Source: Branchiostoma floridae
Lineage: Eukaryota > Chordata > Leptocardii > Amphioxiformes > Branchiostomatidae
Reading direction: 5' to 3'
Assembly: GCF_000003815.2 (NCBI RefSeq)
Contig: NC_049995.1
Span: 11,700,933-11,764,932, forward strand
DNA: 64,000 bases
The position numbers and the translations under genes are program-made. Below are positions 1 through 64,000 of the stretch, in pieces; the first letter of the stretch is position 1; every line of letters begins with the position of its first letter. Under the pieces are notes generated by a model. It ran no database searches. It was given only the letters and a program-made list of their open reading frames with translations, and had not been told where the DNA came from.

Positions 1-308
1 GCTTTTCTGCTTTAGATTTATTTTCTTGAAGAGACGGCCTCTCGACTTGAGGGTGCGCAGCCTCGATTTGAGACCCCAAATAAACTGGGGTGTGCACCGT
101 TCAATTCAATCCTATATCCAAATAACGTATAATTACATAATTATGACTTTGTCAAGAATCTGCATTGGTAAACCACTGGAAACACAACTGAGGAGCTTAA
201 ACAGGTCCAAATTGGACAGAAGAATTTGTTGTGTTAAGTCTGAACCTGGTTTGCAAAAGACGTACATGAATTAATCTTTTTTACTCATATTTCATCATCA
301 TTTTAGAG
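1..308. other. Non-coding lead-in to the first zinc-finger gene
   Basis: No convincing coding sequence is visible here. The stretch ends with a pyrimidine-rich tract and a TTTTAG acceptor at 301-306, two bases before the ATG at 309. It is therefore probably the 3' part of an intron whose upstream non-coding exon lies outside the window. A short open frame at 26-274 has no recognisable domain. Confidence 0.4.
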
Positions 309-1694
309 ATGGCGGAGTTAACATGTGTGCCACCTGTTGAAGACCTTCACGCAGAACAAACTGCGAACGAGACGCACATCAAAGAGGAGCCTACAGGAGA
401 CACTGGATGGGAACAGGATGAACAAGAGAACGTGCTGTGCCAGGAAACGTACAGCGAAGACCACAAAACCCACAACTACCACAATGAAACCAAACTAACT
501 GGGTATGCTCGGAGCGAGACTTACAACAGTTGGAAACAGACAACAGACACGGGACGGCAGCAGGACGAGAAAGAAGTCGTTCAGGACGACGAAACGTGCG
601 GTGTAAAAGCAGAAATTGAGTCCAGTTGTGGATTTGTTAGTATAAGAGAACATCCTGGGAAGGACTTGGAACTTCATGGAAACCTTAGGAAGAAGAGAGA
701 CAGAAGGGAGACCCAGACAACAGACATGGGCCTGCAGCAGGAAACATGTGATGTGAACTTTCCCCAACCTGACAACAAACTACCCTCACAGGCACAGGAG
801 ACCATAGGCATTACTGGAATACATGTGGGTGAACACCGGTGGTTGGATACCGGTGAGAAACCTTTCATGTGTGGGGAGTGTGGGTACAGCACGGCCCATG
901 GGCCTAGTTTATACCTACATATGCGAACCCACACAGCGGAGAAGCCCTACAAGAGTGACCAGTGCGACTATTCTGCGGCACAGAAATTGAATATGAACCA
1001 ACACCAAGCAAAACACACTGGTGAGAAACCCGACATGTGTGCGGAATATAGGTATATGACAGTGCACAAGTCCAACTTAACCCAACACATGAGAACCCGT
1101 GCAAGGCAAATCCCCTACAAGTGTGACCAGTGCGACTATTCCGTACGACGGGAATCGCATTTAGTCCAACATTTGAAAAAACACACCGGTGAGAAACACT
1201 ACATGTGTGGAGAGTGTGGGCACAGGACAGCTTACAAGTCCAGCTTATCCCAACATATGAGAACACATACAAGACAAAAAACCTACAAGTGTGACCAGTG
1301 TGACTATTCTACAGCAGACAAATCCGCTTTGGCCAGTCATCAAACAAAGCACACTGGTGAGAAACCCTACATGTGTGGGGAGTGTGGATACAGGGCAGCT
1401 CGAAAGTTCCATTTAATCCTACATATGAGAACTCATACAGGAGAGAAACCCTACAAGTGTGACCAGTGTGACTATTCTGCTGCCCAAAAGTCAAATTTGG
1501 ACCAGCATCTGTCAAAACACACCGGTGAAAAACCCTACATGTGTGGTGAGTGTGGGTACAGGACAGCTCATAAATCTGCCTTGTCTCGACATATGAGAAC
1601 CCATGCAGGAGAAAAATCCTACAAGTGTGCCGCACAGAAATCTTCTTTGGATCAACATCTATCAATACACACAGGTAAGAAATCGTACATGTGA
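309..1694 (+). CDS. C2H2 zinc-finger protein, 461 aa (ZF1)
   Basis: Probable nuclear DNA-binding protein. Residues 1-180 are acidic and without a recognised domain. They contain two psi-K-x-E sumoylation-type sites (IKEE near residue 24, VKAE near 99) and an HPGK motif. Ten C2H2 units follow at 28-residue spacing from about residue 186, alternating YMCGECG and YKCDQCD types with HTGEKP linkers. Finger 1 and fingers 4-9 keep all four zinc ligands. Finger 2 has Ser for the first Cys. Finger 3 has Tyr for the second Cys and Arg for the last His. Finger 10 lacks six residues including its second Cys. The ATG at 309 follows a splice acceptor (AG at 305-306), so the coding region is probably one exon. 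There is no KRAB or SCAN box. Targets are unknown. The degenerate fingers suggest a gene under relaxed constraint. Confidence 0.8.
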   Translation: MAELTCVPPVEDLHAEQTANETHIKEEPTGDTGWEQDEQENVLCQETYSEDHKTHNYHNETKLTGYARSETYNSWKQTTDTGRQQDEKEVVQDDETCGVKAEIESSCGFVSIREHPGKDLELHGNLRKKRDRRETQTTDMGLQQETCDVNFPQPDNKLPSQAQETIGITGIHVGEHRWLDTGEKPFMCGECGYSTAHGPSLYLHMRTHTAEKPYKSDQCDYSAAQKLNMNQHQAKHTGEKPDMCAEYRYMTVHKSNLTQHMRTRARQIPYKCDQCDYSVRRESHLVQHLKKHTGEKHYMCGECGHRTAYKSSLSQHMRTHTRQKTYKCDQCDYSTADKSALASHQTKHTGEKPYMCGECGYRAARKFHLILHMRTHTGEKPYKCDQCDYSAAQKSNLDQHLSKHTGEKPYMCGECGYRTAHKSALSRHMRTHAGEKSYKCAAQKSSLDQHLSIHTGKKSYM

Positions 1695-1764
1695 CGTGAG
1701 CGTATACAGTTTAGCAACGAAATCCGACTTATCAAAAGAAATGAGAACCCTTACAAGTGAATTT
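1690..1764 (+). pseudogene. Remnant of an eleventh zinc finger beyond the ZF1 stop
   Basis: Past the ZF1 stop at 1692-1694, a second reading frame starting at 1690 still reads as a finger: a C-x-V-S-V-Y-S start, then ATKSDLSKEMRTLTSE. It is frameshifted against ZF1, and its second Cys and first His are lost. This is what remains of a once longer array. Confidence 0.6.
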
Positions 1765-2171
1765 TCTTTTTCAAAAATTTGATCAGTGCGTGTCTTTTGC
1801 GTGAGGGAAATTTAATTTAGAGAAACAGTTTGTCTCCAATATAAGCTCCTTGGTAACACACTGATAAGTAACTAGTAGTGCAGCCGGGAAGTTGAATAAT
1901 CCCCTTGTGGGTGGAGAGGAGAGACACTGTAAACTCACCTCTTCCATGTTCTATCTAATTTATGGTTTTCTCAGGGAGGTCAGTTTATATTCGGTATGTC
2001 TTATCATTAATTTTTTATTTTTAAATGATAGTGTTATACCTTGCCAGGTAAAATGATTATTACGTTATTTCACTATTCATACCTAATGACTAATCATTAA
2101 ATAAGTGTTATACCTTGTCAGATAAGATAATTTGTAATATGTTGTTTTACTATTTATACCGCACCCTGTAG
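1765..2171. other. Interval between ZF1 and ZF2
   Basis: AT-rich sequence with two related stretches ('gtgttatacctt-g-cag-taa-atgatta' type, near 2030-2060 and 2105-2130). It ends in a pyrimidine-rich tract and a CTGTAG acceptor at 2166-2171. It is read here as 3' flank of ZF1 plus an intron of ZF2. No clear ZF1 polyadenylation signal is visible. Confidence 0.35.
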
Positions 2172-4054
2172 AAATAGAAGATTCCAGTCTTGAACGTTTC
2201 GGTGGAGAACGGTGTGATGAAGATCCTGGGAAGGAGATGGACAAAACTGGACATCCTGGGAAGGAGACTGACCGCACCGAACACCCTGGGAAGGAGAGTG
2301 ACAGCAGGCGGCAGGGCGAGGAAAGGGCCGTCCCAAATGACGAGGAAACGTGCGATATTAAAGCAGAAATGGAAGAGTCCAGCTGTGAGCTTTCTATTGA
2401 TGAACTGTGTGCTGGGCATCTTGGGAAAGGCATGGACCATTCTGGGAAGGAGACGGACTGTGTAGAAATCCCTGGGAAGGAGAGCATGGAGACCCATACA
2501 ACAGACATGGACCTGCAGCAGGAAACGTCTAATATGAACTTTACCCAACCTGACAACACATCAACCTCACAGGCACAGACGAGCATAGGCAATATGGGAG
2601 GTACACTATTTTTTGTACCTTGGTCACCTATCCCAGTCCAGACTATGATTATCCCTGTCCAGGGTATGACTGTTGGGCATCCTGGAAAGGGGAGTGCCAG
2701 CAGGGAGACCCAGACAACAGACCTGGACCTGCAACAGGAAACGTGTGATGTGAACTTTCCCCAACCTGACAACACATCAACCTCACACGTACAGGAAAGC
2801 AGAGGCAATGTGGTCAAACACACCGGTGAGAAACCCTACATGTGTGAGGTATGTGGTTCCAGGACAGCTCGAAAATGTAACTTAGCCCTACATAAAAGAA
2901 CCGATACAGAACAAATGTCTTACGAGGTTAAACAGCACGACTATTCTGCGGCTCAAAAAGTGGTCCAGAATGACTATTCTGTGGGCCATTTGGACAGTGC
3001 TCTGGTAGCCGATCGCGAACACAGTGTTGACAAAACTTACATGTGCGACAAGTGTGGGTACAGAACAGCTAAAAAGTGCCACTTTTCCAAACATATGACA
3101 ACTCACACAAGAGAAAAGCCCTACAAGTGTGACCAGTGTGACTTTTCCGATTCACGAAAAGGCGACTTAAACAGACACATCAGGGCAAAACACCCCGATA
3201 GAAAACCCTACCAGTGTGGGGAGTGTGGATATAGGGCGGCCAAAAAGTCCAACATATCCCGGCATGAGAGAACACATACTTACAAGTGTGATGAGTGCGA
3301 CTATTCAGCAGCACTGAAAGACCAGTTGGACCAGCACGTCATGATGAAACACACTGGTGAGAAACCCTACATGTGTGAGAACTGCGACTATAGAACAGCC
3401 AACAAGTCTCACCTAGCCCTACATGTGAGAAAACACTTCAAACCCTACAAATGTGACCAGTGCGACTATTGTGCTGCAAGGCAAGACGAGTTAGATCGGC
3501 ACGTCGTTACAAAACATACAACGGAAAAGCCATACATGTGTGAAGAGTGCGGACATAAGACGGCATTTAGATCTGCTCTTATTCTACATAAAAGAAAACA
3601 CACTGGTGAAAAACCCTTCATGTGTGAGGACTGCGGGTACAGAACGGCCGACAGGTCCCACTTATCTCGACACATCAGAATCCACACAGGTGAAAAACCC
3701 TACAAGTGTGATCAGTGTGACTATTCTGCAGCAAACAAAGACCATTTAGACGAACACGTCGTGAGAAAACACACCAGTGCGAGACCGTACAGGTGTGAGG
3801 AGTGCGGGTATGGAACGACAACTAAGACCATACTAGCCCGACACATGAGAACCCACACAGGTGAAAAACCATACGGCTGTGATCTGTGCGACTATTCTGC
3901 CGCAGAGAAAGCTTGTTTAGAACGGCACATCATGGTAAAACATACCGGTGAGGAACCGTACATGTGTGGTGAGTGCGGGCACAGGACAGCCGATAGGTCC
4001 CATCTAAGAAAACATATGAAAAAACATTTTGATGGGAAACCCTCTCAGACGTGA
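2172..4054 (+). CDS. C2H2 zinc-finger protein, at least 605 aa (ZF2)
   Basis: The frame is open from the acceptor AG at 2170-2171. The first in-frame ATG is at 2237 (605 aa), but the open codons before it read EDSSLERFGGERCDEDPGKE, like the ZF1 leader. This is probably therefore a terminal exon whose true start lies upstream. The N-terminal 200 residues hold several H/D-PGKE repeats, an IKAE sumoylation-type site, and two copies of the module (T)TD-DLQQET...NF-QPDNTSTS, which ZF1 has once. One degenerate finger (last His replaced by Asp) and a ruined finger follow, then twelve intact C2H2 units from about residue 255 to 598. These alternate H-x3-H fingers of YMCGECG type with H-x4-H fingers of YKCDQCD type. 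Two linkers are shortened and lack TGEKP. An AATAAA lies at 4271-4276. Likely a nuclear DNA-binding factor with unknown targets. Confidence 0.8.
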
Positions 4055-4974
4055 GATACTGGCATGAGGCACGCCGCAAGCCGGTGGAGGAAATAGACTG
4101 GATGTAATGATATTGACCGGTCTTAATTATAAGCAGGATTTGTTCTTTCTGTCAGGGACCAACCATTAGTAAAGAGTGGAGACAGGAATAGTTTCAGTAT
4201 CTAGGCATAGCCCCCCCCCCATTGTCATTTGTGTTAAAATCAACTGTTTTATATTTTGCAGCGCTTTCGAAATAAAGGAAGTGCCAGCAAAGCATTTGGT
4301 TTGATGTTGATTTCTGCCGTCTGATAATACTAATTTGACTTTGACTTTTTTTAAGATCTACAATTAGCTTAACAATATGCAAATACATTGTATACGTAGC
4401 TACTCTTCCTGTGGTCCATATCAACAAACTTGACACAGAGAAACATATACAGATATATACAAACCATACAATATACATACAATTCACGAGTGATTAAAAG
4501 GTAACTTAAATATTGCTTAAGGTCATCAGTTCAGGTCTTCCTCATATGAGGTGCTATTAACGATGTCCGACCATACATCTCTATCTAGCATGGCGGCTAG
4601 CAAGTTGTAGTCCTTTAAACCAACCTTCTCTTCCAAAACTTTCTTAAGTGTCAGGTTCGGTCCCGAGGAGAACTTTGGCGGCCATCTCCTCACGACGTGC
4701 TACATGGCCAGCAAGAGCCAGGCTTCTATTCTGAATAGTTCATATACAATGGGAAAAATCTATTGCTTTTACAATTTCAAACCATTCCATGTGTTGGCCA
4801 TTATGTTGTACTACAAAAAAACTCTTTTTGAGCGTTTTTTCCTTGTCTTAGCAGGTCATGTGAGGATTTCCAATCGTGGCGTAATTTTAACAAAATTTAG
4901 ATGAACTAAGACAATGTCTCAAATTACAATACAGTACACAGTAAGTCAAACACAGGACATTGATTTAAATACAT
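4055..4974. other. ZF2 3' flank and spacer
   Basis: Contains the AATAAA at 4271-4276, which fits as the ZF2 polyadenylation signal, and a poly-C run near 4208-4218. I recognise no gene in the remainder (4280-4974). Confidence 0.4.
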
Positions 4975-5258
4975 TGATTCCGCATACAAGAAAGAAGGAA
5001 TCCGCATGTTGTGTCCTGATCTTCGCTCTTCATTTGACATGCGACTCTGCTAGTATTTATCTAGTCTAGACTTGAACTGGTTAACGCTATCAGCTGTAAA
5101 TACTGTATCTGGCAAAGAGTTCCAGTTCTGACACTAAAAGTTTGACTTTTCACCGTAGCCCTTGCCAGTGGGACCTGTAGCTTGAGATTGTGCCCTCTAG
5201 TTACTGTCTGTTCCACATGAGTAAAGAATGTTCCATTGTTGAATGCCTCATTCAACGT
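4975..5258 (-). mobile_element. 3'-end fragment of a CR1/L2-like LINE
   Basis: Read on the minus strand, this encodes the tail of a reverse-transcriptase polyprotein: FFTHVEQTVTRGHNLKLQ, then PLARATVKSQTFSVR. The downstream 3' end follows. The same sequence recurs at about 30150-30400 in a longer copy, which confirms a dispersed element. The 5' end is truncated, as is usual for LINE copies, and the frame is interrupted. Confidence 0.7.
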
Positions 5259-5551
5259 CTTACCTCTTCTTTACTGCTCCAAGGTTCTCCTGACCGTGAC
5301 CTTGTTATCAAGAGTAAACTACAGCAAGTGACAACTGCTAAACGATTCACTTCCTGCTATGCCACTGCCTAGTCTTACATTCTTAGCTTATTATGATACA
5401 TACGTTCCAGCTGCAATTGATTTTAAATATATCAACTATTTTGTTCTATTGATATTTGTTACATTTTCGTATTGTGTATGTATGTATGTGGTCACGATAT
5501 CAGCCTTCGGTCTATGTGCCCATGGTGCACATTGTAGTTTGTTTTTATTAA
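5259..5551. other. Spacer before the piggyBac element
   Basis: About 290 bases of AT-rich sequence between the LINE fragment and the TTAA at 5552-5555. No gene or repeat is recognised. Confidence 0.3.
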
Positions 5552-5555
5552 TTAA

Positions 5556-5617
5556 CCCTCAAGCACCCGACCTTTTTTTGCGACTAAAATGACCGAGTGG
5601 GGTCCAAATGGACCCCA
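5556..5617 (+). repeat. piggyBac left terminal inverted repeat and subterminal palindrome
   Basis: Terminal repeat at 5556-5569, then an end-specific run containing TTTTTTTGCGACTAAAATGA. The palindrome TGGGGTCC-AAAT-GGACCCCA lies at 5598-5617. The same layout is seen, reversed, at the right end of the 42-kb relative. This end is on the transposase 3' side. Confidence 0.75.
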
Positions 5618-5689
5618 TTTTGATTCGTTAATAAATGCATCTAATTTGCATTGTTTGGGTAATCTTTGCATATACATTGCTTCGTCATA

Positions 5690-6420
5690 GTGAGAGAAAT
5701 ATTTTGGCATGTTGAAACATGAATATATTTGGCTCATTATCATAATTTATGCAAATAAGTGAAGGAGGACCCCATTTTTAACAACAAATTTTACCTTTAT
5801 TTCATATATTTCGTCCTTTACATGTCTACAAAAATATTCATATGTTGCTATTATGAAATAGGTATCAAATGTTAGTTATTGAACAAGGAATGTTTGAATA
5901 TAAGTTAAAAGTAAGGAATATAAATATAGATATATGAGGTGATTATGCTAACACATTTAGGAATGGCTGAGCACATACAGACTGGTACCCATGATCTAAA
6001 TCCTAGTATATAAACTGATTTGTGTCTACTTCTTCAAAAACAATAGTGTCCTTGTTGTGTATGAAAAATTTTGGCTTGTTTAGGTGTGAATAATTTCAGC
6101 TAATTATCATAATTTATGCAAATATGTGGAGGAGGACCACATTTTTTTGCTAACAATTTTGCGTTTTTTCCCACAAATTTCGTCCCTGACATGTCTAAAC
6201 ATACTTATATGTTACCTATTATGAAACAAGTATCAAAAACTAGTTATTGAATAAGGAATCTTAGAATATAAGTTGATTGTAAAGTATACAAGAGCTGATT
6301 ATGCTATGCTATCACAGTTATAATTAGCTGAGCACATACAGACTGGTACCGATGATCGTAATTCTAATAATATACAAAGTGACTGTAGCTACTTCTTTAG
6401 AAACAAAAGTGGCATTACTG
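5690..6420. repeat. Tandem duplication, about 365-bp period, inside the piggyBac element
   Basis: Two diverged copies, about 5690-6055 and 6056-6420. Matching landmarks are CATAATTTATGCAAATA (5741 and 6108), the run GGAGGACC-CATTTTT, ATTTCGTCC--ACATGTCTA, and GCACATACAGACTGGTACC (5971 and 6332). The offsets are 361-367 bp. The duplication lies between the left end and the transposase stop, so it concerns non-coding or subterminal DNA of the transposon. Confidence 0.75.
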
Positions 6421-6638
6421 TATTTACACTGATAAAAATGGAGGTTAGCATGAAAAAGCAAGTATGCAGATAAAATAAGACATATAAATATAAGAATGTC
6501 ATTGTACAGAATTCATTGGACATTGTGATGGGTAACCTGACCACGTGAATATCTGCTTCTTCTCTATCAGGCAACACTACAATTGCTTCTACCTGTGCTA
6601 AGTGCAAAGTGCAAGAAGACGATGTTTGTAGAACAAAG

Positions 6639-8567
6639 CTACAAGCAATCACCACATACGTATTGCTTGTAGCTGTGTTCTGCGCAAACTGTTCTTCCGC
6701 ATCCTGCACAAGCACGTCTGACTTTCCGATCAGAGCTGCGTGGGCATAACTCGCATCTCTTGCGCCCTTCTTGTGCAGCAGCTGCTGCTGGCTCCTCTGC
6801 TCGTCGGACAGATCTTACACCAATGCGAGCCATTGATTCTCTAGTTGCAGGCATGAGATATGGGCTCTGTGCCCTTCTTTGGACATGAGGCATTACTAAG
6901 TTGTACCCAAGTTCCCTCAAGAAGAGGCGGCGCCTCCGGCTGCATGCAGACAAGTTCCAGTCTGGGAAGTTTCCAAGGAAGACAATCAGAGAAGCAATTC
7001 CTGCCACATCCAAGAGATTGAAAAACAGCACCATTGGCCATCTGTTTATCTTGCGCCTGCATGTGTGCATTGTCGCTAGATGATCCAGATTGTCTACACC
7101 ACTCTTTGTGGCATTGTAGTGCATGATAATCTCTGGCTTTTGTTGCTCGCCTATGATGTTTGCGTCATGGTGCATGCTTGACAGAACAAGGACAGCTTTG
7201 CCTTTGGAAGGTACATATGATGTGAGAGTCAGTTGGTCCTGGAAGCCAAACATGGAGCTATTCACTTCTTTGTGGTTTGCAGCCTTCATCACTTCTGGAA
7301 TATGTGGTTTGTTAGACCTTATTGTCCCAACATATGTAAGTCCATCCTCCAAGAGATCTTCAGCTAGTGGGATAGAAGTGAAGAAGTTGTCTGCTGTGAC
7401 GTTTCTCCCTGTTCTGCGCCAAAGATATGTCAGCTCTTTTACCACTCTTGCCCCTTGGCCTATCTCTCGCTGTTCCCCTGGTTGTCTCCCTAGGTACACT
7501 TCTCCTTTCAAGGGGTAACATGTTGTCGCATCGCAGTTCCACCATATTTTCAGTCCATATTTAGCTGGTTTGGATGGTATGTACTGCCTGAATGCGCATC
7601 TTCCCCTGAAAGCTACAAGTTGCTCATCAACACAGAGATCTGTGCCAGGGATGTAGTACTTTGGTAACTGTGCTATGAACATCTCCCAAATGTCCCTAAA
7701 CGCCGCAAGTTTGTCAGTAGCTCGCCGTTCAGCACGGGTCTCCCTGTCGTCAAAGCGCATGTACTTCAAAATGTTTCTGAATCTTTCCCTGGTCATAGTT
7801 GCAGGGAAGACTGGTTTGCCATCAGCTGTAGACCAGAGAGAAGCCTGAGGCTCATGGTTACTCTGGTATAAACCTGCTATGATGCATAATCCAATCACTG
7901 CCCTTATCTCTGTTCCATCAACTCGGCACCACTCTTCTTGTCTTTCATTCTCCTGATTGTCATTCCACTCTCTGTGTTTTCGTCTCGCCTCTCTGTTGGT
8001 TTGCTGTACAATAAGATCAATCATAGCAGGTGTCACAAAGAGGGAAAATGCTGACTGGATGTCCACGCACCTAGCAGCATTAGTTATACCTGGCGGATTT
8101 CTTATTATGTCCTGATTTCGGCGCCTGCCGAGAGGAGGGGGGTTTTGGTCCCATACTGTTCCGTTTTTTCCTTGGTAGGGCCTGTCAACTACTGGATTCT
8201 CATTCCCTGCATCCTGATTTACTGCCGGGTTGTTTATTGGTGCTCGGCCTCTCCCTCTTCCACGTCCTCTGGCTCCACGAGCTCGTCCACGTCCTCTAGC
8301 TCCAAGACCTCTGGCTCGTCCACGACCTCTTCCGCGAGCCCTTCCCAGACCTCTATCCGCCTCTTGACGGATCTCTTCCCTGGGGTGGTCTTCTTCCTGA
8401 ACAGATTCTGTGTCAGAATGGTCTGACGCATCTGACAGGTGGTCTTCGACGTCTAAATCGGACTCATCCTCATCAACTGAACTGTTCTCATCGTCACTTT
8501 GGGCGTTGAGTATTTGACGCAAGGCCTCTGCAGCCGTATATCTGGCTAGTCTCTCTCTGGTGGCCAT
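6639..8567 (-). CDS. piggyBac-family transposase, 642 aa (PGBD4-like)
   Basis: Cut-and-paste DDE/D transposase. I chose the ATG at 8567 (MATRERLARY). The frame is open further upstream to 8777, but that extension is hydrophobic and lacks family character. Residues 20-70 are acidic. Residues 73-108 form an Arg-Gly-rich basic tract, perhaps a nuclear-localisation or nucleic-acid-binding segment. The DDE core spans about 165-540. Its three acidic residues fit D314 (CVDEQ), D393 (TADNFF) and D492 (SGVDNLD, with D495 next). A C-terminal cysteine-rich domain at 604-642 has C-x2-C, C-x2-C, CAEH and C-x2-C, as piggyBac proteins use to bind their ends. There is no internal stop or frameshift. It could be an active transposase or a recently silenced one. 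Confidence 0.9.
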   Translation of the reverse strand: MATRERLARYTAAEALRQILNAQSDDENSSVDEDESDLDVEDHLSDASDHSDTESVQEEDHPREEIRQEADRGLGRARGRGRGRARGLGARGRGRARGARGRGRGRGRAPINNPAVNQDAGNENPVVDRPYQGKNGTVWDQNPPPLGRRRNQDIIRNPPGITNAARCVDIQSAFSLFVTPAMIDLIVQQTNREARRKHREWNDNQENERQEEWCRVDGTEIRAVIGLCIIAGLYQSNHEPQASLWSTADGKPVFPATMTRERFRNILKYMRFDDRETRAERRATDKLAAFRDIWEMFIAQLPKYYIPGTDLCVDEQLVAFRGRCAFRQYIPSKPAKYGLKIWWNCDATTCYPLKGEVYLGRQPGEQREIGQGARVVKELTYLWRRTGRNVTADNFFTSIPLAEDLLEDGLTYVGTIRSNKPHIPEVMKAANHKEVNSSMFGFQDQLTLTSYVPSKGKAVLVLSSMHHDANIIGEQQKPEIIMHYNATKSGVDNLDHLATMHTCRRKINRWPMVLFFNLLDVAGIASLIVFLGNFPDWNLSACSRRRRLFLRELGYNLVMPHVQRRAQSPYLMPATRESMARIGVRSVRRAEEPAAAAAQEGRKRCELCPRSSDRKVRRACAGCGRTVCAEHSYKQYVCGDCL

Positions 8568-9098
8568 GGCGTACCTGTCAAATGTTAAGATGCCATTCTT
8601 AGAAGTGACAATATGTGGGGATGTGTAAAATAGACTTGTCTCGGTTCGGTTATTGTAAACATTTGTAAAGCCCAGCACAAATATACCGGAGCTAAGGCAG
8701 TGCCCCCCTCCCCACAGTATGCTTCGACACTGCATATATAGGATAAAAAAAATATACTCCAAACTTGAATAAAACATGAAATTTTCAAGTACGTGTTATC
8801 AGCACATATCTAGCTTCATTGTACTAATGTTATATTCAAAGGATGGTTTACAAAGGCAGAGAATTATCATGGATTGAAAGAGATAACTTACCTAAGAGGC
8901 AAGGCCTGCAGAGGTGGACATGTGGTTGACCTTTGCCCTCAGAGGTCATAAAAAGGTCATGACCTCGGATGACCTCATAACCTGATTCCTAGGGATGAGT
9001 TTACTTGGCAAACTGCATGATATTGAAGCAATTATGCTTGCTGGGGGACATATCAAAGACAGCCAAACACTTCTGTATGTTGAAAAATCCACATATTT

Positions 9099-9120
9099 CT
9101 GGGGTCCGTTTGGACCCCAG
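9099..9120. repeat. Internal copy of the piggyBac palindrome
   Basis: CTGGGGTCC-GTTT-GGACCCCAG, perfect 9-bp arms around a 4-nt centre, about 180 bp inside the terminal-side copy. The 42-kb relative has a matching palindrome at 42284-42305. Confidence 0.75.
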
Positions 9121-9277
9121 TCGGACATACCTCAGACTTCCCTTTATAACTTTTACAAAATCATTTCGATCTCCGAAAAAAAATAGGAGAAGTTGGAGAA
9201 GAGGTTTATGAACAAAGTCACGGAAGGGATTTTTGTTCCGATGCAAAATTTTCAAATGGCACATCAAAATATAGGCC

Positions 9278-9313
9278 TGGGGTCCAAACGGACCCCACTC
9301 GGGTGTTTGAGGG
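9278..9313 (-). repeat. piggyBac right terminal inverted repeat and subterminal palindrome
   Basis: Palindrome TGGGGTCC-AAAC-GGACCCCA at 9278-9297, followed at once by the terminal repeat at 9300-9313. At this end the palindrome nearly abuts the terminal repeat, whereas 28 bp separate them at the left end. The ends are therefore asymmetric. Confidence 0.75.
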
Positions 9314-9320
9314 TTTTTAA

Positions 9321-12300
9321 TGAGAAGCTCAAATCGGCCAGCAGGCCGCTTTTGTCGCAATTTGAATAACGTCAAAGGAGTGAAGAAACTGCGTAACACA
9401 TCAGGTTTGTACATATTCAGCCGCCATGCCACGTCGAGAGTTCGAGGCAGTTTTGTTTTCCTTCCGCGAGAGAAAGTAGTCCGTTCCATGACTCCGGGCG
9501 TCAACACGCGTTACAGAAAAGCTTGCCGCTGGAGTATATAACCACTTACCGTCTTAATTTCAAGTCATTTACAATATTTCAGCTTCATTTGTTACTCCTA
9601 TAGTTTTTTGAACCGCTGTTTTATCGCTTTCCCGTAATCATTGCGTCTCGAAAACAGGCGATTTTCGTGTTATTTCCCCTGTTGTTTTCACCTTGGTGTA
9701 GATTTCAAACCAACAGGAAATTTAGCGTATAAGAAAGAGCAAAAAGTCTACTTTCTTTCGGTATATGATTTACTATAGATTCTCGATGCGACACGCATTT
9801 GCCCCCAATCCGCGCGAGTCCATGTCACTAGGAGCGGTCATATATTCCAGAAAAGAACGCACTACAGTATGTGCGTGCCGCGGAACTCGTCATATTCTCC
9901 ATACAGAGATTTCGGTACAGGGGCTATAGCTAGTGGCGGCCGCGATTTTGCGTCTCCTGCCCCAATATCTCTGCTTGGAGAAAAGATCGTGATCATAGGG
10001 CAGCCGTCTGAATTTTAACCCGTTTTCTTATGATTCGTGCCTAGGATACTACTAATTGTTTGACCTGTAAATTATAATTCGAAGACTCAATCAAAGCGAA
10101 AGTTCTGCTCTTTAGCCAAGTTGTCAATCCCAGTTTTATCAAGGGTACCGACTTTGATAAACCTGAAACTACATGTACCTCTGTTATACGCACAATTCTG
10201 TGACAAAATATCAAGAGATCTGTAGTTTTTTCACTTTGAAATATTTAAATAAAACTTTGAGAGATGCCGAAGTTTGTCCTGCCGTTCCCATGACCTACAT
10301 CATCACCGGGGTTAATCCTACAGTCTTTGGTTACAGTTCCTTGCTACAGTTTGGTTACATTTTATACTCATATTGGATGTCTTGTCAACAGGTCATGTAA
10401 GGTATTGGTTGGACATACATGCATTTAATTACTTTCGCTCACTCACTCACTATCTGAATTATACATAGAAGGATGAAATGATGTAATACTAGTATGTCAG
10501 TAATAAGAAACTGAAAGGGTCACATTTTCTTCTGTCCTTTCTTCATCTAAAGTACTGAATTACCCTTGCTATTGTAGAATATGAAGTATGCAAAGGGTCA
10601 TATGATATGTTTAATGTAAGCCACACTTTATTGAAGAAATATGTCTAATGTGTTACAAATGAATGGCAACATGGAGACAAGACTTGAATAGTAATCAAAC
10701 AATATCTCTGGAATCTGCTGCCACACACCTGACCATTTTTGGGGGCCATAATGATAATATACATATTATTCCAATAAGGCCATAGCTATTAGATTTTATG
10801 GATGACATCATTGCCCCCATTAGTTTTTGCCTGATTTCAGAAAAATGTAAGAATTTGTTTCCTCTTTGCCAGTCATTGGGGATGGTCAGATAGACCAAAA
10901 TGGGCAAACATACAGTGTTGTACTAAAGCCTTATTATACTATAGAAGTGACACTAGGCAGGTAGACATGACTATAGTTGCAGAAGTGAAACTTGTTGGAT
11001 AGTTGTAAAAGTAGAACCAATATGGAAGCCATGACTGTAGTTGCCAGCTTGGCAAGTGGCACCAGTGTACCACACTAGTATCACTTTTAGTTCACTTCTT
11101 TATACAGGAATGAATGCCATGGTAGTTGTGATACCACGTTTTGTCACTTCAAATCGTGTTACAACATTTATGGTGTCTATTTTGAAAATTTAGCCATCTT
11201 GTTTTTTTTCATCCATCTTGTTTGACTATGTCATTATTTTTTCATTTTGCATACCATCCATAAGATTTGCTTGCTGTGGCTAAATGTGAAATGATATTTT
11301 GTACAGTATAATATTAATATAAATGATATATAGTAATTCTAATCACCCCAAATGATATGACTAAGTAAACACAGCTGTCACCCTCATTAGATCCACAGCA
11401 GAACATCACCTGTATAAAACATAATATTTCACAGTATGAAAATTAAATATAATTCAAGAGTCTTCGTTGACATTGAATAATAGTAGGCTTTTATATCTGA
11501 AATACTTTACTTATCATCTGTGATAATATAATGTCAACTATAAAAGCAACATTTTCAACATAATGCAGGATATTTCCTCCCAGTAATAAAAGAAGTATGC
11601 AGATAAGGACAAGTAGAGCAAGACACATTTCTTTTAATTGGCACTTTGCCAAGCTTCTTGTATTTCCAGTTTGAAGTTCCCACCATTAACAAGAAAGCAA
11701 TAGAGCGTTTCTGCATTAACTTGATAGGTAACCATAAACAGAACCCACATTCCATTCTTTCCTAAACTTTCTTACGTGTCTATTAGAAAATCCCTACCAT
11801 TGACCACAACATAAATATGAAGTTTCTCTATTAAGTATGCAAATGAGGTTAACATTAGCATAATGAACATTCTGTTGTATGCACCTGTCCCAAATATACT
11901 GTCACCTCTGATATGACGTAGTAGTCCTTATCAGCATTTAATTTGGAAATTGGGTCCTAATAAGCATAAGACATATTTCATTTCACCTTGACCTAACCTC
12001 CCTATATCATGGTTATCAATTGTCTAAAGATATCATTAAGAAAAACATTTACTTCAAAGCCTAAGGTCATATGATAGCTGGATATCAATTATGCAAATAA
12101 GTATTTTTGTAGCACAAATGATATATCATGGTAATATGTCATTGGCATGTTCCCCAATGATACTTTTAAGCCAAATTTGCAAAAGTACCATGACCATTCC
12201 TACATACAATGTTTCATGTATGATAGTGTAGTGGATATTTCAAATTAGGACCTAATTTACATTTTTTATATCAATTCATGTTTATGTACATGTCAGCTAC

Positions 12301-13740
12301 CTACTATGTGAGTATTTTCTTCCTATGATTAAAAATGCAGAAAAAAACATCTAGAAATTACAGCATGACCTGTAGCTGTTAGACTGTGTGAGTAAGGAAT
12401 TCCTATAATTTGTCATAAAGAAGATAAGGATTTTCCCACCAAATGTACCTTTTCCTATTTAATTCTGCAAATGTGGTTCCACTCAGACTAATCAGTACTT
12501 TGCTGTGCTCATCTCTAATCAACCTACCTAATAAAAGTTACAGACACTGTGCGCTGCAAGAAGCGCATCCTCAGCTGATCTTGGGTAGAGCTCTTTCTAA
12601 TGAAAAAAAAAACCCAACATGTTAGTATCCATTTGTCATACTGGTATACTATCATTGCCATTCTATGACTACTCATATCACACAGATATTGGACACTCAT
12701 ATTACATGTACCCATTCACTACCCCTTTTAAATATGTTATATCATATCAATACTAATACATTATAGGCTTATGATATGATTCATATGTTAATTGTTATGT
12801 TAAGATATGTTAACTTATAGACTCATTTCAGAATTCATATCATATCATATGAAGAGTTATCCTAAGATTATATGTTTATCAATGATCCTGGTACTCACAA
12901 GGTAGAGAACCTGGATCAAATGTATTAGCCTGTAATCACAAGATGGGCAGTAGTACACACTCAGTCTAATGCCTATCAACTCCTCAAATTCAAAGCAGAT
13001 GGCTTCTTAAAATGGGCAAGTCTGGCCTGTCTGGATGAAAATTAGTAGGTTTACCTCCCCCACCACCCAAAGGTGTTGATATTACAGTCTTATCACGTGA
13101 TTCTACATCTACAAACTTGTGTTCATCAATAAGAACACTATCCCCTTCACTAACTTAAGGTTTTACATGAAATACTGAATCCACTGTCCACATATTAACA
13201 TTTACAATTTACACCCCTGAATTAATATACTAGATGTGGCTATAGTAAATTACATTGACTTGAAGGGAAAGTGCCCAGAGGCCACTGAAGTTTTCCCATC
13301 CTGAAGTATCATGAGATGAACTAAACTGTCTTTGATAGCACTCACATTTCCTCCCCTCCTCCTTAGTACTCTTACTGGTTCCATCATTACACACATCTCC
13401 TCCCCCTGACTATTTTACTTGTACCTACCTGTTTAACCTGTTCCACCCAGCCTGAAGGATTAAGAGACCCACCATATAACAATCTTACCTCTAGCTCAGT
13501 TGGAACTGAGAACTTCTCCCTTTTAGTTTTACCAGTAACCCAGTCCTACACCTAGTCTACTGAACCCTCTTGATACAGCTGTACTCTCCCTTCCCTTCCC
13601 AATAAGCTTGTAGGACATACTTGATACTATACTGTACTGTATATAACAATCAATACCTCCCACAACTTCACTTTTATCTTGTGCTACTATACACTGAGCC
13701 TTTTATCCCTAGTCTTCTTCCACTCCCAGAAAGTCATTGG
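9321..13740. other. Long AT-rich stretch without a recognisable gene
   Basis: Both strands were read. Only short open frames without domains are present. Sequence near 9697 shares the run agatttcaaaccaacagga with 15620, a small dispersed repeat. 12720-12860 is rich in ATATCATATG-type words. No RNA gene, promoter or transposon end could be supported. It could be intron of a gene whose exons lie elsewhere. Confidence 0.4.
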
Positions 13741-13747
13741 TGGACCA

Positions 13748-13875
13748 CTATACTAACCCCTCTACCTTCCCAACACTAACATCTCTATACTGTCCCTACA
13801 CTAACCCCTCTACCTTCGCTACACTAACCCCTCTACCTTCCCTACACTAACACCTCTACCTTCCCTGCACTACCC
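13748..13875. repeat. Minisatellite, CACTAACCCCTCTACCTTCC-type units
   Basis: About five imperfect units of 20-27 bp built on CTACACTAACCCCTCTACCTTCC. Variants differ by CCCC/CACC/CATC and by small insertions. The array is strongly pyrimidine-skewed on the plus strand. Confidence 0.7.
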
Positions 13876-15877
13876 TAGATTATAAAGGCCAGTATCTCAA
13901 ATTTGTGTATGCCATGGAGAATTATCTACACACCAAAAACTTTCAAATTGATATAGGATGGCACCTGTATGTAAACTCAGAGTCAGAGTAAGTGCACATA
14001 CATTATTTTCATCATGATTGTATTACTGTGTATACTTGCAATTAGCCTTCGGTCATGAATTTGCAATAAGGTTATTACATTATCATAATAATGTAATACA
14101 TAAAACAATACGATGTAGATGTGATATGGAGATATGGTGGACATTGCAGTAGATTATGTACTTGTTGTATATTTGATGAGACAGTTTTAAGTACCCCATA
14201 TCTGAATAGTATTCAGACTGGGTGTAAATATAACTACATCATGAAACTGTTGCAGACCTGTCAACCGTGAACCTACGTTGTTACGCAAGTTTGTTTGTCA
14301 TCAAACGCTAGCCTAACAACATCGCACACGTGACAGTATTGGCAGGAAATTCTGGTCCGTATCACTGTCAGTCTATGTCAACACATTGAAGGATAGATTT
14401 CTTTTCTTAATTCTCGGCTGTTAATAACAAATTTCTCTCAGAGTTCATTATATTATCACTAATAAAGCTCTGAATCAGAAATTGTATCCTGTATATCGAC
14501 ATTTACAGTGTACCATACGGGTTAGAACCTCAGTGGTTGTTGAGTTTACAAGAAATATCGACGATAAGACACATCTGTCACATGTAACACAGTGAAAAAC
14601 TTCCATAACACCTGCTCTACGAACGCCGATGTTGGCGAAAAATCACGAAAAATGTGACCCAGGTAGACGGCTCGTTCTCATTTAAATGTCGAAATGCTGT
14701 CGCCTGACTTTACGCCTTCATATGGAGCAAATTATAGACAACATCACTGGTTCCTTCATTTTTCCACAACCCCAGTAATGTTTTACAAAAGATGCACCAC
14801 AACATTCGTATAGTTTGATGGGTTAGAAGATTGTTTTAGCCTCAGGTGGGATTTCACCCCCTAAAAAATGGCTGTCGCCTGAGAAGAAACGAAGAATTCA
14901 AATAGTAGCCAAAAATGTAACAATTCAGTTCCCAGAATGATTGTTCGGCAGGTGAAACAAGCTACCCAAGCCCTCTACCCGATCACGTCAGATCGCTCCT
15001 GTCACTGATCTTGGAGGCTGTGTGAGGTGGTATATGCCTGTCGCCAGATTCTGTAACAAACGTTACCACCACTAGTACGATGGTTGCCACGGCTTTATTA
15101 TGCACGTCTAAGACTACAAATGGCCGTTTTTGTGACGCTGTACTGTTTTTCTGGCTTTCTAAAGAAACAAGAAAGGGTTGTTGACTGTCATTTGTATCCC
15201 ACCTTGCTTAACAAAATGTTGTACCAAAATGACTGTAACAAACGTTACCATTGTTCGATGCTGTCTAAGCTTTCTATTTGACCTGGTGTAAAAAAGCTGC
15301 CCACTTTTCAAATGTCCCGATGGACATCCACTTATACCTAAATGATGTAGTCAATAAGGTAAGTCCTTTCGAAGAAACAGGGTAAAGTCTACTGTTGTAA
15401 CAAACGTTACCGGTAACGTTTGTTACATGCCCTGTAATGCATTACCAATGGGACCGAAAATAATAAGTTGCCATTTTTTGGCTATGGTTAAAAGAGGAAT
15501 TTTCCCAAACAACCAAGTAGGTTTTAGTGAAAATAAAGCCGATTTATTTTTCGACCAAAAAAATGCCATTTTCGACATTTCAATGAGAACGAGTGAGACT
15601 TGAAATTACATATCTACCCAGATTTCAAACCAACAGGATTTTCACATGGGATATAGACGAAGGTTAAACACGTATTACACGCCAACAATGGAGGGTGGCC
15701 GACATGCGAATGTCCCCAATCTGAAAATCGCCAAAATTTCAACTCTTTACGACGCTGCCATTTTGCTAATTTGACTGTGTTCCGAGTTTGACTATGAAAC
15801 AAATTAAAATCAATGTAAAACCCCACAAAAATGGATTAAATGGAGAGCAGATAGCAAACACGTCTGATACTCACCGC
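13876..15877. other. Non-coding stretch containing the TGTAACAAACGTTACC repeats
   Basis: No gene is recognised. Three copies of the 16-mer TGTAACAAACGTTACC lie at 15052, 15234 and 15396. An inverted pair of the words CTCGTTCTCATT-AAATGTCGAAA occurs at about 14670-14695 and 15570-15597. The sequence between may be a decayed element with terminal inverted repeats. Confidence 0.4.
15396..15427. repeat. Perfect 32-bp palindrome
   Basis: TGTAACAAACGTTACC is followed directly by its exact reverse complement, with no spacer. The half-unit alone also occurs at 15052-15067 and 15234-15249, so this is the only doubled copy of a 16-bp iteron spaced about 160-180 bp apart. Confidence 0.9.
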
Positions 15878-16077
15878 CATGATGAAAAAGAGACCGGAAA
15901 TGGTGATGCAATCAGCTGTCATAGTCGGATGATATTTCATCCCGCGGGAAGCGAGAAAACTGCGCCCTTAGTAACGGCGTTACTATGCACGGCGGAGGAA
16001 TACGTAAGAAAACAAAAACGATTCGATTGACGTTCGATTTAGTACGTGGCTTGGCGGCTGATATTGAAACAACACGG

Positions 16078-16122
16078 TGTATTCCGTATCACCCGATGGG
16101 ACCAAGGGTGATACGGAATACA
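16078..16122. repeat. Inverted repeat with 17-bp perfect arms
   Basis: Arms at 16078-16094 (TGTATTCCGTATCACCC) and 16106-16122 around an 11-nt loop. A related word, GTGATACGGAAAAATATCACC, lies near 16357-16378. This could be the core of an old foldback element interrupted by the MITE at 16383. Confidence 0.8.
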
Positions 16123-16382
16123 GCTTGTTGGATGTTATTTTAATAACATTGAAATGTCATACCCAGGTCGGAAAACACTGATTTATTGCAAAACTACTCA
16201 TAAAAAGGATAAAATTCGACACATAGTTTCAACCTGCGCCAAGAATTTTATTCTAACAATTCGAACAAATGTCGTTGAAATGAACTCCGTTGGCTTGTAG
16301 TGGAGTACATGGTGTGCGTTAGATGGAAGCCTGTGTAATACAACTAAGGAATCTGTGTGATACGGAAAAATATCACCAGGTC

Positions 16383-17136
16383 TTAAAGGCATACTGTACT
16401 CCAGAGGAGAGTGCTATTTCCTAAAAGACCATTTCTTTAGGTACACAAAACCGACAAAATCTGTAAAAATAAATCACAGATGAGAAAATAAATGGACCCT
16501 TTATAATCCAGTATAATCTTCATGCAGACCCATCTGGTGTGATGCATGATGGGAATAATGCCTTAACTATTGGTTCCTATGGGATAATTGCTAAAGTTCC
16601 AGGTCAATTTTGGGGTCAAATTAATAGAAGAATTAACTTGATAAGGATGGAAAATGATGAACAACTATTCACCCACATGCTGCAAACATTGTTTTAAAGA
16701 TTGGACCTCGATTTCCTAAGAGCTGCCAACTTTTATGAAGTCCCTTTTTTTCACGTCTTAAGTATGGGTTTCAATGGGATGATTGACAAAGATCAAAGCC
16801 CATTTTTGACCAAAAGCAAGTGGTAAATAAAGTTACTAAGGCTACAAGTTGTCAAACAAGTATCCAAATTCACATTGCAAAAGTAATTTTCAAGCTCAAC
16901 CAGATATTTCTTAAGAGCTGCCAAGTTGAAGTTTGTCCAATGGTTGTTCAGATTATAATGTGTTACACATGGCTGTAATTTAATTGGAGGGTACTCGGGG
17001 GGTTACTGCTTTATAATGCAACTGATTCCTTGTCCGGGGTCAATGTTAACTGGCCGATACAATTACGTTTTGGAATTCAGAAAAATATTACTAGCAGAAT
17101 TGGAACACTCTCCTCTGGAGTACAGTAAGGCTTTAA
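16383..17136. mobile_element. MITE-like element with TTAA flanks
   Basis: A perfect 22-bp inverted repeat (16392-16413 and 17106-17127) extends to about 27 bp with two mismatches. TTAA flanks it at 16383-16386 and 17133-17136. The 746-bp interior has no open reading frame of note. It contains two diverged internal repeats around 'agagctgccaa-tt' (16720 and 16915). TTAA duplication suggests mobilisation by a piggyBac-type transposase, but the ends (AGGCATACTG) do not match the element at 5.5 kb. Confidence 0.7.
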
Positions 17137-17419
17137 TCACCCGTATCGAACGTTATCGTGGCCCAGATATGACATAATGAACAGTACAAGCTGCATATTT
17201 GCACATATTTGTGTGATCCACTCACACCGGAAAGGACCCCTTATAAATATTAGGGGTGGATACCGGTACAGCAAATTCAGTTACAGATCAGGTCAACAGT
17301 GTGCTTATTACAGCTAGATGTCATACACTGGTACATTGTCTGTTCGAATGAATTCGAAGTTTTTTAGATCACATCGCTTACACATGAGCAATTTTAAACA
17401 GAGTAGTATTTTGTTTTTC
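17137..17419. other. Spacer before the zinc-finger pseudogene
   Basis: No gene or repeat is recognised beyond the continuation of the sequence into which the MITE inserted. Confidence 0.3.
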
Positions 17420-18790
17420 GCCGGTAGCTTTTCTCACCGGTGTGCTTTACAATGGTTGTCCGAAGTAGATTTCAGTGCAGCAGAGTTACACTGGTCACAC
17501 TTGTAGGTTGTGTCACCTGTCTGATATTTCATATGTTGGGATAACTTACAAATGTGAGTTACACTTCCATATAGGGCTTACAATGTATTACCAGTGTGCT
17601 TGGCTAGATGTTTGTTAAAGGTGGGCTTATATGCAGCAGAATACTCAAACTGGTCACACTTGTAGGTTTTCTTCAAATGTGTGAGATTTCATATGTTCGG
17701 ATAAGTTAAAAATGTGAGTTGCCTTGTACTAACACTCCCCACATATATATAGAGCTCACAATGTATCACCAGTGTGCTTTGCTAGATGACTGTCCAAGTT
17801 GGATTTGTGTGCAGCAGAATAGTCACACTGGTAACACTTGTAGGGTTTTTCTCCACTGTGTTTGGCCAGATGATTGTTCAAGGCGGACGACGCTGCTGCA
17901 GAATAGTCACACTGGTCACACTTGTAGGGTTTCTCTCCTGTATGAGTTCTCATATGTAGTCGTAAATGGGACTTTTGAGCTGCCCTGTACCCACACTCTC
18001 CACACATGTAGGGCTTATCACCAGTGTGTATGGCTAGATGACTGTCCAAGTTGGATTTGTGTGCAGCAGAATAGTCATAATGGTCACACTTGTAGGGTTT
18101 CTCTCCTGTATGAGTTCTCATATGTAGTCGTAAATGGGACTTTTGAGCTGCCCTGTACCCACACTCCCCACACATGTAGGGCTTATCACCAGTGTATATG
18201 GCTAGATGACTGTCCAAGTTGGATTTGTGTGCAGCAGAATAGTCACACTGGTCACACTTGTAGGGTTTCTCTCCTGTATGAGTTCTCATATGTAGTCGTA
18301 AATGGAACTTTTGAGCCGCCCTGTACCCACACTCTCCACACATGTAGGGCTTATCACCAGTATGTTTGGCTAGATGACTGTCCAAATGGCTTTTCGTTGC
18401 TGCAGAATAGTCACACTGGTCACATTTGTAGGTTTTTTGCCCTGTGTGTGTGTTCTCATGTGTTGTGATAAGTGAGACTTCCTTGCTGTTCTGTACCCAC
18501 ACTCCCCACACATGTAAGGTTTCCTACCAGTGTGTTTGGCTAGATGATTGTTCAAGGTGGACTTCGAAGCTGCAGAATAGTCACACTGGTTACATTTGTA
18601 TGGCTTTTCACCGGTATGAGTTCTCATATGTTCGGCTAAAAGACACTTCTTAGCTGTCCTGTGCCCACACTCCCCACACATGTAGGGTTTCTCACCAGTG
18701 TGTTTGGGCTTATCACCACTGTGTTTGGCCAGATGCTGGTTCAAGGTGGACGACGCTGCAGCAGAATGTGAACAGTAATAATGTTTGGAT
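17420..18790 (-). pseudogene. C2H2 zinc-finger pseudogene (ZF3)
   Basis: Minus-strand zinc-finger array in at least two frames. From 18744 down to about 18450 three good fingers are read. A two-base (TG) insertion in a TG run at 18443-18453 then shifts the frame. A second open stretch (18511-17756) carries eight more fingers, two of them damaged: one ends in Tyr instead of His, and one has Tyr for the second Cys. Below 17756, finger sequence continues to about 17420 but is broken by several stops and shifts. The 5' end stops abruptly at about 18790 inside a finger that has lost its DQCDY segment, and no leader exon is seen. Fingers alternate the same two types as ZF1 and ZF2. I judge it a pseudogene. 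A sequencing error at the TG run alone would not rescue the 5' truncation or the decayed tail. Confidence 0.8.
17921..18424 (-). repeat. Three near-identical 168-bp two-finger units
   Basis: The word cttgtagggt recurs at 17921, 18089 and 18257, exactly 168 bp apart. Each unit encodes one YMCGECG and one YKCDQCD finger (56 residues). The units differ at only a few positions, so the expansion is recent compared with the decay of the rest of the pseudogene. Confidence 0.85.
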
Positions 18791-18839
18791 TAACTCTAAC
18801 ATGGACTGCACACTGTACAAAGCATTCCTTTCTGCTGAC

Positions 18840-19015
18840 GCTGGTGCCGGTGTCGATTCATTCTGACCAATCAGGGGAGCGATACCCACCTGCCTGGCCT
18901 GAATCTACGTGTTACGGCGTCATAAACAACGTGGAACGGGGCCTTCTGATTGGTCCGCGGCGCCTGGCTATATGATAATGTACAATAAAGGTCTTTCATT
19001 CATTCATTCATTGTA
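18840..19015 (+). repeat. Dispersed repeat with (CATT)n tail
   Basis: The run TGTTACGGCGTCATAA, then GGGGCCTTCTGATTGG, then CCTGGCTATATGATAAT is shared with 60115-60205. The copy here ends in ACAATAAAGGTCTTTCATTC and a (CATT)n run to 19015. The same tail (AATAAAGGTCTTCATTC) ends the insertion at 62143-62180. This looks like the 3' end of a retroposed family. Confidence 0.6.
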
Positions 19016-19164
19016 TGAAAAAGGGGTAGGCCTTGAGCAATTTCCGGTCTGTATCTAAGTTAGGTAAATATCATTTATCGGTCGCCCGTCGGGTACACTT
19101 GCCTTTTTAAACAAGATCTGTTTCGTCTGACACTAACACATTCGTAATCCAGCCCCTCAAGCTT

Positions 19165-19640
19165 TGTCCTGATACTTGCTACAAGTAACCGAACACAACA
19201 GGCTGTTTACTACACCTCCAGTAGCTATGGTGACAATTGTAGGGCCAGTTCAATATTTCTTTGGAGAAGAAAAAGAGGAAGTAGAAGAAGCGGAGCAAAA
19301 ACCATTGTGTTTTTCTTTGTTTCCGTGAAGGTAAAGATGCCCCCCTCCCCACCCCAACTTTCGTCACCCTGAAAAGTCTTGCATTTCTGCCTAATGTGAT
19401 CCACATACCGTAGAAATTACCTCTTTCCCCGATAGTTCATGATAATGCAGTCATGTTGTATGTATATCTCGTTCTTACCTGCTTCCAGTGATGATTATTA
19501 CCTCCGCACGATCCTCCTGCAAGCGTCTGTCTGGAGCAGCAAGGGGTGAAAGGTGACTGCTACAGTGGGGTGAAAGGTCAATTGATACCTGCTTACCCAT
19601 AGTTGTGTAGTATGTTCCGCTTACAGTATTGGTGAGGATA
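19165..19640 (-). repeat. Dispersed repeat, uninterrupted copy
   Basis: Read on the minus strand, this aligns over its whole length with plus-strand 61275-61470 joined to 62842-63070. Shared words include GACCTTTCACCCC, CAGACAGACGCTTGCAGGAG, CTTTACCTTCACGGAAACAA and CTGGAG-TGTAG. The copy at 61-63 kb is split by 1.37 kb of palindrome array and inserted DNA, so this copy shows the unsplit arrangement. Confidence 0.75.
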
Positions 19641-19736
19641 TTTTTATCTGAATTTGGCTCTTTAGGTGGTAGAATTAGGTCCCCAGACCCATTAAATGAT
19701 ATCCAACAGCCTTTCTGGACTTTTAGATCCATAAAA

Positions 19737-20330
19737 TATTCATGGAGGTTATGTTTTCACCAGCGTTTTTGTGTCTGTCTGTCAAAATACTCAAGAACGG
19801 CTGAATGCATGGTTTGATACTATGTATGTAGGTGGTGTGTTCTGAACAAGCCATGGACACGACTTGGGGGCGTTAGATAGCTCTTGTGGTCTCAAAGAAG
19901 TTTAGTCCCCCTGACAGCTAGGTTATAAATTGCAAGGGTAATTTGGTAAAAAGAAATTCCGTAGAGAATTACTCAAGAAAAATTCTTTATGATTTTCGGA
20001 TCGTAGGTAGCTTAGACAAAAATGTACAAAATAAAATATAAATTATGCAAAATATGACGCCATTTGCATAACTAATGATATTGTTCTATTAAGGCAGTCG
20101 ACGTCAAGACAAGGTGGCACTGGTTAAAGAACCCTAACGTATGATTTTGGAACTGCAAGGGCATATTCATCAAAACATTCCATAAAAGGATAATTGAAGA
20201 AAGGAACGGCGGATTTCAATCATTTTAGGCATGCAGGTAGCTTAGGCGAAGATATACACAGTGACATAAAACATAATTGAAGAAAGGAACGACGGATTCC
20301 CATCAATTTAGGCATGCAGGTTAGCCTGAC
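19737..20330 (+). repeat. MITE-like repeat (TCATGGAGGT family), copy 1
   Basis: Begins ATTCATGGAGGTTATGTTTTCACC, with a GTCTGTCTGTC run and the phrase 'actcaagaacggctg'. It shares its body (including the 'ttatgcaaaatatgacgccatttgcataa' type stretch) with 21574-22605. Non-coding. Confidence 0.65.
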
Positions 20331-20462
20331 TACAATCCGGAAAGTACTTCGCTCCGGCGTTCATTATATAGTAATACCTTATACAGTCGCTTCTAGCTCT
20401 GGCATTCATTATACACTATAATATATCGCTACACTATATGGATAATCAGCGAAGATCACTGT

Positions 20463-20475
20463 CACCTTTGACCTT
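20463..20475 (-). promoter_or_regulatory. DR1-like box upstream of K1
   Basis: CACCTTTGACCTT, about 25 bp before the K1 ATG. Its complement AAGGTCAAAGGTG resembles two AGGTCA half-sites with 1-bp spacing (DR1), the site type used by HNF4/RXR/COUP-TF nuclear receptors. Function is inferred from position and recurrence in paralogues. Confidence 0.45.
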
Positions 20476-20500
20476 TCACATCATCATCATCATCGTCAAC

Positions 20501-23500
20501 ATGGCTGACGCAGACAACATCAGCGCGGTTCGCCCTCGTTCCTACCAAAACGAAAGCTATCTGCACGGGTTTCTTGGAACTGTGGGTGACTTACAGAAGG
20601 ATGGGGTACTGCAGGATGTCGTCCTTGAAGTCGAGGGCCGGCGGTTTCCCTGCCATCGGCTTGTTCTGTCCGCGGCCAGCCCCTACTTCAGGGCCATGTT
20701 TACAAGTGACATGGCGGAAAGTCGGCAAAAGACAGTTGTTTTACAGGTAGGGTTGGCATGACTAGAATGAAACATCAAATATTAAACTTCCCTTTGATGT
20801 GTCCCTCATCATAACCCCCTCCCATTTACGTAGAAAGGTTTAAGTAAAGGTCAATATATTGCTGTTTTTTTTTTGTTTTTAAGTCTTTTTTTCACAACGA
20901 GAAACTGTTTACTAGAATTGTGCATGTAGAATTATTCTATATAAATAACGGAATGGGCTGAGAATTTGAACATACTTATCTTTTAAAACTTTTTAACACA
21001 TGTACATAATATTATAGTTTCGTACTATGGGTTTGAGCATTGTAATGTTCTTCTGTATTCTTCTGCAGTGTTTGGATGCAAGCATTTTCGGGGAGATCCT
21101 GAGGTACATCTACTCAGGAACCCTACATGTGTCTATGGACAAAGTGCAGTCCCTTTACCAGGCAGCTGACCTCCTCCAACTGGGCTATGTGAGAGACACC
21201 TGCAGCAGCTACATGGCCATGAACGTGGAGCGCTCCCACTATATGGACTTGTACAAGTTTGCTGATGTCTTCTCCGTGAACGTTGTTCGTAAAGCTTGTC
21301 TGCAGATGATCCGTAGAAACTTTGTTGAGGTGGGTCGAATGTGTTGATAGTAGCTCACTTCATTCAATTCCCTACCATACAAGGTTGATTCGAATTTGAA
21401 TGAGTTTGTGTGTTTAAAACGTATTGCATGTTACACTTTGTACCATTTCTGCTCGTTCAAGTATATAATGTTAGACGTTATTTTAGAGGAAGTCATCCAC
21501 AAATTTTCATTTTGGGACCATAGCTGTCCGCAGCATAATATAGAAGAGTAAAACCCACTTTTCATGCCTTATTACCTCCATGAAATGTCATGGAGGTTAT
21601 ATTTTACCCTGTGTTTGTCTGTGTGTGTGTCTGTGTATGTGTCTGTGTGTAAACAAGATAACTCAAGAACAGTTGGGTGGATTGGTTTCATACTTGGTGT
21701 GTTGGTAGTGTGTGATGAAAGCTGGAAATGATTAGATTTTGGGCCCCCTTGCGGCTCCCCTTGGTACTGCAGCAGAACTTCCGGATTTGCTATCTCGGTG
21801 TTTTGAACATGCTATGGTCACGATTTTTTAGTATTAGATAGCTCTTGTGCACAGGAAGAAATGACATGAGTTTGGGTCCCCTAGCGTCTAGTTTTGGGAT
21901 AGCAGGCGCATTTTTGTCAAAAACTTCTGAAGACGATACTAGTAACTCGGAACAACGAATTTTCATGATTTTTGGTATGTAGGCACCTTTAATAGACAAT
22001 TTTGTACAAGGTAAGATACTAATTATGCAACATAGGAATGCATTTGCATAATTAATGAGAATATTCTATCATAGCAGTTTTTTCTATGTATCTCTTGTCC
22101 TGGACATGATATGGTCTTGACATTTGGCTGGTAGATAGGTTGCAGTGTCATGACAAAGTGGGGCAGGTTTCAGCCCCCTAACATTTAATTTTGGAACTAC
22201 AGGGGCATTTTTGTCAAGACATTCCAAAGAGGATAACTGCAGAAAGAATTGACGAATTGGCATCATTTTAGGCATGCAGGTAGCTTGGGCAAAGATGTTC
22301 ATAATGATATGTATGATATGCAAATGAGGACTTAATTTGCATAATTAATGAGGGAATTGTATAATTCCATTGTTTGCAATAACTGGACTTCAATAAATGT
22401 AACACTTGTTAATTATGATAGGTGGAATATAAGCAGAAACCAAATATGGTAATGAGGAACTAATTTGCATAATTTATGTAAAAATGGTAAAACCGCCCAT
22501 TGATTAATGATCACCATGCATACATTATGTTAATGTGTTATTCAATTGCATGAAATTCACAAAAGCTCTAAATATTCATGGAGGTATGAGGTCGCCGAAC
22601 TCTAGTTTGTAACTACTAGTATTAGTCTTAACCAATTAAAGTTGTTCCCCATAGTACCACACATGTACAGTACATGTACTCTTCATCTCCACAGGTTGCC
22701 TCCAGCGAGGAGTTCTGCAGCCTGAGTATAAACCAATTGACTGAGATCATCAGCCACGATGAGCTGGATGTTAAAGAGGAGATAACAGTGTGGGTGGCTG
22801 TGGTGAGATGGGTGCAGTACAGCAGGGAGGACAGGTGGGTATTATACAATTATGAATATTGATGTCTACATTGTGTTTACATCATGTGCCATGCATGACT
22901 GCAAAGGCTTCTATGTTGGTTGATTGAAGTGGCTTCCCTCAGTTTGTCTATGTGATTCAATATCCCTGACTTCTATGCAGTAATATAAACACGTTTATAT
23001 CACTCCCATGTCAACCCCTACCCTGTTCCCTACAGACTGCACCATCTCCCCAGCATCCTCCCTCACATCCGCTTTAACCTGCTGACCTCAGACAACACGG
23101 CAGCCATCTTAGGACACCCTCTGGTCAAAGAGGATCCTGGGAGTTCTGAGGTCATCAGGCATGTTATACAGAAATGGAAGCCCAACCTGAAGCCGAGGCT
23201 TGGGATGACAACAGAAATGGTTATGCTGTCCAATACTGAGTCAGTACATACTTCTTCTTCGTATAAATTTCTAGGTCTACAATCCTTGTGCAGGGTTATT
23301 CTTCATGTTGAGGTCCTGTTTTACGCATTTTCAGAGTCTTACTCTAGCCTCTAGTAGTGCTCTGTACCAACTCATACTGAATCCCATTTCTCTGTGGCTA
23401 CAAGATTAGATCGAAATATGATAGTAGTAGTTGTTGTGATTTCGGCCTTATTTCTGAGGAAAAGCTACGAGTTTCCATTCCAGTTTCATGAAAGAATAAT

Positions 23501-24439
23501 TTGTGTTCTATCCTATTCAGTTCGAAAGAGCTCCTTTTCATGAACCCTCTGGAAGGGAGGTACATCAGCTGCAGTTACAAACCAGAGGACTTCCCTTGCA
23601 TCACAGACGTGACAGTCACCAGAGATAACAACATCTACATCCTGACTCGTAAAGAAACGAGTAACGGTGAGTTGTCCGTGCTGAAGTACAACCATGCGGG
23701 GAATGTGTGGGAACATGCTGGTATGTCCTCAGTATCTAAGTCGCTGAGACTGGACAACGATTCTACATGGTACGATGAGCACCTTGTTGAAGTTGATGGG
23801 ATTTTGTACTATCTTGCTGCCGATGTAGAGGATGACAGTGGATTGGTGTGGATGAGAAAGTACAACTGGCTCACAGACCAGTGGCAGGAGTGTGCACAGC
23901 TGCAACTTGACAATACTGAATACGACTACAGTGAAGCATTGGCATGCAGTTCACACCTCTATTTCCTGACAAGCTTGGAACTGCATCGCTACGACCCGAG
24001 CCAGGACCGTTGGTGCAAGCGGAGCCCAGCATCAGAGCCCGATCTTGACATCTATTCAGCCGTTACCATGGGAACAGATGTGTTCTGCGCGGATTGTGAC
24101 TTCAGACAGACCATGATGTACGACACAGAGTCAGACCGTTGGCAGAAGCTGCAAGGCTGGCCGAACAAAGGAAACCGTAAAGTGAATAATTCTCCCTGTC
24201 TTTTCGTAATGGACAACCAGCTCCACATATGGTTAAGCTGTCTCAATGACGACGATATTAACGACGAACATCTCGTATATGTGTACGACAGGTCTGCTGA
24301 TGCCTGGAGAGACTTGAAGGCTACTCTGCCAAATAAGACATATTTTTCGCCTGCCCTTATGTACCCTGTGGCACGTATGTACCTACCATACCTTAAGGGG
24401 GCACAAAAACACATCACTTCTTACGCCTGTCAGCGTTAA
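20501..24439 (+). CDS. K1: BTB-BACK-kelch protein, 589 aa
   Basis: Likely Cullin-3 E3 ligase substrate adaptor. Exons: 20501-20746, 21069-21329, 22695-22834, 23036-23239, 23521-24439. Phases are 0,0,2,2, all GT-AG. The start MADADNISAV matches the paralogues; an in-frame ATG at 20438 is upstream and not conserved. Exons 1-2 (residues 1-169) form the BTB domain and 3-box ([19 protein letters not shown], then YKFADVF). Exons 3-4 (to about 284) form BACK. Exon 5 is a divergent kelch propeller with five clear Y(D/N)-x5-W blade ends (for example YDPSQDRW, YDTESDRW, YDRSADAW) but without the usual Gly-Gly pairs. Intron 4 uses donor GTCAGT, chosen over a nearby GTACAT to keep phase. Intron 2 holds a MITE. 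Polyadenylation signals lie at 25022-25031. Confidence 0.87.
21574..22605 (+). repeat. MITE-like repeat (TCATGGAGGT family), copy 2, in K1 intron 2
   Basis: Opens with the hairpin ACCTCCATGA-aatg-TCATGGAGGT (21574-21597), then a GT/CTGT-rich run and 'actcaagaacagttggg'. Closes near 22605 with ATTCATGGAGGTATGAGG. It shares its interior with copy 1 at 19737. It lies wholly inside the intron (21330-22694), clear of splice sites. Confidence 0.65.
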
Positions 24440-25800
24440 TGTGTGGACTAAGCACACATACAGTACAGAGCAATGCAGTCTTTTTCAAGCTATTCATTCA
24501 GTTCTCAGCTTTTGAAGAATGCCTACACAATGGGATAGACATTTTACCTGATTTTATACTTAGGAAAATTTTGTCATAGAAATAATTACTTCTTTCTAAT
24601 CGATATAGGACACTTTTATAATTAACTGGGTTAATGTTATGGACAGTTAATGTAATTTTCTAGCATTTTTTAGCATTAGATATTTACTGATAGATACACA
24701 GAGTAACCCTTTTGTCAAGTGCTATTCTGTTTGAAAGACTATTGTACTTTGTAGTTCTTACTTTTATAATTTGCGTCATATGAATTTTATATCAACCTTT
24801 TGTATCTAATTTAGTACCTTTCCATTCCCTTCCATTTGCCATGACAAACTAACAATCCTATTTGTATTGCAAACATTTATTCATGTTTTTTATTCCAATG
24901 TGGCTAATTTGTCACTGGTTACGTTTTAATGCAAAGGGTTACAGCATTTTTTATTGATTATATAACTTAACTTTGCACTTTATAATTAAGGTCCATACCC
25001 ATGTGCGATACCCAGTATTGCAATAAATAAAATCAAATTTTTGTAGTGATTCTGTTTCATAAACTGACCGACGAATAGATGTTATACGTTTCGCATAAAA
25101 CTGATGGTGCACAAAAGAGCTAAGACTTAACCCATGTTCAACATGATTAGAAGTAAATGTCATGTCTATTCATTTATGTTAACAAAGATAAAAAAACTGG
25201 TGAAGCGGTAGTTTCACTCTGATCCACCAAAAGGCCCAACGTCTGCATCAGGATAAACCAATAGCCCATCAGGGACAAAATAGGGCTGACCACAGCTTTA
25301 TAACACTACAGTCACTTACACGTGCCAACATACAAAAAATCTTACGTAAACAAGGTACAGCCATATGTAAAGTACTAGATTACCATAGATTAACGTGTTA
25401 AATAATCGCCTTTGCCTAGACCATTGAGGTATGGAACTTATTACCATCAGTAGGGTAGGGACCCGCGGCCGGTATCGGTACGAAACCGGTCAGGTTATGT
25501 AGAGGACGGTAGTTAGATAGCTTTTAACAACGCAGCTGCCACCCTTCCGCGTTCATAGATGAAGCATTTATGGTATTTTTGTGGCTCTTTTGTTAACGAA
25601 GGCAGGTATAACATTAGTTTTATTGAATATTATGATTGTATGCAATTAGCTAGCTCAACGACCGTGGAAGGTTAAATATAGTATATTTAATATCATTTCG
25701 TTATTTACCACTGACTTGCCGTACACCCAAAATCCTTCCATCTCAATGGATGGTAGTACTGTAACTGATACATTATGTGGGTAATCAGCACAAGCCTACG
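24440..25800. other. K1 3' UTR and K1-K2 spacer
   Basis: Holds the K1 3' UTR up to the overlapping AATAAA signals at 25022-25031, then the K2 5' flank. A short stub of an ACCGGTAC-type element lies at 25451-25490. No further gene is recognised. Confidence 0.6.
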
Positions 25801-25813
25801 TGACCTTTGACCT
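25801..25813 (-). promoter_or_regulatory. Perfect DR1 upstream of K2
   Basis: TGACCTTTGACCT, whose complement is AGGTCA-A-AGGTCA: two exact half-sites with 1-bp spacing, 20 bp before the K2 ATG. This is the best-preserved copy of the box shared by the array. It could bind an HNF4/RXR/COUP-TF-type receptor, or lie in the 5' UTR. Confidence 0.55.
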
Positions 25814-25833
25814 GTAGCATCATCATCATCAAC

Positions 25834-28800
25834 ATGGCTGCCGCAGACCAAGAACCCCACGTCAGCGCAGTTCGTCCTCGTTCCTACCAAGACGAGAGCT
25901 ATCTGCGCGGATTTCTTGGAACTGTGGGTGACTTACAGAAGGATGGAGCACTTCAGGATGTCGTCCTGGAAGTCGAGGGCCGGCAGTTTCCCTGCCATCG
26001 GCTTGTTCTGTCCGCGGCCAGCCCCTACTTCAGGGCCATGTTTACAAGTGACATGGCGGAAAGTCGTCAGAAGACGGTTGTTTTACAGGTAGGGTTGGCG
26101 TGACTTGTGGTTTAGAATTGGGTGGAACAGGCAATTTCCAATGATGCAAAAGAACACTAAAACAACGGAAATCCATTGTTTACCCAAACCAGAAGCAAGA
26201 ATTGAATATGTTGGAGTTCAGGGTAGAATCTACAAAAATGTGAAAATAAGCTCAAGTTTGTTCGTTTTCCCAGAAAAAACACTTTGAAATGACCCCCAGC
26301 GGAGGTCACCATACTGCAGCCGTCACACGGAACTAGAGGGAACAGGATTCGTGCACGAAATTCTACCCACCCAAACAATCATCGCAACCCAAGTCATACA
26401 GCCTCAAAACTTACGTATTCCTCAACTATCCACCACTCGGTGATGTGCACATAAAAATTCTATGGCTTTTCAAGTACTGCGACGTACTACTAGTATTTTG
26501 TGCCCGACCTACTTTTGACCACGGGGGTCGCCCATAAATACTGTGTTATGCGACCTTAACCTTATTGTTATGTAGAGGTCAAAGGTCCGTCAAGGAGGGT
26601 AAAGGTCAACTTTGCGCGTCACCTTATCATTATATGCATTTTTTAAAAACTTTTGCTATCAGAAACACATTGCTATATGTGCAAATTGCTAAAAATTATG
26701 TAGATACAATAGCAGAATTGGGTGATTTTTCACCATTATGTATTAAAAGAAATGGCATGTATTACTATGTAGACGTTTGAACATTTTGACATTGTATTCT
26801 TTTGCAGGGTATGGATGCAGGCATGTTTGAGGAGATCCTGAATTACATCTACTCGGGAACCCTTCAAGTATCGATGGACAGAGTGCAGCCCCTGTACCAG
26901 GCAGCCGACCTCCTCCAACTGGACTATGTGAGAGACACCTGCAGCAGCTACATGGCCATGAATGTGGAGTGCTCCACCTGTGTGGACCTGTACAAGTTTG
27001 CTGATGTCTTTTCTCTGGACATTGTCCAGAAAACTTGTCTGCAGTTGGTCCTTACAAACTTTGTTGAGGTGGGTCTGATATTTTGACAGTTTGTAATTTA
27101 ATTTTTTTTCTTCCCTTTCATAGTTAGGTGGCTTTGTATCCCTCTTGAAATCCTAGACGGATGAGTGTGCTGAAATGCAATTTACAGTAATAAGTAGAGA
27201 GACAACAAGGTGTTATTTTAGAATATGTCATTTAAAAAAATGAATGTCTTAACCCCCACCCCCAGAATGATAAAAAAGGATAATATAACTTACTTTTCAA
27301 TTTTCGTCATCATCATCAGTTTTAACAAGCCTTTACTAGTGAAAGGTTACTTTTCACCATACCATATATGTACTCTACTCTTCCACAGGTTTCCTCCAGC
27401 AAGGAGTTCTGTAGCCTGAGTGTGAATCAGCTCACTGAGATCATCAGCCACGATGGGCTGGATGTTAAAGAGGAGACAACAGTGTGGGAGGCTGTGGTGA
27501 GATGGGTGCAGCACAGCAGGGAGGACAGGTGGGTGTCATTATATGTATGAAATATAGGTGCCTTTAAGCCCATAAGCAGTTACTCAAGCAACTGGATATG
27601 ATTTTGGAAATGGTCAGAAGTTTCAAATAGAATCCACTAGTTTTCGTCAGTGACACTGAAGAGATCTTGTTGAAAAGGTTTTTTATCCTAGCTGTGAATT
27701 GGTATGTAATGGAGATCTAGTTGAAGAACAGGTTTATCCTAAATAGGAATTAATCTGCAAAAAGGGAGGAAGACATTTTTTTCAATAGACCTAAACCTAC
27801 AAAGGTAAGACAAGTTAAGACGAATACTAGTGGATGCTCGTTGAAACGTCTGACCGTTTCCAAAATCATATCCATTTGCTTGAGTAGCTGCTTTTCGGCG
27901 TATCTTATTACCTGGATGTCTAACCTTCATCGACATATAGATGCCTTTCATTTGCCTTTGCTAATGGTATGGATGCATTGTTAACCTTCATTGATAACTG
28001 AAACTTGATTTTATTGATGGCATTAATGGCATTATCAGTGACATAATTCAACATCCACGAATGTTCTACAGTGTTGTGAAATAATGTCCCCTAAATTCAC
28101 CCCTACCCTATATCCTCCAGACTGTACTGCCTACCCAGCATCCTTTCTTACATCCGCTTCAACCTACTGAGCTCAGACGACACGACAGCCATCTTTGAAC
28201 ACCCCCTGGTCAGGGAGGATCCTGGAAGTTCTGAGGTCATCAGGAAGGTGGTACAGAAAGGGAACCCCAACCCCAAGCCAAGACATGGAATGACCACAGA
28301 AATGGCAGTGCTGTCTAATTCGCCCAGCAAGTTAGTATACTTTTGTGTCTAGCTCTGTAAGATATGAACAATCTTTGAACAATATCATTCCATTTTGTAA
28401 TCTTGCAATAAATGTACTATTCATTAAGTTTTAACATAAACTTAAGGTACTTAAAGTAATTTGTTAAGGAGTTACAAGACTTTATAGAATAGTGCATATT
28501 GTGATTTTAGCCTTATCCCTGTAGAAATATGAGTTTCCTGTCCAGTTTTGTTGACAGTTTCCAATGCATTTTGTCCTCTCCAGGTCCAAGGAGCTTCTCT
28601 TCATGAACCCACAGGAAGGGAAGTACATCAGCTTCAGCTACAAAGCAGAAGACCTCCCTAGTTTTACATGCATGACAGTCACCAGTGATAATGATATCTA
28701 CATCCTTGAAACTACAAAATCAGAGGATAAGAATCAGCTGTCCCTGTTCAAGTACAACCATGCAGAAAACGTCTGGGAACAGGCAGGTGTATCCACTATA

Positions 28801-29454
28801 TCTAACATGAGACCGGACTTTTGCTCGGAAAGCCTTTTTGAAGTTGATGGGGTTTTGTATTTCATGTTTGTTGAAGCTGGAGAAGACCATGCATTGCCAC
28901 AGATCAGAAAGTACAACCAGCATACAAACCAGTGGCAGGAGTGTTCACGTCTGCAACTTACCAGAACTGTATATGAGCATGCAATGTTGTCCTGTGGCCC
29001 AAACCTGTATTTCCTCACAGACATGGAAATGCATAGCTACGACCCGAAGCAGGACCGTTGGCGCAACAAGAGTCCACCAATACTCATACCGGATGTCAGC
29101 ACAGCCGTTGCCATAGGAACAGAGATTTTCTGCACGGATTTTGAATTCACTCAGACTATGGTGTACGACACATTGTCAGACGGATGGCAGGAACTGCAAG
29201 GCTGGCCGAACCCAGAAAACTTTGATGTTAAATGCCTGCCCACTTTTTTCGTACTGAAGAACCAGCTGCACATATTATTAACCTGTACATCTGAGTCCCA
29301 GGAAGGGTACATTCATCTGGTGTATGTGTATGACAGGTCTGCTGATGCTTGGAGAGAGTTGAAGGCTAATCTGCCTAATAAGGAGTATTATGCAGGTGGT
29401 TCTTTTTCCCCTGTGGCACGTATATACCTGCCATATCTTAAGGGGCATGCATAA
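25834..29454 (+). CDS. K2: BTB-BACK-kelch protein, 578 aa
   Basis: Likely Cul3 adaptor. Exons: 25834-26088, 26808-27068, 27389-27528, 28121-28330, 28584-29454. The phases are as in K1. The N-terminus (MAAADQEPHVSAV) is three residues longer than in K1. Exon 1 differs from K1 at few positions, while exon 5 differs at many (for example SFSYKAEDLPSFTCMT against SCSYKPEDFPCITDVT), so substrate-facing loops have diverged. Blade ends visible in exon 5 include YNHAENVW, YNQHTNQW, YDPKQDRW, YDTLSDGW and YDRSADAW. Two further DR1-like sites lie in intron 1 (26576-26588 and 26597-26608). An AATAAA at 29962-29967 follows a 15-base poly-C run. Confidence 0.87.
26576..26608 (+). promoter_or_regulatory. 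Pair of DR1-like sites in K2 intron 1
   Basis: AGGTCAAAGGTCC (26576-26588), an exact DR1 apart from its last base, followed by GGGTAAAGGTCA (26597-26608). The second site corresponds to the intron-1 site found in the other copies. Confidence 0.45.
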
Positions 29455-30149
29455 AGCACATCACCTCTTAGGCCCAAACTTTTCAGCACTGATGTGTAGT
29501 ATAAGGATCTGAAGAGCATTGTCTTCGGATGGGTTTAATAATATTTTTGTTTAGATATTGGGTTTTTGTATGCTCTCACAATGTGAGAGACCTTATGGTA
29601 TATTTTATATTTTTAAGTAGCATTTTTGAGTAGCATTTTTATCACCAGTAATTAGCAGCCATTATATTTATTGTAAAACTTTGACCATCATTCTACTTGT
29701 GTTCCATTATTAGATGGTATATGTTTCCTATAACGTGCTTAACTTTTTGTCGATCTCTTTATATTTTAGTCTAACAACTATCATTTATATCGTCTGTAAG
29801 CTCTTTATTATACTTGTATTCTGTTATTGGAGTCCAAATATTACCCCTAGTTTGCGTAATGTTGTGTTTGGTGATCTCTCTTTATATGTTTAATAGCCTG
29901 ACTAAATCACGCATCGTGCAGTCCCCGCATGTTTCAGACCCCCCCCCCCCCCCCGAGGGACAATAAAAACCTTGATAGTGGCATTCACCGTGAGGAAGAA
30001 TGTTGATCACTATAATATATGTACATGTACTTTGATCTTAACTCCTTCTAAAGAGTCACTTCCATTGTTATGTAAATTTATTTAGGTCACAATAGTTTCT
30101 ATGTTTCCATATACAATGTATATGTTTTCACATCTGACTATAAATATTT
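29455..30149. other. K2 3' UTR and spacer
   Basis: 3' UTR to AATAAA at 29962-29967, including a poly-C tract at about 29940-29954. The phrase 'tagcctgactaaatcac' recurs in the K6 3' flank ('tagcctaactaaatcac', near 53189), so these UTRs share ancestry. Confidence 0.55.
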
Positions 30150-31010
30150 AGCTTACCGCATACAAGAGAGAAGGCGTCAGTCTGTTGTGTCCTGGTCTTC
30201 ACTCTTCATGTGACGTACCTGTGACTCTCCAAGCATTTATCTAGCCTAGACTTGAACTGATTGACACTATCAGCTGCAACTATTGTATCTGGTAAAGAGT
30301 TCCAGTTGGGGACAGTTCTATCTAAAAGTTTGACTTCTCACCCTAGTCCTTGCCAGTGGGACCTTTAGCTTAAGACTGTGCCTTCTAGTTCCACAGGAGT
30401 GAAGAAACTGTGGACCAGGATCCTGTCAATGATTTTGAACACCTGGATTTTGTCCCCTCTCTACCGCCTATTTCCCAAGGTTGGAATCTTGAGTCTCTGA
30501 AGTCTGGAACTGTAAGATAGTTCTCTTAGAGTAGTAATTATTCTTGTGCCCCTTCTCTGTACCTTTTCCAAGTCTTGCTTGCCCACCTTGTAGTGTGGCC
30601 CCCAGATGACATTGCCGTATTCCAAGTGTGGTCTAATCATTGTCTTGAAGAGGATTGGCATTGTTTGTTCGTCCAGGTTAGCAAAATACCTCTTGATCAG
30701 CCCCAACATCTGCTTTCCCTTATTCTTCGCTGTTGCTGTATGTGTATAGAATTTGAGGTGATGATCAAATATCACTCCCACGTCCTCCTCTGTCTCATGT
30801 AATTCCTGGTCCCCTGTGGTATAACTCAGCCTGTTGTTGTTGTTTCTAAGGTGCAACGCTTTACACTTGCCCACATTGAAGGGTAACTGCCAGGATGTAG
30901 ACCAGTCCCTCAGAGCTTCTAAGTCCTTTTATAAGGTTTTCCGACCCTTGTTCTTTACACCATGGTAGAGTTTACTGTCATCTGCAAATATTCTGACTGC
31001 TATGCAGATA
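30150..31010 (-). mobile_element. CR1/L2-like LINE fragment (reverse transcriptase C-terminus)
   Basis: The minus strand encodes SDSKLYHG near 30960, then WQLPFNVGKCKALHL. The thumb region follows, with FDHHLKFYTHTATAKNKGKQ, MIRPHLEYGNVIWGPHY and LEKVQRRGTRIITTL. The frame breaks at a few stops, and the 3' end matches the fragment at 4975-5258. The LEYxxxxWxP and LEKVQRR motifs are typical of CR1/L2-type polymerases. Inactive and 5'-truncated. Confidence 0.85.
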
Positions 31011-31412
31011 GATACGAAGTGTCGTGCCGTGTGCTATTCTGTCTCAAAGACCATTGTAAAGGTAATCATGTAAATGTCATGTTAACAAAGAAATGTCCAA
31101 ACGGGTACAAGGTTAGTCCCAATGTAAACCACCAGCAGGCCCACCATCTGATTACTATATAACTTAACACAAATTCAGATCAGGCCAAGACGTGCACATG
31201 TCGAAAATCGTGAAAACTCTTTATAATCAGGCACATATTTTCACTGCAAAATCAACAATCAAGTAAACTGTACGGATAATATAACATTCCTGCCAGCGGA
31301 AAAGATATCGATATCGGTTATTTATATTTTCATTGTAGTAACCATTCCTTTCGAGGGATTAAGACAGAACACATACTGCTACATTATGTGGGTCATAAGT
31401 GTATGACTTCCT
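31011..31412. other. K2-K3 spacer, 5' flank of K3
   Basis: No gene is recognised. The last 60 bases carry the array's shared upstream words (CTACATTATGTGGGT, then CCTTTGAC, then CCATCATCATTAAC before ATG). In K3 the TGACCT box is degenerate (ACCCTTTGACACC at 31413-31425). Confidence 0.4.
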
Positions 31413-31448
31413 ACCCTTTGACACCAGGGTCATACCATCATCATTAAC

Positions 31449-34400
31449 ATGGCTGCCGCAGACCAAGAAAGCCACGTCAGCGCAGTTCGTCCTCGTTCCT
31501 ACCAAGACGAGAGCTATCTGCAAGGGTTTCTTGGAACTGTGGGCGACTTACAGAAGGCTGGGGAACTGCAGGATGTCGTCCTTGAAGTCGAGGGCCGGCG
31601 GTTTCCCTGCCATCGGCTTGTTCTGTCCGCGGCCAGTCCCTACTTCAGGGCCATGTTTACAAGTGACATGGCGGAAAGCCGGCAGAATACGGTTGTTTTA
31701 CAGGTAAGGTCGTGCCGGTCGGCATGACGTGTGGTTAGAATAGAGCGATCTAGGGGGTATTCAAGGATTCTACGTGTCATAGAGAACATGTAGAAAAGCG
31801 AAACCCTTTGTTACCTAAACCAACAAACACTGTAAATGCAGAAATGTTCGCGGTCGATTAATGTTCGCGGTTTTCGCGGTGACCACTTCGCGGTGACCAC
31901 TTCACCGCGAACTTAAAACCAACGCGAATATTTTTCTATAGTGGTATTAGCATCTTATGACAAGAACAGTCAGCTACAGGAGAGTACTCCTCTCTCAACT
32001 GAAGATGGTATCCAGGTATCCAGGTGTGAATGAATGAATGGTTGGTTTATCAAAACGTGAAACTTTGCAGCCAAAAGCTGAATTACGTATACGGCACAAT
32101 ACAAGTATGGCAAAACAACATCTTACAACTTAATCATAAATTTTACAACATCGATATGAAAGTATACACTTTATGTAGTTAAAGGTTGAACATTATTACG
32201 TTACTAGTATATTGTTTTGTAGGGTTTGGATGAAGGCGTGTTTGGAGATATCCTGAGTTACATCTACTCGGGAACCCTCCATGTGTCCCTGGACAAAGTG
32301 CAGCCCCTGTACCAAGCAGCTGACCTCCTCCAACTGGACTATTTGAGAGACACCTGCAGCAGCTACATGGCCATGAACGTGGAGCGCTCCCACTATATGG
32401 ACTTGTACAAGTTTGCTGATGTCTTCTCTGTGAACGTTGTCCGTAAAGCTTGTCTGCAGTTGATCCGTAGAAACTTTGTTGAGGTGGGTCTAATGTGTTG
32501 GTAGTAGCTCACTCAATTCAATTCCCTGCCATACAAGGTTTGAATGAGTTTTAAACGTATTACAAATCTTTTGCATATTACACTTTTTATATTTCTGCTC
32601 GTTCAAGCATATTGTCAGACGTTATTTTAGAGGGAATCATCCACATTTTTTATTTTGTGAACATGTTGTCCACAGCATAATATAGAAGAGTAAAGCATGA
32701 TATAGAAGAGTAAAGCCCATGCCTTATTTGTAACTATTAGTATTAACCAATTTAAAGTTGTTCCCCATAGTACCACACATGTACATGTACCCTTGATTTC
32801 CAAAGGTTGCCTCCAGCGAGGAGTTCTACAGCCTGAGTATAAACCAGCTGACTGAGGTCATCAGCCATGATGAGCTGGATGTTAAAGAGGAGATAACAGT
32901 GTGGGAGGCTGTGGTGAGATGGGTGCAGTACAACAGGGAGGACAGGTGGACATCCTTCAATTATGAATATTGATGTATACCTTGTGTTTACATCATTAAC
33001 CCTATGTATGACTGCGACGTCTTACTTCTTTATTGACTGATTAAAGTGGCTTCTCTCAGTTTGTGTATGTGATTCAATATGCCTGACTTCTATGTAGTAA
33101 TGTAAAGAACGGTTAAATTGCCCCCATGCCCCCTACCCTTTACCCTACAGACTGCACCATCTACCCAGCATCTTCCCTCACATCCGCTTCAACCTGCTGA
33201 CCTCAGAGAACATAGCAGCCATCTTGGAACACCCTCTGGTTAAAGAGGTTCCGGGGAGTTCTGAGGTTATCAGGAATGTAATACAGAAATGGAAGCCCTA
33301 CCTGAAACCGAGGCTTGGGATGACAACAGAAATGGTTATGCTGTCCAATACTGAGTCAGTACATACTTCTTCTTCGTATAAATTTCTAGGTCTACAATCC
33401 TTGTGCAGGGTTATTCTTCATGTTGAGGTCCTGTTTTACGCATTTTCAGAGTCTTACTCTAGCCTCTAGTAGTGCTCTGTATCAACTCATACTGAATCCC
33501 ATTTCTCTGTGGCTACAAGATTAGATCGAAATATGATAGTAGTAGTTGTTGTGATTTCGGCCTTATTTCTGAGGAAAAGCTACGAGTTTCCATTCCAGTT
33601 TCATGAAAGAATAATTTGTGTTCTATCCTATTCAGTTCGAAAGAGCTCCTTTTCATGAACCCTCTGGAAGGAAGGTACATCAGCTGCAGTTACAAACCAG
33701 AGGACTTCCCTTGCATCACAGACGTGACAGTCACCAGAGATAACAACATCTACATCCTGACTCGTAAGGGAAAGAGTAACGACGAGTTGTCCGTACTGAA
33801 GTACAACTATGCGGGGAATGTGTGGGAACATGCTGGTATGTCCTCAGTATCTAAATCGCTGAGACTGGACAACGATTCCACATGGTATGATGAGCACCTT
33901 GTTGAAGTTGATGGGAGTTTGTACTATCTTGCTGCCGATGTAGAGGATGACAGTGGATTGGTGTGGATGAGAAAGTACAACTGGCACACAGACCAGTGGC
34001 AGGAGTGTGCACAGCTTCAACTTGACAATACGGAATACGACTACAGTGAAGCATTGGCCTGCAGTTCACACCTCTATTTCCTGACGAGCTTAGAGATGCA
34101 TTGCTATGACCCAAGCCAGGACTGTTGGTGCAAGCGGAGCCCAGCATCAGACCCCGATCTTGACATTTATTCAGCCGTTACCATGGGAACAGAGCTGTTC
34201 TGCGCCGATTTTGACTTCAAACAGATCATGGTGTATGACACAGAGTCAGACCGCTGGCAGAAGCTGCAAGGCTGGCCGAACAAAGGAAATCGTAAAATGA
34301 AAATGTGTATTTCTCCCTGTCTTTTCGTAATGGACAACCGACTCCACATATGGTTAAGCTGTGTCAATGACGAGGATGATAAGGAAGAACTTCTCGTATA

Positions 34401-34560
34401 TGTGTATGACAGGTCTGCTGATGTCTGGAGGGACTTGAATGCAACTCTGCCTAATAAGACATATTTCTCACCTGGCCCTATGTGCCCTGTGGCACGTATG
34501 TACCTACCATACCTTAAAGGGGCACAAAAACATATCACGTCTTACGCTTATAAACGTTAA
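31449..34560 (+). CDS. K3: BTB-BACK-kelch protein, 594 aa
   Basis: Likely Cul3 adaptor and the closest paralogue of K1. Exons: 31449-31703, 32223-32483, 32806-32945, 33151-33354, 33636-34560. Its intron 4 and the start of exon 5 are almost identical to K1, whereas intron 3 and exon 4 differ at many positions. The C-terminus (GAQKHITSYAYKR) is shared with K1 and K7. Exon 3 has Tyr where most copies have Cys (EEFYSLS). The exon 3 donor (AG|GTGGAC) is weaker than in the paralogues. Intron 1 has lost the conserved stretch with the DR1-like site and holds a TTCGCGG-repeat element instead. AATAAA signals lie at 35154-35163. Confidence 0.87.
31850..31960. repeat. TTCGCGGTGACCAC repeat element in K3 intron 1
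   Basis: Contains AATGTTCGCGGTCGATTAAT, then a tandem TTCGCGGTGACCAC pair and the inverted word CACCGCGAAC, giving a small foldback. Related but decayed words ('aaaatgttcgaggtg', 'catcgcgaacgtaaaatcacc') occur near 41725-41815, so it is dispersed. Confidence 0.55.
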
Positions 34561-35611
34561 TGTACAGGATCAGAACACATACAGTTCAGAGCAGTGCAGT
34601 CTTTCTATGCTATTTATTCAGCTTTTAAAGAACGCCTCCACAAGGGGATAGGCATTTTACATAATGTTTTACTTAAGGAAAATTTTGACATAGAAATTAT
34701 TTTCCCTTTCTTGTAGATATAGGACATTTTAAAAATTTGGACTAATTTTCTGTATCGTTAATGTAATTTTGTATCATCTTTGAACATTGAATGTTAACTG
34801 ATAATCTGATAGATTCGCAGAGTAGCCCTTTGTCAGTTGCTATTCTGTTTGAAGGAGTATTGTACTTTGTAGTTCTTATATAAAACATAATTTGTGTCGT
34901 TTGAATTTTATACTAACTTGCATCTAATTTCGTACCTTTCCACTCGCTGTGTCCGTTTGACATGGAAAAAACAATCTTCTTTGTACTGCAAACATTTAAA
35001 CATTTATTCATGTATTCCCAACGTGGTTGATGTGTTACTGGTTACGTTTTAATGCAAAATGTTACAGCATTTTATTGCTTATGTAAGTTAAGCAAAAAGT
35101 CGCATGCTCACCACTTTAAGGTTCCTGTTTCCATGTGGGGAAACCAGTATTACAATAAATAAAATCATATTTTTTTAGTGATTGTGTTTCAGAAACTGAC
35201 GGACAAATAGATGTTATAAGTTTCCCATAAAACTGATGGTGCGCAAAAAACTAAGACTTGCCCATGTTCAACATGATTAGAAGTAAATGTCATGTCTATT
35301 CATTTATGTTAACAAAGATAATAATTGGTGAAACGGTAGTTTGACTGTGATCCACAAAAAGGCCCAATATCTGCGCATGCATCAGGATAAACCAATAGCC
35401 CATCAGGGGCAAGGTGGCCCATGTACAGCTACTTTATAACACTAAAGTCACATCACACGTGCCAACATGCCAAAAATCGTAAAAAACTATCATCTTACGT
35501 GATACAAAGTGCCAAATATCAGCTCAGATAAGAACAAGAAATAGCCATATGTCTTCAAGTGTACTAGTGTATTTGCCTAGGACAGTAAGGCATGGAAGTT
35601 ATTATCATCAG

Positions 35612-36064
35612 TAGGGTTGGGACCCGGTACCGGTACGAAAACGCATTTGTTTTTTTGATGGACCGGTCCAGAAAACCCGGACCTGAAAAAAAAAGTCGGT
35701 GAATCTGATGTTGGACCGATTAGCAGCTTGGCTATCTGCAGATGATGCCAGTATTACACGTGTTTTGAGGCATATTGGTCCAATAAAATAACAAGAGCGA
35801 AGTAGAGGAGATTTAACAGTCATTTTTATCACTTTTTATCACATATCCAGTACAGTCAAACTTGGTCTAACTTAACAGAGAAAGTTAGTGTTATTTGCGT
35901 GAAGGCAGACTACTCCACGAAACAGATCCCTTTGTAGCGAAATGGACCATGGTTTTGAGTATCGCCCATTGGTAGTAATTGGATCCAAGTTCAGGACCGG
36001 ACACCTGGACCTGATCCTCTAGACCTGAACCGTGCCTGAATTTTCTGTACCGGTACCCACCCTA
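35612..36064. mobile_element. Foldback element with ACCGGTAC ends
   Basis: Begins TAGGGTTGGGACCCGGTACC and ends GTACCGGTACCCACCCTA, imperfect inverted repeats of about 20 bp. Interior words (GGACCGGTCCAGAAAA, CCGGACCTGAAAAAA) recur in the K6 intron 2 element at 49433-49983. Non-coding. Confidence 0.6.
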
Positions 36065-36439
36065 GCCATCATGTCATGTAGAGGACGGTAGTTAGATGCG
36101 TGACGACGCAGCTGTCACCCTGTCGCGTTCATAGATAAAGCATTTATGGTTTTTTTGTGGCTCTTTTGTCCTTGTTCTTTTATGGTTACTGGGCAACACC
36201 TCTTAGTGTTGGGGCGATCCACCCGTTAACGAATGCAGGTATACATGTAACGTTAGTTTTACTGAATATTATGATTGTATACCATTAGCTAGCTCAACTA
36301 CCGTGGAATGTCAGATATATTATTTTTATTATCATTTTGTTATTCACAACTGACTTGCCATGCACCAAAAATCCTTCCATCTCGGTGGATGATGGTAGTA
36401 CTGCAGCTGATACATTATGTGGGTAATCAGTACAGGCCT

Positions 36440-36452
36440 ACCCTTTGACCTG
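36440..36452 (-). promoter_or_regulatory. DR1-like box upstream of K4
   Basis: ACCCTTTGACCTG, complement CAGGTCAAAGGGT, 21 bp before the K4 ATG. It keeps one exact AGGTCA half-site and a diverged second one. Confidence 0.45.
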
Positions 36453-36473
36453 TATCATACCATCATCATCAAC

Positions 36474-39400
36474 ATGGCTGCCGCAGACCAAGAAAGCCAC
36501 GTCAGCGCAGTTCGTCCTCGTTCCTACCAAGACGAGAGCTATCTGCACGGGTTTCTTGGAACTGTGGGCGACTTACAGAAGGATGGGGTATTGCAGGATG
36601 TCGTTCTTGAAGTCGAGGGCCGGCGGTTTCCCTGCCATCGGCTTGTTCTGTCCGCGGCCAGCCCCTACTTCAGGGCCATGTTTACAAGTGACATGGCGGA
36701 AAGTCGACAGAAGTCGGTTGTTTTACAGGTAGGGTTGGCGCGACGTGTGGTTAGAATAGAGTGAAACAGGTAACTTTTGGAAATACATCTAGAACAGGTC
36801 AATGTTTGAAAAAACAATTTTTTTTATAATAGACTGTATTTGATGTGTCCCACTCTATGCCCCCTCCCCAGTTACTGACCTACTATATGGTATGTAGGGG
36901 TTAAAGGTCAACTTCGCGGGCCACATATTGTTATTATGAACATGTATATTTTAAACTAAAAAGTTAGTTTTGCTTACAATTATCAGGAACATGTAGCTAT
37001 ATGTGCAAGTGGCAGAGATTTTGTGGATAAAATTGAATGGGATGAAGATTTTACCCTCAATTAAAGACATTTGACATGTTTCCCTGCTGTACATGATGTT
37101 ACCCTGATCATGATACCATATCTATAATAATCTCCACGCAGACTGTACGGTACCATTGGGTACTACATGCATCAAAAGCTGGCAAAGAAGTGTTGCATGC
37201 TTGGACTGTGCACTTGCTACTATTATGATATTATGATACTATCTTATGCAATCATAGAATCTGCTTGGGCATTATCTATACCCTGATGATATCTATACCA
37301 TGATAATAGTATATTTTCCTTCTCTGATCTACGTATTTCTGTTACATTGTCTTGCAGGGTTTGGATGCGTGCATGTTTGGGGAGATACTGAGTTACATCT
37401 ACTCGGGAACCCTCCATGTGTCCATGGACAAAGTGCAGCCCCTGTACCAGGCAGCCGACCTCCTCCAACTGGACTATGTGAGAGACACCTGCTGCAGCTA
37501 CATAGCAATGAACGTGGAGAGCTCCACCTGTGTGAACCTGTTCAAGTTTGCTGATGTTTACTCTGTGGACATTGTCCGGAAAGCTTGTCTGCAGGCTATT
37601 GCCAGACACTTCATTGAGGTTAGTGTTCATATTGGCAACGGACGCTTAACTGTTAACGTAATAGTGATTGGAATAGCATAATATCATGACATCACAGATT
37701 GGATGTTCTTAGGCCTGCATGAGAGACACTGTCTATCTTCTGTTGTGTGCTTGTATGTAATACCCTCAGGTGATTTAAGGCCTATGACACGCGTGTAGCT
37801 ATGTTAAAACGCTTCAATCCTCATAACTTTTTGTCGCGTAGTCGTATCAAGATGAAACTTCAAACACTGCTTAAACTATTTGAAATGTACTAGACACTGG
37901 TGGATCTTTATGTGGATCGATGGAATTTGGGGTTAGTAATACACATTTTGGTTAAAAAAGCATCGTTCACTTTGCATGTCCAAGCCTTGGCGAGGACAGC
38001 ACGTTTAGCCTTTATATTCATCAAAATAAGAGATTCCCTCCTATAGATTAATTTTATCCGCGGCTAAAGCAAAAAGCTTGTTTTTTTCCTAAATTTTTGA
38101 CAAAAATGAGCTGCAGTGAAAATACTTAAAATCAAAAAAAAAAGCCGCGGACAGTTTCAACAAACAAGTGCTTATACTTCAAAATACACTAACTTTTTCA
38201 GCAATACTGCTGTTTTGACCGAGGCTGAAGCCAATAAATGTGACTATGCAAGATGCTTCAGGCCGTCGTCAATCAAAGCTGTCGTTTTCCCGCCATTTTA
38301 CATCCCCGCGGGTTCGAACGTTCGAACACGGTTCGGGCGGTACCAATGTGCAGCTCCTGCGGGGGCCTCATATTCTTAATGGCATTGAATTATGTCAATA
38401 TATGATAAACACTTCATCAATACTTATACGGTTAGCACTTAGATGTCATTTCAAAATTAGTGTGCCCCATGCATAGTGAGTTCCTGTTTTGTAATGTAAC
38501 GTTACATTATGAAATTGGACCGTTCTGAAAACTTGGCGGTCCCGCGGGTCACCTGAGGTTACGGAGTGGTTCGAAATTCATGTTCGGTTCCATCACCCTG
38601 GTAACCTTGCGAGGCCACGCCCTTTTCCCCTCCCCGGCGAACTCCATCGAATCACAGGCCTTAAGTTACCCGAGCCGGGGTGCCAGAGTGGGGCAGTGTA
38701 CTAGTATTCAAAGATGGGATGGATGAAGTAGGTACATATACAGTGATCATGTCTTTTAAGGGTAGTTTAAATTGTCAAAGTCGGCAGAGAAGATACCACA
38801 ATAGGTCCTGTGTACCAGAAACGAGATGACTTGTTTTGTTTAGACAGCACACTGTGATATCTGGTCTTCTTGCTGTATCCCGACTGGAAGTTGGCAAGCC
38901 AATGGGTAAGTCCTAATCTGAACCCCATCTTATTACACCAATGGGCTGGCTATGCAGGTATGGATATACATGTACCCATATGTCCAAAGAAGAGTAAGCC
39001 ACAAACCTTATCTCGTCTGCACATTCTTATCTTCTTGTATGCGAGAACAGCATTAAGACACACATTTCTTCAGTATCTTGTTACATGGTATATACTCTTT
39101 ACCACCAAAGTTTTCCTGCAGCGAGGAGTTCTGCAGCCTGAGTGTGAATCAGCTACTTGAGATCATCAGCCATGATGAGCTTGGCATTACAGAGGAGACA
39201 GCAGTGTGGGAGGCTGTGGTGAGATGGGTAGAGCACAGCAGGGAGGACAGGTGTGTGTCAGTGATCTATAGACAATTTGTCTAATCTGTCAATAAGTTGA
39301 TGGGTACAAAAACCTGACTTTGATGCAGACATTATTATATTGGCCTTTACATTCTGCCAGATTGGGTTCAGTATTCAACTTCCATTGATTTACCACTAGT

Positions 39401-41181
39401 TTTCTGTTATGTCAAAGAAGAATAAAATTAAAACAAAATAGACTCAAATCACTTTCCCTACCATGTTCCCTACAGACTTCAACGCCTACCCAGCATCCTC
39501 CCTCACATCCACTTCAACCTGCTGACCTCAGCCGACAAGAATTCTATCTTAGAACACCCCTTGGTCAGGGCGGTTCCTGGGAGTTCTAAGGCCATCAGGA
39601 GTCTGGCCAAGAAGACTTCCAACCTGAAGAAGAGATCTGGAATGGAGACAGTGGAAATGGCTCTGCTTTTCTCTGAAAGGTGTGAAACTAAGCACATGCA
39701 TATGTCGTTCTCCCATATCAATAAATGTCTGGAAAAGGTATATTTTCTTTGATGGCAAGTGCAATTTTAGCCCCCCCCCCCCCGGTTACCGAGAGAGATA
39801 TTGCTCCTTTTAATTGATGAAAGGCAATGCATGCATTTTTCTCTGTCTTGTAAATTGCTGCATATGAAGTTAATGGCAGTCTTTATCTTGTCCATCTTAC
39901 TTTCTGTAAACTTTCTGCATACCCAAATTGCATTGCATGAGGATTGCATATCACACCATATTTGTACTGAATGGAATAAGTTGTATATCTGGACAGATTT
40001 TTTTTTGGTTCACTTATTTACTAACGGCACAATAGAGGTGGTGTTTAGGTATTTTTAATTTTCACCTGAGTGGAGTGAGGAAATTATAATGTAAAGTGCT
40101 TTTCCCAAGGGAATAGAATAACAACCTTTCATGGATCGAACTCAAAGCCCCCAGGTTCCGAGTCAACAACCACAAGGCCGCCAAGGCACATTATGTTACT
40201 GCTTTGCATGCAACTTAACATGTGTTTAATACTTCCATGTCCATGTGTTATGCCCTCCACAGCAGAGACGAGATGCTGTGGATTGACCCGGAGAAAGGGA
40301 AGTACATCAGATGTCACAACGACATACATCCAATTACAGGAGCAGTAACCAGTGATAATGACATCTACATTCTGGGACTTGAGACTTACGATTTACGCAA
40401 AAAGTATGCCCTGTTCAAGTACAACCATGCGGAGAACAAGTGGGAACGAAAGTCTTCACTACGATGGTATGACCCGGACACTGATGACGACCTATTCGAG
40501 TTCCTTATTGATGTCGATGGACAACTTTTTTACCTCATTGTGACATTCTCAATGATAGAGTTGAAGAAGTACAACCAGCACACAAACACGTGGCACAACT
40601 GTTCCACACCTCAGCATGATGAATGGTTTGAGTGGTGTGTGGCAGTGTCCTGCAATCGGCGCATCTATCTCTTCACACACGCTGTCTTCACACAGACAGA
40701 AGTACTGAGTTACAACCCAAGGGCAGACCAGTGGTGCAGGAAACCCAAGTCAGACCATATTCTTGATTTCCAGAACGCTGTTGCCATGGGAACAAAGATC
40801 TTCTGTACAGATTCAGACTTCGAACAGACAATAGTGTACGACACCAAGACAAACAAATGGTTCAGGCTTCCAGGATGGCTGAAGTCGCCGCTGAGCACAA
40901 ATAAGGAAATCGAACACATCACTCTCTTTGCACTCCAAAACAAGCTGCATGCAGTTGTAGATCATTCTATAAACTCAAGTTCAGATGGGTTGATAAGAGT
41001 CCAGCAGGTGTTCCTGTATGACAGGTATGAAGGTATTTGGAAAGAGTTGTCTGTCCTGCCCGAAGGACCTTGGGCAGTATATCATCCGATGGTCCCAGTG
41101 GCTCATATGTGCCTACCGTATCTGAATGCCCGAAGTCATGCCACACACACACAGGTTACAGCAATCACAGAGGGCACATGA
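36474..41181 (+). CDS. K4: BTB-BACK-kelch protein, 592 aa
   Basis: Likely Cul3 adaptor with the most divergent kelch exon of the array. Exons: 36474-36728, 37358-37618, 39111-39250, 39476-39679, 40263-41181. Exon 3 begins FSCSEEF instead of VASSEEF. The acceptor is the AAAG at 39107-39110, because the more obvious CTGCAG at 39117-39122 would break the frame; length (140 nt) and phase are preserved. Exon 5 reads SRDEMLWIDPEKGKYIRC. It ends in AHMCLPYLNARSHATHTQVT, unlike the ARxYLPYLK end of the others. Blade ends include YNHAENKW, YNQHTNTW, YNPRADQW, YDTKTNKW and YDRYEGIW. Intron 2 (1.49 kb) contains a MITE. An AATAAA lies at 41635-41640. Confidence 0.85.
36898..36910 (+). promoter_or_regulatory. 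DR1-like site in K4 intron 1
   Basis: GGGTTAAAGGTCA, half-sites GGGTTA and AGGTCA with 1-bp spacing, 170 bp into intron 1. It is embedded in a conserved intron block ('gccccctcccca-ttactgacc' upstream, 'acttcgcgggcca' downstream). Confidence 0.45.
37775..38664. mobile_element. MITE-like element with perfect TTAA flanks in K4 intron 2
   Basis: TTAA at 37775-37778 and 38661-38664 bracket the ends GGCCTATGA and TCACAGGCC (9-bp inverted repeats, one mismatch). The interior has no transposase. It includes a GC-richer segment around 38290-38360 and the palindrome TAATGTAACGTTACATTA at 38492-38509. A piggyBac-type origin is inferred from TTAA alone. Confidence 0.5.
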
Positions 41182-42087
41182 AGTGCATAGTGTCACCACT
41201 ACAGCTCGTTGAAGATTTGGTGAATACTGCCAGAATGAAGTCCAAAGTTTTTTTAAGTTTGTGTATTTTTACAACGTTTGATAGAGTTTTTTTTCTTAAT
41301 TACATTATAAGGTAAACGTTTTCCTACATCTTGTTCAAACCAATTAGATTAAGTTTAGTGTTGGATGATGCTGAGGACACAGTGAAGGATGTAGTTTTTC
41401 CAGTTCACTCACATGTATTTTCCTCTATTATTTTTTAAAACATGTACCAGTAAATATTCATGATATACTTCAATGGTCTATCTTCCTTCCTTTTGAGCTA
41501 CCGCGCTAGTGAATGTCTACTGTGCCATATGTTGAAATTATGAGATTATAAAGTTTTTAGGGAACGCAGACGATCTGGTGACTTCTTGACAATATTTTTT
41601 ATTTACTAAGCCCTACGTCTATTTTTTTACAATCAATAAACGATTAAGACACAAATTTTAAAGTAGTCTTTATTAATACGAGTTGCAAAGGCCCTATTGA
41701 AGGATTATCCTCATAAAGTAAACGGAAAATGTTCGAGGTGCTTTTATGTTTGCTGTTTTTGTAGCAAAAACAGATCACTTCTTCATCGCGAACGTAAAAT
41801 CACCACGAACATTTCGCTTCGTTCACTCGGTGGTTTTATTCGGTGGGTATAGCAAAGAATTTTGACAAGACATAGCAATGACGTTTTGACACCATGTACA
41901 CATCGGGGCGGGTCATTAGCCCTTAATTGTATCACACTAAAATAGATACCCTTGGAGACGCTCATTAACCAGTGGGATGGATACCAAGTGTGACAAGTGT
42001 GAAGGCTCTATCTTATCGGTATCTCCAATATCAAACCTACACTCAAGTTAACTTACGAAACACAGAACTTAGTTGTACAGGTATCGT
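41182..42087. other. K4 3' UTR and spacer
   Basis: 3' UTR to AATAAA at 41635-41640. From 41725 to 41935 lies a decayed foldback: GCGAACGTAAAATCACCACG, then TCACTCGGTGGTTTTATTCG, then ACACCATGTACACATCGGGG and CGGGTCATTA. Its second half matches the hairpin element at 58516-58686. Confidence 0.5.
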
Positions 42088-43068
42088 TTATCCCTCAAAC
42101 ACCCGAGTGGGGTCCATTTGGGCCACAGGCGTACATTTTGAAGTGCCATTTGAACATTTTTGATCTGAAGAAAAAATCCTTCCGTGACTTTGTCAGTCAA
42201 TATGTCTTATACCTTCTTCCAAGTTTTCGCAAAGATTGGTACAATAATGTGGAAATTATAAAAAAAGTTTGTGTTCAGTCCCTCTGGGGTCCAAACAGAC
42301 CCCAGCAAAAATATGCAGTTTTTAAAACAATCTTTGGAAACTAACTCCTGAACCACTTATAGTATGACTACCAAACTTTCAGACAATAATAAGAATGTAA
42401 ACCTAAATCATCACAAAAATTTCTGTGTCATCAACATGTAATTTGACGACATTATAACGTCATTTACCTAATCAGGGTGGCCATCTTGGATTTTGAACAA
42501 TGACGTCGTGAAATTAGCATAAATTTTAAGTCATGAAAATTACATTGAATTTCATAGAATTTAATTGTTGTCAGAAAACAGGTGTAGTTTACCAAGAAAA
42601 CCTTTTTCGAATTGAAATTGTCAAATTTTGGCAAAAATATGCCTGTTAGAATATGGTTGCCATGGCAACCCCCAAAAATGATAAACTTACTTTATTGACC
42701 AAAAACTTTTGCGAACAATATTTTGTGATAAATTACCGTTAAAATAAGTTTCGTAGCTTTAGCTCTAGCCGGTCATGAGTTATGCGACATAAATGTTGCT
42801 GAAGGCCTCAAAATTCCCCTATCTGGTCGAAATAGGTTTAGTGCAAAACGTGGTCCTTCTGAACTTTTGCATAAATTATGATGATGAGTTGGAATTAGCA
42901 ACACCTTAACATCTCAAAATCTTCCTCTTACATTGACGAAGCAATGTATATACAATGATCGCCGATACGAAATGGTACTGAGATTTTATGAACAAAACAT
43001 TTTGGGGTCCGTTTGGACCCCACTCGGTCATTTTAGTCGCAAAAAAAGGTCGGGTGCTTGAGGGTTAT
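42088..43068. mobile_element. Non-autonomous piggyBac relative (973 bp) with TTAT flanks
   Basis: Ends CCCTCAAACACCCG (from 42092) and CGGGTGCTTGAGGG (to 43064) are the terminal repeats of the element at 5.5-9.3 kb. About 250 bp at the left end resembles that element's right end, including palindromes at 42108-42127 (damaged) and 42284-42305. The right end carries the left-end signature TTTTTTTGCGACTAAAATGA and a perfect palindrome at 43003-43022. Both sides are flanked by TTAT (42088-42091 and 43065-43068), a 4-bp duplication that differs from the usual TTAA. The middle replaces the transposase gene with non-coding AT-rich DNA. Confidence 0.8.
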
Positions 43069-43186
43069 GTACAGTTATAATAAGCATCTCTCGAGATGAA
43101 GGCAAAACTGTTACTGCTACATTATGTGGGTAATCAGTATATCACTAGCCACCTTTAAACCCAGGGGTCATGCCATCATTATCAAC

Positions 43187-46100
43187 ATGGCCGCCGCAGA
43201 CCAAGAACTCCACGCCAGCGCAGTTCTTCCCCGTTCCTACCAAGACGAGAGCTATCTGCGCGGGTTTCTTGGAACTGTGTGTGACTTACAGAAGGATGGG
43301 GTGCTGCAGGATGTCGTCCTTGAAGTCGAGGGCCGGCGGTTTTCCTGTCATCGGCTTGTTCTGTCCGCGGCCAGCCCTTACTTCAGGGCCATGTTTACAA
43401 GTGACATGGCGGAAAGTCGGCAGAAGACGGTTGTTTTACATGTAGGGTTACTGTGATGTGTGGTTAGAATTGAGCGATCTATAGGGGACATTCATGGATT
43501 CTACGTATCATAGGGGAAAACCCATTTTTACCAAAATATAAAAATCTCATTTTCTGTGTCCCTCGCTATGCCCCCTCCCCACTTACTGACGTCTTTGGTA
43601 TGTAGGGTCAAAGGTCAACATAGTGGGTCGCAAATTACAATCATGAGCGTATGTTTTTAACAAAAAAATAGTTTCTTATAGTTAATGTCAACATTTCGTT
43701 ATATGTTCAAGACGTAGTAGAGGTAGGGTTACCGTGATGTGTGGTTAGAATTGATAGAGTAAAACAGAAAACTTTAAAAGTCCCTACGTATCGTAGAGAA
43801 CTGTTATTCATTGTTAATCAACCCAAAGCAAGCAAGGCCCTATCCACTTACTAGTACTGACCTCTTTGTTATTAGCCCTTTCACAGAGGTTACTACTAGC
43901 ACGCATGTGCGGGAAATAGGTATCCTAGGAAATTCTAATGTCAAAGGAGCACTTAGTCATTTCGACCAACAATGTCCGGAACGTAATGGCAACGCAAAAT
44001 GGCGAAATGTTTCCGTTCTGGGCCCTTCACCTTTGACATACCACCCAGAATTCCTGTCGCCCGCACATCCGTAGTGAATTCTGTGATTTAGCTAATTCAT
44101 GAGCTAAAAATCAACTTGGAAAAATCATTATGAGCATGTATCTTTAGCTAAAATAGAATAGGTTACAGTTATTAGAAACAGATCAGGAACAAGCATGTGA
44201 AATAAGAAAAGTAGAGCGTAATCAGCGTATACAGATAGAATAGCTAAATAGGATAAACATTTGATCTTCATTTGGTAATCAAAGTAATACGTGATATTTT
44301 CTCCCTGATAACAATAGGTTAAATGGAAAACGTTTGGACATTGTTACATTACTTTGTTTTGCAGTGTTTGGATGCAAGCGTTTTGGGAGAGATCCTAAGT
44401 TACATCTACTCAGGAACCATCCATGTGTCCATGGACAAAGTGCAGCCCCTGTACCAGGCAGCCGACCTCCTCCAACTGGACTATGTGAGAGACAAATGCA
44501 ACAGCTACATGGCCATGAACGTGGAGCGCTCCACCTGTGTGGACCTGTACATGTTTGCTGATGTCTTCTCTCTGAACAATGTCTTGATACTTTGCCTGCA
44601 GTCGATCCATAGAAACTTTGTTGAGGTGAGTCTATTATTTTAGAAGGTTACGTTTTCTCTCCCAGAAAGGGTTTGGAATCTGTCAAGAAGAGTTTTCATT
44701 CATTAGATTCTTAGCTGTTATAGAAGAATAGAGCAAACTTTTGATGCTATTTTTTTTTTCAGTTTTCACAAACCGTTACCAATGAAACTATATATGTACA
44801 TGAACTCTGTACCCCATGCACAGGTTGCCTCCAGCGAGGAGTTTTGCAGCCTGAGTGTGAATCAGCTGACTGAGATCATCAGCCACGATGAGCTGGATGT
44901 TACAGAGGAGATAACAGTGTGGGAGGCTGTGGTGAGATGGGTGCAGCATAGTAAGAAGGAGAGGTATGTTTTGATGTCTACCTTGTCTCTACTTCATTGC
45001 ATAATTGACTGCAGAAACTTTCTTCTTTTGGCAAATGGCATTTGCTACTTTTAAGGTTTGTTATCCCAGAAATCTTTGCAGCAAGGTAAAAAATAATGCC
45101 ATCATCTATCCTGTAGACTGCACCACCTACCCAGCATCCTCCCTAACATCCGCTTTAACCAGTTGACCTCAGACGACACGGCAGCCATTTTAGAACACCC
45201 CCTTGTTAAGGAGGATTCTGGGATTTCTGAGGTCATCAATAATTTGATACAGAAAGGGAACCCCGCCCTGAAGTCGAGGCATGGGGTTACCATGGAGATG
45301 GCTCTGCTATACAAGTTAGAGCATAGGTTGGTAAATACTTTTTCTTTATCATTATATATTCGTTGGATTTTCTACGACTTGAACAATTATCTATACTAAA
45401 GCAACTTTTTGTAAGACCACAAGACAAAATTTCGTGACAGTGTATGTTGTGGGTTTGGTCTTATCCGTAAAGAAAAGGCATGACTTTGCTGTCCAGTTTC
45501 ATTTGAGTTTGCAATTTATTTTATTCCCCTTCAGTTCAAATGAGCTCCTCTTCATGAACCCTCGGGAAGGGAAGTACATCAGCTGCAGCTATAAAGCTGA
45601 AGACTTTCCTGGTTACACAGCCACCACAGTCACCGGTGATAACAGCATTTACATCCTGAAAACAAAAAAAGAATCAGAGGGAGAGGAACAGCTTTCTCTC
45701 TTCAAGTACAACCATGTAAAGAATGTTTGGGAACTTGCAGATTTGTCCTCAACATCCAGGGAACCGGGAACCCACATCAAGTACCTTTTTGAAGTTGATC
45801 AGATTTTGTATTACATGTATATCATTATGGTTGATTATTACGATCCATCTCGAAAAGTTCCGTTGAGAAAGTACAACCAGCACACAAACCAGTGGCAGGA
45901 GTGTTCACAGCTACGACCGAAGGACAGTAGATACCACGGTGACTGTGCAGCATTGTCCTGTGGCGCACACCTCTATTTCCTCACAAGCACGGAAGTGCAT
46001 CGCTACGACCCAATGGAGGACAGGTGGAGCAAGCGGACCCCACCGGGGATCATTGATGTAGTCCATACAGCTGTTGCCATGGGAACAGAGATTTTCTGTA

Positions 46101-46424
46101 CAGATCTCTACTTCGATAAGACCATGGTGTACGACACAGAGTCAGACCGCTGGCAGAAACTTCAGTTTGCCGCCCCCTGAACACGATTATATGGATGTTG
46201 ATCCTAGTCTTTTCGTAATGGAGAACCAGCTGCACATATTCTTAAGATATATTAGTGACTTTGAGGAAGAAGAAGAAGAAGACAAATATCGGGTATATGT
46301 GTATGATAGGTCGGATGACGCCTGGAGAGACTTGAAGGCTACTCTGCCCAATGAGAGTTATACAACGTGTGCCTGCTATTGCCCTGTTGCACGTATCAGT
46401 CTACCATATCTTAATGGTACATGA
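43187..46424 (+). pseudogene. K5: BTB-BACK-kelch gene with a one-base frameshift
   Basis: Exons: 43187-43441, 44365-44625, 44824-44963, 45117-45326, 45535-46424. Exons 1-4 are intact and in phase. In exon 5 a run of five C's (46173-46177) leads straight to a TGA at 46178-46180, and the remaining kelch blades (from PPPEHDYMDVDPSLFV to the C-terminus) read on in the next frame to 46424. One base too many in the C-run accounts for this. The exon 1 donor is CAT|GTAGGG where all other copies have CAG|GTAGGG or CAG|GTAAGG, and the upstream TGACCT box is lost (CACCTTTAAACCC). An alternative exon 4 donor at 45315 is possible. The homopolymer could be a sequencing error, but three weakened features together favour a decaying gene. 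Without the shift it would give about 584 aa. An AATAAA lies at 47473-47478. Confidence 0.75.
43605..43617 (+). promoter_or_regulatory. DR1 site in K5 intron 1
   Basis: GGGTCA-A-AGGTCA, a near-consensus DR1 (13 bp), at the same relative place as in K4, K6 and K7. It is kept although the upstream box of this gene is degenerate. Confidence 0.5.
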
Positions 46425-48171
46425 AAACATTATGTTGTACTTTCCAATATTTATAAGCAAGATAAGAATATGTCAAAGACAATGCAAAACCGATTAACAA
46501 CATTTGTTGAGATCTCGAGCTATCTCCAATGCCCATAAATGGGACAGCTTTTATATTAGATTTCATTGTTGGGTACAACTTTACAGACATACTTTCTTCT
46601 TTCTAGTATAAGGGACTGATGTAACGGTTATGACTTACTTAGACTTACATGTAGACTTAGTATGTCTTGTTTCTAGTAACACATTGGGCAGCAAGCAGTC
46701 TCCATTCAGGGCGGTTCTGACTCAAATCAGTAGTTAGTACCTGATGTAGTCAGCCAGGTACCATCCTGATTTACTAGGCCTCCCATGCTGTTCTCAAACC
46801 AACTCACGATCTAGTTTGTGAGTGGAGAGTATGTAAGCCCTGGTAAAGTACAAGTAGCCAATGCTGTCACATTTCCAAACGGTGTCCGGGTCGGGCAGCT
46901 TTCGGGGACGAAAAGTATAGTATTAAAGAGAAAGAAGTACACACAACGCAATAAATCGGTCATAATTTGTATATATTCCTTGATGTGAAAATATTTTTGT
47001 TAGTTCCCCCAAATATCCCGGCTGACCCTAGGTTTGAAAATGTGTCCGTATAAAATGCCATCCATGCTAAGACATATAACCTTTGTGAAGCTTTTGCAAT
47101 AATTGTACACGTAATTCAACGGTAATGTTCAACTTGTACATTTGATACGTTATTTGCGAGGTGTAGGTAACATTTTGTGTTGATTACTTTGCAGTTTTGT
47201 TTCACTAAAGAAGCCAGTTGCGAAGTTACATCTATTCATTTTTAGATCCTGTGTATTTTTTTTCTTGCCGTGTGCGATTAATTTCGTAACTTTATATGTT
47301 AGCCTGACTAAGTTGCACTTCTGGATACCCATTACTGACCAGGACCCTCTGGACGTCGTAGAGCCCAGGACGGTGACAATTTGTTCAATACAATTTCATT
47401 TAGATTATGCCGGTTGACAAGTTTCCCAGTTGTGTTTGAAAAATGTATCGTCTTGTGTCATTTTTTTTAAACAATAAACACCTACTGATGGAACAAAGAG
47501 TCGTTCTTTTGTGAACTGCTATACATTATGATCAATACGGATCATTGTACTTTGTAGAAGCGACCAGGACATGTCAAGTTCCATGGTAGTGTAAGAAACC
47601 AAAAATTGCCAGAAATTCTTGTTTTCATGCAGTGTCTTGGAAAAAAAAAACATTTATGATTTGTGTCTCTTTGAATACCACTAAAGATGGCAGGTAAAAT
47701 GCAACTTATACTGTAAAGTGTTAATGCAGGTTATCAGTCAGATAAACCTCTCGTGGAAGGTTATATTTTGACAAGATTTTTTTATTCACTTCTGGTGATT
47801 GTAACTCGCTGCCTCTATGGTCTCTATATCTATCAAGTGTCAGGACCTTCTCACGTAGTAGTTGCCCTCGGACTGCCAATGCACCCAAAATCCGTCTTCT
47901 TGATATATGATAGTAAGGTATTAATGTATTACTCCGAGTGGGCCTAAAACGTAGTAAAAGAGATCCGAGCCAAAAAATGAAAGGCTGCATTGAAGCGTGT
48001 TTTAGCGGTCAAAAAATTTCTCTAAGCCAGCTAAAGTGATCTCAAAAGTTAGATTGGTGAAAGTTTGATTTCAACTGAGGAAAGTAGCAGGTAAGGTTTG
48101 GCAGCCGCTCACTTGGTCGGAGGTACACAGTGCATACTGCTACGCTATGTAGATAATCAGTGTATATAACT
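46425..48171. other. K5 3' flank and K5-K6 spacer
   Basis: Contains AATAAA at 47473-47478 in the shared context 'acaataaacacctactgatgg'. No further gene is recognised. Confidence 0.45.
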
Positions 48172-48184
48172 CACCTTTGACCTT
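48172..48184 (-). promoter_or_regulatory. DR1-like box upstream of K6
   Basis: CACCTTTGACCTT, the same 13-mer as upstream of K1, 18 bp before the K6 ATG. Confidence 0.45.
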
Positions 48185-48202
48185 ACTTTAATCATCATCA
48201 AC

Positions 48203-51200
48203 ATGGCTGCCGCGGACCACGTCAGCGCAGATCGTCCTCGTTTCTACCAAAACGAAAGCTATCTACACGGTTTTCTTGGAACTGTGGGTGACTTACAGAA
48301 GGATGGGGTACTTCAGGATATCGTCCTTGAAGTCGAGGGCCAGCGGTTTCCCTGCCATCGGCTTGTTCTGTCCGCGGCCAGCCCGTACTTCAGGGCCATG
48401 TTTACGAGTGACATGGCGGAAAGTCGGAAGGAAACGGTCGTTTTACAGGTAGGTTCGGTGTTACGTATGGTTTTAGTAGAGTGAGAAAGAGAACTTCCAA
48501 ATGCGGTACGTATCACAGACAACGTAAAAATAATAGAGAAAACCCATTGTTTACCAAACTACCAAATATTGAAATGTCCTTTGATGCCCATAATCCCCCT
48601 CCCCATCTACTGGCCGCTCCTTGGGGTTAAAGGTCAACTTTGGAAGGAGTGGCTGTAGTAGACACACACGGTGTTATACCGCGCCTTTACGGAGTGGCTG
48701 AAAACATGTATTTTCAATTGAAAACACAGTTTTACAGTTATCAGAAACGTGTGGCTATACGTGCAAATAGTAGCTGTGGAAGTGAGAGCAAGGAGTGAGT
48801 AAGTGAGCAAATAGAGTAGAGTTACTTATATAGGACCTTAATAATAATATTTAATAATAAAATGAAAATGTGACTCTCATATTACAAAAGAAATAAATTT
48901 GTGATATTTTCCCCTACTATATATATACATGTACCCCAATATATGAAACGTTTGCACATTGTTGCATTTTATTATTGTTTTGCAGGGCTTGGATGTAGAC
49001 ATTTTTGGGGAGATCCTGAGTTACATCTACTCGGGAACCATCCATGTGTCCATGGACAAAGTGCAGCCCCTGTACCAGGCAGCCGACCTCCTCCAGCTGG
49101 ACTATGTGAGAGACACATGCGGCACCTACATGGCCATGAACGTAGAGGGCTCCTCCTGTGTGGACCTGTACAAGTTTGCTGATGTCTTCTCTGTGGACAT
49201 TGTCACAAAGAGTTGTCTGAAGTGGAAGGCCAGTCACTTTACTGAGGTTGGCCTTCATACCGGGTTATTCAGATATTACAAATAGCAATTCCATTTTGTA
49301 TTATTTATATTGCACACACTGAAATTGATATAGAACTAAAGAAAATATGTGATTGAAATTTGGAAATGAAGCTTTGTATCATTTATGGAAAATAGACCCA
49401 GCATAACAAAATGTCTTTGAAAAAAGACCAGGGGTGGGTTACGGTACAGAAAATACAGGTTCGGTTCAGGTTCAGAGCATCAGGTCGACCGGTCCATAAC
49501 CTGGACCTGAACCTGGACCTGATTCAGTCTGAGAGAACGTGTGAATGGACGATACTCAGAATGATGGTCAATTTCGCAACAAAAAAAATCTGTATTTTTT
49601 TTGGGGGGGGGGGGGATTCAACTCCCACTGGCATTTTAAAATTATACAAGGCTAACTGCCTCTACAATTGACTGTAAACTTGGTAGAAATGACTATAGAC
49701 TCTACTTTACTTCGCTCTTGTTATTTTTCTAGACCGGTAAGCCCCGAAACATGTGAATTCATGATCATATAATCTGTTTATTTTCCAAAAGGTCCAACAT
49801 TCGGTCTACCAAATTTTTTCAGGTCCGGTTTTTCTGGACCGGTCGAAGAAGAAAAATTGGTTTGGTACCAGTACCGGTACACGGGTGTACCGGTACTGGT
49901 ACCAAACCATTTTTTCTTCTTCGACTGGTCCAGAAAAGGCGGATCTGAAAAAATTACACCAGTGTACCAGTACCCGGCCCCAATATGGACACTTGAAAAT
50001 AAGAACATTTTGATGTGCAAAGATTATGTGTGACAGGTCGTTGAGTGATGAAACAAACTGCTACTTTGCTGCGTGCTTGAGAAGCTGGTGTGTTATGCCG
50101 ATGTGCGGTTGTACTGGCTGTACAACTACAGATACAAAGAATTTAGTTGTATTTTCGATCAGCATAATACAAGTTGCCATATACACATTTACTCTTGTAT
50201 GTCCGAACAATATTAATTCACACACATCGTGTATTTTGCATCTCTACAGGTTGCCTCGAGTGAGGAGTTCTGCAGCCTGGGTATGAATGAGCTGACAGAT
50301 ATCATCAGCCACGATGAGCTGGATGTTAAAGAGGAGACAACAGTGTGGGAGGCTGTGGTGAGATGGGTACAGCACAGCAGGAAAGACAGGTGGGTGTCAG
50401 TGCTGTATAAGTGAATACTGTGGTTTTAAAATGCAAAAAACATGTAAATAAATGACTATGAAACATGTTTGATAAAGACGCTGCTGCCTTACTACAAAAT
50501 CAACTGAAGCCACCCCTAACCCTGAACCCCACAGACTGCACCACCTACCCAGCATCCTCCCTCACATCCGCTTCAACCTGCTGACCTCAGACGACACGGC
50601 AGCCATTTTGAAACACCCGCTGGTCAAGGAGAATCGTAAGAGTTCTGAGGTCATCAGAAAGGTGACACAGAAAGGGAATCCCAACCTGAGGCCGAGGCTT
50701 GGAATGTATACAGAAGTGGCCATACTGAAAAATTGGGCCGAAAAGTTGGTTTATACTTATTTGTTAGATTTTTGAAGCTGTGAACAGTCCTTGCACAATA
50801 TTATTCCACATTTAATTGTCCTGTAAGCATTGGATATACAATGTATCTAATTCAGAACTACATATATTCAAGGCCATTTCCTAACAGACTACATGATTAC
50901 ATTTCATAGAACAGTGCATGCTGTGATTTCAGCCTCATTATTATACTAGTAAAAAGATTTAACCCTATTCAGACCAGGCCTTTTTGGGCATCCCTGGTGC
51001 TTTTGAGGCCCGCTCTTTCTGACTCCTATAACTCTAAAACGATTTATCATATGGCCACCAAATTTTTCGAGCATGATGTAGACATAATATCTAACAATTT
51101 AAAGATAAATGACGCAACGATGACTCAATGTAATGTAATTATGACGTCATCAATTTGACCTTATTGGCTGGAACCATGAAAAGGCGGTATTCCCAGAAAA

Positions 51201-52759
51201 CTTGAAGGCATGCTACAAAAATGTAACCGCAAGTGCAGATGACAGTCTCTATCTAAGATACCAGTTGGGCTCCACCATCTTATATCTACCTCCTTGAATG
51301 TTCAAAACTATATTATTGGCGATAAATAATCGCGAAAGACAACGGAAATAGACTAAGAATGTTCATTTAGACGTTTTTTATGAAAAAATACCAGTTAGTT
51401 ACAACTTATTAGAGATAATAAGCTAGTTATTCTTGATCTGTTCACACCGTCCGCCATCTTGGATTTTTGCCCGTGACATCATTACATCAGCATAATTTAT
51501 GCAAAATTAATTACGAAAGATATTCTAGATAATGTGCGATGTAATATACGTAAGAAAATAGCAGTGATATAGCAAATAAACGTGAAAATACATTGTTAGA
51601 ACCGAAATTTGCGATTTTCGTCAAAAGTGTCTGTCAATAAACGGTTGCCATGGCAACAAGAAAAATTGAATATTTTCAAACATTGTAAAATTCTTCCCAA
51701 CTAATTTTAGGAAAAGTCACCAAGTTTGTTTGGTGACTCTAGCGTAAGCCGTTCTTGGTGACTCTAGCGTATGCCGTTCTGGCGTTATGCGACATGAAAG
51801 TTCATGGACCTCAAAAGCCTATCCCCAATCTGAATAGGGTTACGTTTCTTCAAGTCCATATTTATTTACAATTTCCGATGTGTTTTTCCTTCTCTAGTGG
51901 CATTGAGCTCCTCTTCATAAACCCTCGGGGAGGTAAGTTCATCAGCTGCACTTACAGCCCAGAAGACCTTCCTCGTCCTTCACACATGACAGTCACCAGT
52001 GATAACGAGATCTATATCCTGACAAGAGAGGAATCAGAGGTTGAAACTCAGCTGTCCCTGTTTAAGTACAACCCTGCTAAAAACGTGTGGGAAGATGCAG
52101 GTGTGCCCTCAATATCTAGAGAGCGGCATCAGAAGTGGTCTTTCTTCAAGGAACTGCTCTTTGAAGTTGATGGGACTTTGTATTACGTTCCTGTTGATGA
52201 AGATCGGTCTTTGGTGCAGATGAAAAAGTACAACCGGCACACGAAACAGTGGCTGGAGTGTTCACCGTTGCACTTCGACGATTTTGAAGACGGTGATGAC
52301 CCCCCTCATGCACTGTCTTGCGGTTCACACATCTATCTCTTAGCAAACGAGGTCATGCATCGCTACGACCCGAGCCTGGACCAGTGGAGCAAGCGAACCC
52401 CACCGATGGACATGCCTGAACTCTCTACAGCCGTCGCCATGGGAACAGAGATTTTCTGCGCAGACGTTGACTTTACTGATACCATGGTGTACGACACAGA
52501 GTCAGACCGCTGGCAGAAACTGCGATGCTTGCCAAACGCAGAAGACCTTGATATTGATGATCTTCCCTATCTTTTCGTCTTGGAGAATCAGCTCCACATA
52601 TTGGTAACCGGTGCATACAACGCACCTGTGGTATATGCGTATGACAGGTCTGCTGATTCCTGGAAAGACGTAGCCACCCTGCCCAATGAGAGATATCATG
52701 CGTATGGTTGTTCTTCCCCTGTGGCACGTATATACCTACCATATCTTAAGGAGGCATAA
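48203..52759 (+). CDS. K6: BTB-BACK-kelch protein, 572 aa
   Basis: Likely Cul3 adaptor. Exons: 48203-48448, 48986-49246, 50250-50389, 50535-50744, 51898-52759. The short N-terminus (MAAADHVSADRPRF) resembles K1 in length. Exon 4 ends KNWAEK and joins across phase 2 to NGIELLFINP. The kelch exon is one of the shortest (287 codons), with blade ends YNPAKNVW, YNRHTKQW, YDPSLDQW, YDTESDRW and YDRSADSW. Two introns have been invaded: intron 2 by a foldback element (49433-49983), and intron 4 by a TTAA element that ends only 58 bp before the exon 5 acceptor TCTCTAG. An AATAAA lies at 53432-53437. Confidence 0.87.
48624..48636 (+). promoter_or_regulatory. DR1-like site in K6 intron 1
   Basis: GGGTTAAAGGTCA, identical to the 13-mer in K4 intron 1, at about 176 bp from the donor. 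Confidence 0.45.
49433..49983. mobile_element. Foldback element in K6 intron 2
   Basis: Imperfect inverted ends (GGGGTGGGTTACGGTACAG and the complement of TGTACCAGTACCCGGCCCC). Inside lies a nearly perfect hairpin at 49809-49958 with arms of about 74 bp around a GG centre at 49883-49884, rich in GGTACCGGTAC words. Related to the element at 35612-36064. A poly-G tract at about 49601-49614 lies within it. Confidence 0.65.
50959..51843. mobile_element. TTAA-type MITE in K6 intron 4
   Basis: CCCTATTCAGA (50963-50973) and TCTGAATAGGG (51829-51839) are perfect 11-bp inverted ends, flanked by TTAA on the left and TTAC on the right. Inside are GGTTGCCATGGCAAC, 'gcgttatgcgacat' and 'gccatcttggattttt', all of which also occur inside the 42-kb element, so the two share ancestry in their cores. 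No open reading frame. Confidence 0.7.
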
Positions 52760-53742
52760 AAACACTACTTCTTGCGCGCACATTTTTCAGCGTTGATGTA
52801 AATTATAATGATCTAGAGAGCACTGTTCACTGGACCGTTAAGTTCAATGAAAATTTTGTTTAGGTCTCGGGTTTTGCCGAATGCCTCCACTTTGTGAGAG
52901 GCCTTATGATATCGCACTTTTATACTTTTATGTAGCAGTTTGATCTTTGACAAAAGCCTTTGCTTTTTTCTTATAATTATCGGACATTTACGGAATTGAA
53001 ATTGTGTTTCACGTAAGTGCCAATTTGGGACTGACCGAAGTGATTTCTTGTGTCTTCAGGTCTAACAACAGTTGTTATATCTTTCGTAAAACTTTGACAT
53101 TTTCTGTAGTTGTATTGTATTATTAGATTTCTAATGTTACTTATAGTGTGCTTAATTTTGTATCTGTTTTTTCGTACGTCATATACGTTAGCCTAACTAA
53201 ATCACACAGGTAGCAAACCTGACACTGGCTAGACCCCCCAGGGAGGGACTAGATCCCTGGCTGGTGAAATGTTGTAACGCCGTGAGGAATGATGAGGATC
53301 ATACGGACTAACTTGTTATATGTTCTCTGATCTTAACTCTTGCCAAAGAAGCTACTTTCAATGTTATACACATTTAGTTAGATTGCACCAGTTTTTATGT
53401 TTCTATATATCTTTTCGGATCGAGTTTCAACAATAAAGATCTACTGATAGGTACAAATACATCTATGATTTTTAAATTTCTTAATTAAATTACACAAATC
53501 AACTGTCGATTTGCATGATATGTATTTTATTGTGTGCGTCATTACCTAAGCTATATAAACACAGAAAGTCATTGCAATCCTGACTGATGTGTTACGCCAA
53601 AGTGTGGTTTTATGCCCTATGTCGATATCGATACAGATACAGATCCGTCAACACATTCTAGAGATATTCTCCTGTAAGCTTTGCGACAAAATCGACCCCC
53701 GTACTTACTGTTACATTATGTGGGTAATCAGTGTGTACCTTT
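52760..53742. other. K6 3' UTR and K6-K7 spacer
   Basis: 3' UTR to AATAAA at 53432-53437. The last 60 bases carry the array's upstream words (TTACATTATGTGGGTAATCA). Confidence 0.5.
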
Positions 53743-53755
53743 TGACCTGAGGTCA
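53743..53755. promoter_or_regulatory. TGACCT-G-AGGTCA site upstream of K7
   Basis: In K7 the shared CCTTTTGACCT box is directly followed by GAGGTCA, giving two diverging half-sites with 1-bp spacing. It is 17 bp before the ATG. Like the boxes in the other copies it is of nuclear-receptor type, but the arrangement differs. Confidence 0.45.
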
Positions 53756-53771
53756 TACCATCACCATCAAC

Positions 53772-56700
53772 ATGGCTGCCGCAGACCACGAAACCCACTC
53801 CAGCGCAGTTCGGTCTCGTTCCTACAAAGACGAGAGCTATCTACACGGTTTTCTTGGAACTGTGTGTGACTTACAGAAGGATGGGGTACTGCAGGATGTC
53901 GTCCTTGAAACCAAGGGCCGGCGGTTTCCCTGCCATCGGCTTGTTCTGTCCGCGGCCAGCCCCTACTTCAGGGCCATGTTTACAAGTGACATGGCGGAAA
54001 GTTGGCAGAAGACGGTTGTTTTACAGGTAGGGTTGGCGTGACGTGTAGCTAAAATAGAGTGAAGCAATGGCCGTTCAAATGTGCTATGTATTATAGAGAA
54101 CACATCAAGCAGTAATTTAAAACTCTTGGTTAAACAAAACCAACAAATGTTTAACTTCCCCTCAATATATTCCTCGCTATGCCCCCCTCCCCACTAACTG
54201 ACCTCTTTAGTATCTAGAGTTAAAGGTCAACTTTGCGGGCCACTCGTAATCATCATGAGCATCTGTCAACTTTGCGNNNNNNNNNNNNNNNNNNNNNNNN
54301 NNNNNNNNNNNNNNNNNNNNNNNNNNNNNNNNNNNNNNNNNNNNNNNNNNNNNNNNNNNNNNNNNNNNNNNNNNNNNNNNNNNNNNNNNNNNNNNNNNNN
54401 NNNNNNNNNNNNNNNNNNNNNNNNNNNNNNNNNNNNNNNNNNNNNNNNNNNNNNNNNNNNNNNNNNNNNNNNNNNNNNNAAGAATTGTATGTTGTACATG
54501 TATTGTTTTGCAGGGTATGGATGCATGCATGTTTGGGGAGATCCTGAGTTACATCTACTCAGGAACCATCCATGTCTCCATGGACAAAGTGCAGCCCCTG
54601 TACCAGGCAGCCGACCTCCTCCAACTGGACTATGTGAGAGACACCTGCTGCAGCTACATGGCCATGAACGTGGAGCGCTCCACCTGTGTGGACCTGTACA
54701 AGTTTGCTGATGTCTCGTCTGTGGACATTGTCCGGAAATGTTGTCTGCAGTGGATCACCAGAAACTTTACTGAGGTTAGTCTTCATATTGGGTGGGACAA
54801 TAAGCATGTTCAGGGTTCCAACTACGCATGTGTAGTGACAGGAATGCAGCTGATATGTCATGGGCTAAGGCCCCTAAGAATTTGCACATCAAGACATATT
54901 CTCAAGGAGAACTTTTACAAGCCAGATCTTCAACTTTGACATATTATCCATAGTTTCTGTTGAAGCACATGCATACTGGGAACCATGGATGGGCTTATTG
55001 TCTAAAATAGCAATCGCATTTTTACTAGACTGTATGAGATAAAAGTGAATTACATGGAAATGAAGCTTGCAATGGAAAATAGATTCAGCATAACAAGAAA
55101 TATTGTTAAAAGAAGACATTTTGAACAATTTGTTCAAAGTCAGTTAAGCTAGCCATGTTTGTTACCATGTTTGTGAACAAAGGTTATGTGTGACCTCAGT
55201 GTAATATAACCAACTGCTGCTGTGCCTTGTGCCTACATACTTTGTGTTTTTGCTAAACTGGCTGTACATGTACAGATGCAAAGTAATCACTTCCCTTTTG
55301 ATTGGACTTTAATCATATGAAAATGTTCTTGTATATCGAAACTGGATTAAGATACACATACCTATACCTCCACAGGTTGCCTCCAGCGAGGACTTTTTCA
55401 GCCTGAGTGTGAATCAGCTGACTGAGATCATCAGCCATGATGAGCTGGATGTTAAAGAGGAGACAACAGTGTGGGAGGCTGTGGTGAGATGGGTGCAGCA
55501 CAGCAGGGAGGGCAGGTGGGTGTCAGTGTTCTTCTGTTGGTACATAACTGTCTTTTATTGAGATGTAAGCTTGATTTTTCATCAAGCTGATAAGATACCA
55601 GACAATCAGCTACATCTGCCTCTACCCTGTTCCCTACAGACTCGACCATCTACCCAGCATCCTCCCTCACATCCGATTCAACCTGCTGACCTCAGACGAC
55701 ACGGCAGCCATCTTGGAACACCCCCTGGTCAATGAGGATCCTGGGAGTTCTGAGGTGATGAGGAATGTGGTACAGACAGGGAACTTCAACATGAAACCAA
55801 GGCTTGGGATGACCATGGAAATGGTTATGCTGTCTGATATATCTGACACAGCGTATGTACATAATTCTTCGCTTCACTCTCTATGTCGAGAATAATCTTA
55901 GCAAAATGACAGTCCATACTTTGTGTTCCTGCAATACTAACTTTCACATTATCAGTCATGTAGGTAACCTCTGCATCTAATTCAAACTTATACTTGCTAA
56001 GCACCTTTATCCTAGACCACACGGCGTGATTTAATGAATGCCATTAGTGCATGTTGTGATACGTATACGTTTCCTAATCGGTTTTATTGACATTCTTTGA
56101 TGTATTTGATTCAGGTCAGATGACCTCCTCTACATGAACCCACAGAATGGGATGTACATCACCTGCAGTTACGACTACCTTCCTGATTCCATAACTATGA
56201 CAGTTACAAATGATAACAACATTTACAAGCTCGAAAATGAGCAGGAGGATTATTATCAGTTGTCAATGTTCAAGTACAACCATGCAGAGAACGTATTTGA
56301 ACATGCTGGTATGTCTTCAGTATCTATGTTCCGGAGAGAGTACTCAGGTTTATCATCTCACTGGGATCATTTCCTTGTTGAAGTTGACCAGATTCTATAT
56401 TACGGTGCTGCTGATCTGGGAGAAGGCAGTGCATCGGTGCGGATGAGAAAGTACAATCGACACTCGGACAAATGGGAGCAATGTTCACAGCTGAAGCTTG
56501 AAGGAACTTGGCGCTTCAGTACGGCATTGTCTTGTGGTCCGCACCTCTATATCCTCATGGACTCAGCAATGTATCGCTACGACCCACGCCAGGACTGTTG
56601 GTGCAAGCGGGCTCCACCGAATATCACAGCTCGTTACTCAACTTTCACAACCGTTGCCATGGGAACAGAGATTTTCTGCTCAGATTTTGACTTCACTCAG

Positions 56701-57030
56701 ACTATGGTGTACGACTCAGAATCAGACCGCTGGCAGAAACTGCAAGGCTGGCCAAACCTAGAAAACCGTAGTGTCTATTGTACTCCGAGTCTTTTTGTGC
56801 TGGAAAACGAGCTGCACATATTGTTGGAAGTCTATGGCAAACAAGGTCCATCAACAGACTATCTCGTATATGTGTACGACAGGGCTACCGATGCCTGGAG
56901 AGACTTGAAGGCCATTCTGCCTAATAAGGAGTATTATGCACCTAATCCCATGTGCCCCGTGGTACGTATGTACCTACCATACCTTAAGGGGGCGCAAAAA
57001 CACATCACGTCTTACGCTTATCAGCGTTAA
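53772..57030 (+). CDS. K7: BTB-BACK-kelch protein, 594 aa
   Basis: Likely Cul3 adaptor and last gene of the array. Exons: 53772-54026, 54514-54774, 55376-55515, 55640-55852, 56115-57030. Intron 1 contains a 203-base assembly gap but both splice sites are visible. Exon 1 has LETKGRRF where the others have LEVEGRRF, and ESWQ for ESRQ. Exon 3 has SSEDFFSLS. Exon 4 is three bases longer than in any other copy, with phase kept. The kelch exon has blade ends YNHAENVF, YNRHSDKW, YDPRQDCW, YDSESDRW and YDRATDAW. The C-terminus GAQKHITSYAYQR groups it with K1 and K3. An AATAAA lies at 57455-57460. Confidence 0.86.
54217..54229 (+). promoter_or_regulatory. DR1-like site in K7 intron 1
   Basis: GAGTTAAAGGTCA, at the position equivalent to K4 and K6, about 190 bp into intron 1. 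Confidence 0.4.
54277..54479. other. Assembly gap (203 N)
   Basis: Run of N inside K7 intron 1. It does not touch an exon. Confidence 1.
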
Positions 57031-58515
57031 TGTGCAGGATAAAGACGCACAGAGTACAGAGCAGTACAGTCTTTTTCATGACATATGGATATAAAGACTA
57101 CAGGACAGGACTGTTCAACGACATTTAGTTTAGATCTCGGGTTTTGCTGAATATTCTACATTATGGGATAGATGTTCTATATTTCAAAGTTTGGTACTTC
57201 CTTTTTTTTTATATAGATAAGAGACTGAACTAGGGATTTGTGTCGTTAAATCTATTTATGTTTGTATCATTTTTACTTAGATAGGAGATATTTTAAGGTC
57301 TTCTATCCTTTCAAGGAGTTCTTAGTTAAAACATTTATGATTTGTGTCATGATAAGTTTTATATAAGTTTGTTTTCAATTGACAAGCAAGTCAAGCAAAA
57401 AGTTGCATGTTTGTCAGTTTAATGTTCATTCTAATGTAAGTTACCCAATGTTACAATAAACCGACTCTTAACTTGGATGTTACTGTTTCATAACCTTAAC
57501 CTATGAACAGCTTTTTCAAACAAAGCAGTCCGTTGCATAAAACAACTAAGACTTCCGAACATTACAACGTTACATGGTTTCTCATCTGACCGATCGACCA
57601 CATACAAAAAAAAACAAGTGCTTTAAAAAAAGCTGTACCTTGCCGGGTAGTAGGGATTTCGTCAGGAAAAGGTACCTCGGCGCTTCACCAGTGTTCATCA
57701 GTTAACATGAGGATCACATCAAAATAATCAGAGACAACCACAGAGTTCCACATGTCGCCCCCCTCCCACCCCAATTTTTGTACGGGAAAGCTTTAGTGAC
57801 TTCTCCAGCTGCCAATCCAGTCTCAAATCTATTTTTCACACAATACAAACTCTATCAAGAACATTCATAGTCACAAATGTCTTTAAAATGTACTTACCTG
57901 GCTACTAGACCGGAGGTTTGCGGCTATTTTTTTGTTTCATGTTGTTGCAATGTACAAAGAGCGACACCTAGCGACTTCAGTATGAAATGCAGCAAAAATC
58001 CCCAAGTGTAGGGAAATTTACCTCATTAACATAATCTATGTCAGATAAATTATTGGCACAATAAACCGGTATTGTAAAACTTTTTGACCCACAATGAGTA
58101 TGCATTATTCTTTATTACAAAATAAATTCCTTCTGATGCAATTTTTGATATATCTTTATGATAAACATGGGTTAAAGCGTAGATTTATTAACGCTGGACC
58201 ACATACGTCTAAAATACAGTTTTAATATTGGCCTGCAATGTACCCTTGTCTAACTAAGCCATAAAATTGGGCAAAGAGAAAAGGGCCTTTGGAAGGGCCT
58301 TTGGAAGGGCTGGGTTAACATTGAACCATTGATTGAACCATTGATTGAACCATGTAAAGATCGGGCCTCATTACCTTGCCGGGCTAAGGCCCGGCAAGGT
58401 AAAAAAACCTTTAAAGTTTTTTACTATAGCTAGTTGGGCATTTATTTACTCAAAAATCAACTCTGAAGTTATCTGCACGTAAAATAGAATCATCCTACCA
58501 GTGTTGAATTAAGGG
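57031..58515. other. K7 3' UTR and downstream spacer
   Basis: 3' UTR to AATAAA at 57455-57460, then sequence without a recognisable gene. Around 58285-58350 are short tandem duplications (GGGCCTTTGGAA, CATTGATTGAAC). Confidence 0.5.
58371..58402. repeat. Short perfect hairpin
   Basis: TTACCTTGCCGGGC-TAAG-GCCCGGCAAGGTAA: 14-bp perfect arms and a 4-nt loop. A CCTTGCCGGG word also lies near 57643. No terminator or RNA gene can be argued from this alone. Confidence 0.75.
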
Positions 58516-58686
58516 TTAATGACCCGCCCCGAGGTGTATATGGTGTCATAACGCCTGGTCCTTTGCTATAACCACCGAATAAAACCACCGAGTGAGCGAA
58601 GCGAACGAGGTGGTTTTATGAGGTGGTTATAGCAAAGGACCAGGCGTTATGAAACCATGTACACCGAGGAACAGGCGGGTCATTAA
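58516..58686. mobile_element. Hairpin MITE with TTAA flanks
   Basis: TTAA at both ends (58516-58519, 58683-58686) brackets a foldback whose arms read TGACCCGCC, then TCATAACGCCTGGTCCTTTG, then CTATAACCACC and their complements. The arms are about 75 bp, with a short centre (GAGTGAGCGAAGCGAAC). A decayed copy lies at about 41800-41935. Confidence 0.75.
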
Positions 58687-58881
58687 CGTTATTATCATAT
58701 AGCCTACCCAAAATTGCAAACTCTTGTACAACGCATAGATCCCTTGATACTATACGTGTGAATTCTTTTGTCGAATATCAGATATTCACTTTTGTTCTTT
58801 GTGACATACATTTGTAAGAAGATTAAATATTGCATTTTGAAACCAACATTTCCACAGATAATATTCGAAACATTGCAGTCT

Positions 58882-59560
58882 NNNNNNNNNNNNNNNNNNN
58901 NNNNNNNNNNNNNNNNNNNNNNNNNNNNNNNNNNNNNNNNNNNNNNNNNNNNNNNNNNNNNNNNNNNNNNNNNNNNNNNNNNNNNNNNNNNNNNNNNNNN
59001 NNNNNNNNNNNNNNNNNNNNNNNNNNNNNNNNNNNNNNNNNNNNNNNNNNNNNNNNNNNNNNNNNNNNNNNNNNNNNNNNNNNNNNNNNNNNNNNNNNNN
59101 NNNNNNNNNNNNNNNNNNNNNNNNNNNNNNNNNNNNNNNNNNNNNNNNNNNNNNNNNNNNNNNNNNNNNNNNNNNNNNNNNNNNNNNNNNNNNNNNNNNN
59201 NNNNNNNNNNNNNNNNNNNNNNNNNNNNNNNNNNNNNNNNNNNNNNNNNNNNNNNNNNNNNNNNNNNNNNNNNNNNNNNNNNNNNNNNNNNNNNNNNNNN
59301 NNNNNNNNNNNNNNNNNNNNNNNNNNNNNNNNNNNNNNNNNNNNNNNNNNNNNNNNNNNNNNNNNNNNNNNNNNNNNNNNNNNNNNNNNNNNNNNNNNNN
59401 NNNNNNNNNNNNNNNNNNNNNNNNNNNNNNNNNNNNNNNNNNNNNNNNNNNNNNNNNNNNNNNNNNNNNNNNNNNNNNNNNNNNNNNNNNNNNNNNNNNN
59501 NNNNNNNNNNNNNNNNNNNNNNNNNNNNNNNNNNNNNNNNNNNNNNNNNNNNNNNNNNNN
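58882..59560. other. Assembly gap (679 N)
   Basis: Run of N. Open frames spanning it are artefacts. Confidence 1.
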
Positions 59561-59623
59561 TGCACGCTCCGTATTTCTCCACTCGCCCATTCTCCAGTTT
59601 GTCGAGTTCGTTCGTATCAGGCG

Positions 59624-59734
59624 CTAAATCTCTGCCGGCTTTCCTGAGGTATTCCGGGATCCCTGTGCTTCACAGCTCTTGAGAATCTCGTTCACTACGA
59701 ACCCAGACACGACTTCTCCGAAGAAAGGTAGCAT
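59624..59734 (-). CDS. Possible small coding exon, 36 aa
   Basis: In a GC-richer patch right after the gap, the minus strand reads MLPFFGEVVSGFVVNEILKS, then CEAQGSRNTSGKPAEI and a stop. The start is hydrophobic. I do not recognise the protein. It may be the 5' end of a gene cut by the gap or a chance frame. The patch could also be a promoter. Confidence 0.2.
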   Translation of the reverse strand: MLPFFGEVVSGFVVNEILKSCEAQGSRNTSGKPAEI

Positions 59735-61274
59735 TTTGGTCCTCCAGCGCCATGACCGCTACTCGATGGCGGACCGTGGTGTTATTGTCGTCTGAACTTG
59801 AATGGGCGGGGGTGCAAATAATTTTATTTTCCATTTACAGTTTAAATTGGACATGACTTGAAATAGATTTTATTGTCTTAAGTATTATAGGTAATTCAAT
59901 GTTGTTTTAAGACAGCAAATGTTTTCTTTGAACAAAGAAACACGCACTACCGATGTTAATAGAGGGAGCCATCCCCCCTGCCATGCCTGTACTTATTCCT
60001 CTATCTTGGCAGATGGATGATTCCTGGATATCTCATTCTGATTGGCCAGCGTCCTGTTTGTCTGTCCTCCTGATTGGTTTAAACTTTCAAAAGTTTTATC
60101 ACATATGTGATAATCAAAAATTTAATGCAGGGCTGTTACGGCGTCATAACCAGCATGAAATGGGGCCTTCTGATTGGCCCACGTCCCCTGGCTATATGAT
60201 AATATCGGTTATTCGCATGTAATAGTTGCCATCCTTCCGTCTTAATTATTCTCCGTTCTACTATATGTAAGAACATAACTGATTAGTGAACATAAGGAAG
60301 TTGAATAAAAGTACAAATCCCGTTCCATTGTCTCTTGTGTGATAGGTGCACAATATTATACTGGCCGTACAAAGGCTAGGTCACAGGTCAGTTTTATTTT
60401 CTTGACATAATAGGTCACAATAATTTTGTATACTAGTATATATTTGAAAGAATGGCCCAGGACGAGCAGAAAGGATTTCTTTCTAATGCATGTCCGGTAA
60501 ACCACATGACGTAACTCACCAGTGTGTTACGGCATGTTAAGCGTTAATGGAGTCCTATGGGACATACCGTATGCACCCCCATACGGACTTTTAGATCATT
60601 TTGTTTTCGTACAAAGGCTAACAAAAGTAGCTAACAATATACAGTCTTAGTCTGAAAATTGCAACAAAAAACAACAGTAATTTTTAAGTAATGGATGGCA
60701 GAAGTGAAAATGAAGTACTGTGGGCACATACTCTGCACACCATACCAAATTTCAGGACATTTGATTTTGAAATATATATTTGCTGTCAAAAATGGCCAAG
60801 TATCACCAAATACCTCATTTTAAAAGTGTTGCATGCAAACACTGTTGATTGGGTCCAATGGGCATGTGTCTAATGCGCCTCTGTAACCAAATTTCAGGTC
60901 ATTGGGTTGTAATACTGAGGCACAGGGGCAAAAAAAATATTTTTGGTCTACAAATGACCAAAAATACTAAATAACGTCTTTTTAAGGCCTTTATATAAAA
61001 AAAAGGGAAAAAGAACGTCTATTTACTATCTCTAACCCAATGCCAAATTTCAGGTCATTTTGCCCCAAACTAAAATGTTGAATCCATTAGATTTGACAGG
61101 AGTAGGAAAAGACGAAACACGACAAAAATAATATCCATGTTTGGATTGAAATATAAAAATCCAGAAAGACTGTCGGATAATAGTTTATGGGCCTGAGGAC
61201 ATATTGCTACCATCTAAGTTGTCAAATTCATGTATAAATATTGGGTACCTCTGAAATAGTGTGGGCGGAACGTA
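59735..61274. other. Spacer with dispersed repeats
   Basis: At 60030-60210 lies a second copy of the repeat seen at 18840 (TGTTACGGCGTCATAA, GGGGCCTTCTGATTGG, CTGGCTATATGATAAT). At 60740-61070 the phrase 'caaatttcaggtcatt' recurs three times in an otherwise AT-rich stretch. No gene is recognised. Confidence 0.5.
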
Positions 61275-61470
61275 CCAATAATGGGTAAGCAGGCATTAGA
61301 TGACCTTTCACCCCATAGTGCCAGTCACCTTTCACCCCTTGCTGCCCCAGACAGACGCTTGCAGGAGGATTGTGCGGAGCACTGGAAGCAGGTAAGAACG
61401 AGATTTACGTACAAAAGAACTGCATTATTATGAACTGAAGTGGGTAGAGGTCATTTCTATGGTATGTGGG
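61275..61470 (+). repeat. Dispersed repeat, left half of the split copy
   Basis: Matches minus-strand 19640-19412. It ends at GTATGTGGG (61462-61470), where the palindrome array begins. The right half resumes at a second GTATGTGGG at 62842. Confidence 0.75.
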
Positions 61471-61500
61471 GCAAAACTATGAAAACCTCTCCCTCCTTTT

Positions 61501-61701
61501 TCAGCACTGGAACCCAGTGCTGAAGATGGCGTCAGCACTGGATTTCCAGTGCTGAATGTTCGTCAGCACTGGATATCCAGTGCTGACGCGCTCTCAGCAC
61601 TCGAAACCCAGGGTTCAGCACATGGACACCGAGTGCTGACAAACATGCAGAACTGGATATATAGTGCTGACGAACATTCAGCACTGGAAACCGAGTGCTG
61701 A
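61501..61701. repeat. Palindrome array, block 1
   Basis: Units TCAGCACTGG-N3/4-CCAGTGCTGA begin at 61501, 61532, 61563 and 61594, exactly 31 bp apart. About two damaged units and one at 61679-61701 follow. Between hairpins lie 7-8 variable bases. Some arms read CACTCG/CGAGTG. Confidence 0.9.
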
Positions 61702-62307
61702 GAGATCGGGAGACTCTGAGATATACAGTAATTTGGAATTACGATACGTCCTTTGCCCTACTACTAAAACTTAAGACATTGCTGGATTATAAACGTCACC
61801 TATGGCAGACCTCATCCTGTTGGAAGTTCAGCGGCGCCTCTTCAACGACAACAACAACGAGGAGGCAGGCTGAAGTCTGCCTCACAGCACCCCGGCCCTT
61901 TTCAGGGCCACCCAAATCTTTCCCAAAAGGGCTATATCTATCACAATCACACAATAAAGTTGCTTATTGTTATAATGACAGCTATCCCTTAAACACCTCT
62001 TACACATATACATATATCTACCTTTCAATTACACATGTACAACGAATAAAATACACAACTTTACACGAAGTTTTCTTTGCACGAAGTAACTTTAGTCAAA
62101 TTTGCCCTTTTACTAGTACCGCTATCAGTACTTTATAAAAAAATGTGCAATAAAGGTCTTCATTCATTCATTCATTCATTTTATAAATGATATATATCCC
62201 TTATACAGTATACATATATTCAATTAAATAACGAATGGATAGCACAACTACAATTTTCTTTGCACGAAATAACTTATCTTTCCTTCGAATTTACGTCTTG
62301 TACCCCT
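61702..62307 (+). mobile_element. Insertion between the two palindrome blocks, with (CATT)n tail
   Basis: Non-array DNA ending in GCAATAAAGGTCTTCATTC and (CATT)n at 62143-62180, the same tail as the repeat ending at 19015, followed by about 125 further bases. It includes a 23-codon frame from ATG 61802 (MADLILLEVQRRLFNDNNNE, then EAG and TGA). A histone-type stem-loop lies 23 bases past the stop. Likely a retroposed sequence. Confidence 0.5.
61894..61914 (+). other. Histone-type 3' stem-loop
   Basis: GGCCCT-TTTC-AGGGCC (61894-61909) followed by ACCCA. This matches the replication-dependent histone mRNA 3'-end consensus: 6-bp stem with GG start, pyrimidine-rich 4-nt loop, ACCCA downstream. 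AAAAGGGCT, about 16 bases on, could act as the U7-binding element. No histone coding sequence is visible upstream, so it may be a transposed 3' end. Confidence 0.55.
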
Positions 62308-62308
62308 C

Positions 62309-62825
62309 TCAGCACTGGGAGATTCCAGTGCTGGAAGGACGTCAGCACTGGTTCGCACATCGTTCCAGTCCTTTAAAGACGTCAGCACTCGTTTTCCAGT
62401 GCTGAAGATTTCACAGCACTGGTTTTCTAGTGCTGAAGTGTCCTCGAGCACTGGTAGTGCGGAAGGCGAGGTTTTTGTATATCAGCACTCGGTTCCAGTG
62501 CTGACGGCGATTTCAGCACTGGGTAACCAGTGCTGAATGACCTTTGACCTGACCCGGCCCCGACATCCCCGTATTTCAGCACTGGTAACCGAGTGCTGGC
62601 GGCAGTTCAGCACTGGAAAACGAGTGCTGACAGAAGTTCAGCACTGGAAAACGAGTGCTGAAAGAAATTCAGCACTGGAAAACCAGTGCTGAGGGAGTTT
62701 CAGCACTCGAACAAGGCCGATCAGCACTGGAAAACGAGTGCTGAAAGAATTTCAGCACTTGAAAACCAGTGCTGAGGCCGTTCAGACAATTGATTCAGCA
62801 CTGGAACACCAGTGCGGAAGGCGAG
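62309..62825. repeat. Palindrome array, block 2
   Basis: About fifteen units of the same type as block 1. The cleanest run starts at 62576, 62607, 62638, 62669 and 62700 (31-bp steps) with the form TCAGCACTGGAAAAC(C/G)AGTGCTGA. The phrase AGTGCGGAAGGCGAGGTTTT occurs at 62456 and again at 62811, so array and flank have exchanged sequence. Confidence 0.9.
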
Positions 62826-62841
62826 GTTTTCGTAGACTTGC

Positions 62842-63070
62842 GTATGTGGGCTACATTAGACGGAAATGTAAGACTTTCCGGGGCGACGAAAATGTGGAAG
62901 GGGAGGGGGGCATCTTTACCTTCACGGAAACAAAGGAAAACATTGTTTTTGATCCGTTTCTTTTAAATCGTCTCCAAAGCACAAATAATGAAGTGAGCAG
63001 ACAGCTGTCACCATGGTTACTGGAGTTGTAGCAGACAACCTGTGGTGTTCGGCCACATGTATCAAGTATT
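62842..63070 (+). repeat. Dispersed repeat, right half of the split copy
   Basis: Starts at GTATGTGGG and matches minus-strand 19412-19165, including CTTTACCTTCACGGAAACAA. The aligned sequence ends near 63070. Confidence 0.75.
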
Positions 63071-63090
63071 TATAACTTAAAGGACAGAGC

Positions 63091-63127
<37 letters not shown>
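63091..63127. repeat. (TTG)12 microsatellite, read as (CAA)n tail of the LINE
   Basis: Twelve TTG units. On the minus strand it is a (CAA)n tract directly 3' of the LINE fragment, as I-clade elements carry. Confidence 0.9.
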
Positions 63128-64000
63128 CCTTGTTTAACGTCTATTTCACCGCTAGACATGGTCTCTTGGTGCTTTTTCTGCTAGGTGCTCTTTTGGTTTG
63201 TTGACCTCGCTGGTGCTTGTACTCTGGTACTTTGCATATGCGTGTTTGGGGTGTTTATTCTTGCTCGGCAAACCTTCTCGTGTCTTCAATGTATTTGGCG
63301 AACGCCAAAATTACATCCTCTTGTTTGCTTCGTTCGTCAGGTCGCTTCGCATTCCTGCTAGGGATACAACATCTATTGTTCTTTCCTGTTGAGGGATTCC
63401 GTGGTCTTCATATATGCTATCAATTTCCTTCACTAGGCGTTGTCTGGTACTCTCGTATTTTGGGCATTCATACATGTAATGGTTTATGCTTTCCCTTGTA
63501 CTGCATGTGCTACAGTCTGATGTTGTCATGGGGTCAATCCAGTTTCTGTAGGCGTTAAGTTCCGTGTGACCGCTCACGAGCTGGTTTATGGAGATCTGAG
63601 TCGTTCTTAACCCCCATGTGCTGCATTTTTTCTTCAGACTCGTGCTGGCTTTCTGCATATGGCTGTTAGTTGTTTGGTTTTCTCTTCTTCTCTGCCATCT
63701 TTCTGCTGCTTGTTCTTCTATGTGTTTCATTACTTGTTGTTTAGTCCATGCCGTGTTGATCTCTGTGTGTTTAGCCTCCTCTGCAGCTAGCTTAGCTTGC
63801 CTATCTGCCCTCTACCCCCATGTGTCCTGGGCACCATTCAATTTGTATGTTGTGTCCTTTCTGCTGGATTTGCTTGAAGGGCTAGATTATGAAATTCATA
63901 TGTGTTTTTGTAAGATTATACAGGTCTTGTCTTAGGCGGCCAGTCTACCCGCTAAAAGCTACAGATAGATCTACCCAACATGCCGCTGGGGTTACTTGGT
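63128..64000 (-). mobile_element. LINE fragment with RNase H and CCHC-like end (I/Jockey-type)
   Basis: Minus-strand sequence entering from beyond the window. An RNase H end reads IQIEWCPGHMGVEG near 63850. It is followed, after a one-base shift, by ADRQAKLAAEEAKH and HIEEQAAERWQRRRE. A zinc-binding tail follows (CSTCSTRESINHYMYECPKY, 63311-63730 frame). After another shift come DVILAFAKYIEDTRRFAEQE and a stop at 63255-63257. Frameshifts and an in-frame stop make it inactive. RNase H plus the simple (CAA)n tail points to the I clade. Confidence 0.8.

Follow-up and report, generated by a model that had tools for sequence, protein, structure and literature searches.

Seven tandem BTB-BACK-kelch genes in Branchiostoma floridae, with probable concerted evolution of their BTB-BACK exons and divergent kelch exons

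The window analysed here, 64,000 nucleotides of Branchiostoma floridae DNA, holds seven tandem BTB-BACK-kelch genes, c1 to c7, all on the + strand and together spanning positions 20501 to 57030. We propose that, across the family, gene conversion limited to exons probably drives concerted evolution of exons 1 to 3 and the start of exon 4, and that the introns and the kelch exon mostly evolve by descent. Repeated conversion of this kind, together with purifying selection on the protein, would keep exons 1 to 3 alike, and exon 4 over its first half, and this homogenising would act between chromosomes too (51 genes examined), with introns mostly too diverged to be copied along. The long kelch exon would mostly escape conversion and evolve by descent, its changes clustering in loops of the substrate face. 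In the resulting repertoire, many different heads would share a single docking module. We infer conversion as the cause, as well as its direction and rate.

Gene structure and encoded proteins

Each of the seven genes has five coding exons in phases 0/0/2/2, and all 28 introns are of the GT-AG type, bearing out the common architecture given in a preliminary description of this DNA. When the seven proteins were used as tblastn queries, 239 matches were found in the window, all of them inside the 35 exons and a remnant of c5. In c1, exon 1 (20501..20746) encodes the N-terminal half of the BTB domain, exon 2 (21069..21329) the rest of BTB and the 3-box or start of BACK, exon 3 (22695..22834) BACK, exon 4 (23036..23239) the end of BACK and the start of the propeller, and exon 5 (23521..24439) the kelch propeller and the stop codon. 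Exons 1 to 5 follow at 25834..26088, 26808..27068, 27389..27528, 28121..28330 and 28584..29454 in c2, and at 31449..31703, 32223..32483, 32806..32945, 33151..33354 and 33636..34560 in c3. The exons of c4, whose propeller is the most divergent of the seven, lie at 36474..36728, 37358..37618, 39111..39250, 39476..39679 and 40263..41181. In c5 (43187..43441, 44365..44625, 44824..44963, 45117..45326 and 45535..46180) exon 5 carries a frameshift and then a premature stop, giving a product of 503 aa, and a remnant of the exon at 46203..46430 is open in another frame. The remaining exons are at 48203..48448, 48986..49246, 50250..50389, 50535..50744 and 51898..52759 in c6, and at 53772..54026, 54514..54774, 55376..55515, 55640..55852 and 56115..57030 in c7. 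Neither Rfam families (gathering score) nor tRNA were found in a search of the window.

Mean nucleotide identity among the seven genes is 0.92 in exon 1 and 0.66 in exon 5, in agreement with the earlier remark that exon 5 differs widely. In gapped alignment the likeness of the copies also extends to some 90 nt ahead of the ATG; a stretch on the + strand 5' of the c1 ATG (20411..20500, approximate limits) holds a block common to 50 genes. As had been noted before, the likeness reaches into intron 1, for about 50 nt in gapped alignment and fading after roughly 20-40 nt in ungapped alignment. Exon 2 varies among copies at its 3' end. To gauge how alike the introns are, we used the coverage of blastn matches and a profile made without gaps; aligning the intron ends globally and comparing them with shuffled sequence was uninformative. 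With the pair c1-c3 set aside, introns 1, 2, 3 and 4 had no blastn match in 11, 19, 15 and 17 of 20 pairs, respectively.

BTB (PF00651, best E 3.8e-29) and BACK (PF07707, best E 1.6e-26) domains were found in all seven proteins, as was Kelch_6, with E up to 0.01 and with c1 falling below the Pfam cut-off. The predicted model of c7 has 24 strands fitting six blades, with pLDDT mostly at least 70 from about residue 321, and a fold search gave kelch structures among the matches listed (TMt 0.64-0.74). The genes thus belong with the six-bladed kelch propellers, that of c5 being truncated. The closest solved relative by sequence is KBTBD2 (E 5e-65), and KBTBD2-CUL3 complexes head the fold search. 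All seven proteins contain MAE aligned with the MSE of KLHL3, a site that may be the hydrophobic-X-Glu motif. The putative 3-box of c1 to c7 was placed by alignment alone; the 3-box is described in PMC11074293. Judged by eye, the c1-c7 propellers are missing the double glycine after the second strand, which according to PMC10146909 is typically absent from the first and last blade of KBTBD2, 8, 6 and 7.

Judged from sequence and model, the products of the intact copies are most likely adaptors of CUL3 ubiquitin ligases. From family and fold, we infer that BTB and the 3-box would dock on CUL3 and that the kelch propeller would bind substrate. Of the ligase adaptor set envisaged in the preliminary description, the expanded BTB-BACK-kelch family and the common core with a varied propeller stand, and the role with CUL3 is the presumptive part.

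Silent divergence within and beyond the array

Among c1 to c7, dS averages 0.17 in exon 1 (range 0.09-0.27), 0.23 in exon 2 and 0.82 in exon 5; every one of the 21 pairs has a higher dS in exon 5 than in exon 1. These values confirm low silent divergence in exons 1 and 2 and fall short of the near-identity once ascribed to them. Silent divergence becomes high partway through exon 4 and not where two exons meet. Codon tree length climbs from 0.86 in exon 1 to 5.17 in exon 5, but maximum-likelihood dN/dS is alike throughout (0.47, 0.58, 0.42, 0.55 and 0.62 in exons 1 to 5), suggesting that the diversified look of exon 5 is owed mainly to the lower divergence of exons 1 to 3 at sites of every kind. 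The contrast between exons is therefore not one of selective constraint, and the per-exon comparison, in which tree length differs and dN/dS barely does, comes close to the outcome that the earlier description had itself set against its idea. We also rejected the notion that exon 5 is adaptively diversified merely as it differs, because dS differs as much as dN.

The array is a small part of a large family, with at least 128 close exon-1 matches across 11 large and 3 other contigs. The genome also holds intronless BTB-kelch arrays (C1:24.09M, C4:29.15M). We hand-picked 44 loci from the 121 non-window exon-1 matches (at least 80% identity), mostly on C17 and in one C10 array and with none on C1, C2, C4, C14 or C19; 41 of the 44 match all five exons. 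The exon 5 set leaves out L014, L018, L021, L042 and L043, as well as L044, which has no exon 5 in the stretch taken. The five-exon set thus comprises 45 genes (7 from the window and 38 loci), with c5 entered with a shortened exon 5. In a literature search that left subscription journals mostly outside, none of the titles listed named this BTB-kelch family.

In up to 51 genes, silent distance in exons 1 to 3 is only slightly higher for copies on different chromosomes than for copies inside an array. Median exon 1 dS is 0.13 within groups and 0.14 between chromosomes, "within array" referring to groups set by us, some of which (C17 15.9-16.9 Mb, C5) are not one tight array. Mantel tests on the 45 genes gave no significant correlation between dS in exons 1, 2 or 3 and dS in exon 5 (rho -0.01, 0.11 and -0.11), whereas exon 4 and exon 5 dS were correlated (0.48, p 0.002). 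The silent likeness of exons 1 to 3 is thus independent of gene history as tracked by exon 5 in these genes. Within exon 2, silent divergence rises from a low centre to high edges (p 0.0002), in favour of conversion; on the other side, this edge effect is absent from exon 1 (p 0.39) and borderline in exon 3 (p 0.05).

Purifying selection on the silent sites of exons 1 to 3, acting through splicing, mRNA or regulatory signals, could mimic youth with no conversion at all, and we consider this unlikely. Of 38 conserved fourfold columns in exon 1, eleven show no variation, and some silent constraint may therefore exist; silent divergence is also lowest where the protein is most conserved, at codons 61-70 of exon 1 (pS 0.03, pN 0.00), as such constraint would have it. 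However, the other 27 of these 38 columns vary, mostly by rare variants, and across exons 1 to 3 the varying share of conserved fourfold columns is 71-92%. Moreover, exon 1 dS is already 0.08-0.20 in the eight pairs that exon 5 marks as youngest (dS 0.05-0.24), near the 0.14-0.17 of older pairs; slowly changing sites would have lower values in these young pairs. The histories of exon 1 and exon 5 are also unrelated.

Gene conversion is usually stronger between neighbouring genes. Within the C10 array, exon 1 dS shows no rise with distance (rho 0.03), which speaks against conversion and would suit silent constraint; exon 1 dS between different C17 groups is 0.18, above the between-chromosome value, which likewise speaks against conversion.

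A bolder and distinctly improbable extension of concerted evolution is that the BTB-BACK exons form one genome-wide recombining pool, giving more than a hundred interchangeable adaptors, heterodimers, ligases with two different propellers and truncated, c5-like dampers. If so, free pairing of paralogues through near-identical BTB dimer surfaces would provide a combinatorial recognition repertoire in each cell.

Exon histories and the c1-c3 pair

In the exon 1 tree c3 groups with c4 (bootstrap 77), and in exons 2 to 5 it groups with c1 (91-100). Fitted to the exon 5 data, the exon 1 tree is worse by 126 lnL units and is rejected; the exon 1 data do not reject the exon 5 tree in an SH test (p 0.12). 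Gene c4 has an exon 1 near that of c3 (dS 0.09) and an exon 5 far from it (dS 1.30). This combination, and the low dS of exons 1 to 3 in every class of pairs, could also be had if the 5' exons were simply younger, a recent burst of duplication or exon shuffling having placed a single BTB-BACK block in front of kelch exons of greater age. A recent block would bring its introns along, but introns 1 to 3 are mostly unalignable between window copies with low exon dS, and we regard this origin as very improbable.

The genes c1 and c3 form a recent pair, with dS of 0.12-0.21 in each exon; their introns 2 to 4 align at 80-99%, and their first introns are unalignable. A tract of 460 bp (23193..23652 in c1, 33308..33767 in c3), taking in the end of exon 4, the whole of intron 4 and the start of exon 5, has 2 mismatches between limits placed post hoc at flanking mismatches, as compared with about 10% mismatch in the preceding 170 bp and 6% in the following 350 bp. 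On this pattern, it is a strong candidate for one conversion tract. After correction, a GENECONV-like test, which leaves introns uncounted, gave the c1-c3 run no significance (0.72), and third positions alone likewise yielded nothing significant. One significant run, c5-c6 (0.025), sits in exon 5; with exons 1 to 4 alone, the sole surviving run is c3-c4 (0.026). The ratio of c1-c3 dS in exon 5 to that in exons 2 and 3 is 1.4 (0.7-2.9), overlapping other pairs. This ratio, the GENECONV-like test and the SH result count against conversion.

Propeller loops, selection tests and related systems

Change and indels in the propeller cluster in the BC and DA loops, which form the substrate face in relatives and are the expected target-gripping surface here. 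Hand-made loop labels carry a risk of circularity, and the test was redone with rule-based and predicted-model labels. With the predicted-model labels, gapped columns number 126 of 1602 in BC/DA loops versus 6 of 518 in AB/CD loops, and amino-acid difference is 0.68 versus 0.34.

Positive selection, by pathogens or other conflict, might be the main source of kelch-exon diversity, a reading that is tentative and in our view doubtful; the preliminary description had suggested conflict or defence as the driver. The loop bias and the large copy number are in line with it. Omega of the BC/DA loops is 1.2-1.7 when synonymous branch lengths are shared with the rest of exon 5, but with their own branch lengths it is 0.89-0.94 in the seven genes, not different from 1, and loop dN/dS is 0.72 (0.61-0.85) in 14 young pairs. 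In site models of exon 5 on the raw alignment of seven genes, M8a/M8 gives 2dlnL 38, and M1a/M2a without c4 still gives p 1e-5, but in three sets without columns within 3 codons of gaps p is 0.09, 0.32 and 0.6; by thirds with a 2-codon gap margin, p is 0.04 in one of three. The signal for the site-wise selection on the propeller anticipated earlier is thus significant in the raw alignment and drops when near-gap columns are left out. We did not accept the M2a/M8 signal as proof of positive selection, because it rests largely on columns near indels.

The site test is also significant for exon 2 of the seven genes (bootstrap on whole exon 2, 0/200), where codons 74, 76, 80 and 82 have 8-12 residues each in 50 genes. 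Positive selection was rejected here, as local pS is also high (0.46 at codons 70-83 versus 0.15 at codons 1-69) and the ratio of the four sites to it is 1.18. Given this high local pS, the variable end of exon 2 seems for the most part to be sequence that homogenisation has missed.

The arrangement of a shared core with varied heads is of a known kind and unusually wide. Domain order is as in KBTBD2 and other KLHL/KBTBD adaptors, the solved structures that match best in both sequence and fold. Humans have a single KBTBD2 gene; the lancelet family differs in its many close exon-1 copies, its intron-split BTB and its homogenised exons 1 to 3. It would be a large animal ligase-adaptor repertoire, with a single docking half and many target-binding halves, in a non-vertebrate chordate, and a natural case of one exon held constant between chromosomes while its neighbour diverges. 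It also names testable genes for what such a ligase library degrades.

Among related systems, positive selection in the substrate domain of the C. elegans MATH-BTB proteins was reportedly found by Thomas in 2006. The zebrafish NLR-B30.2 family (PMC4852459) is similar in its large expansion, in conversion that differs between core and recognition domain and in its place among zinc-finger genes; it differs in that positive selection is reported in B30.2, being tentative for the kelch exon here, and in that its products are NLR proteins, not ligase adaptors. The MATH-BTB proteins, putative CUL3 adaptors, have likewise multiplied within the C. elegans lineage (PMC1257465), but with another substrate domain, placed before BTB. 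In fugu protocadherins, one part of the paralogues is homogenised with raised GC3 and another is diverse, the homogenisation being within one subcluster (PMC1852091), whereas here likeness is nearly as great between chromosomes. Fourfold GC in the lancelet genes is 0.57-0.74 in exons 1 to 4 versus 0.42 in exon 5, a 5'-to-3' gradient that could have causes other than conversion; the rise in exons 1 to 4 resembles the converted protocadherin regions of that study.

A tandem array of probable CUL3 adaptors

Seven tandem genes (c1-c7), all on the + strand, occupy positions 20501-57030. Their five coding exons measure 246-255, 261, 140, 204-213 and 862-925 nt (exon 5 of c5 is shorter, 646 nt), and the intron phases 0/0/2/2 in all seven genes, together with GT-AG ends in 28/28 introns, bear out the preliminary description of a seven-copy, five-exon array with common phases. 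The BTB domain is divided between exons 1 and 2, BACK lies on exons 2-4, and the kelch propeller is encoded by the end of exon 4 and exon 5; Pfam found BTB and BACK in 7/7 proteins, and its kelch matches were weak. The frame of c5 exon 5 is lost, with a stop at 46180 and the remainder open in another frame. Because exon 5 of L006, a close relative of c5 on the left arm, is open over 291 codons, this break looks recent or like a sequence error. Runs of N lie at 54277-54479, inside c7 intron 1, and at 58882-59560.

The best solved relative by profile was KBTBD2 (E 5e-65), the match spanning BTB, BACK and kelch. In a fold search with a predicted c7 model, KBTBD2-CUL3-RBX1 structures ranked first, at a low whole-chain TM of 0.40-0.43; the model is of low quality over BTB (pLDDT <50 at residues 1-106), and its kelch part has 24 strands, fitting six blades. 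The residues MAE align with the MSE position of KLHL3 in 7/7 window proteins. Taken together, the profile match, the fold matches and this motif suggest that the predicted binding to CUL3 is likely. The protein kind is ordinary and its genomic state unusual: these probable CUL3 adaptors form a large family.

Extent of the family

The genome searched comprised 513 Mb in 431 contigs, with the window at C17:11700933-11764932. With c4 exon 1 as the query, 150 of 428 candidates were scored, and at least 128 of them (three short pieces excluded) aligned across 69 or more of the 85 residues at 80% identity or more; 7 lie inside the window and 4 have an internal stop. These close matches are on chromosomes C1, C2, C3, C4, C5, C7, C8, C10, C14, C17 (that of the window) and C19 and on three other contigs. 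Below them, among the 150 scored, were 16 at 68-77%, the next being at 52% or less. Large groups, among the matches scored, are at C10:20.36-20.51 Mb (25 copies on a single strand), C10:1.5-2.3 Mb and C5:0.96-2.8 Mb. A query with c7 exon 5, for which 129 of 210 candidates were scored, gave at least 130 matches, and c4 was not one of them; among matches scored, the best non-self identity was 69% for c7 exon 5 versus 96% for exon 1. Each of the five exons was matched, in the right order, in 39 of the first 40 loci fetched; two of four later loci had all five, one had exons 1-4 in the fetched stretch and one exon 1 alone.

Seven copies on the - strand lie immediately left of the window (L001-L007, C17:11641717-11693519) and face its array. 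Exon 5 of L007, L006 and L005 is nearest to that of c4, c5 and c6, respectively, a pairing that, judged by sequence, looks as after an inverted block duplication.

Separate histories of core and propeller exons

Among the 21 pairs of c1-c7, mean dS for exons 1-5 was 0.17, 0.23, 0.25, 0.44 and 0.82, and mean dN was 0.055, 0.129, 0.093, 0.222 and 0.397, with the step in silent divergence located within exon 4. Maximum-likelihood omega was 0.47, 0.58, 0.42, 0.55 and 0.62, and tree length 0.86, 1.55, 1.31, 3.00 and 5.17. The contrast between exons is therefore mainly one of total divergence and less one of constraint: the expectation of a diversified kelch exon stood for tree length (5.17 vs 0.86) and not for omega, which was similar throughout (0.42-0.62).

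Median dS within groups (locus clusters that we set, some of them not one tight array), between C17 groups and between chromosomes was 0.13, 0.18 and 0.14 for exon 1 (51 genes), 0.20, 0.27 and 0.23 for exon 2 (50), 0.17, 0.21 and 0.22 for exon 3 (49), 0.31, 0.42 and 0.35 for exon 4 (49), and 0.63, 0.94 and 0.74 for exon 5 (45). In 45 complete genes, dS of exons 1, 2 and 3 was uncorrelated with that of exon 5 (rho -0.01, 0.11, -0.11; p 0.55, 0.12, 0.86), and that of exon 4 was correlated (rho 0.48, p 0.002). The eight youngest pairs (exon 5 dS 0.05-0.24) already had exon 1 dS of 0.08-0.20. This independence and the early exon 1 divergence are hard to obtain from slow silent sites and easy to obtain by copying from a pool. 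We consider it probable that exons 1-3 and the start of exon 4 are homogenised family-wide by exon-limited gene conversion and that the kelch exon evolves by descent; silent-site constraint on exons 1-3 in place of conversion seems improbable. The docking half of the family would be homogenised and the target half would diverge. Parallel patterns are described, of core versus recognition part in zebrafish NLR-B30.2 genes (PMC4852459) and of homogenised versus diverging parts in fugu protocadherins (PMC1852091).

In exon 1, 27 of 38 conserved fourfold columns vary, mainly through rare variants, and site association (r2) was 0.149 at <15 nt and 0.033 at 15-60 nt, rising again to 0.104 at 150-300 nt (18 site pairs); in exon 5 it was level, at about 0.06, past 15 nt. 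Silent divergence was U-shaped in exon 2 (0.28, 0.07, 0.44; edge vs centre p 0.0002), borderline for an edge effect in exon 3 (p 0.05) and without one in exon 1 (p 0.39), where similarity continues into flanking sequence. The conversion reading is slightly weakened, and silent-site constraint slightly strengthened, because the C17 groups differ more among themselves than from other chromosomes, and the C10 array, in which exon 1 silent divergence shows no distance dependence, counts against simple local conversion.

Inside the array, a 460-bp tract that runs from the last part of exon 4 through the whole of intron 4 into the first part of exon 5 differs between c1 and c3 at two positions; mismatch is about 10% in the preceding 170 bp and 6% in the following 350 bp (binomial chance 2e-8 to 2e-14 at a background of 5-8%, the limits being chosen after the fact). 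This pair can be aligned across introns 2-4 but not across intron 1; most other window pairs gave no blastn intron match. Exon 1 joins c3 with c4 (bootstrap 77), and exons 2-5 join c1 with c3 (91-100). The exon 1 tree was rejected by exon 5 data (126 lnL units), and the exon 5 tree was rejected by exon 1 data under AU (0.003), not SH (0.12). A GENECONV-like test on coding sequence gave corrected p values of 0.001 (c3-c4), 0.008 (c2-c4) and 0.043 (c1-c4) in exon 1; exon 2 contributed c4-c7 (0.022) and exon 5 contributed c5-c6 (0.025). The run between c1 and c3 was not significant in this test (corrected p 0.72, introns being excluded from the count), which slightly weakens the conversion reading and slightly strengthens silent-site constraint. 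Restricted to exons 1-4, the test left c3-c4 as sole survivor (0.026), and with third positions alone no run was significant after correction.

Exon 2 also contains a variable patch at codons 74-86 (c1: 21288-21326), the second 3-box helix by alignment, where silent divergence is locally high; codons 74, 76, 80, 82 and 86 each show 6-12 different residues in 50 genes.

Propeller variation and surroundings

With loops labeled from the predicted model, amino-acid difference in 45 genes was 0.68 in BC and DA loops, 0.34 in AB and CD loops and 0.41 in strands; gapped columns numbered 126/1602, 6/518 and 38/1915, and dN/dS in 14 disjoint young pairs (low exon 5 dS) was 0.72 (0.61-0.85), 0.42 (0.29-0.62) and 0.41 (0.35-0.50). 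In KLHL20 the substrate surface takes its form from the BC and DA loops (PMC6720452), so the variation sits at the expected target-binding site. The suggestion of site-wise positive selection found a mixed answer in the seven genes: M8a/M8 favoured sites with omega >1, but M1a/M2a was not significant (p 0.09, 0.32, 0.6) after removal of the columns lying 3 codons or less from a gap.

A block before the c1 ATG (20411-20500) is common to 50 genes on several chromosomes and may represent a shared promoter or 5' UTR; its consensus contains CCCTTTGACCC, which we take to be reminiscent of a DR1 nuclear-receptor site. Other arrays packed with many BTB domains, in long unbroken frames of mostly ~560-690 aa, lie at C4:29.15-29.20 Mb, C1:24.09-24.12 Mb, C5:22.89-22.92 Mb and C8:19.03-19.06 Mb and have the appearance of intronless BTB expansions distinct from this family. 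To the left of the seven genes, C2H2 zinc-finger frames occur at 270-4051 (+) and 17759-18523 (-), and an open frame of 718 codons at 6642-8795 (-) carries a piggyBac-like transposase domain, DDE_Tnp_1_7 (E 4.5e-71).
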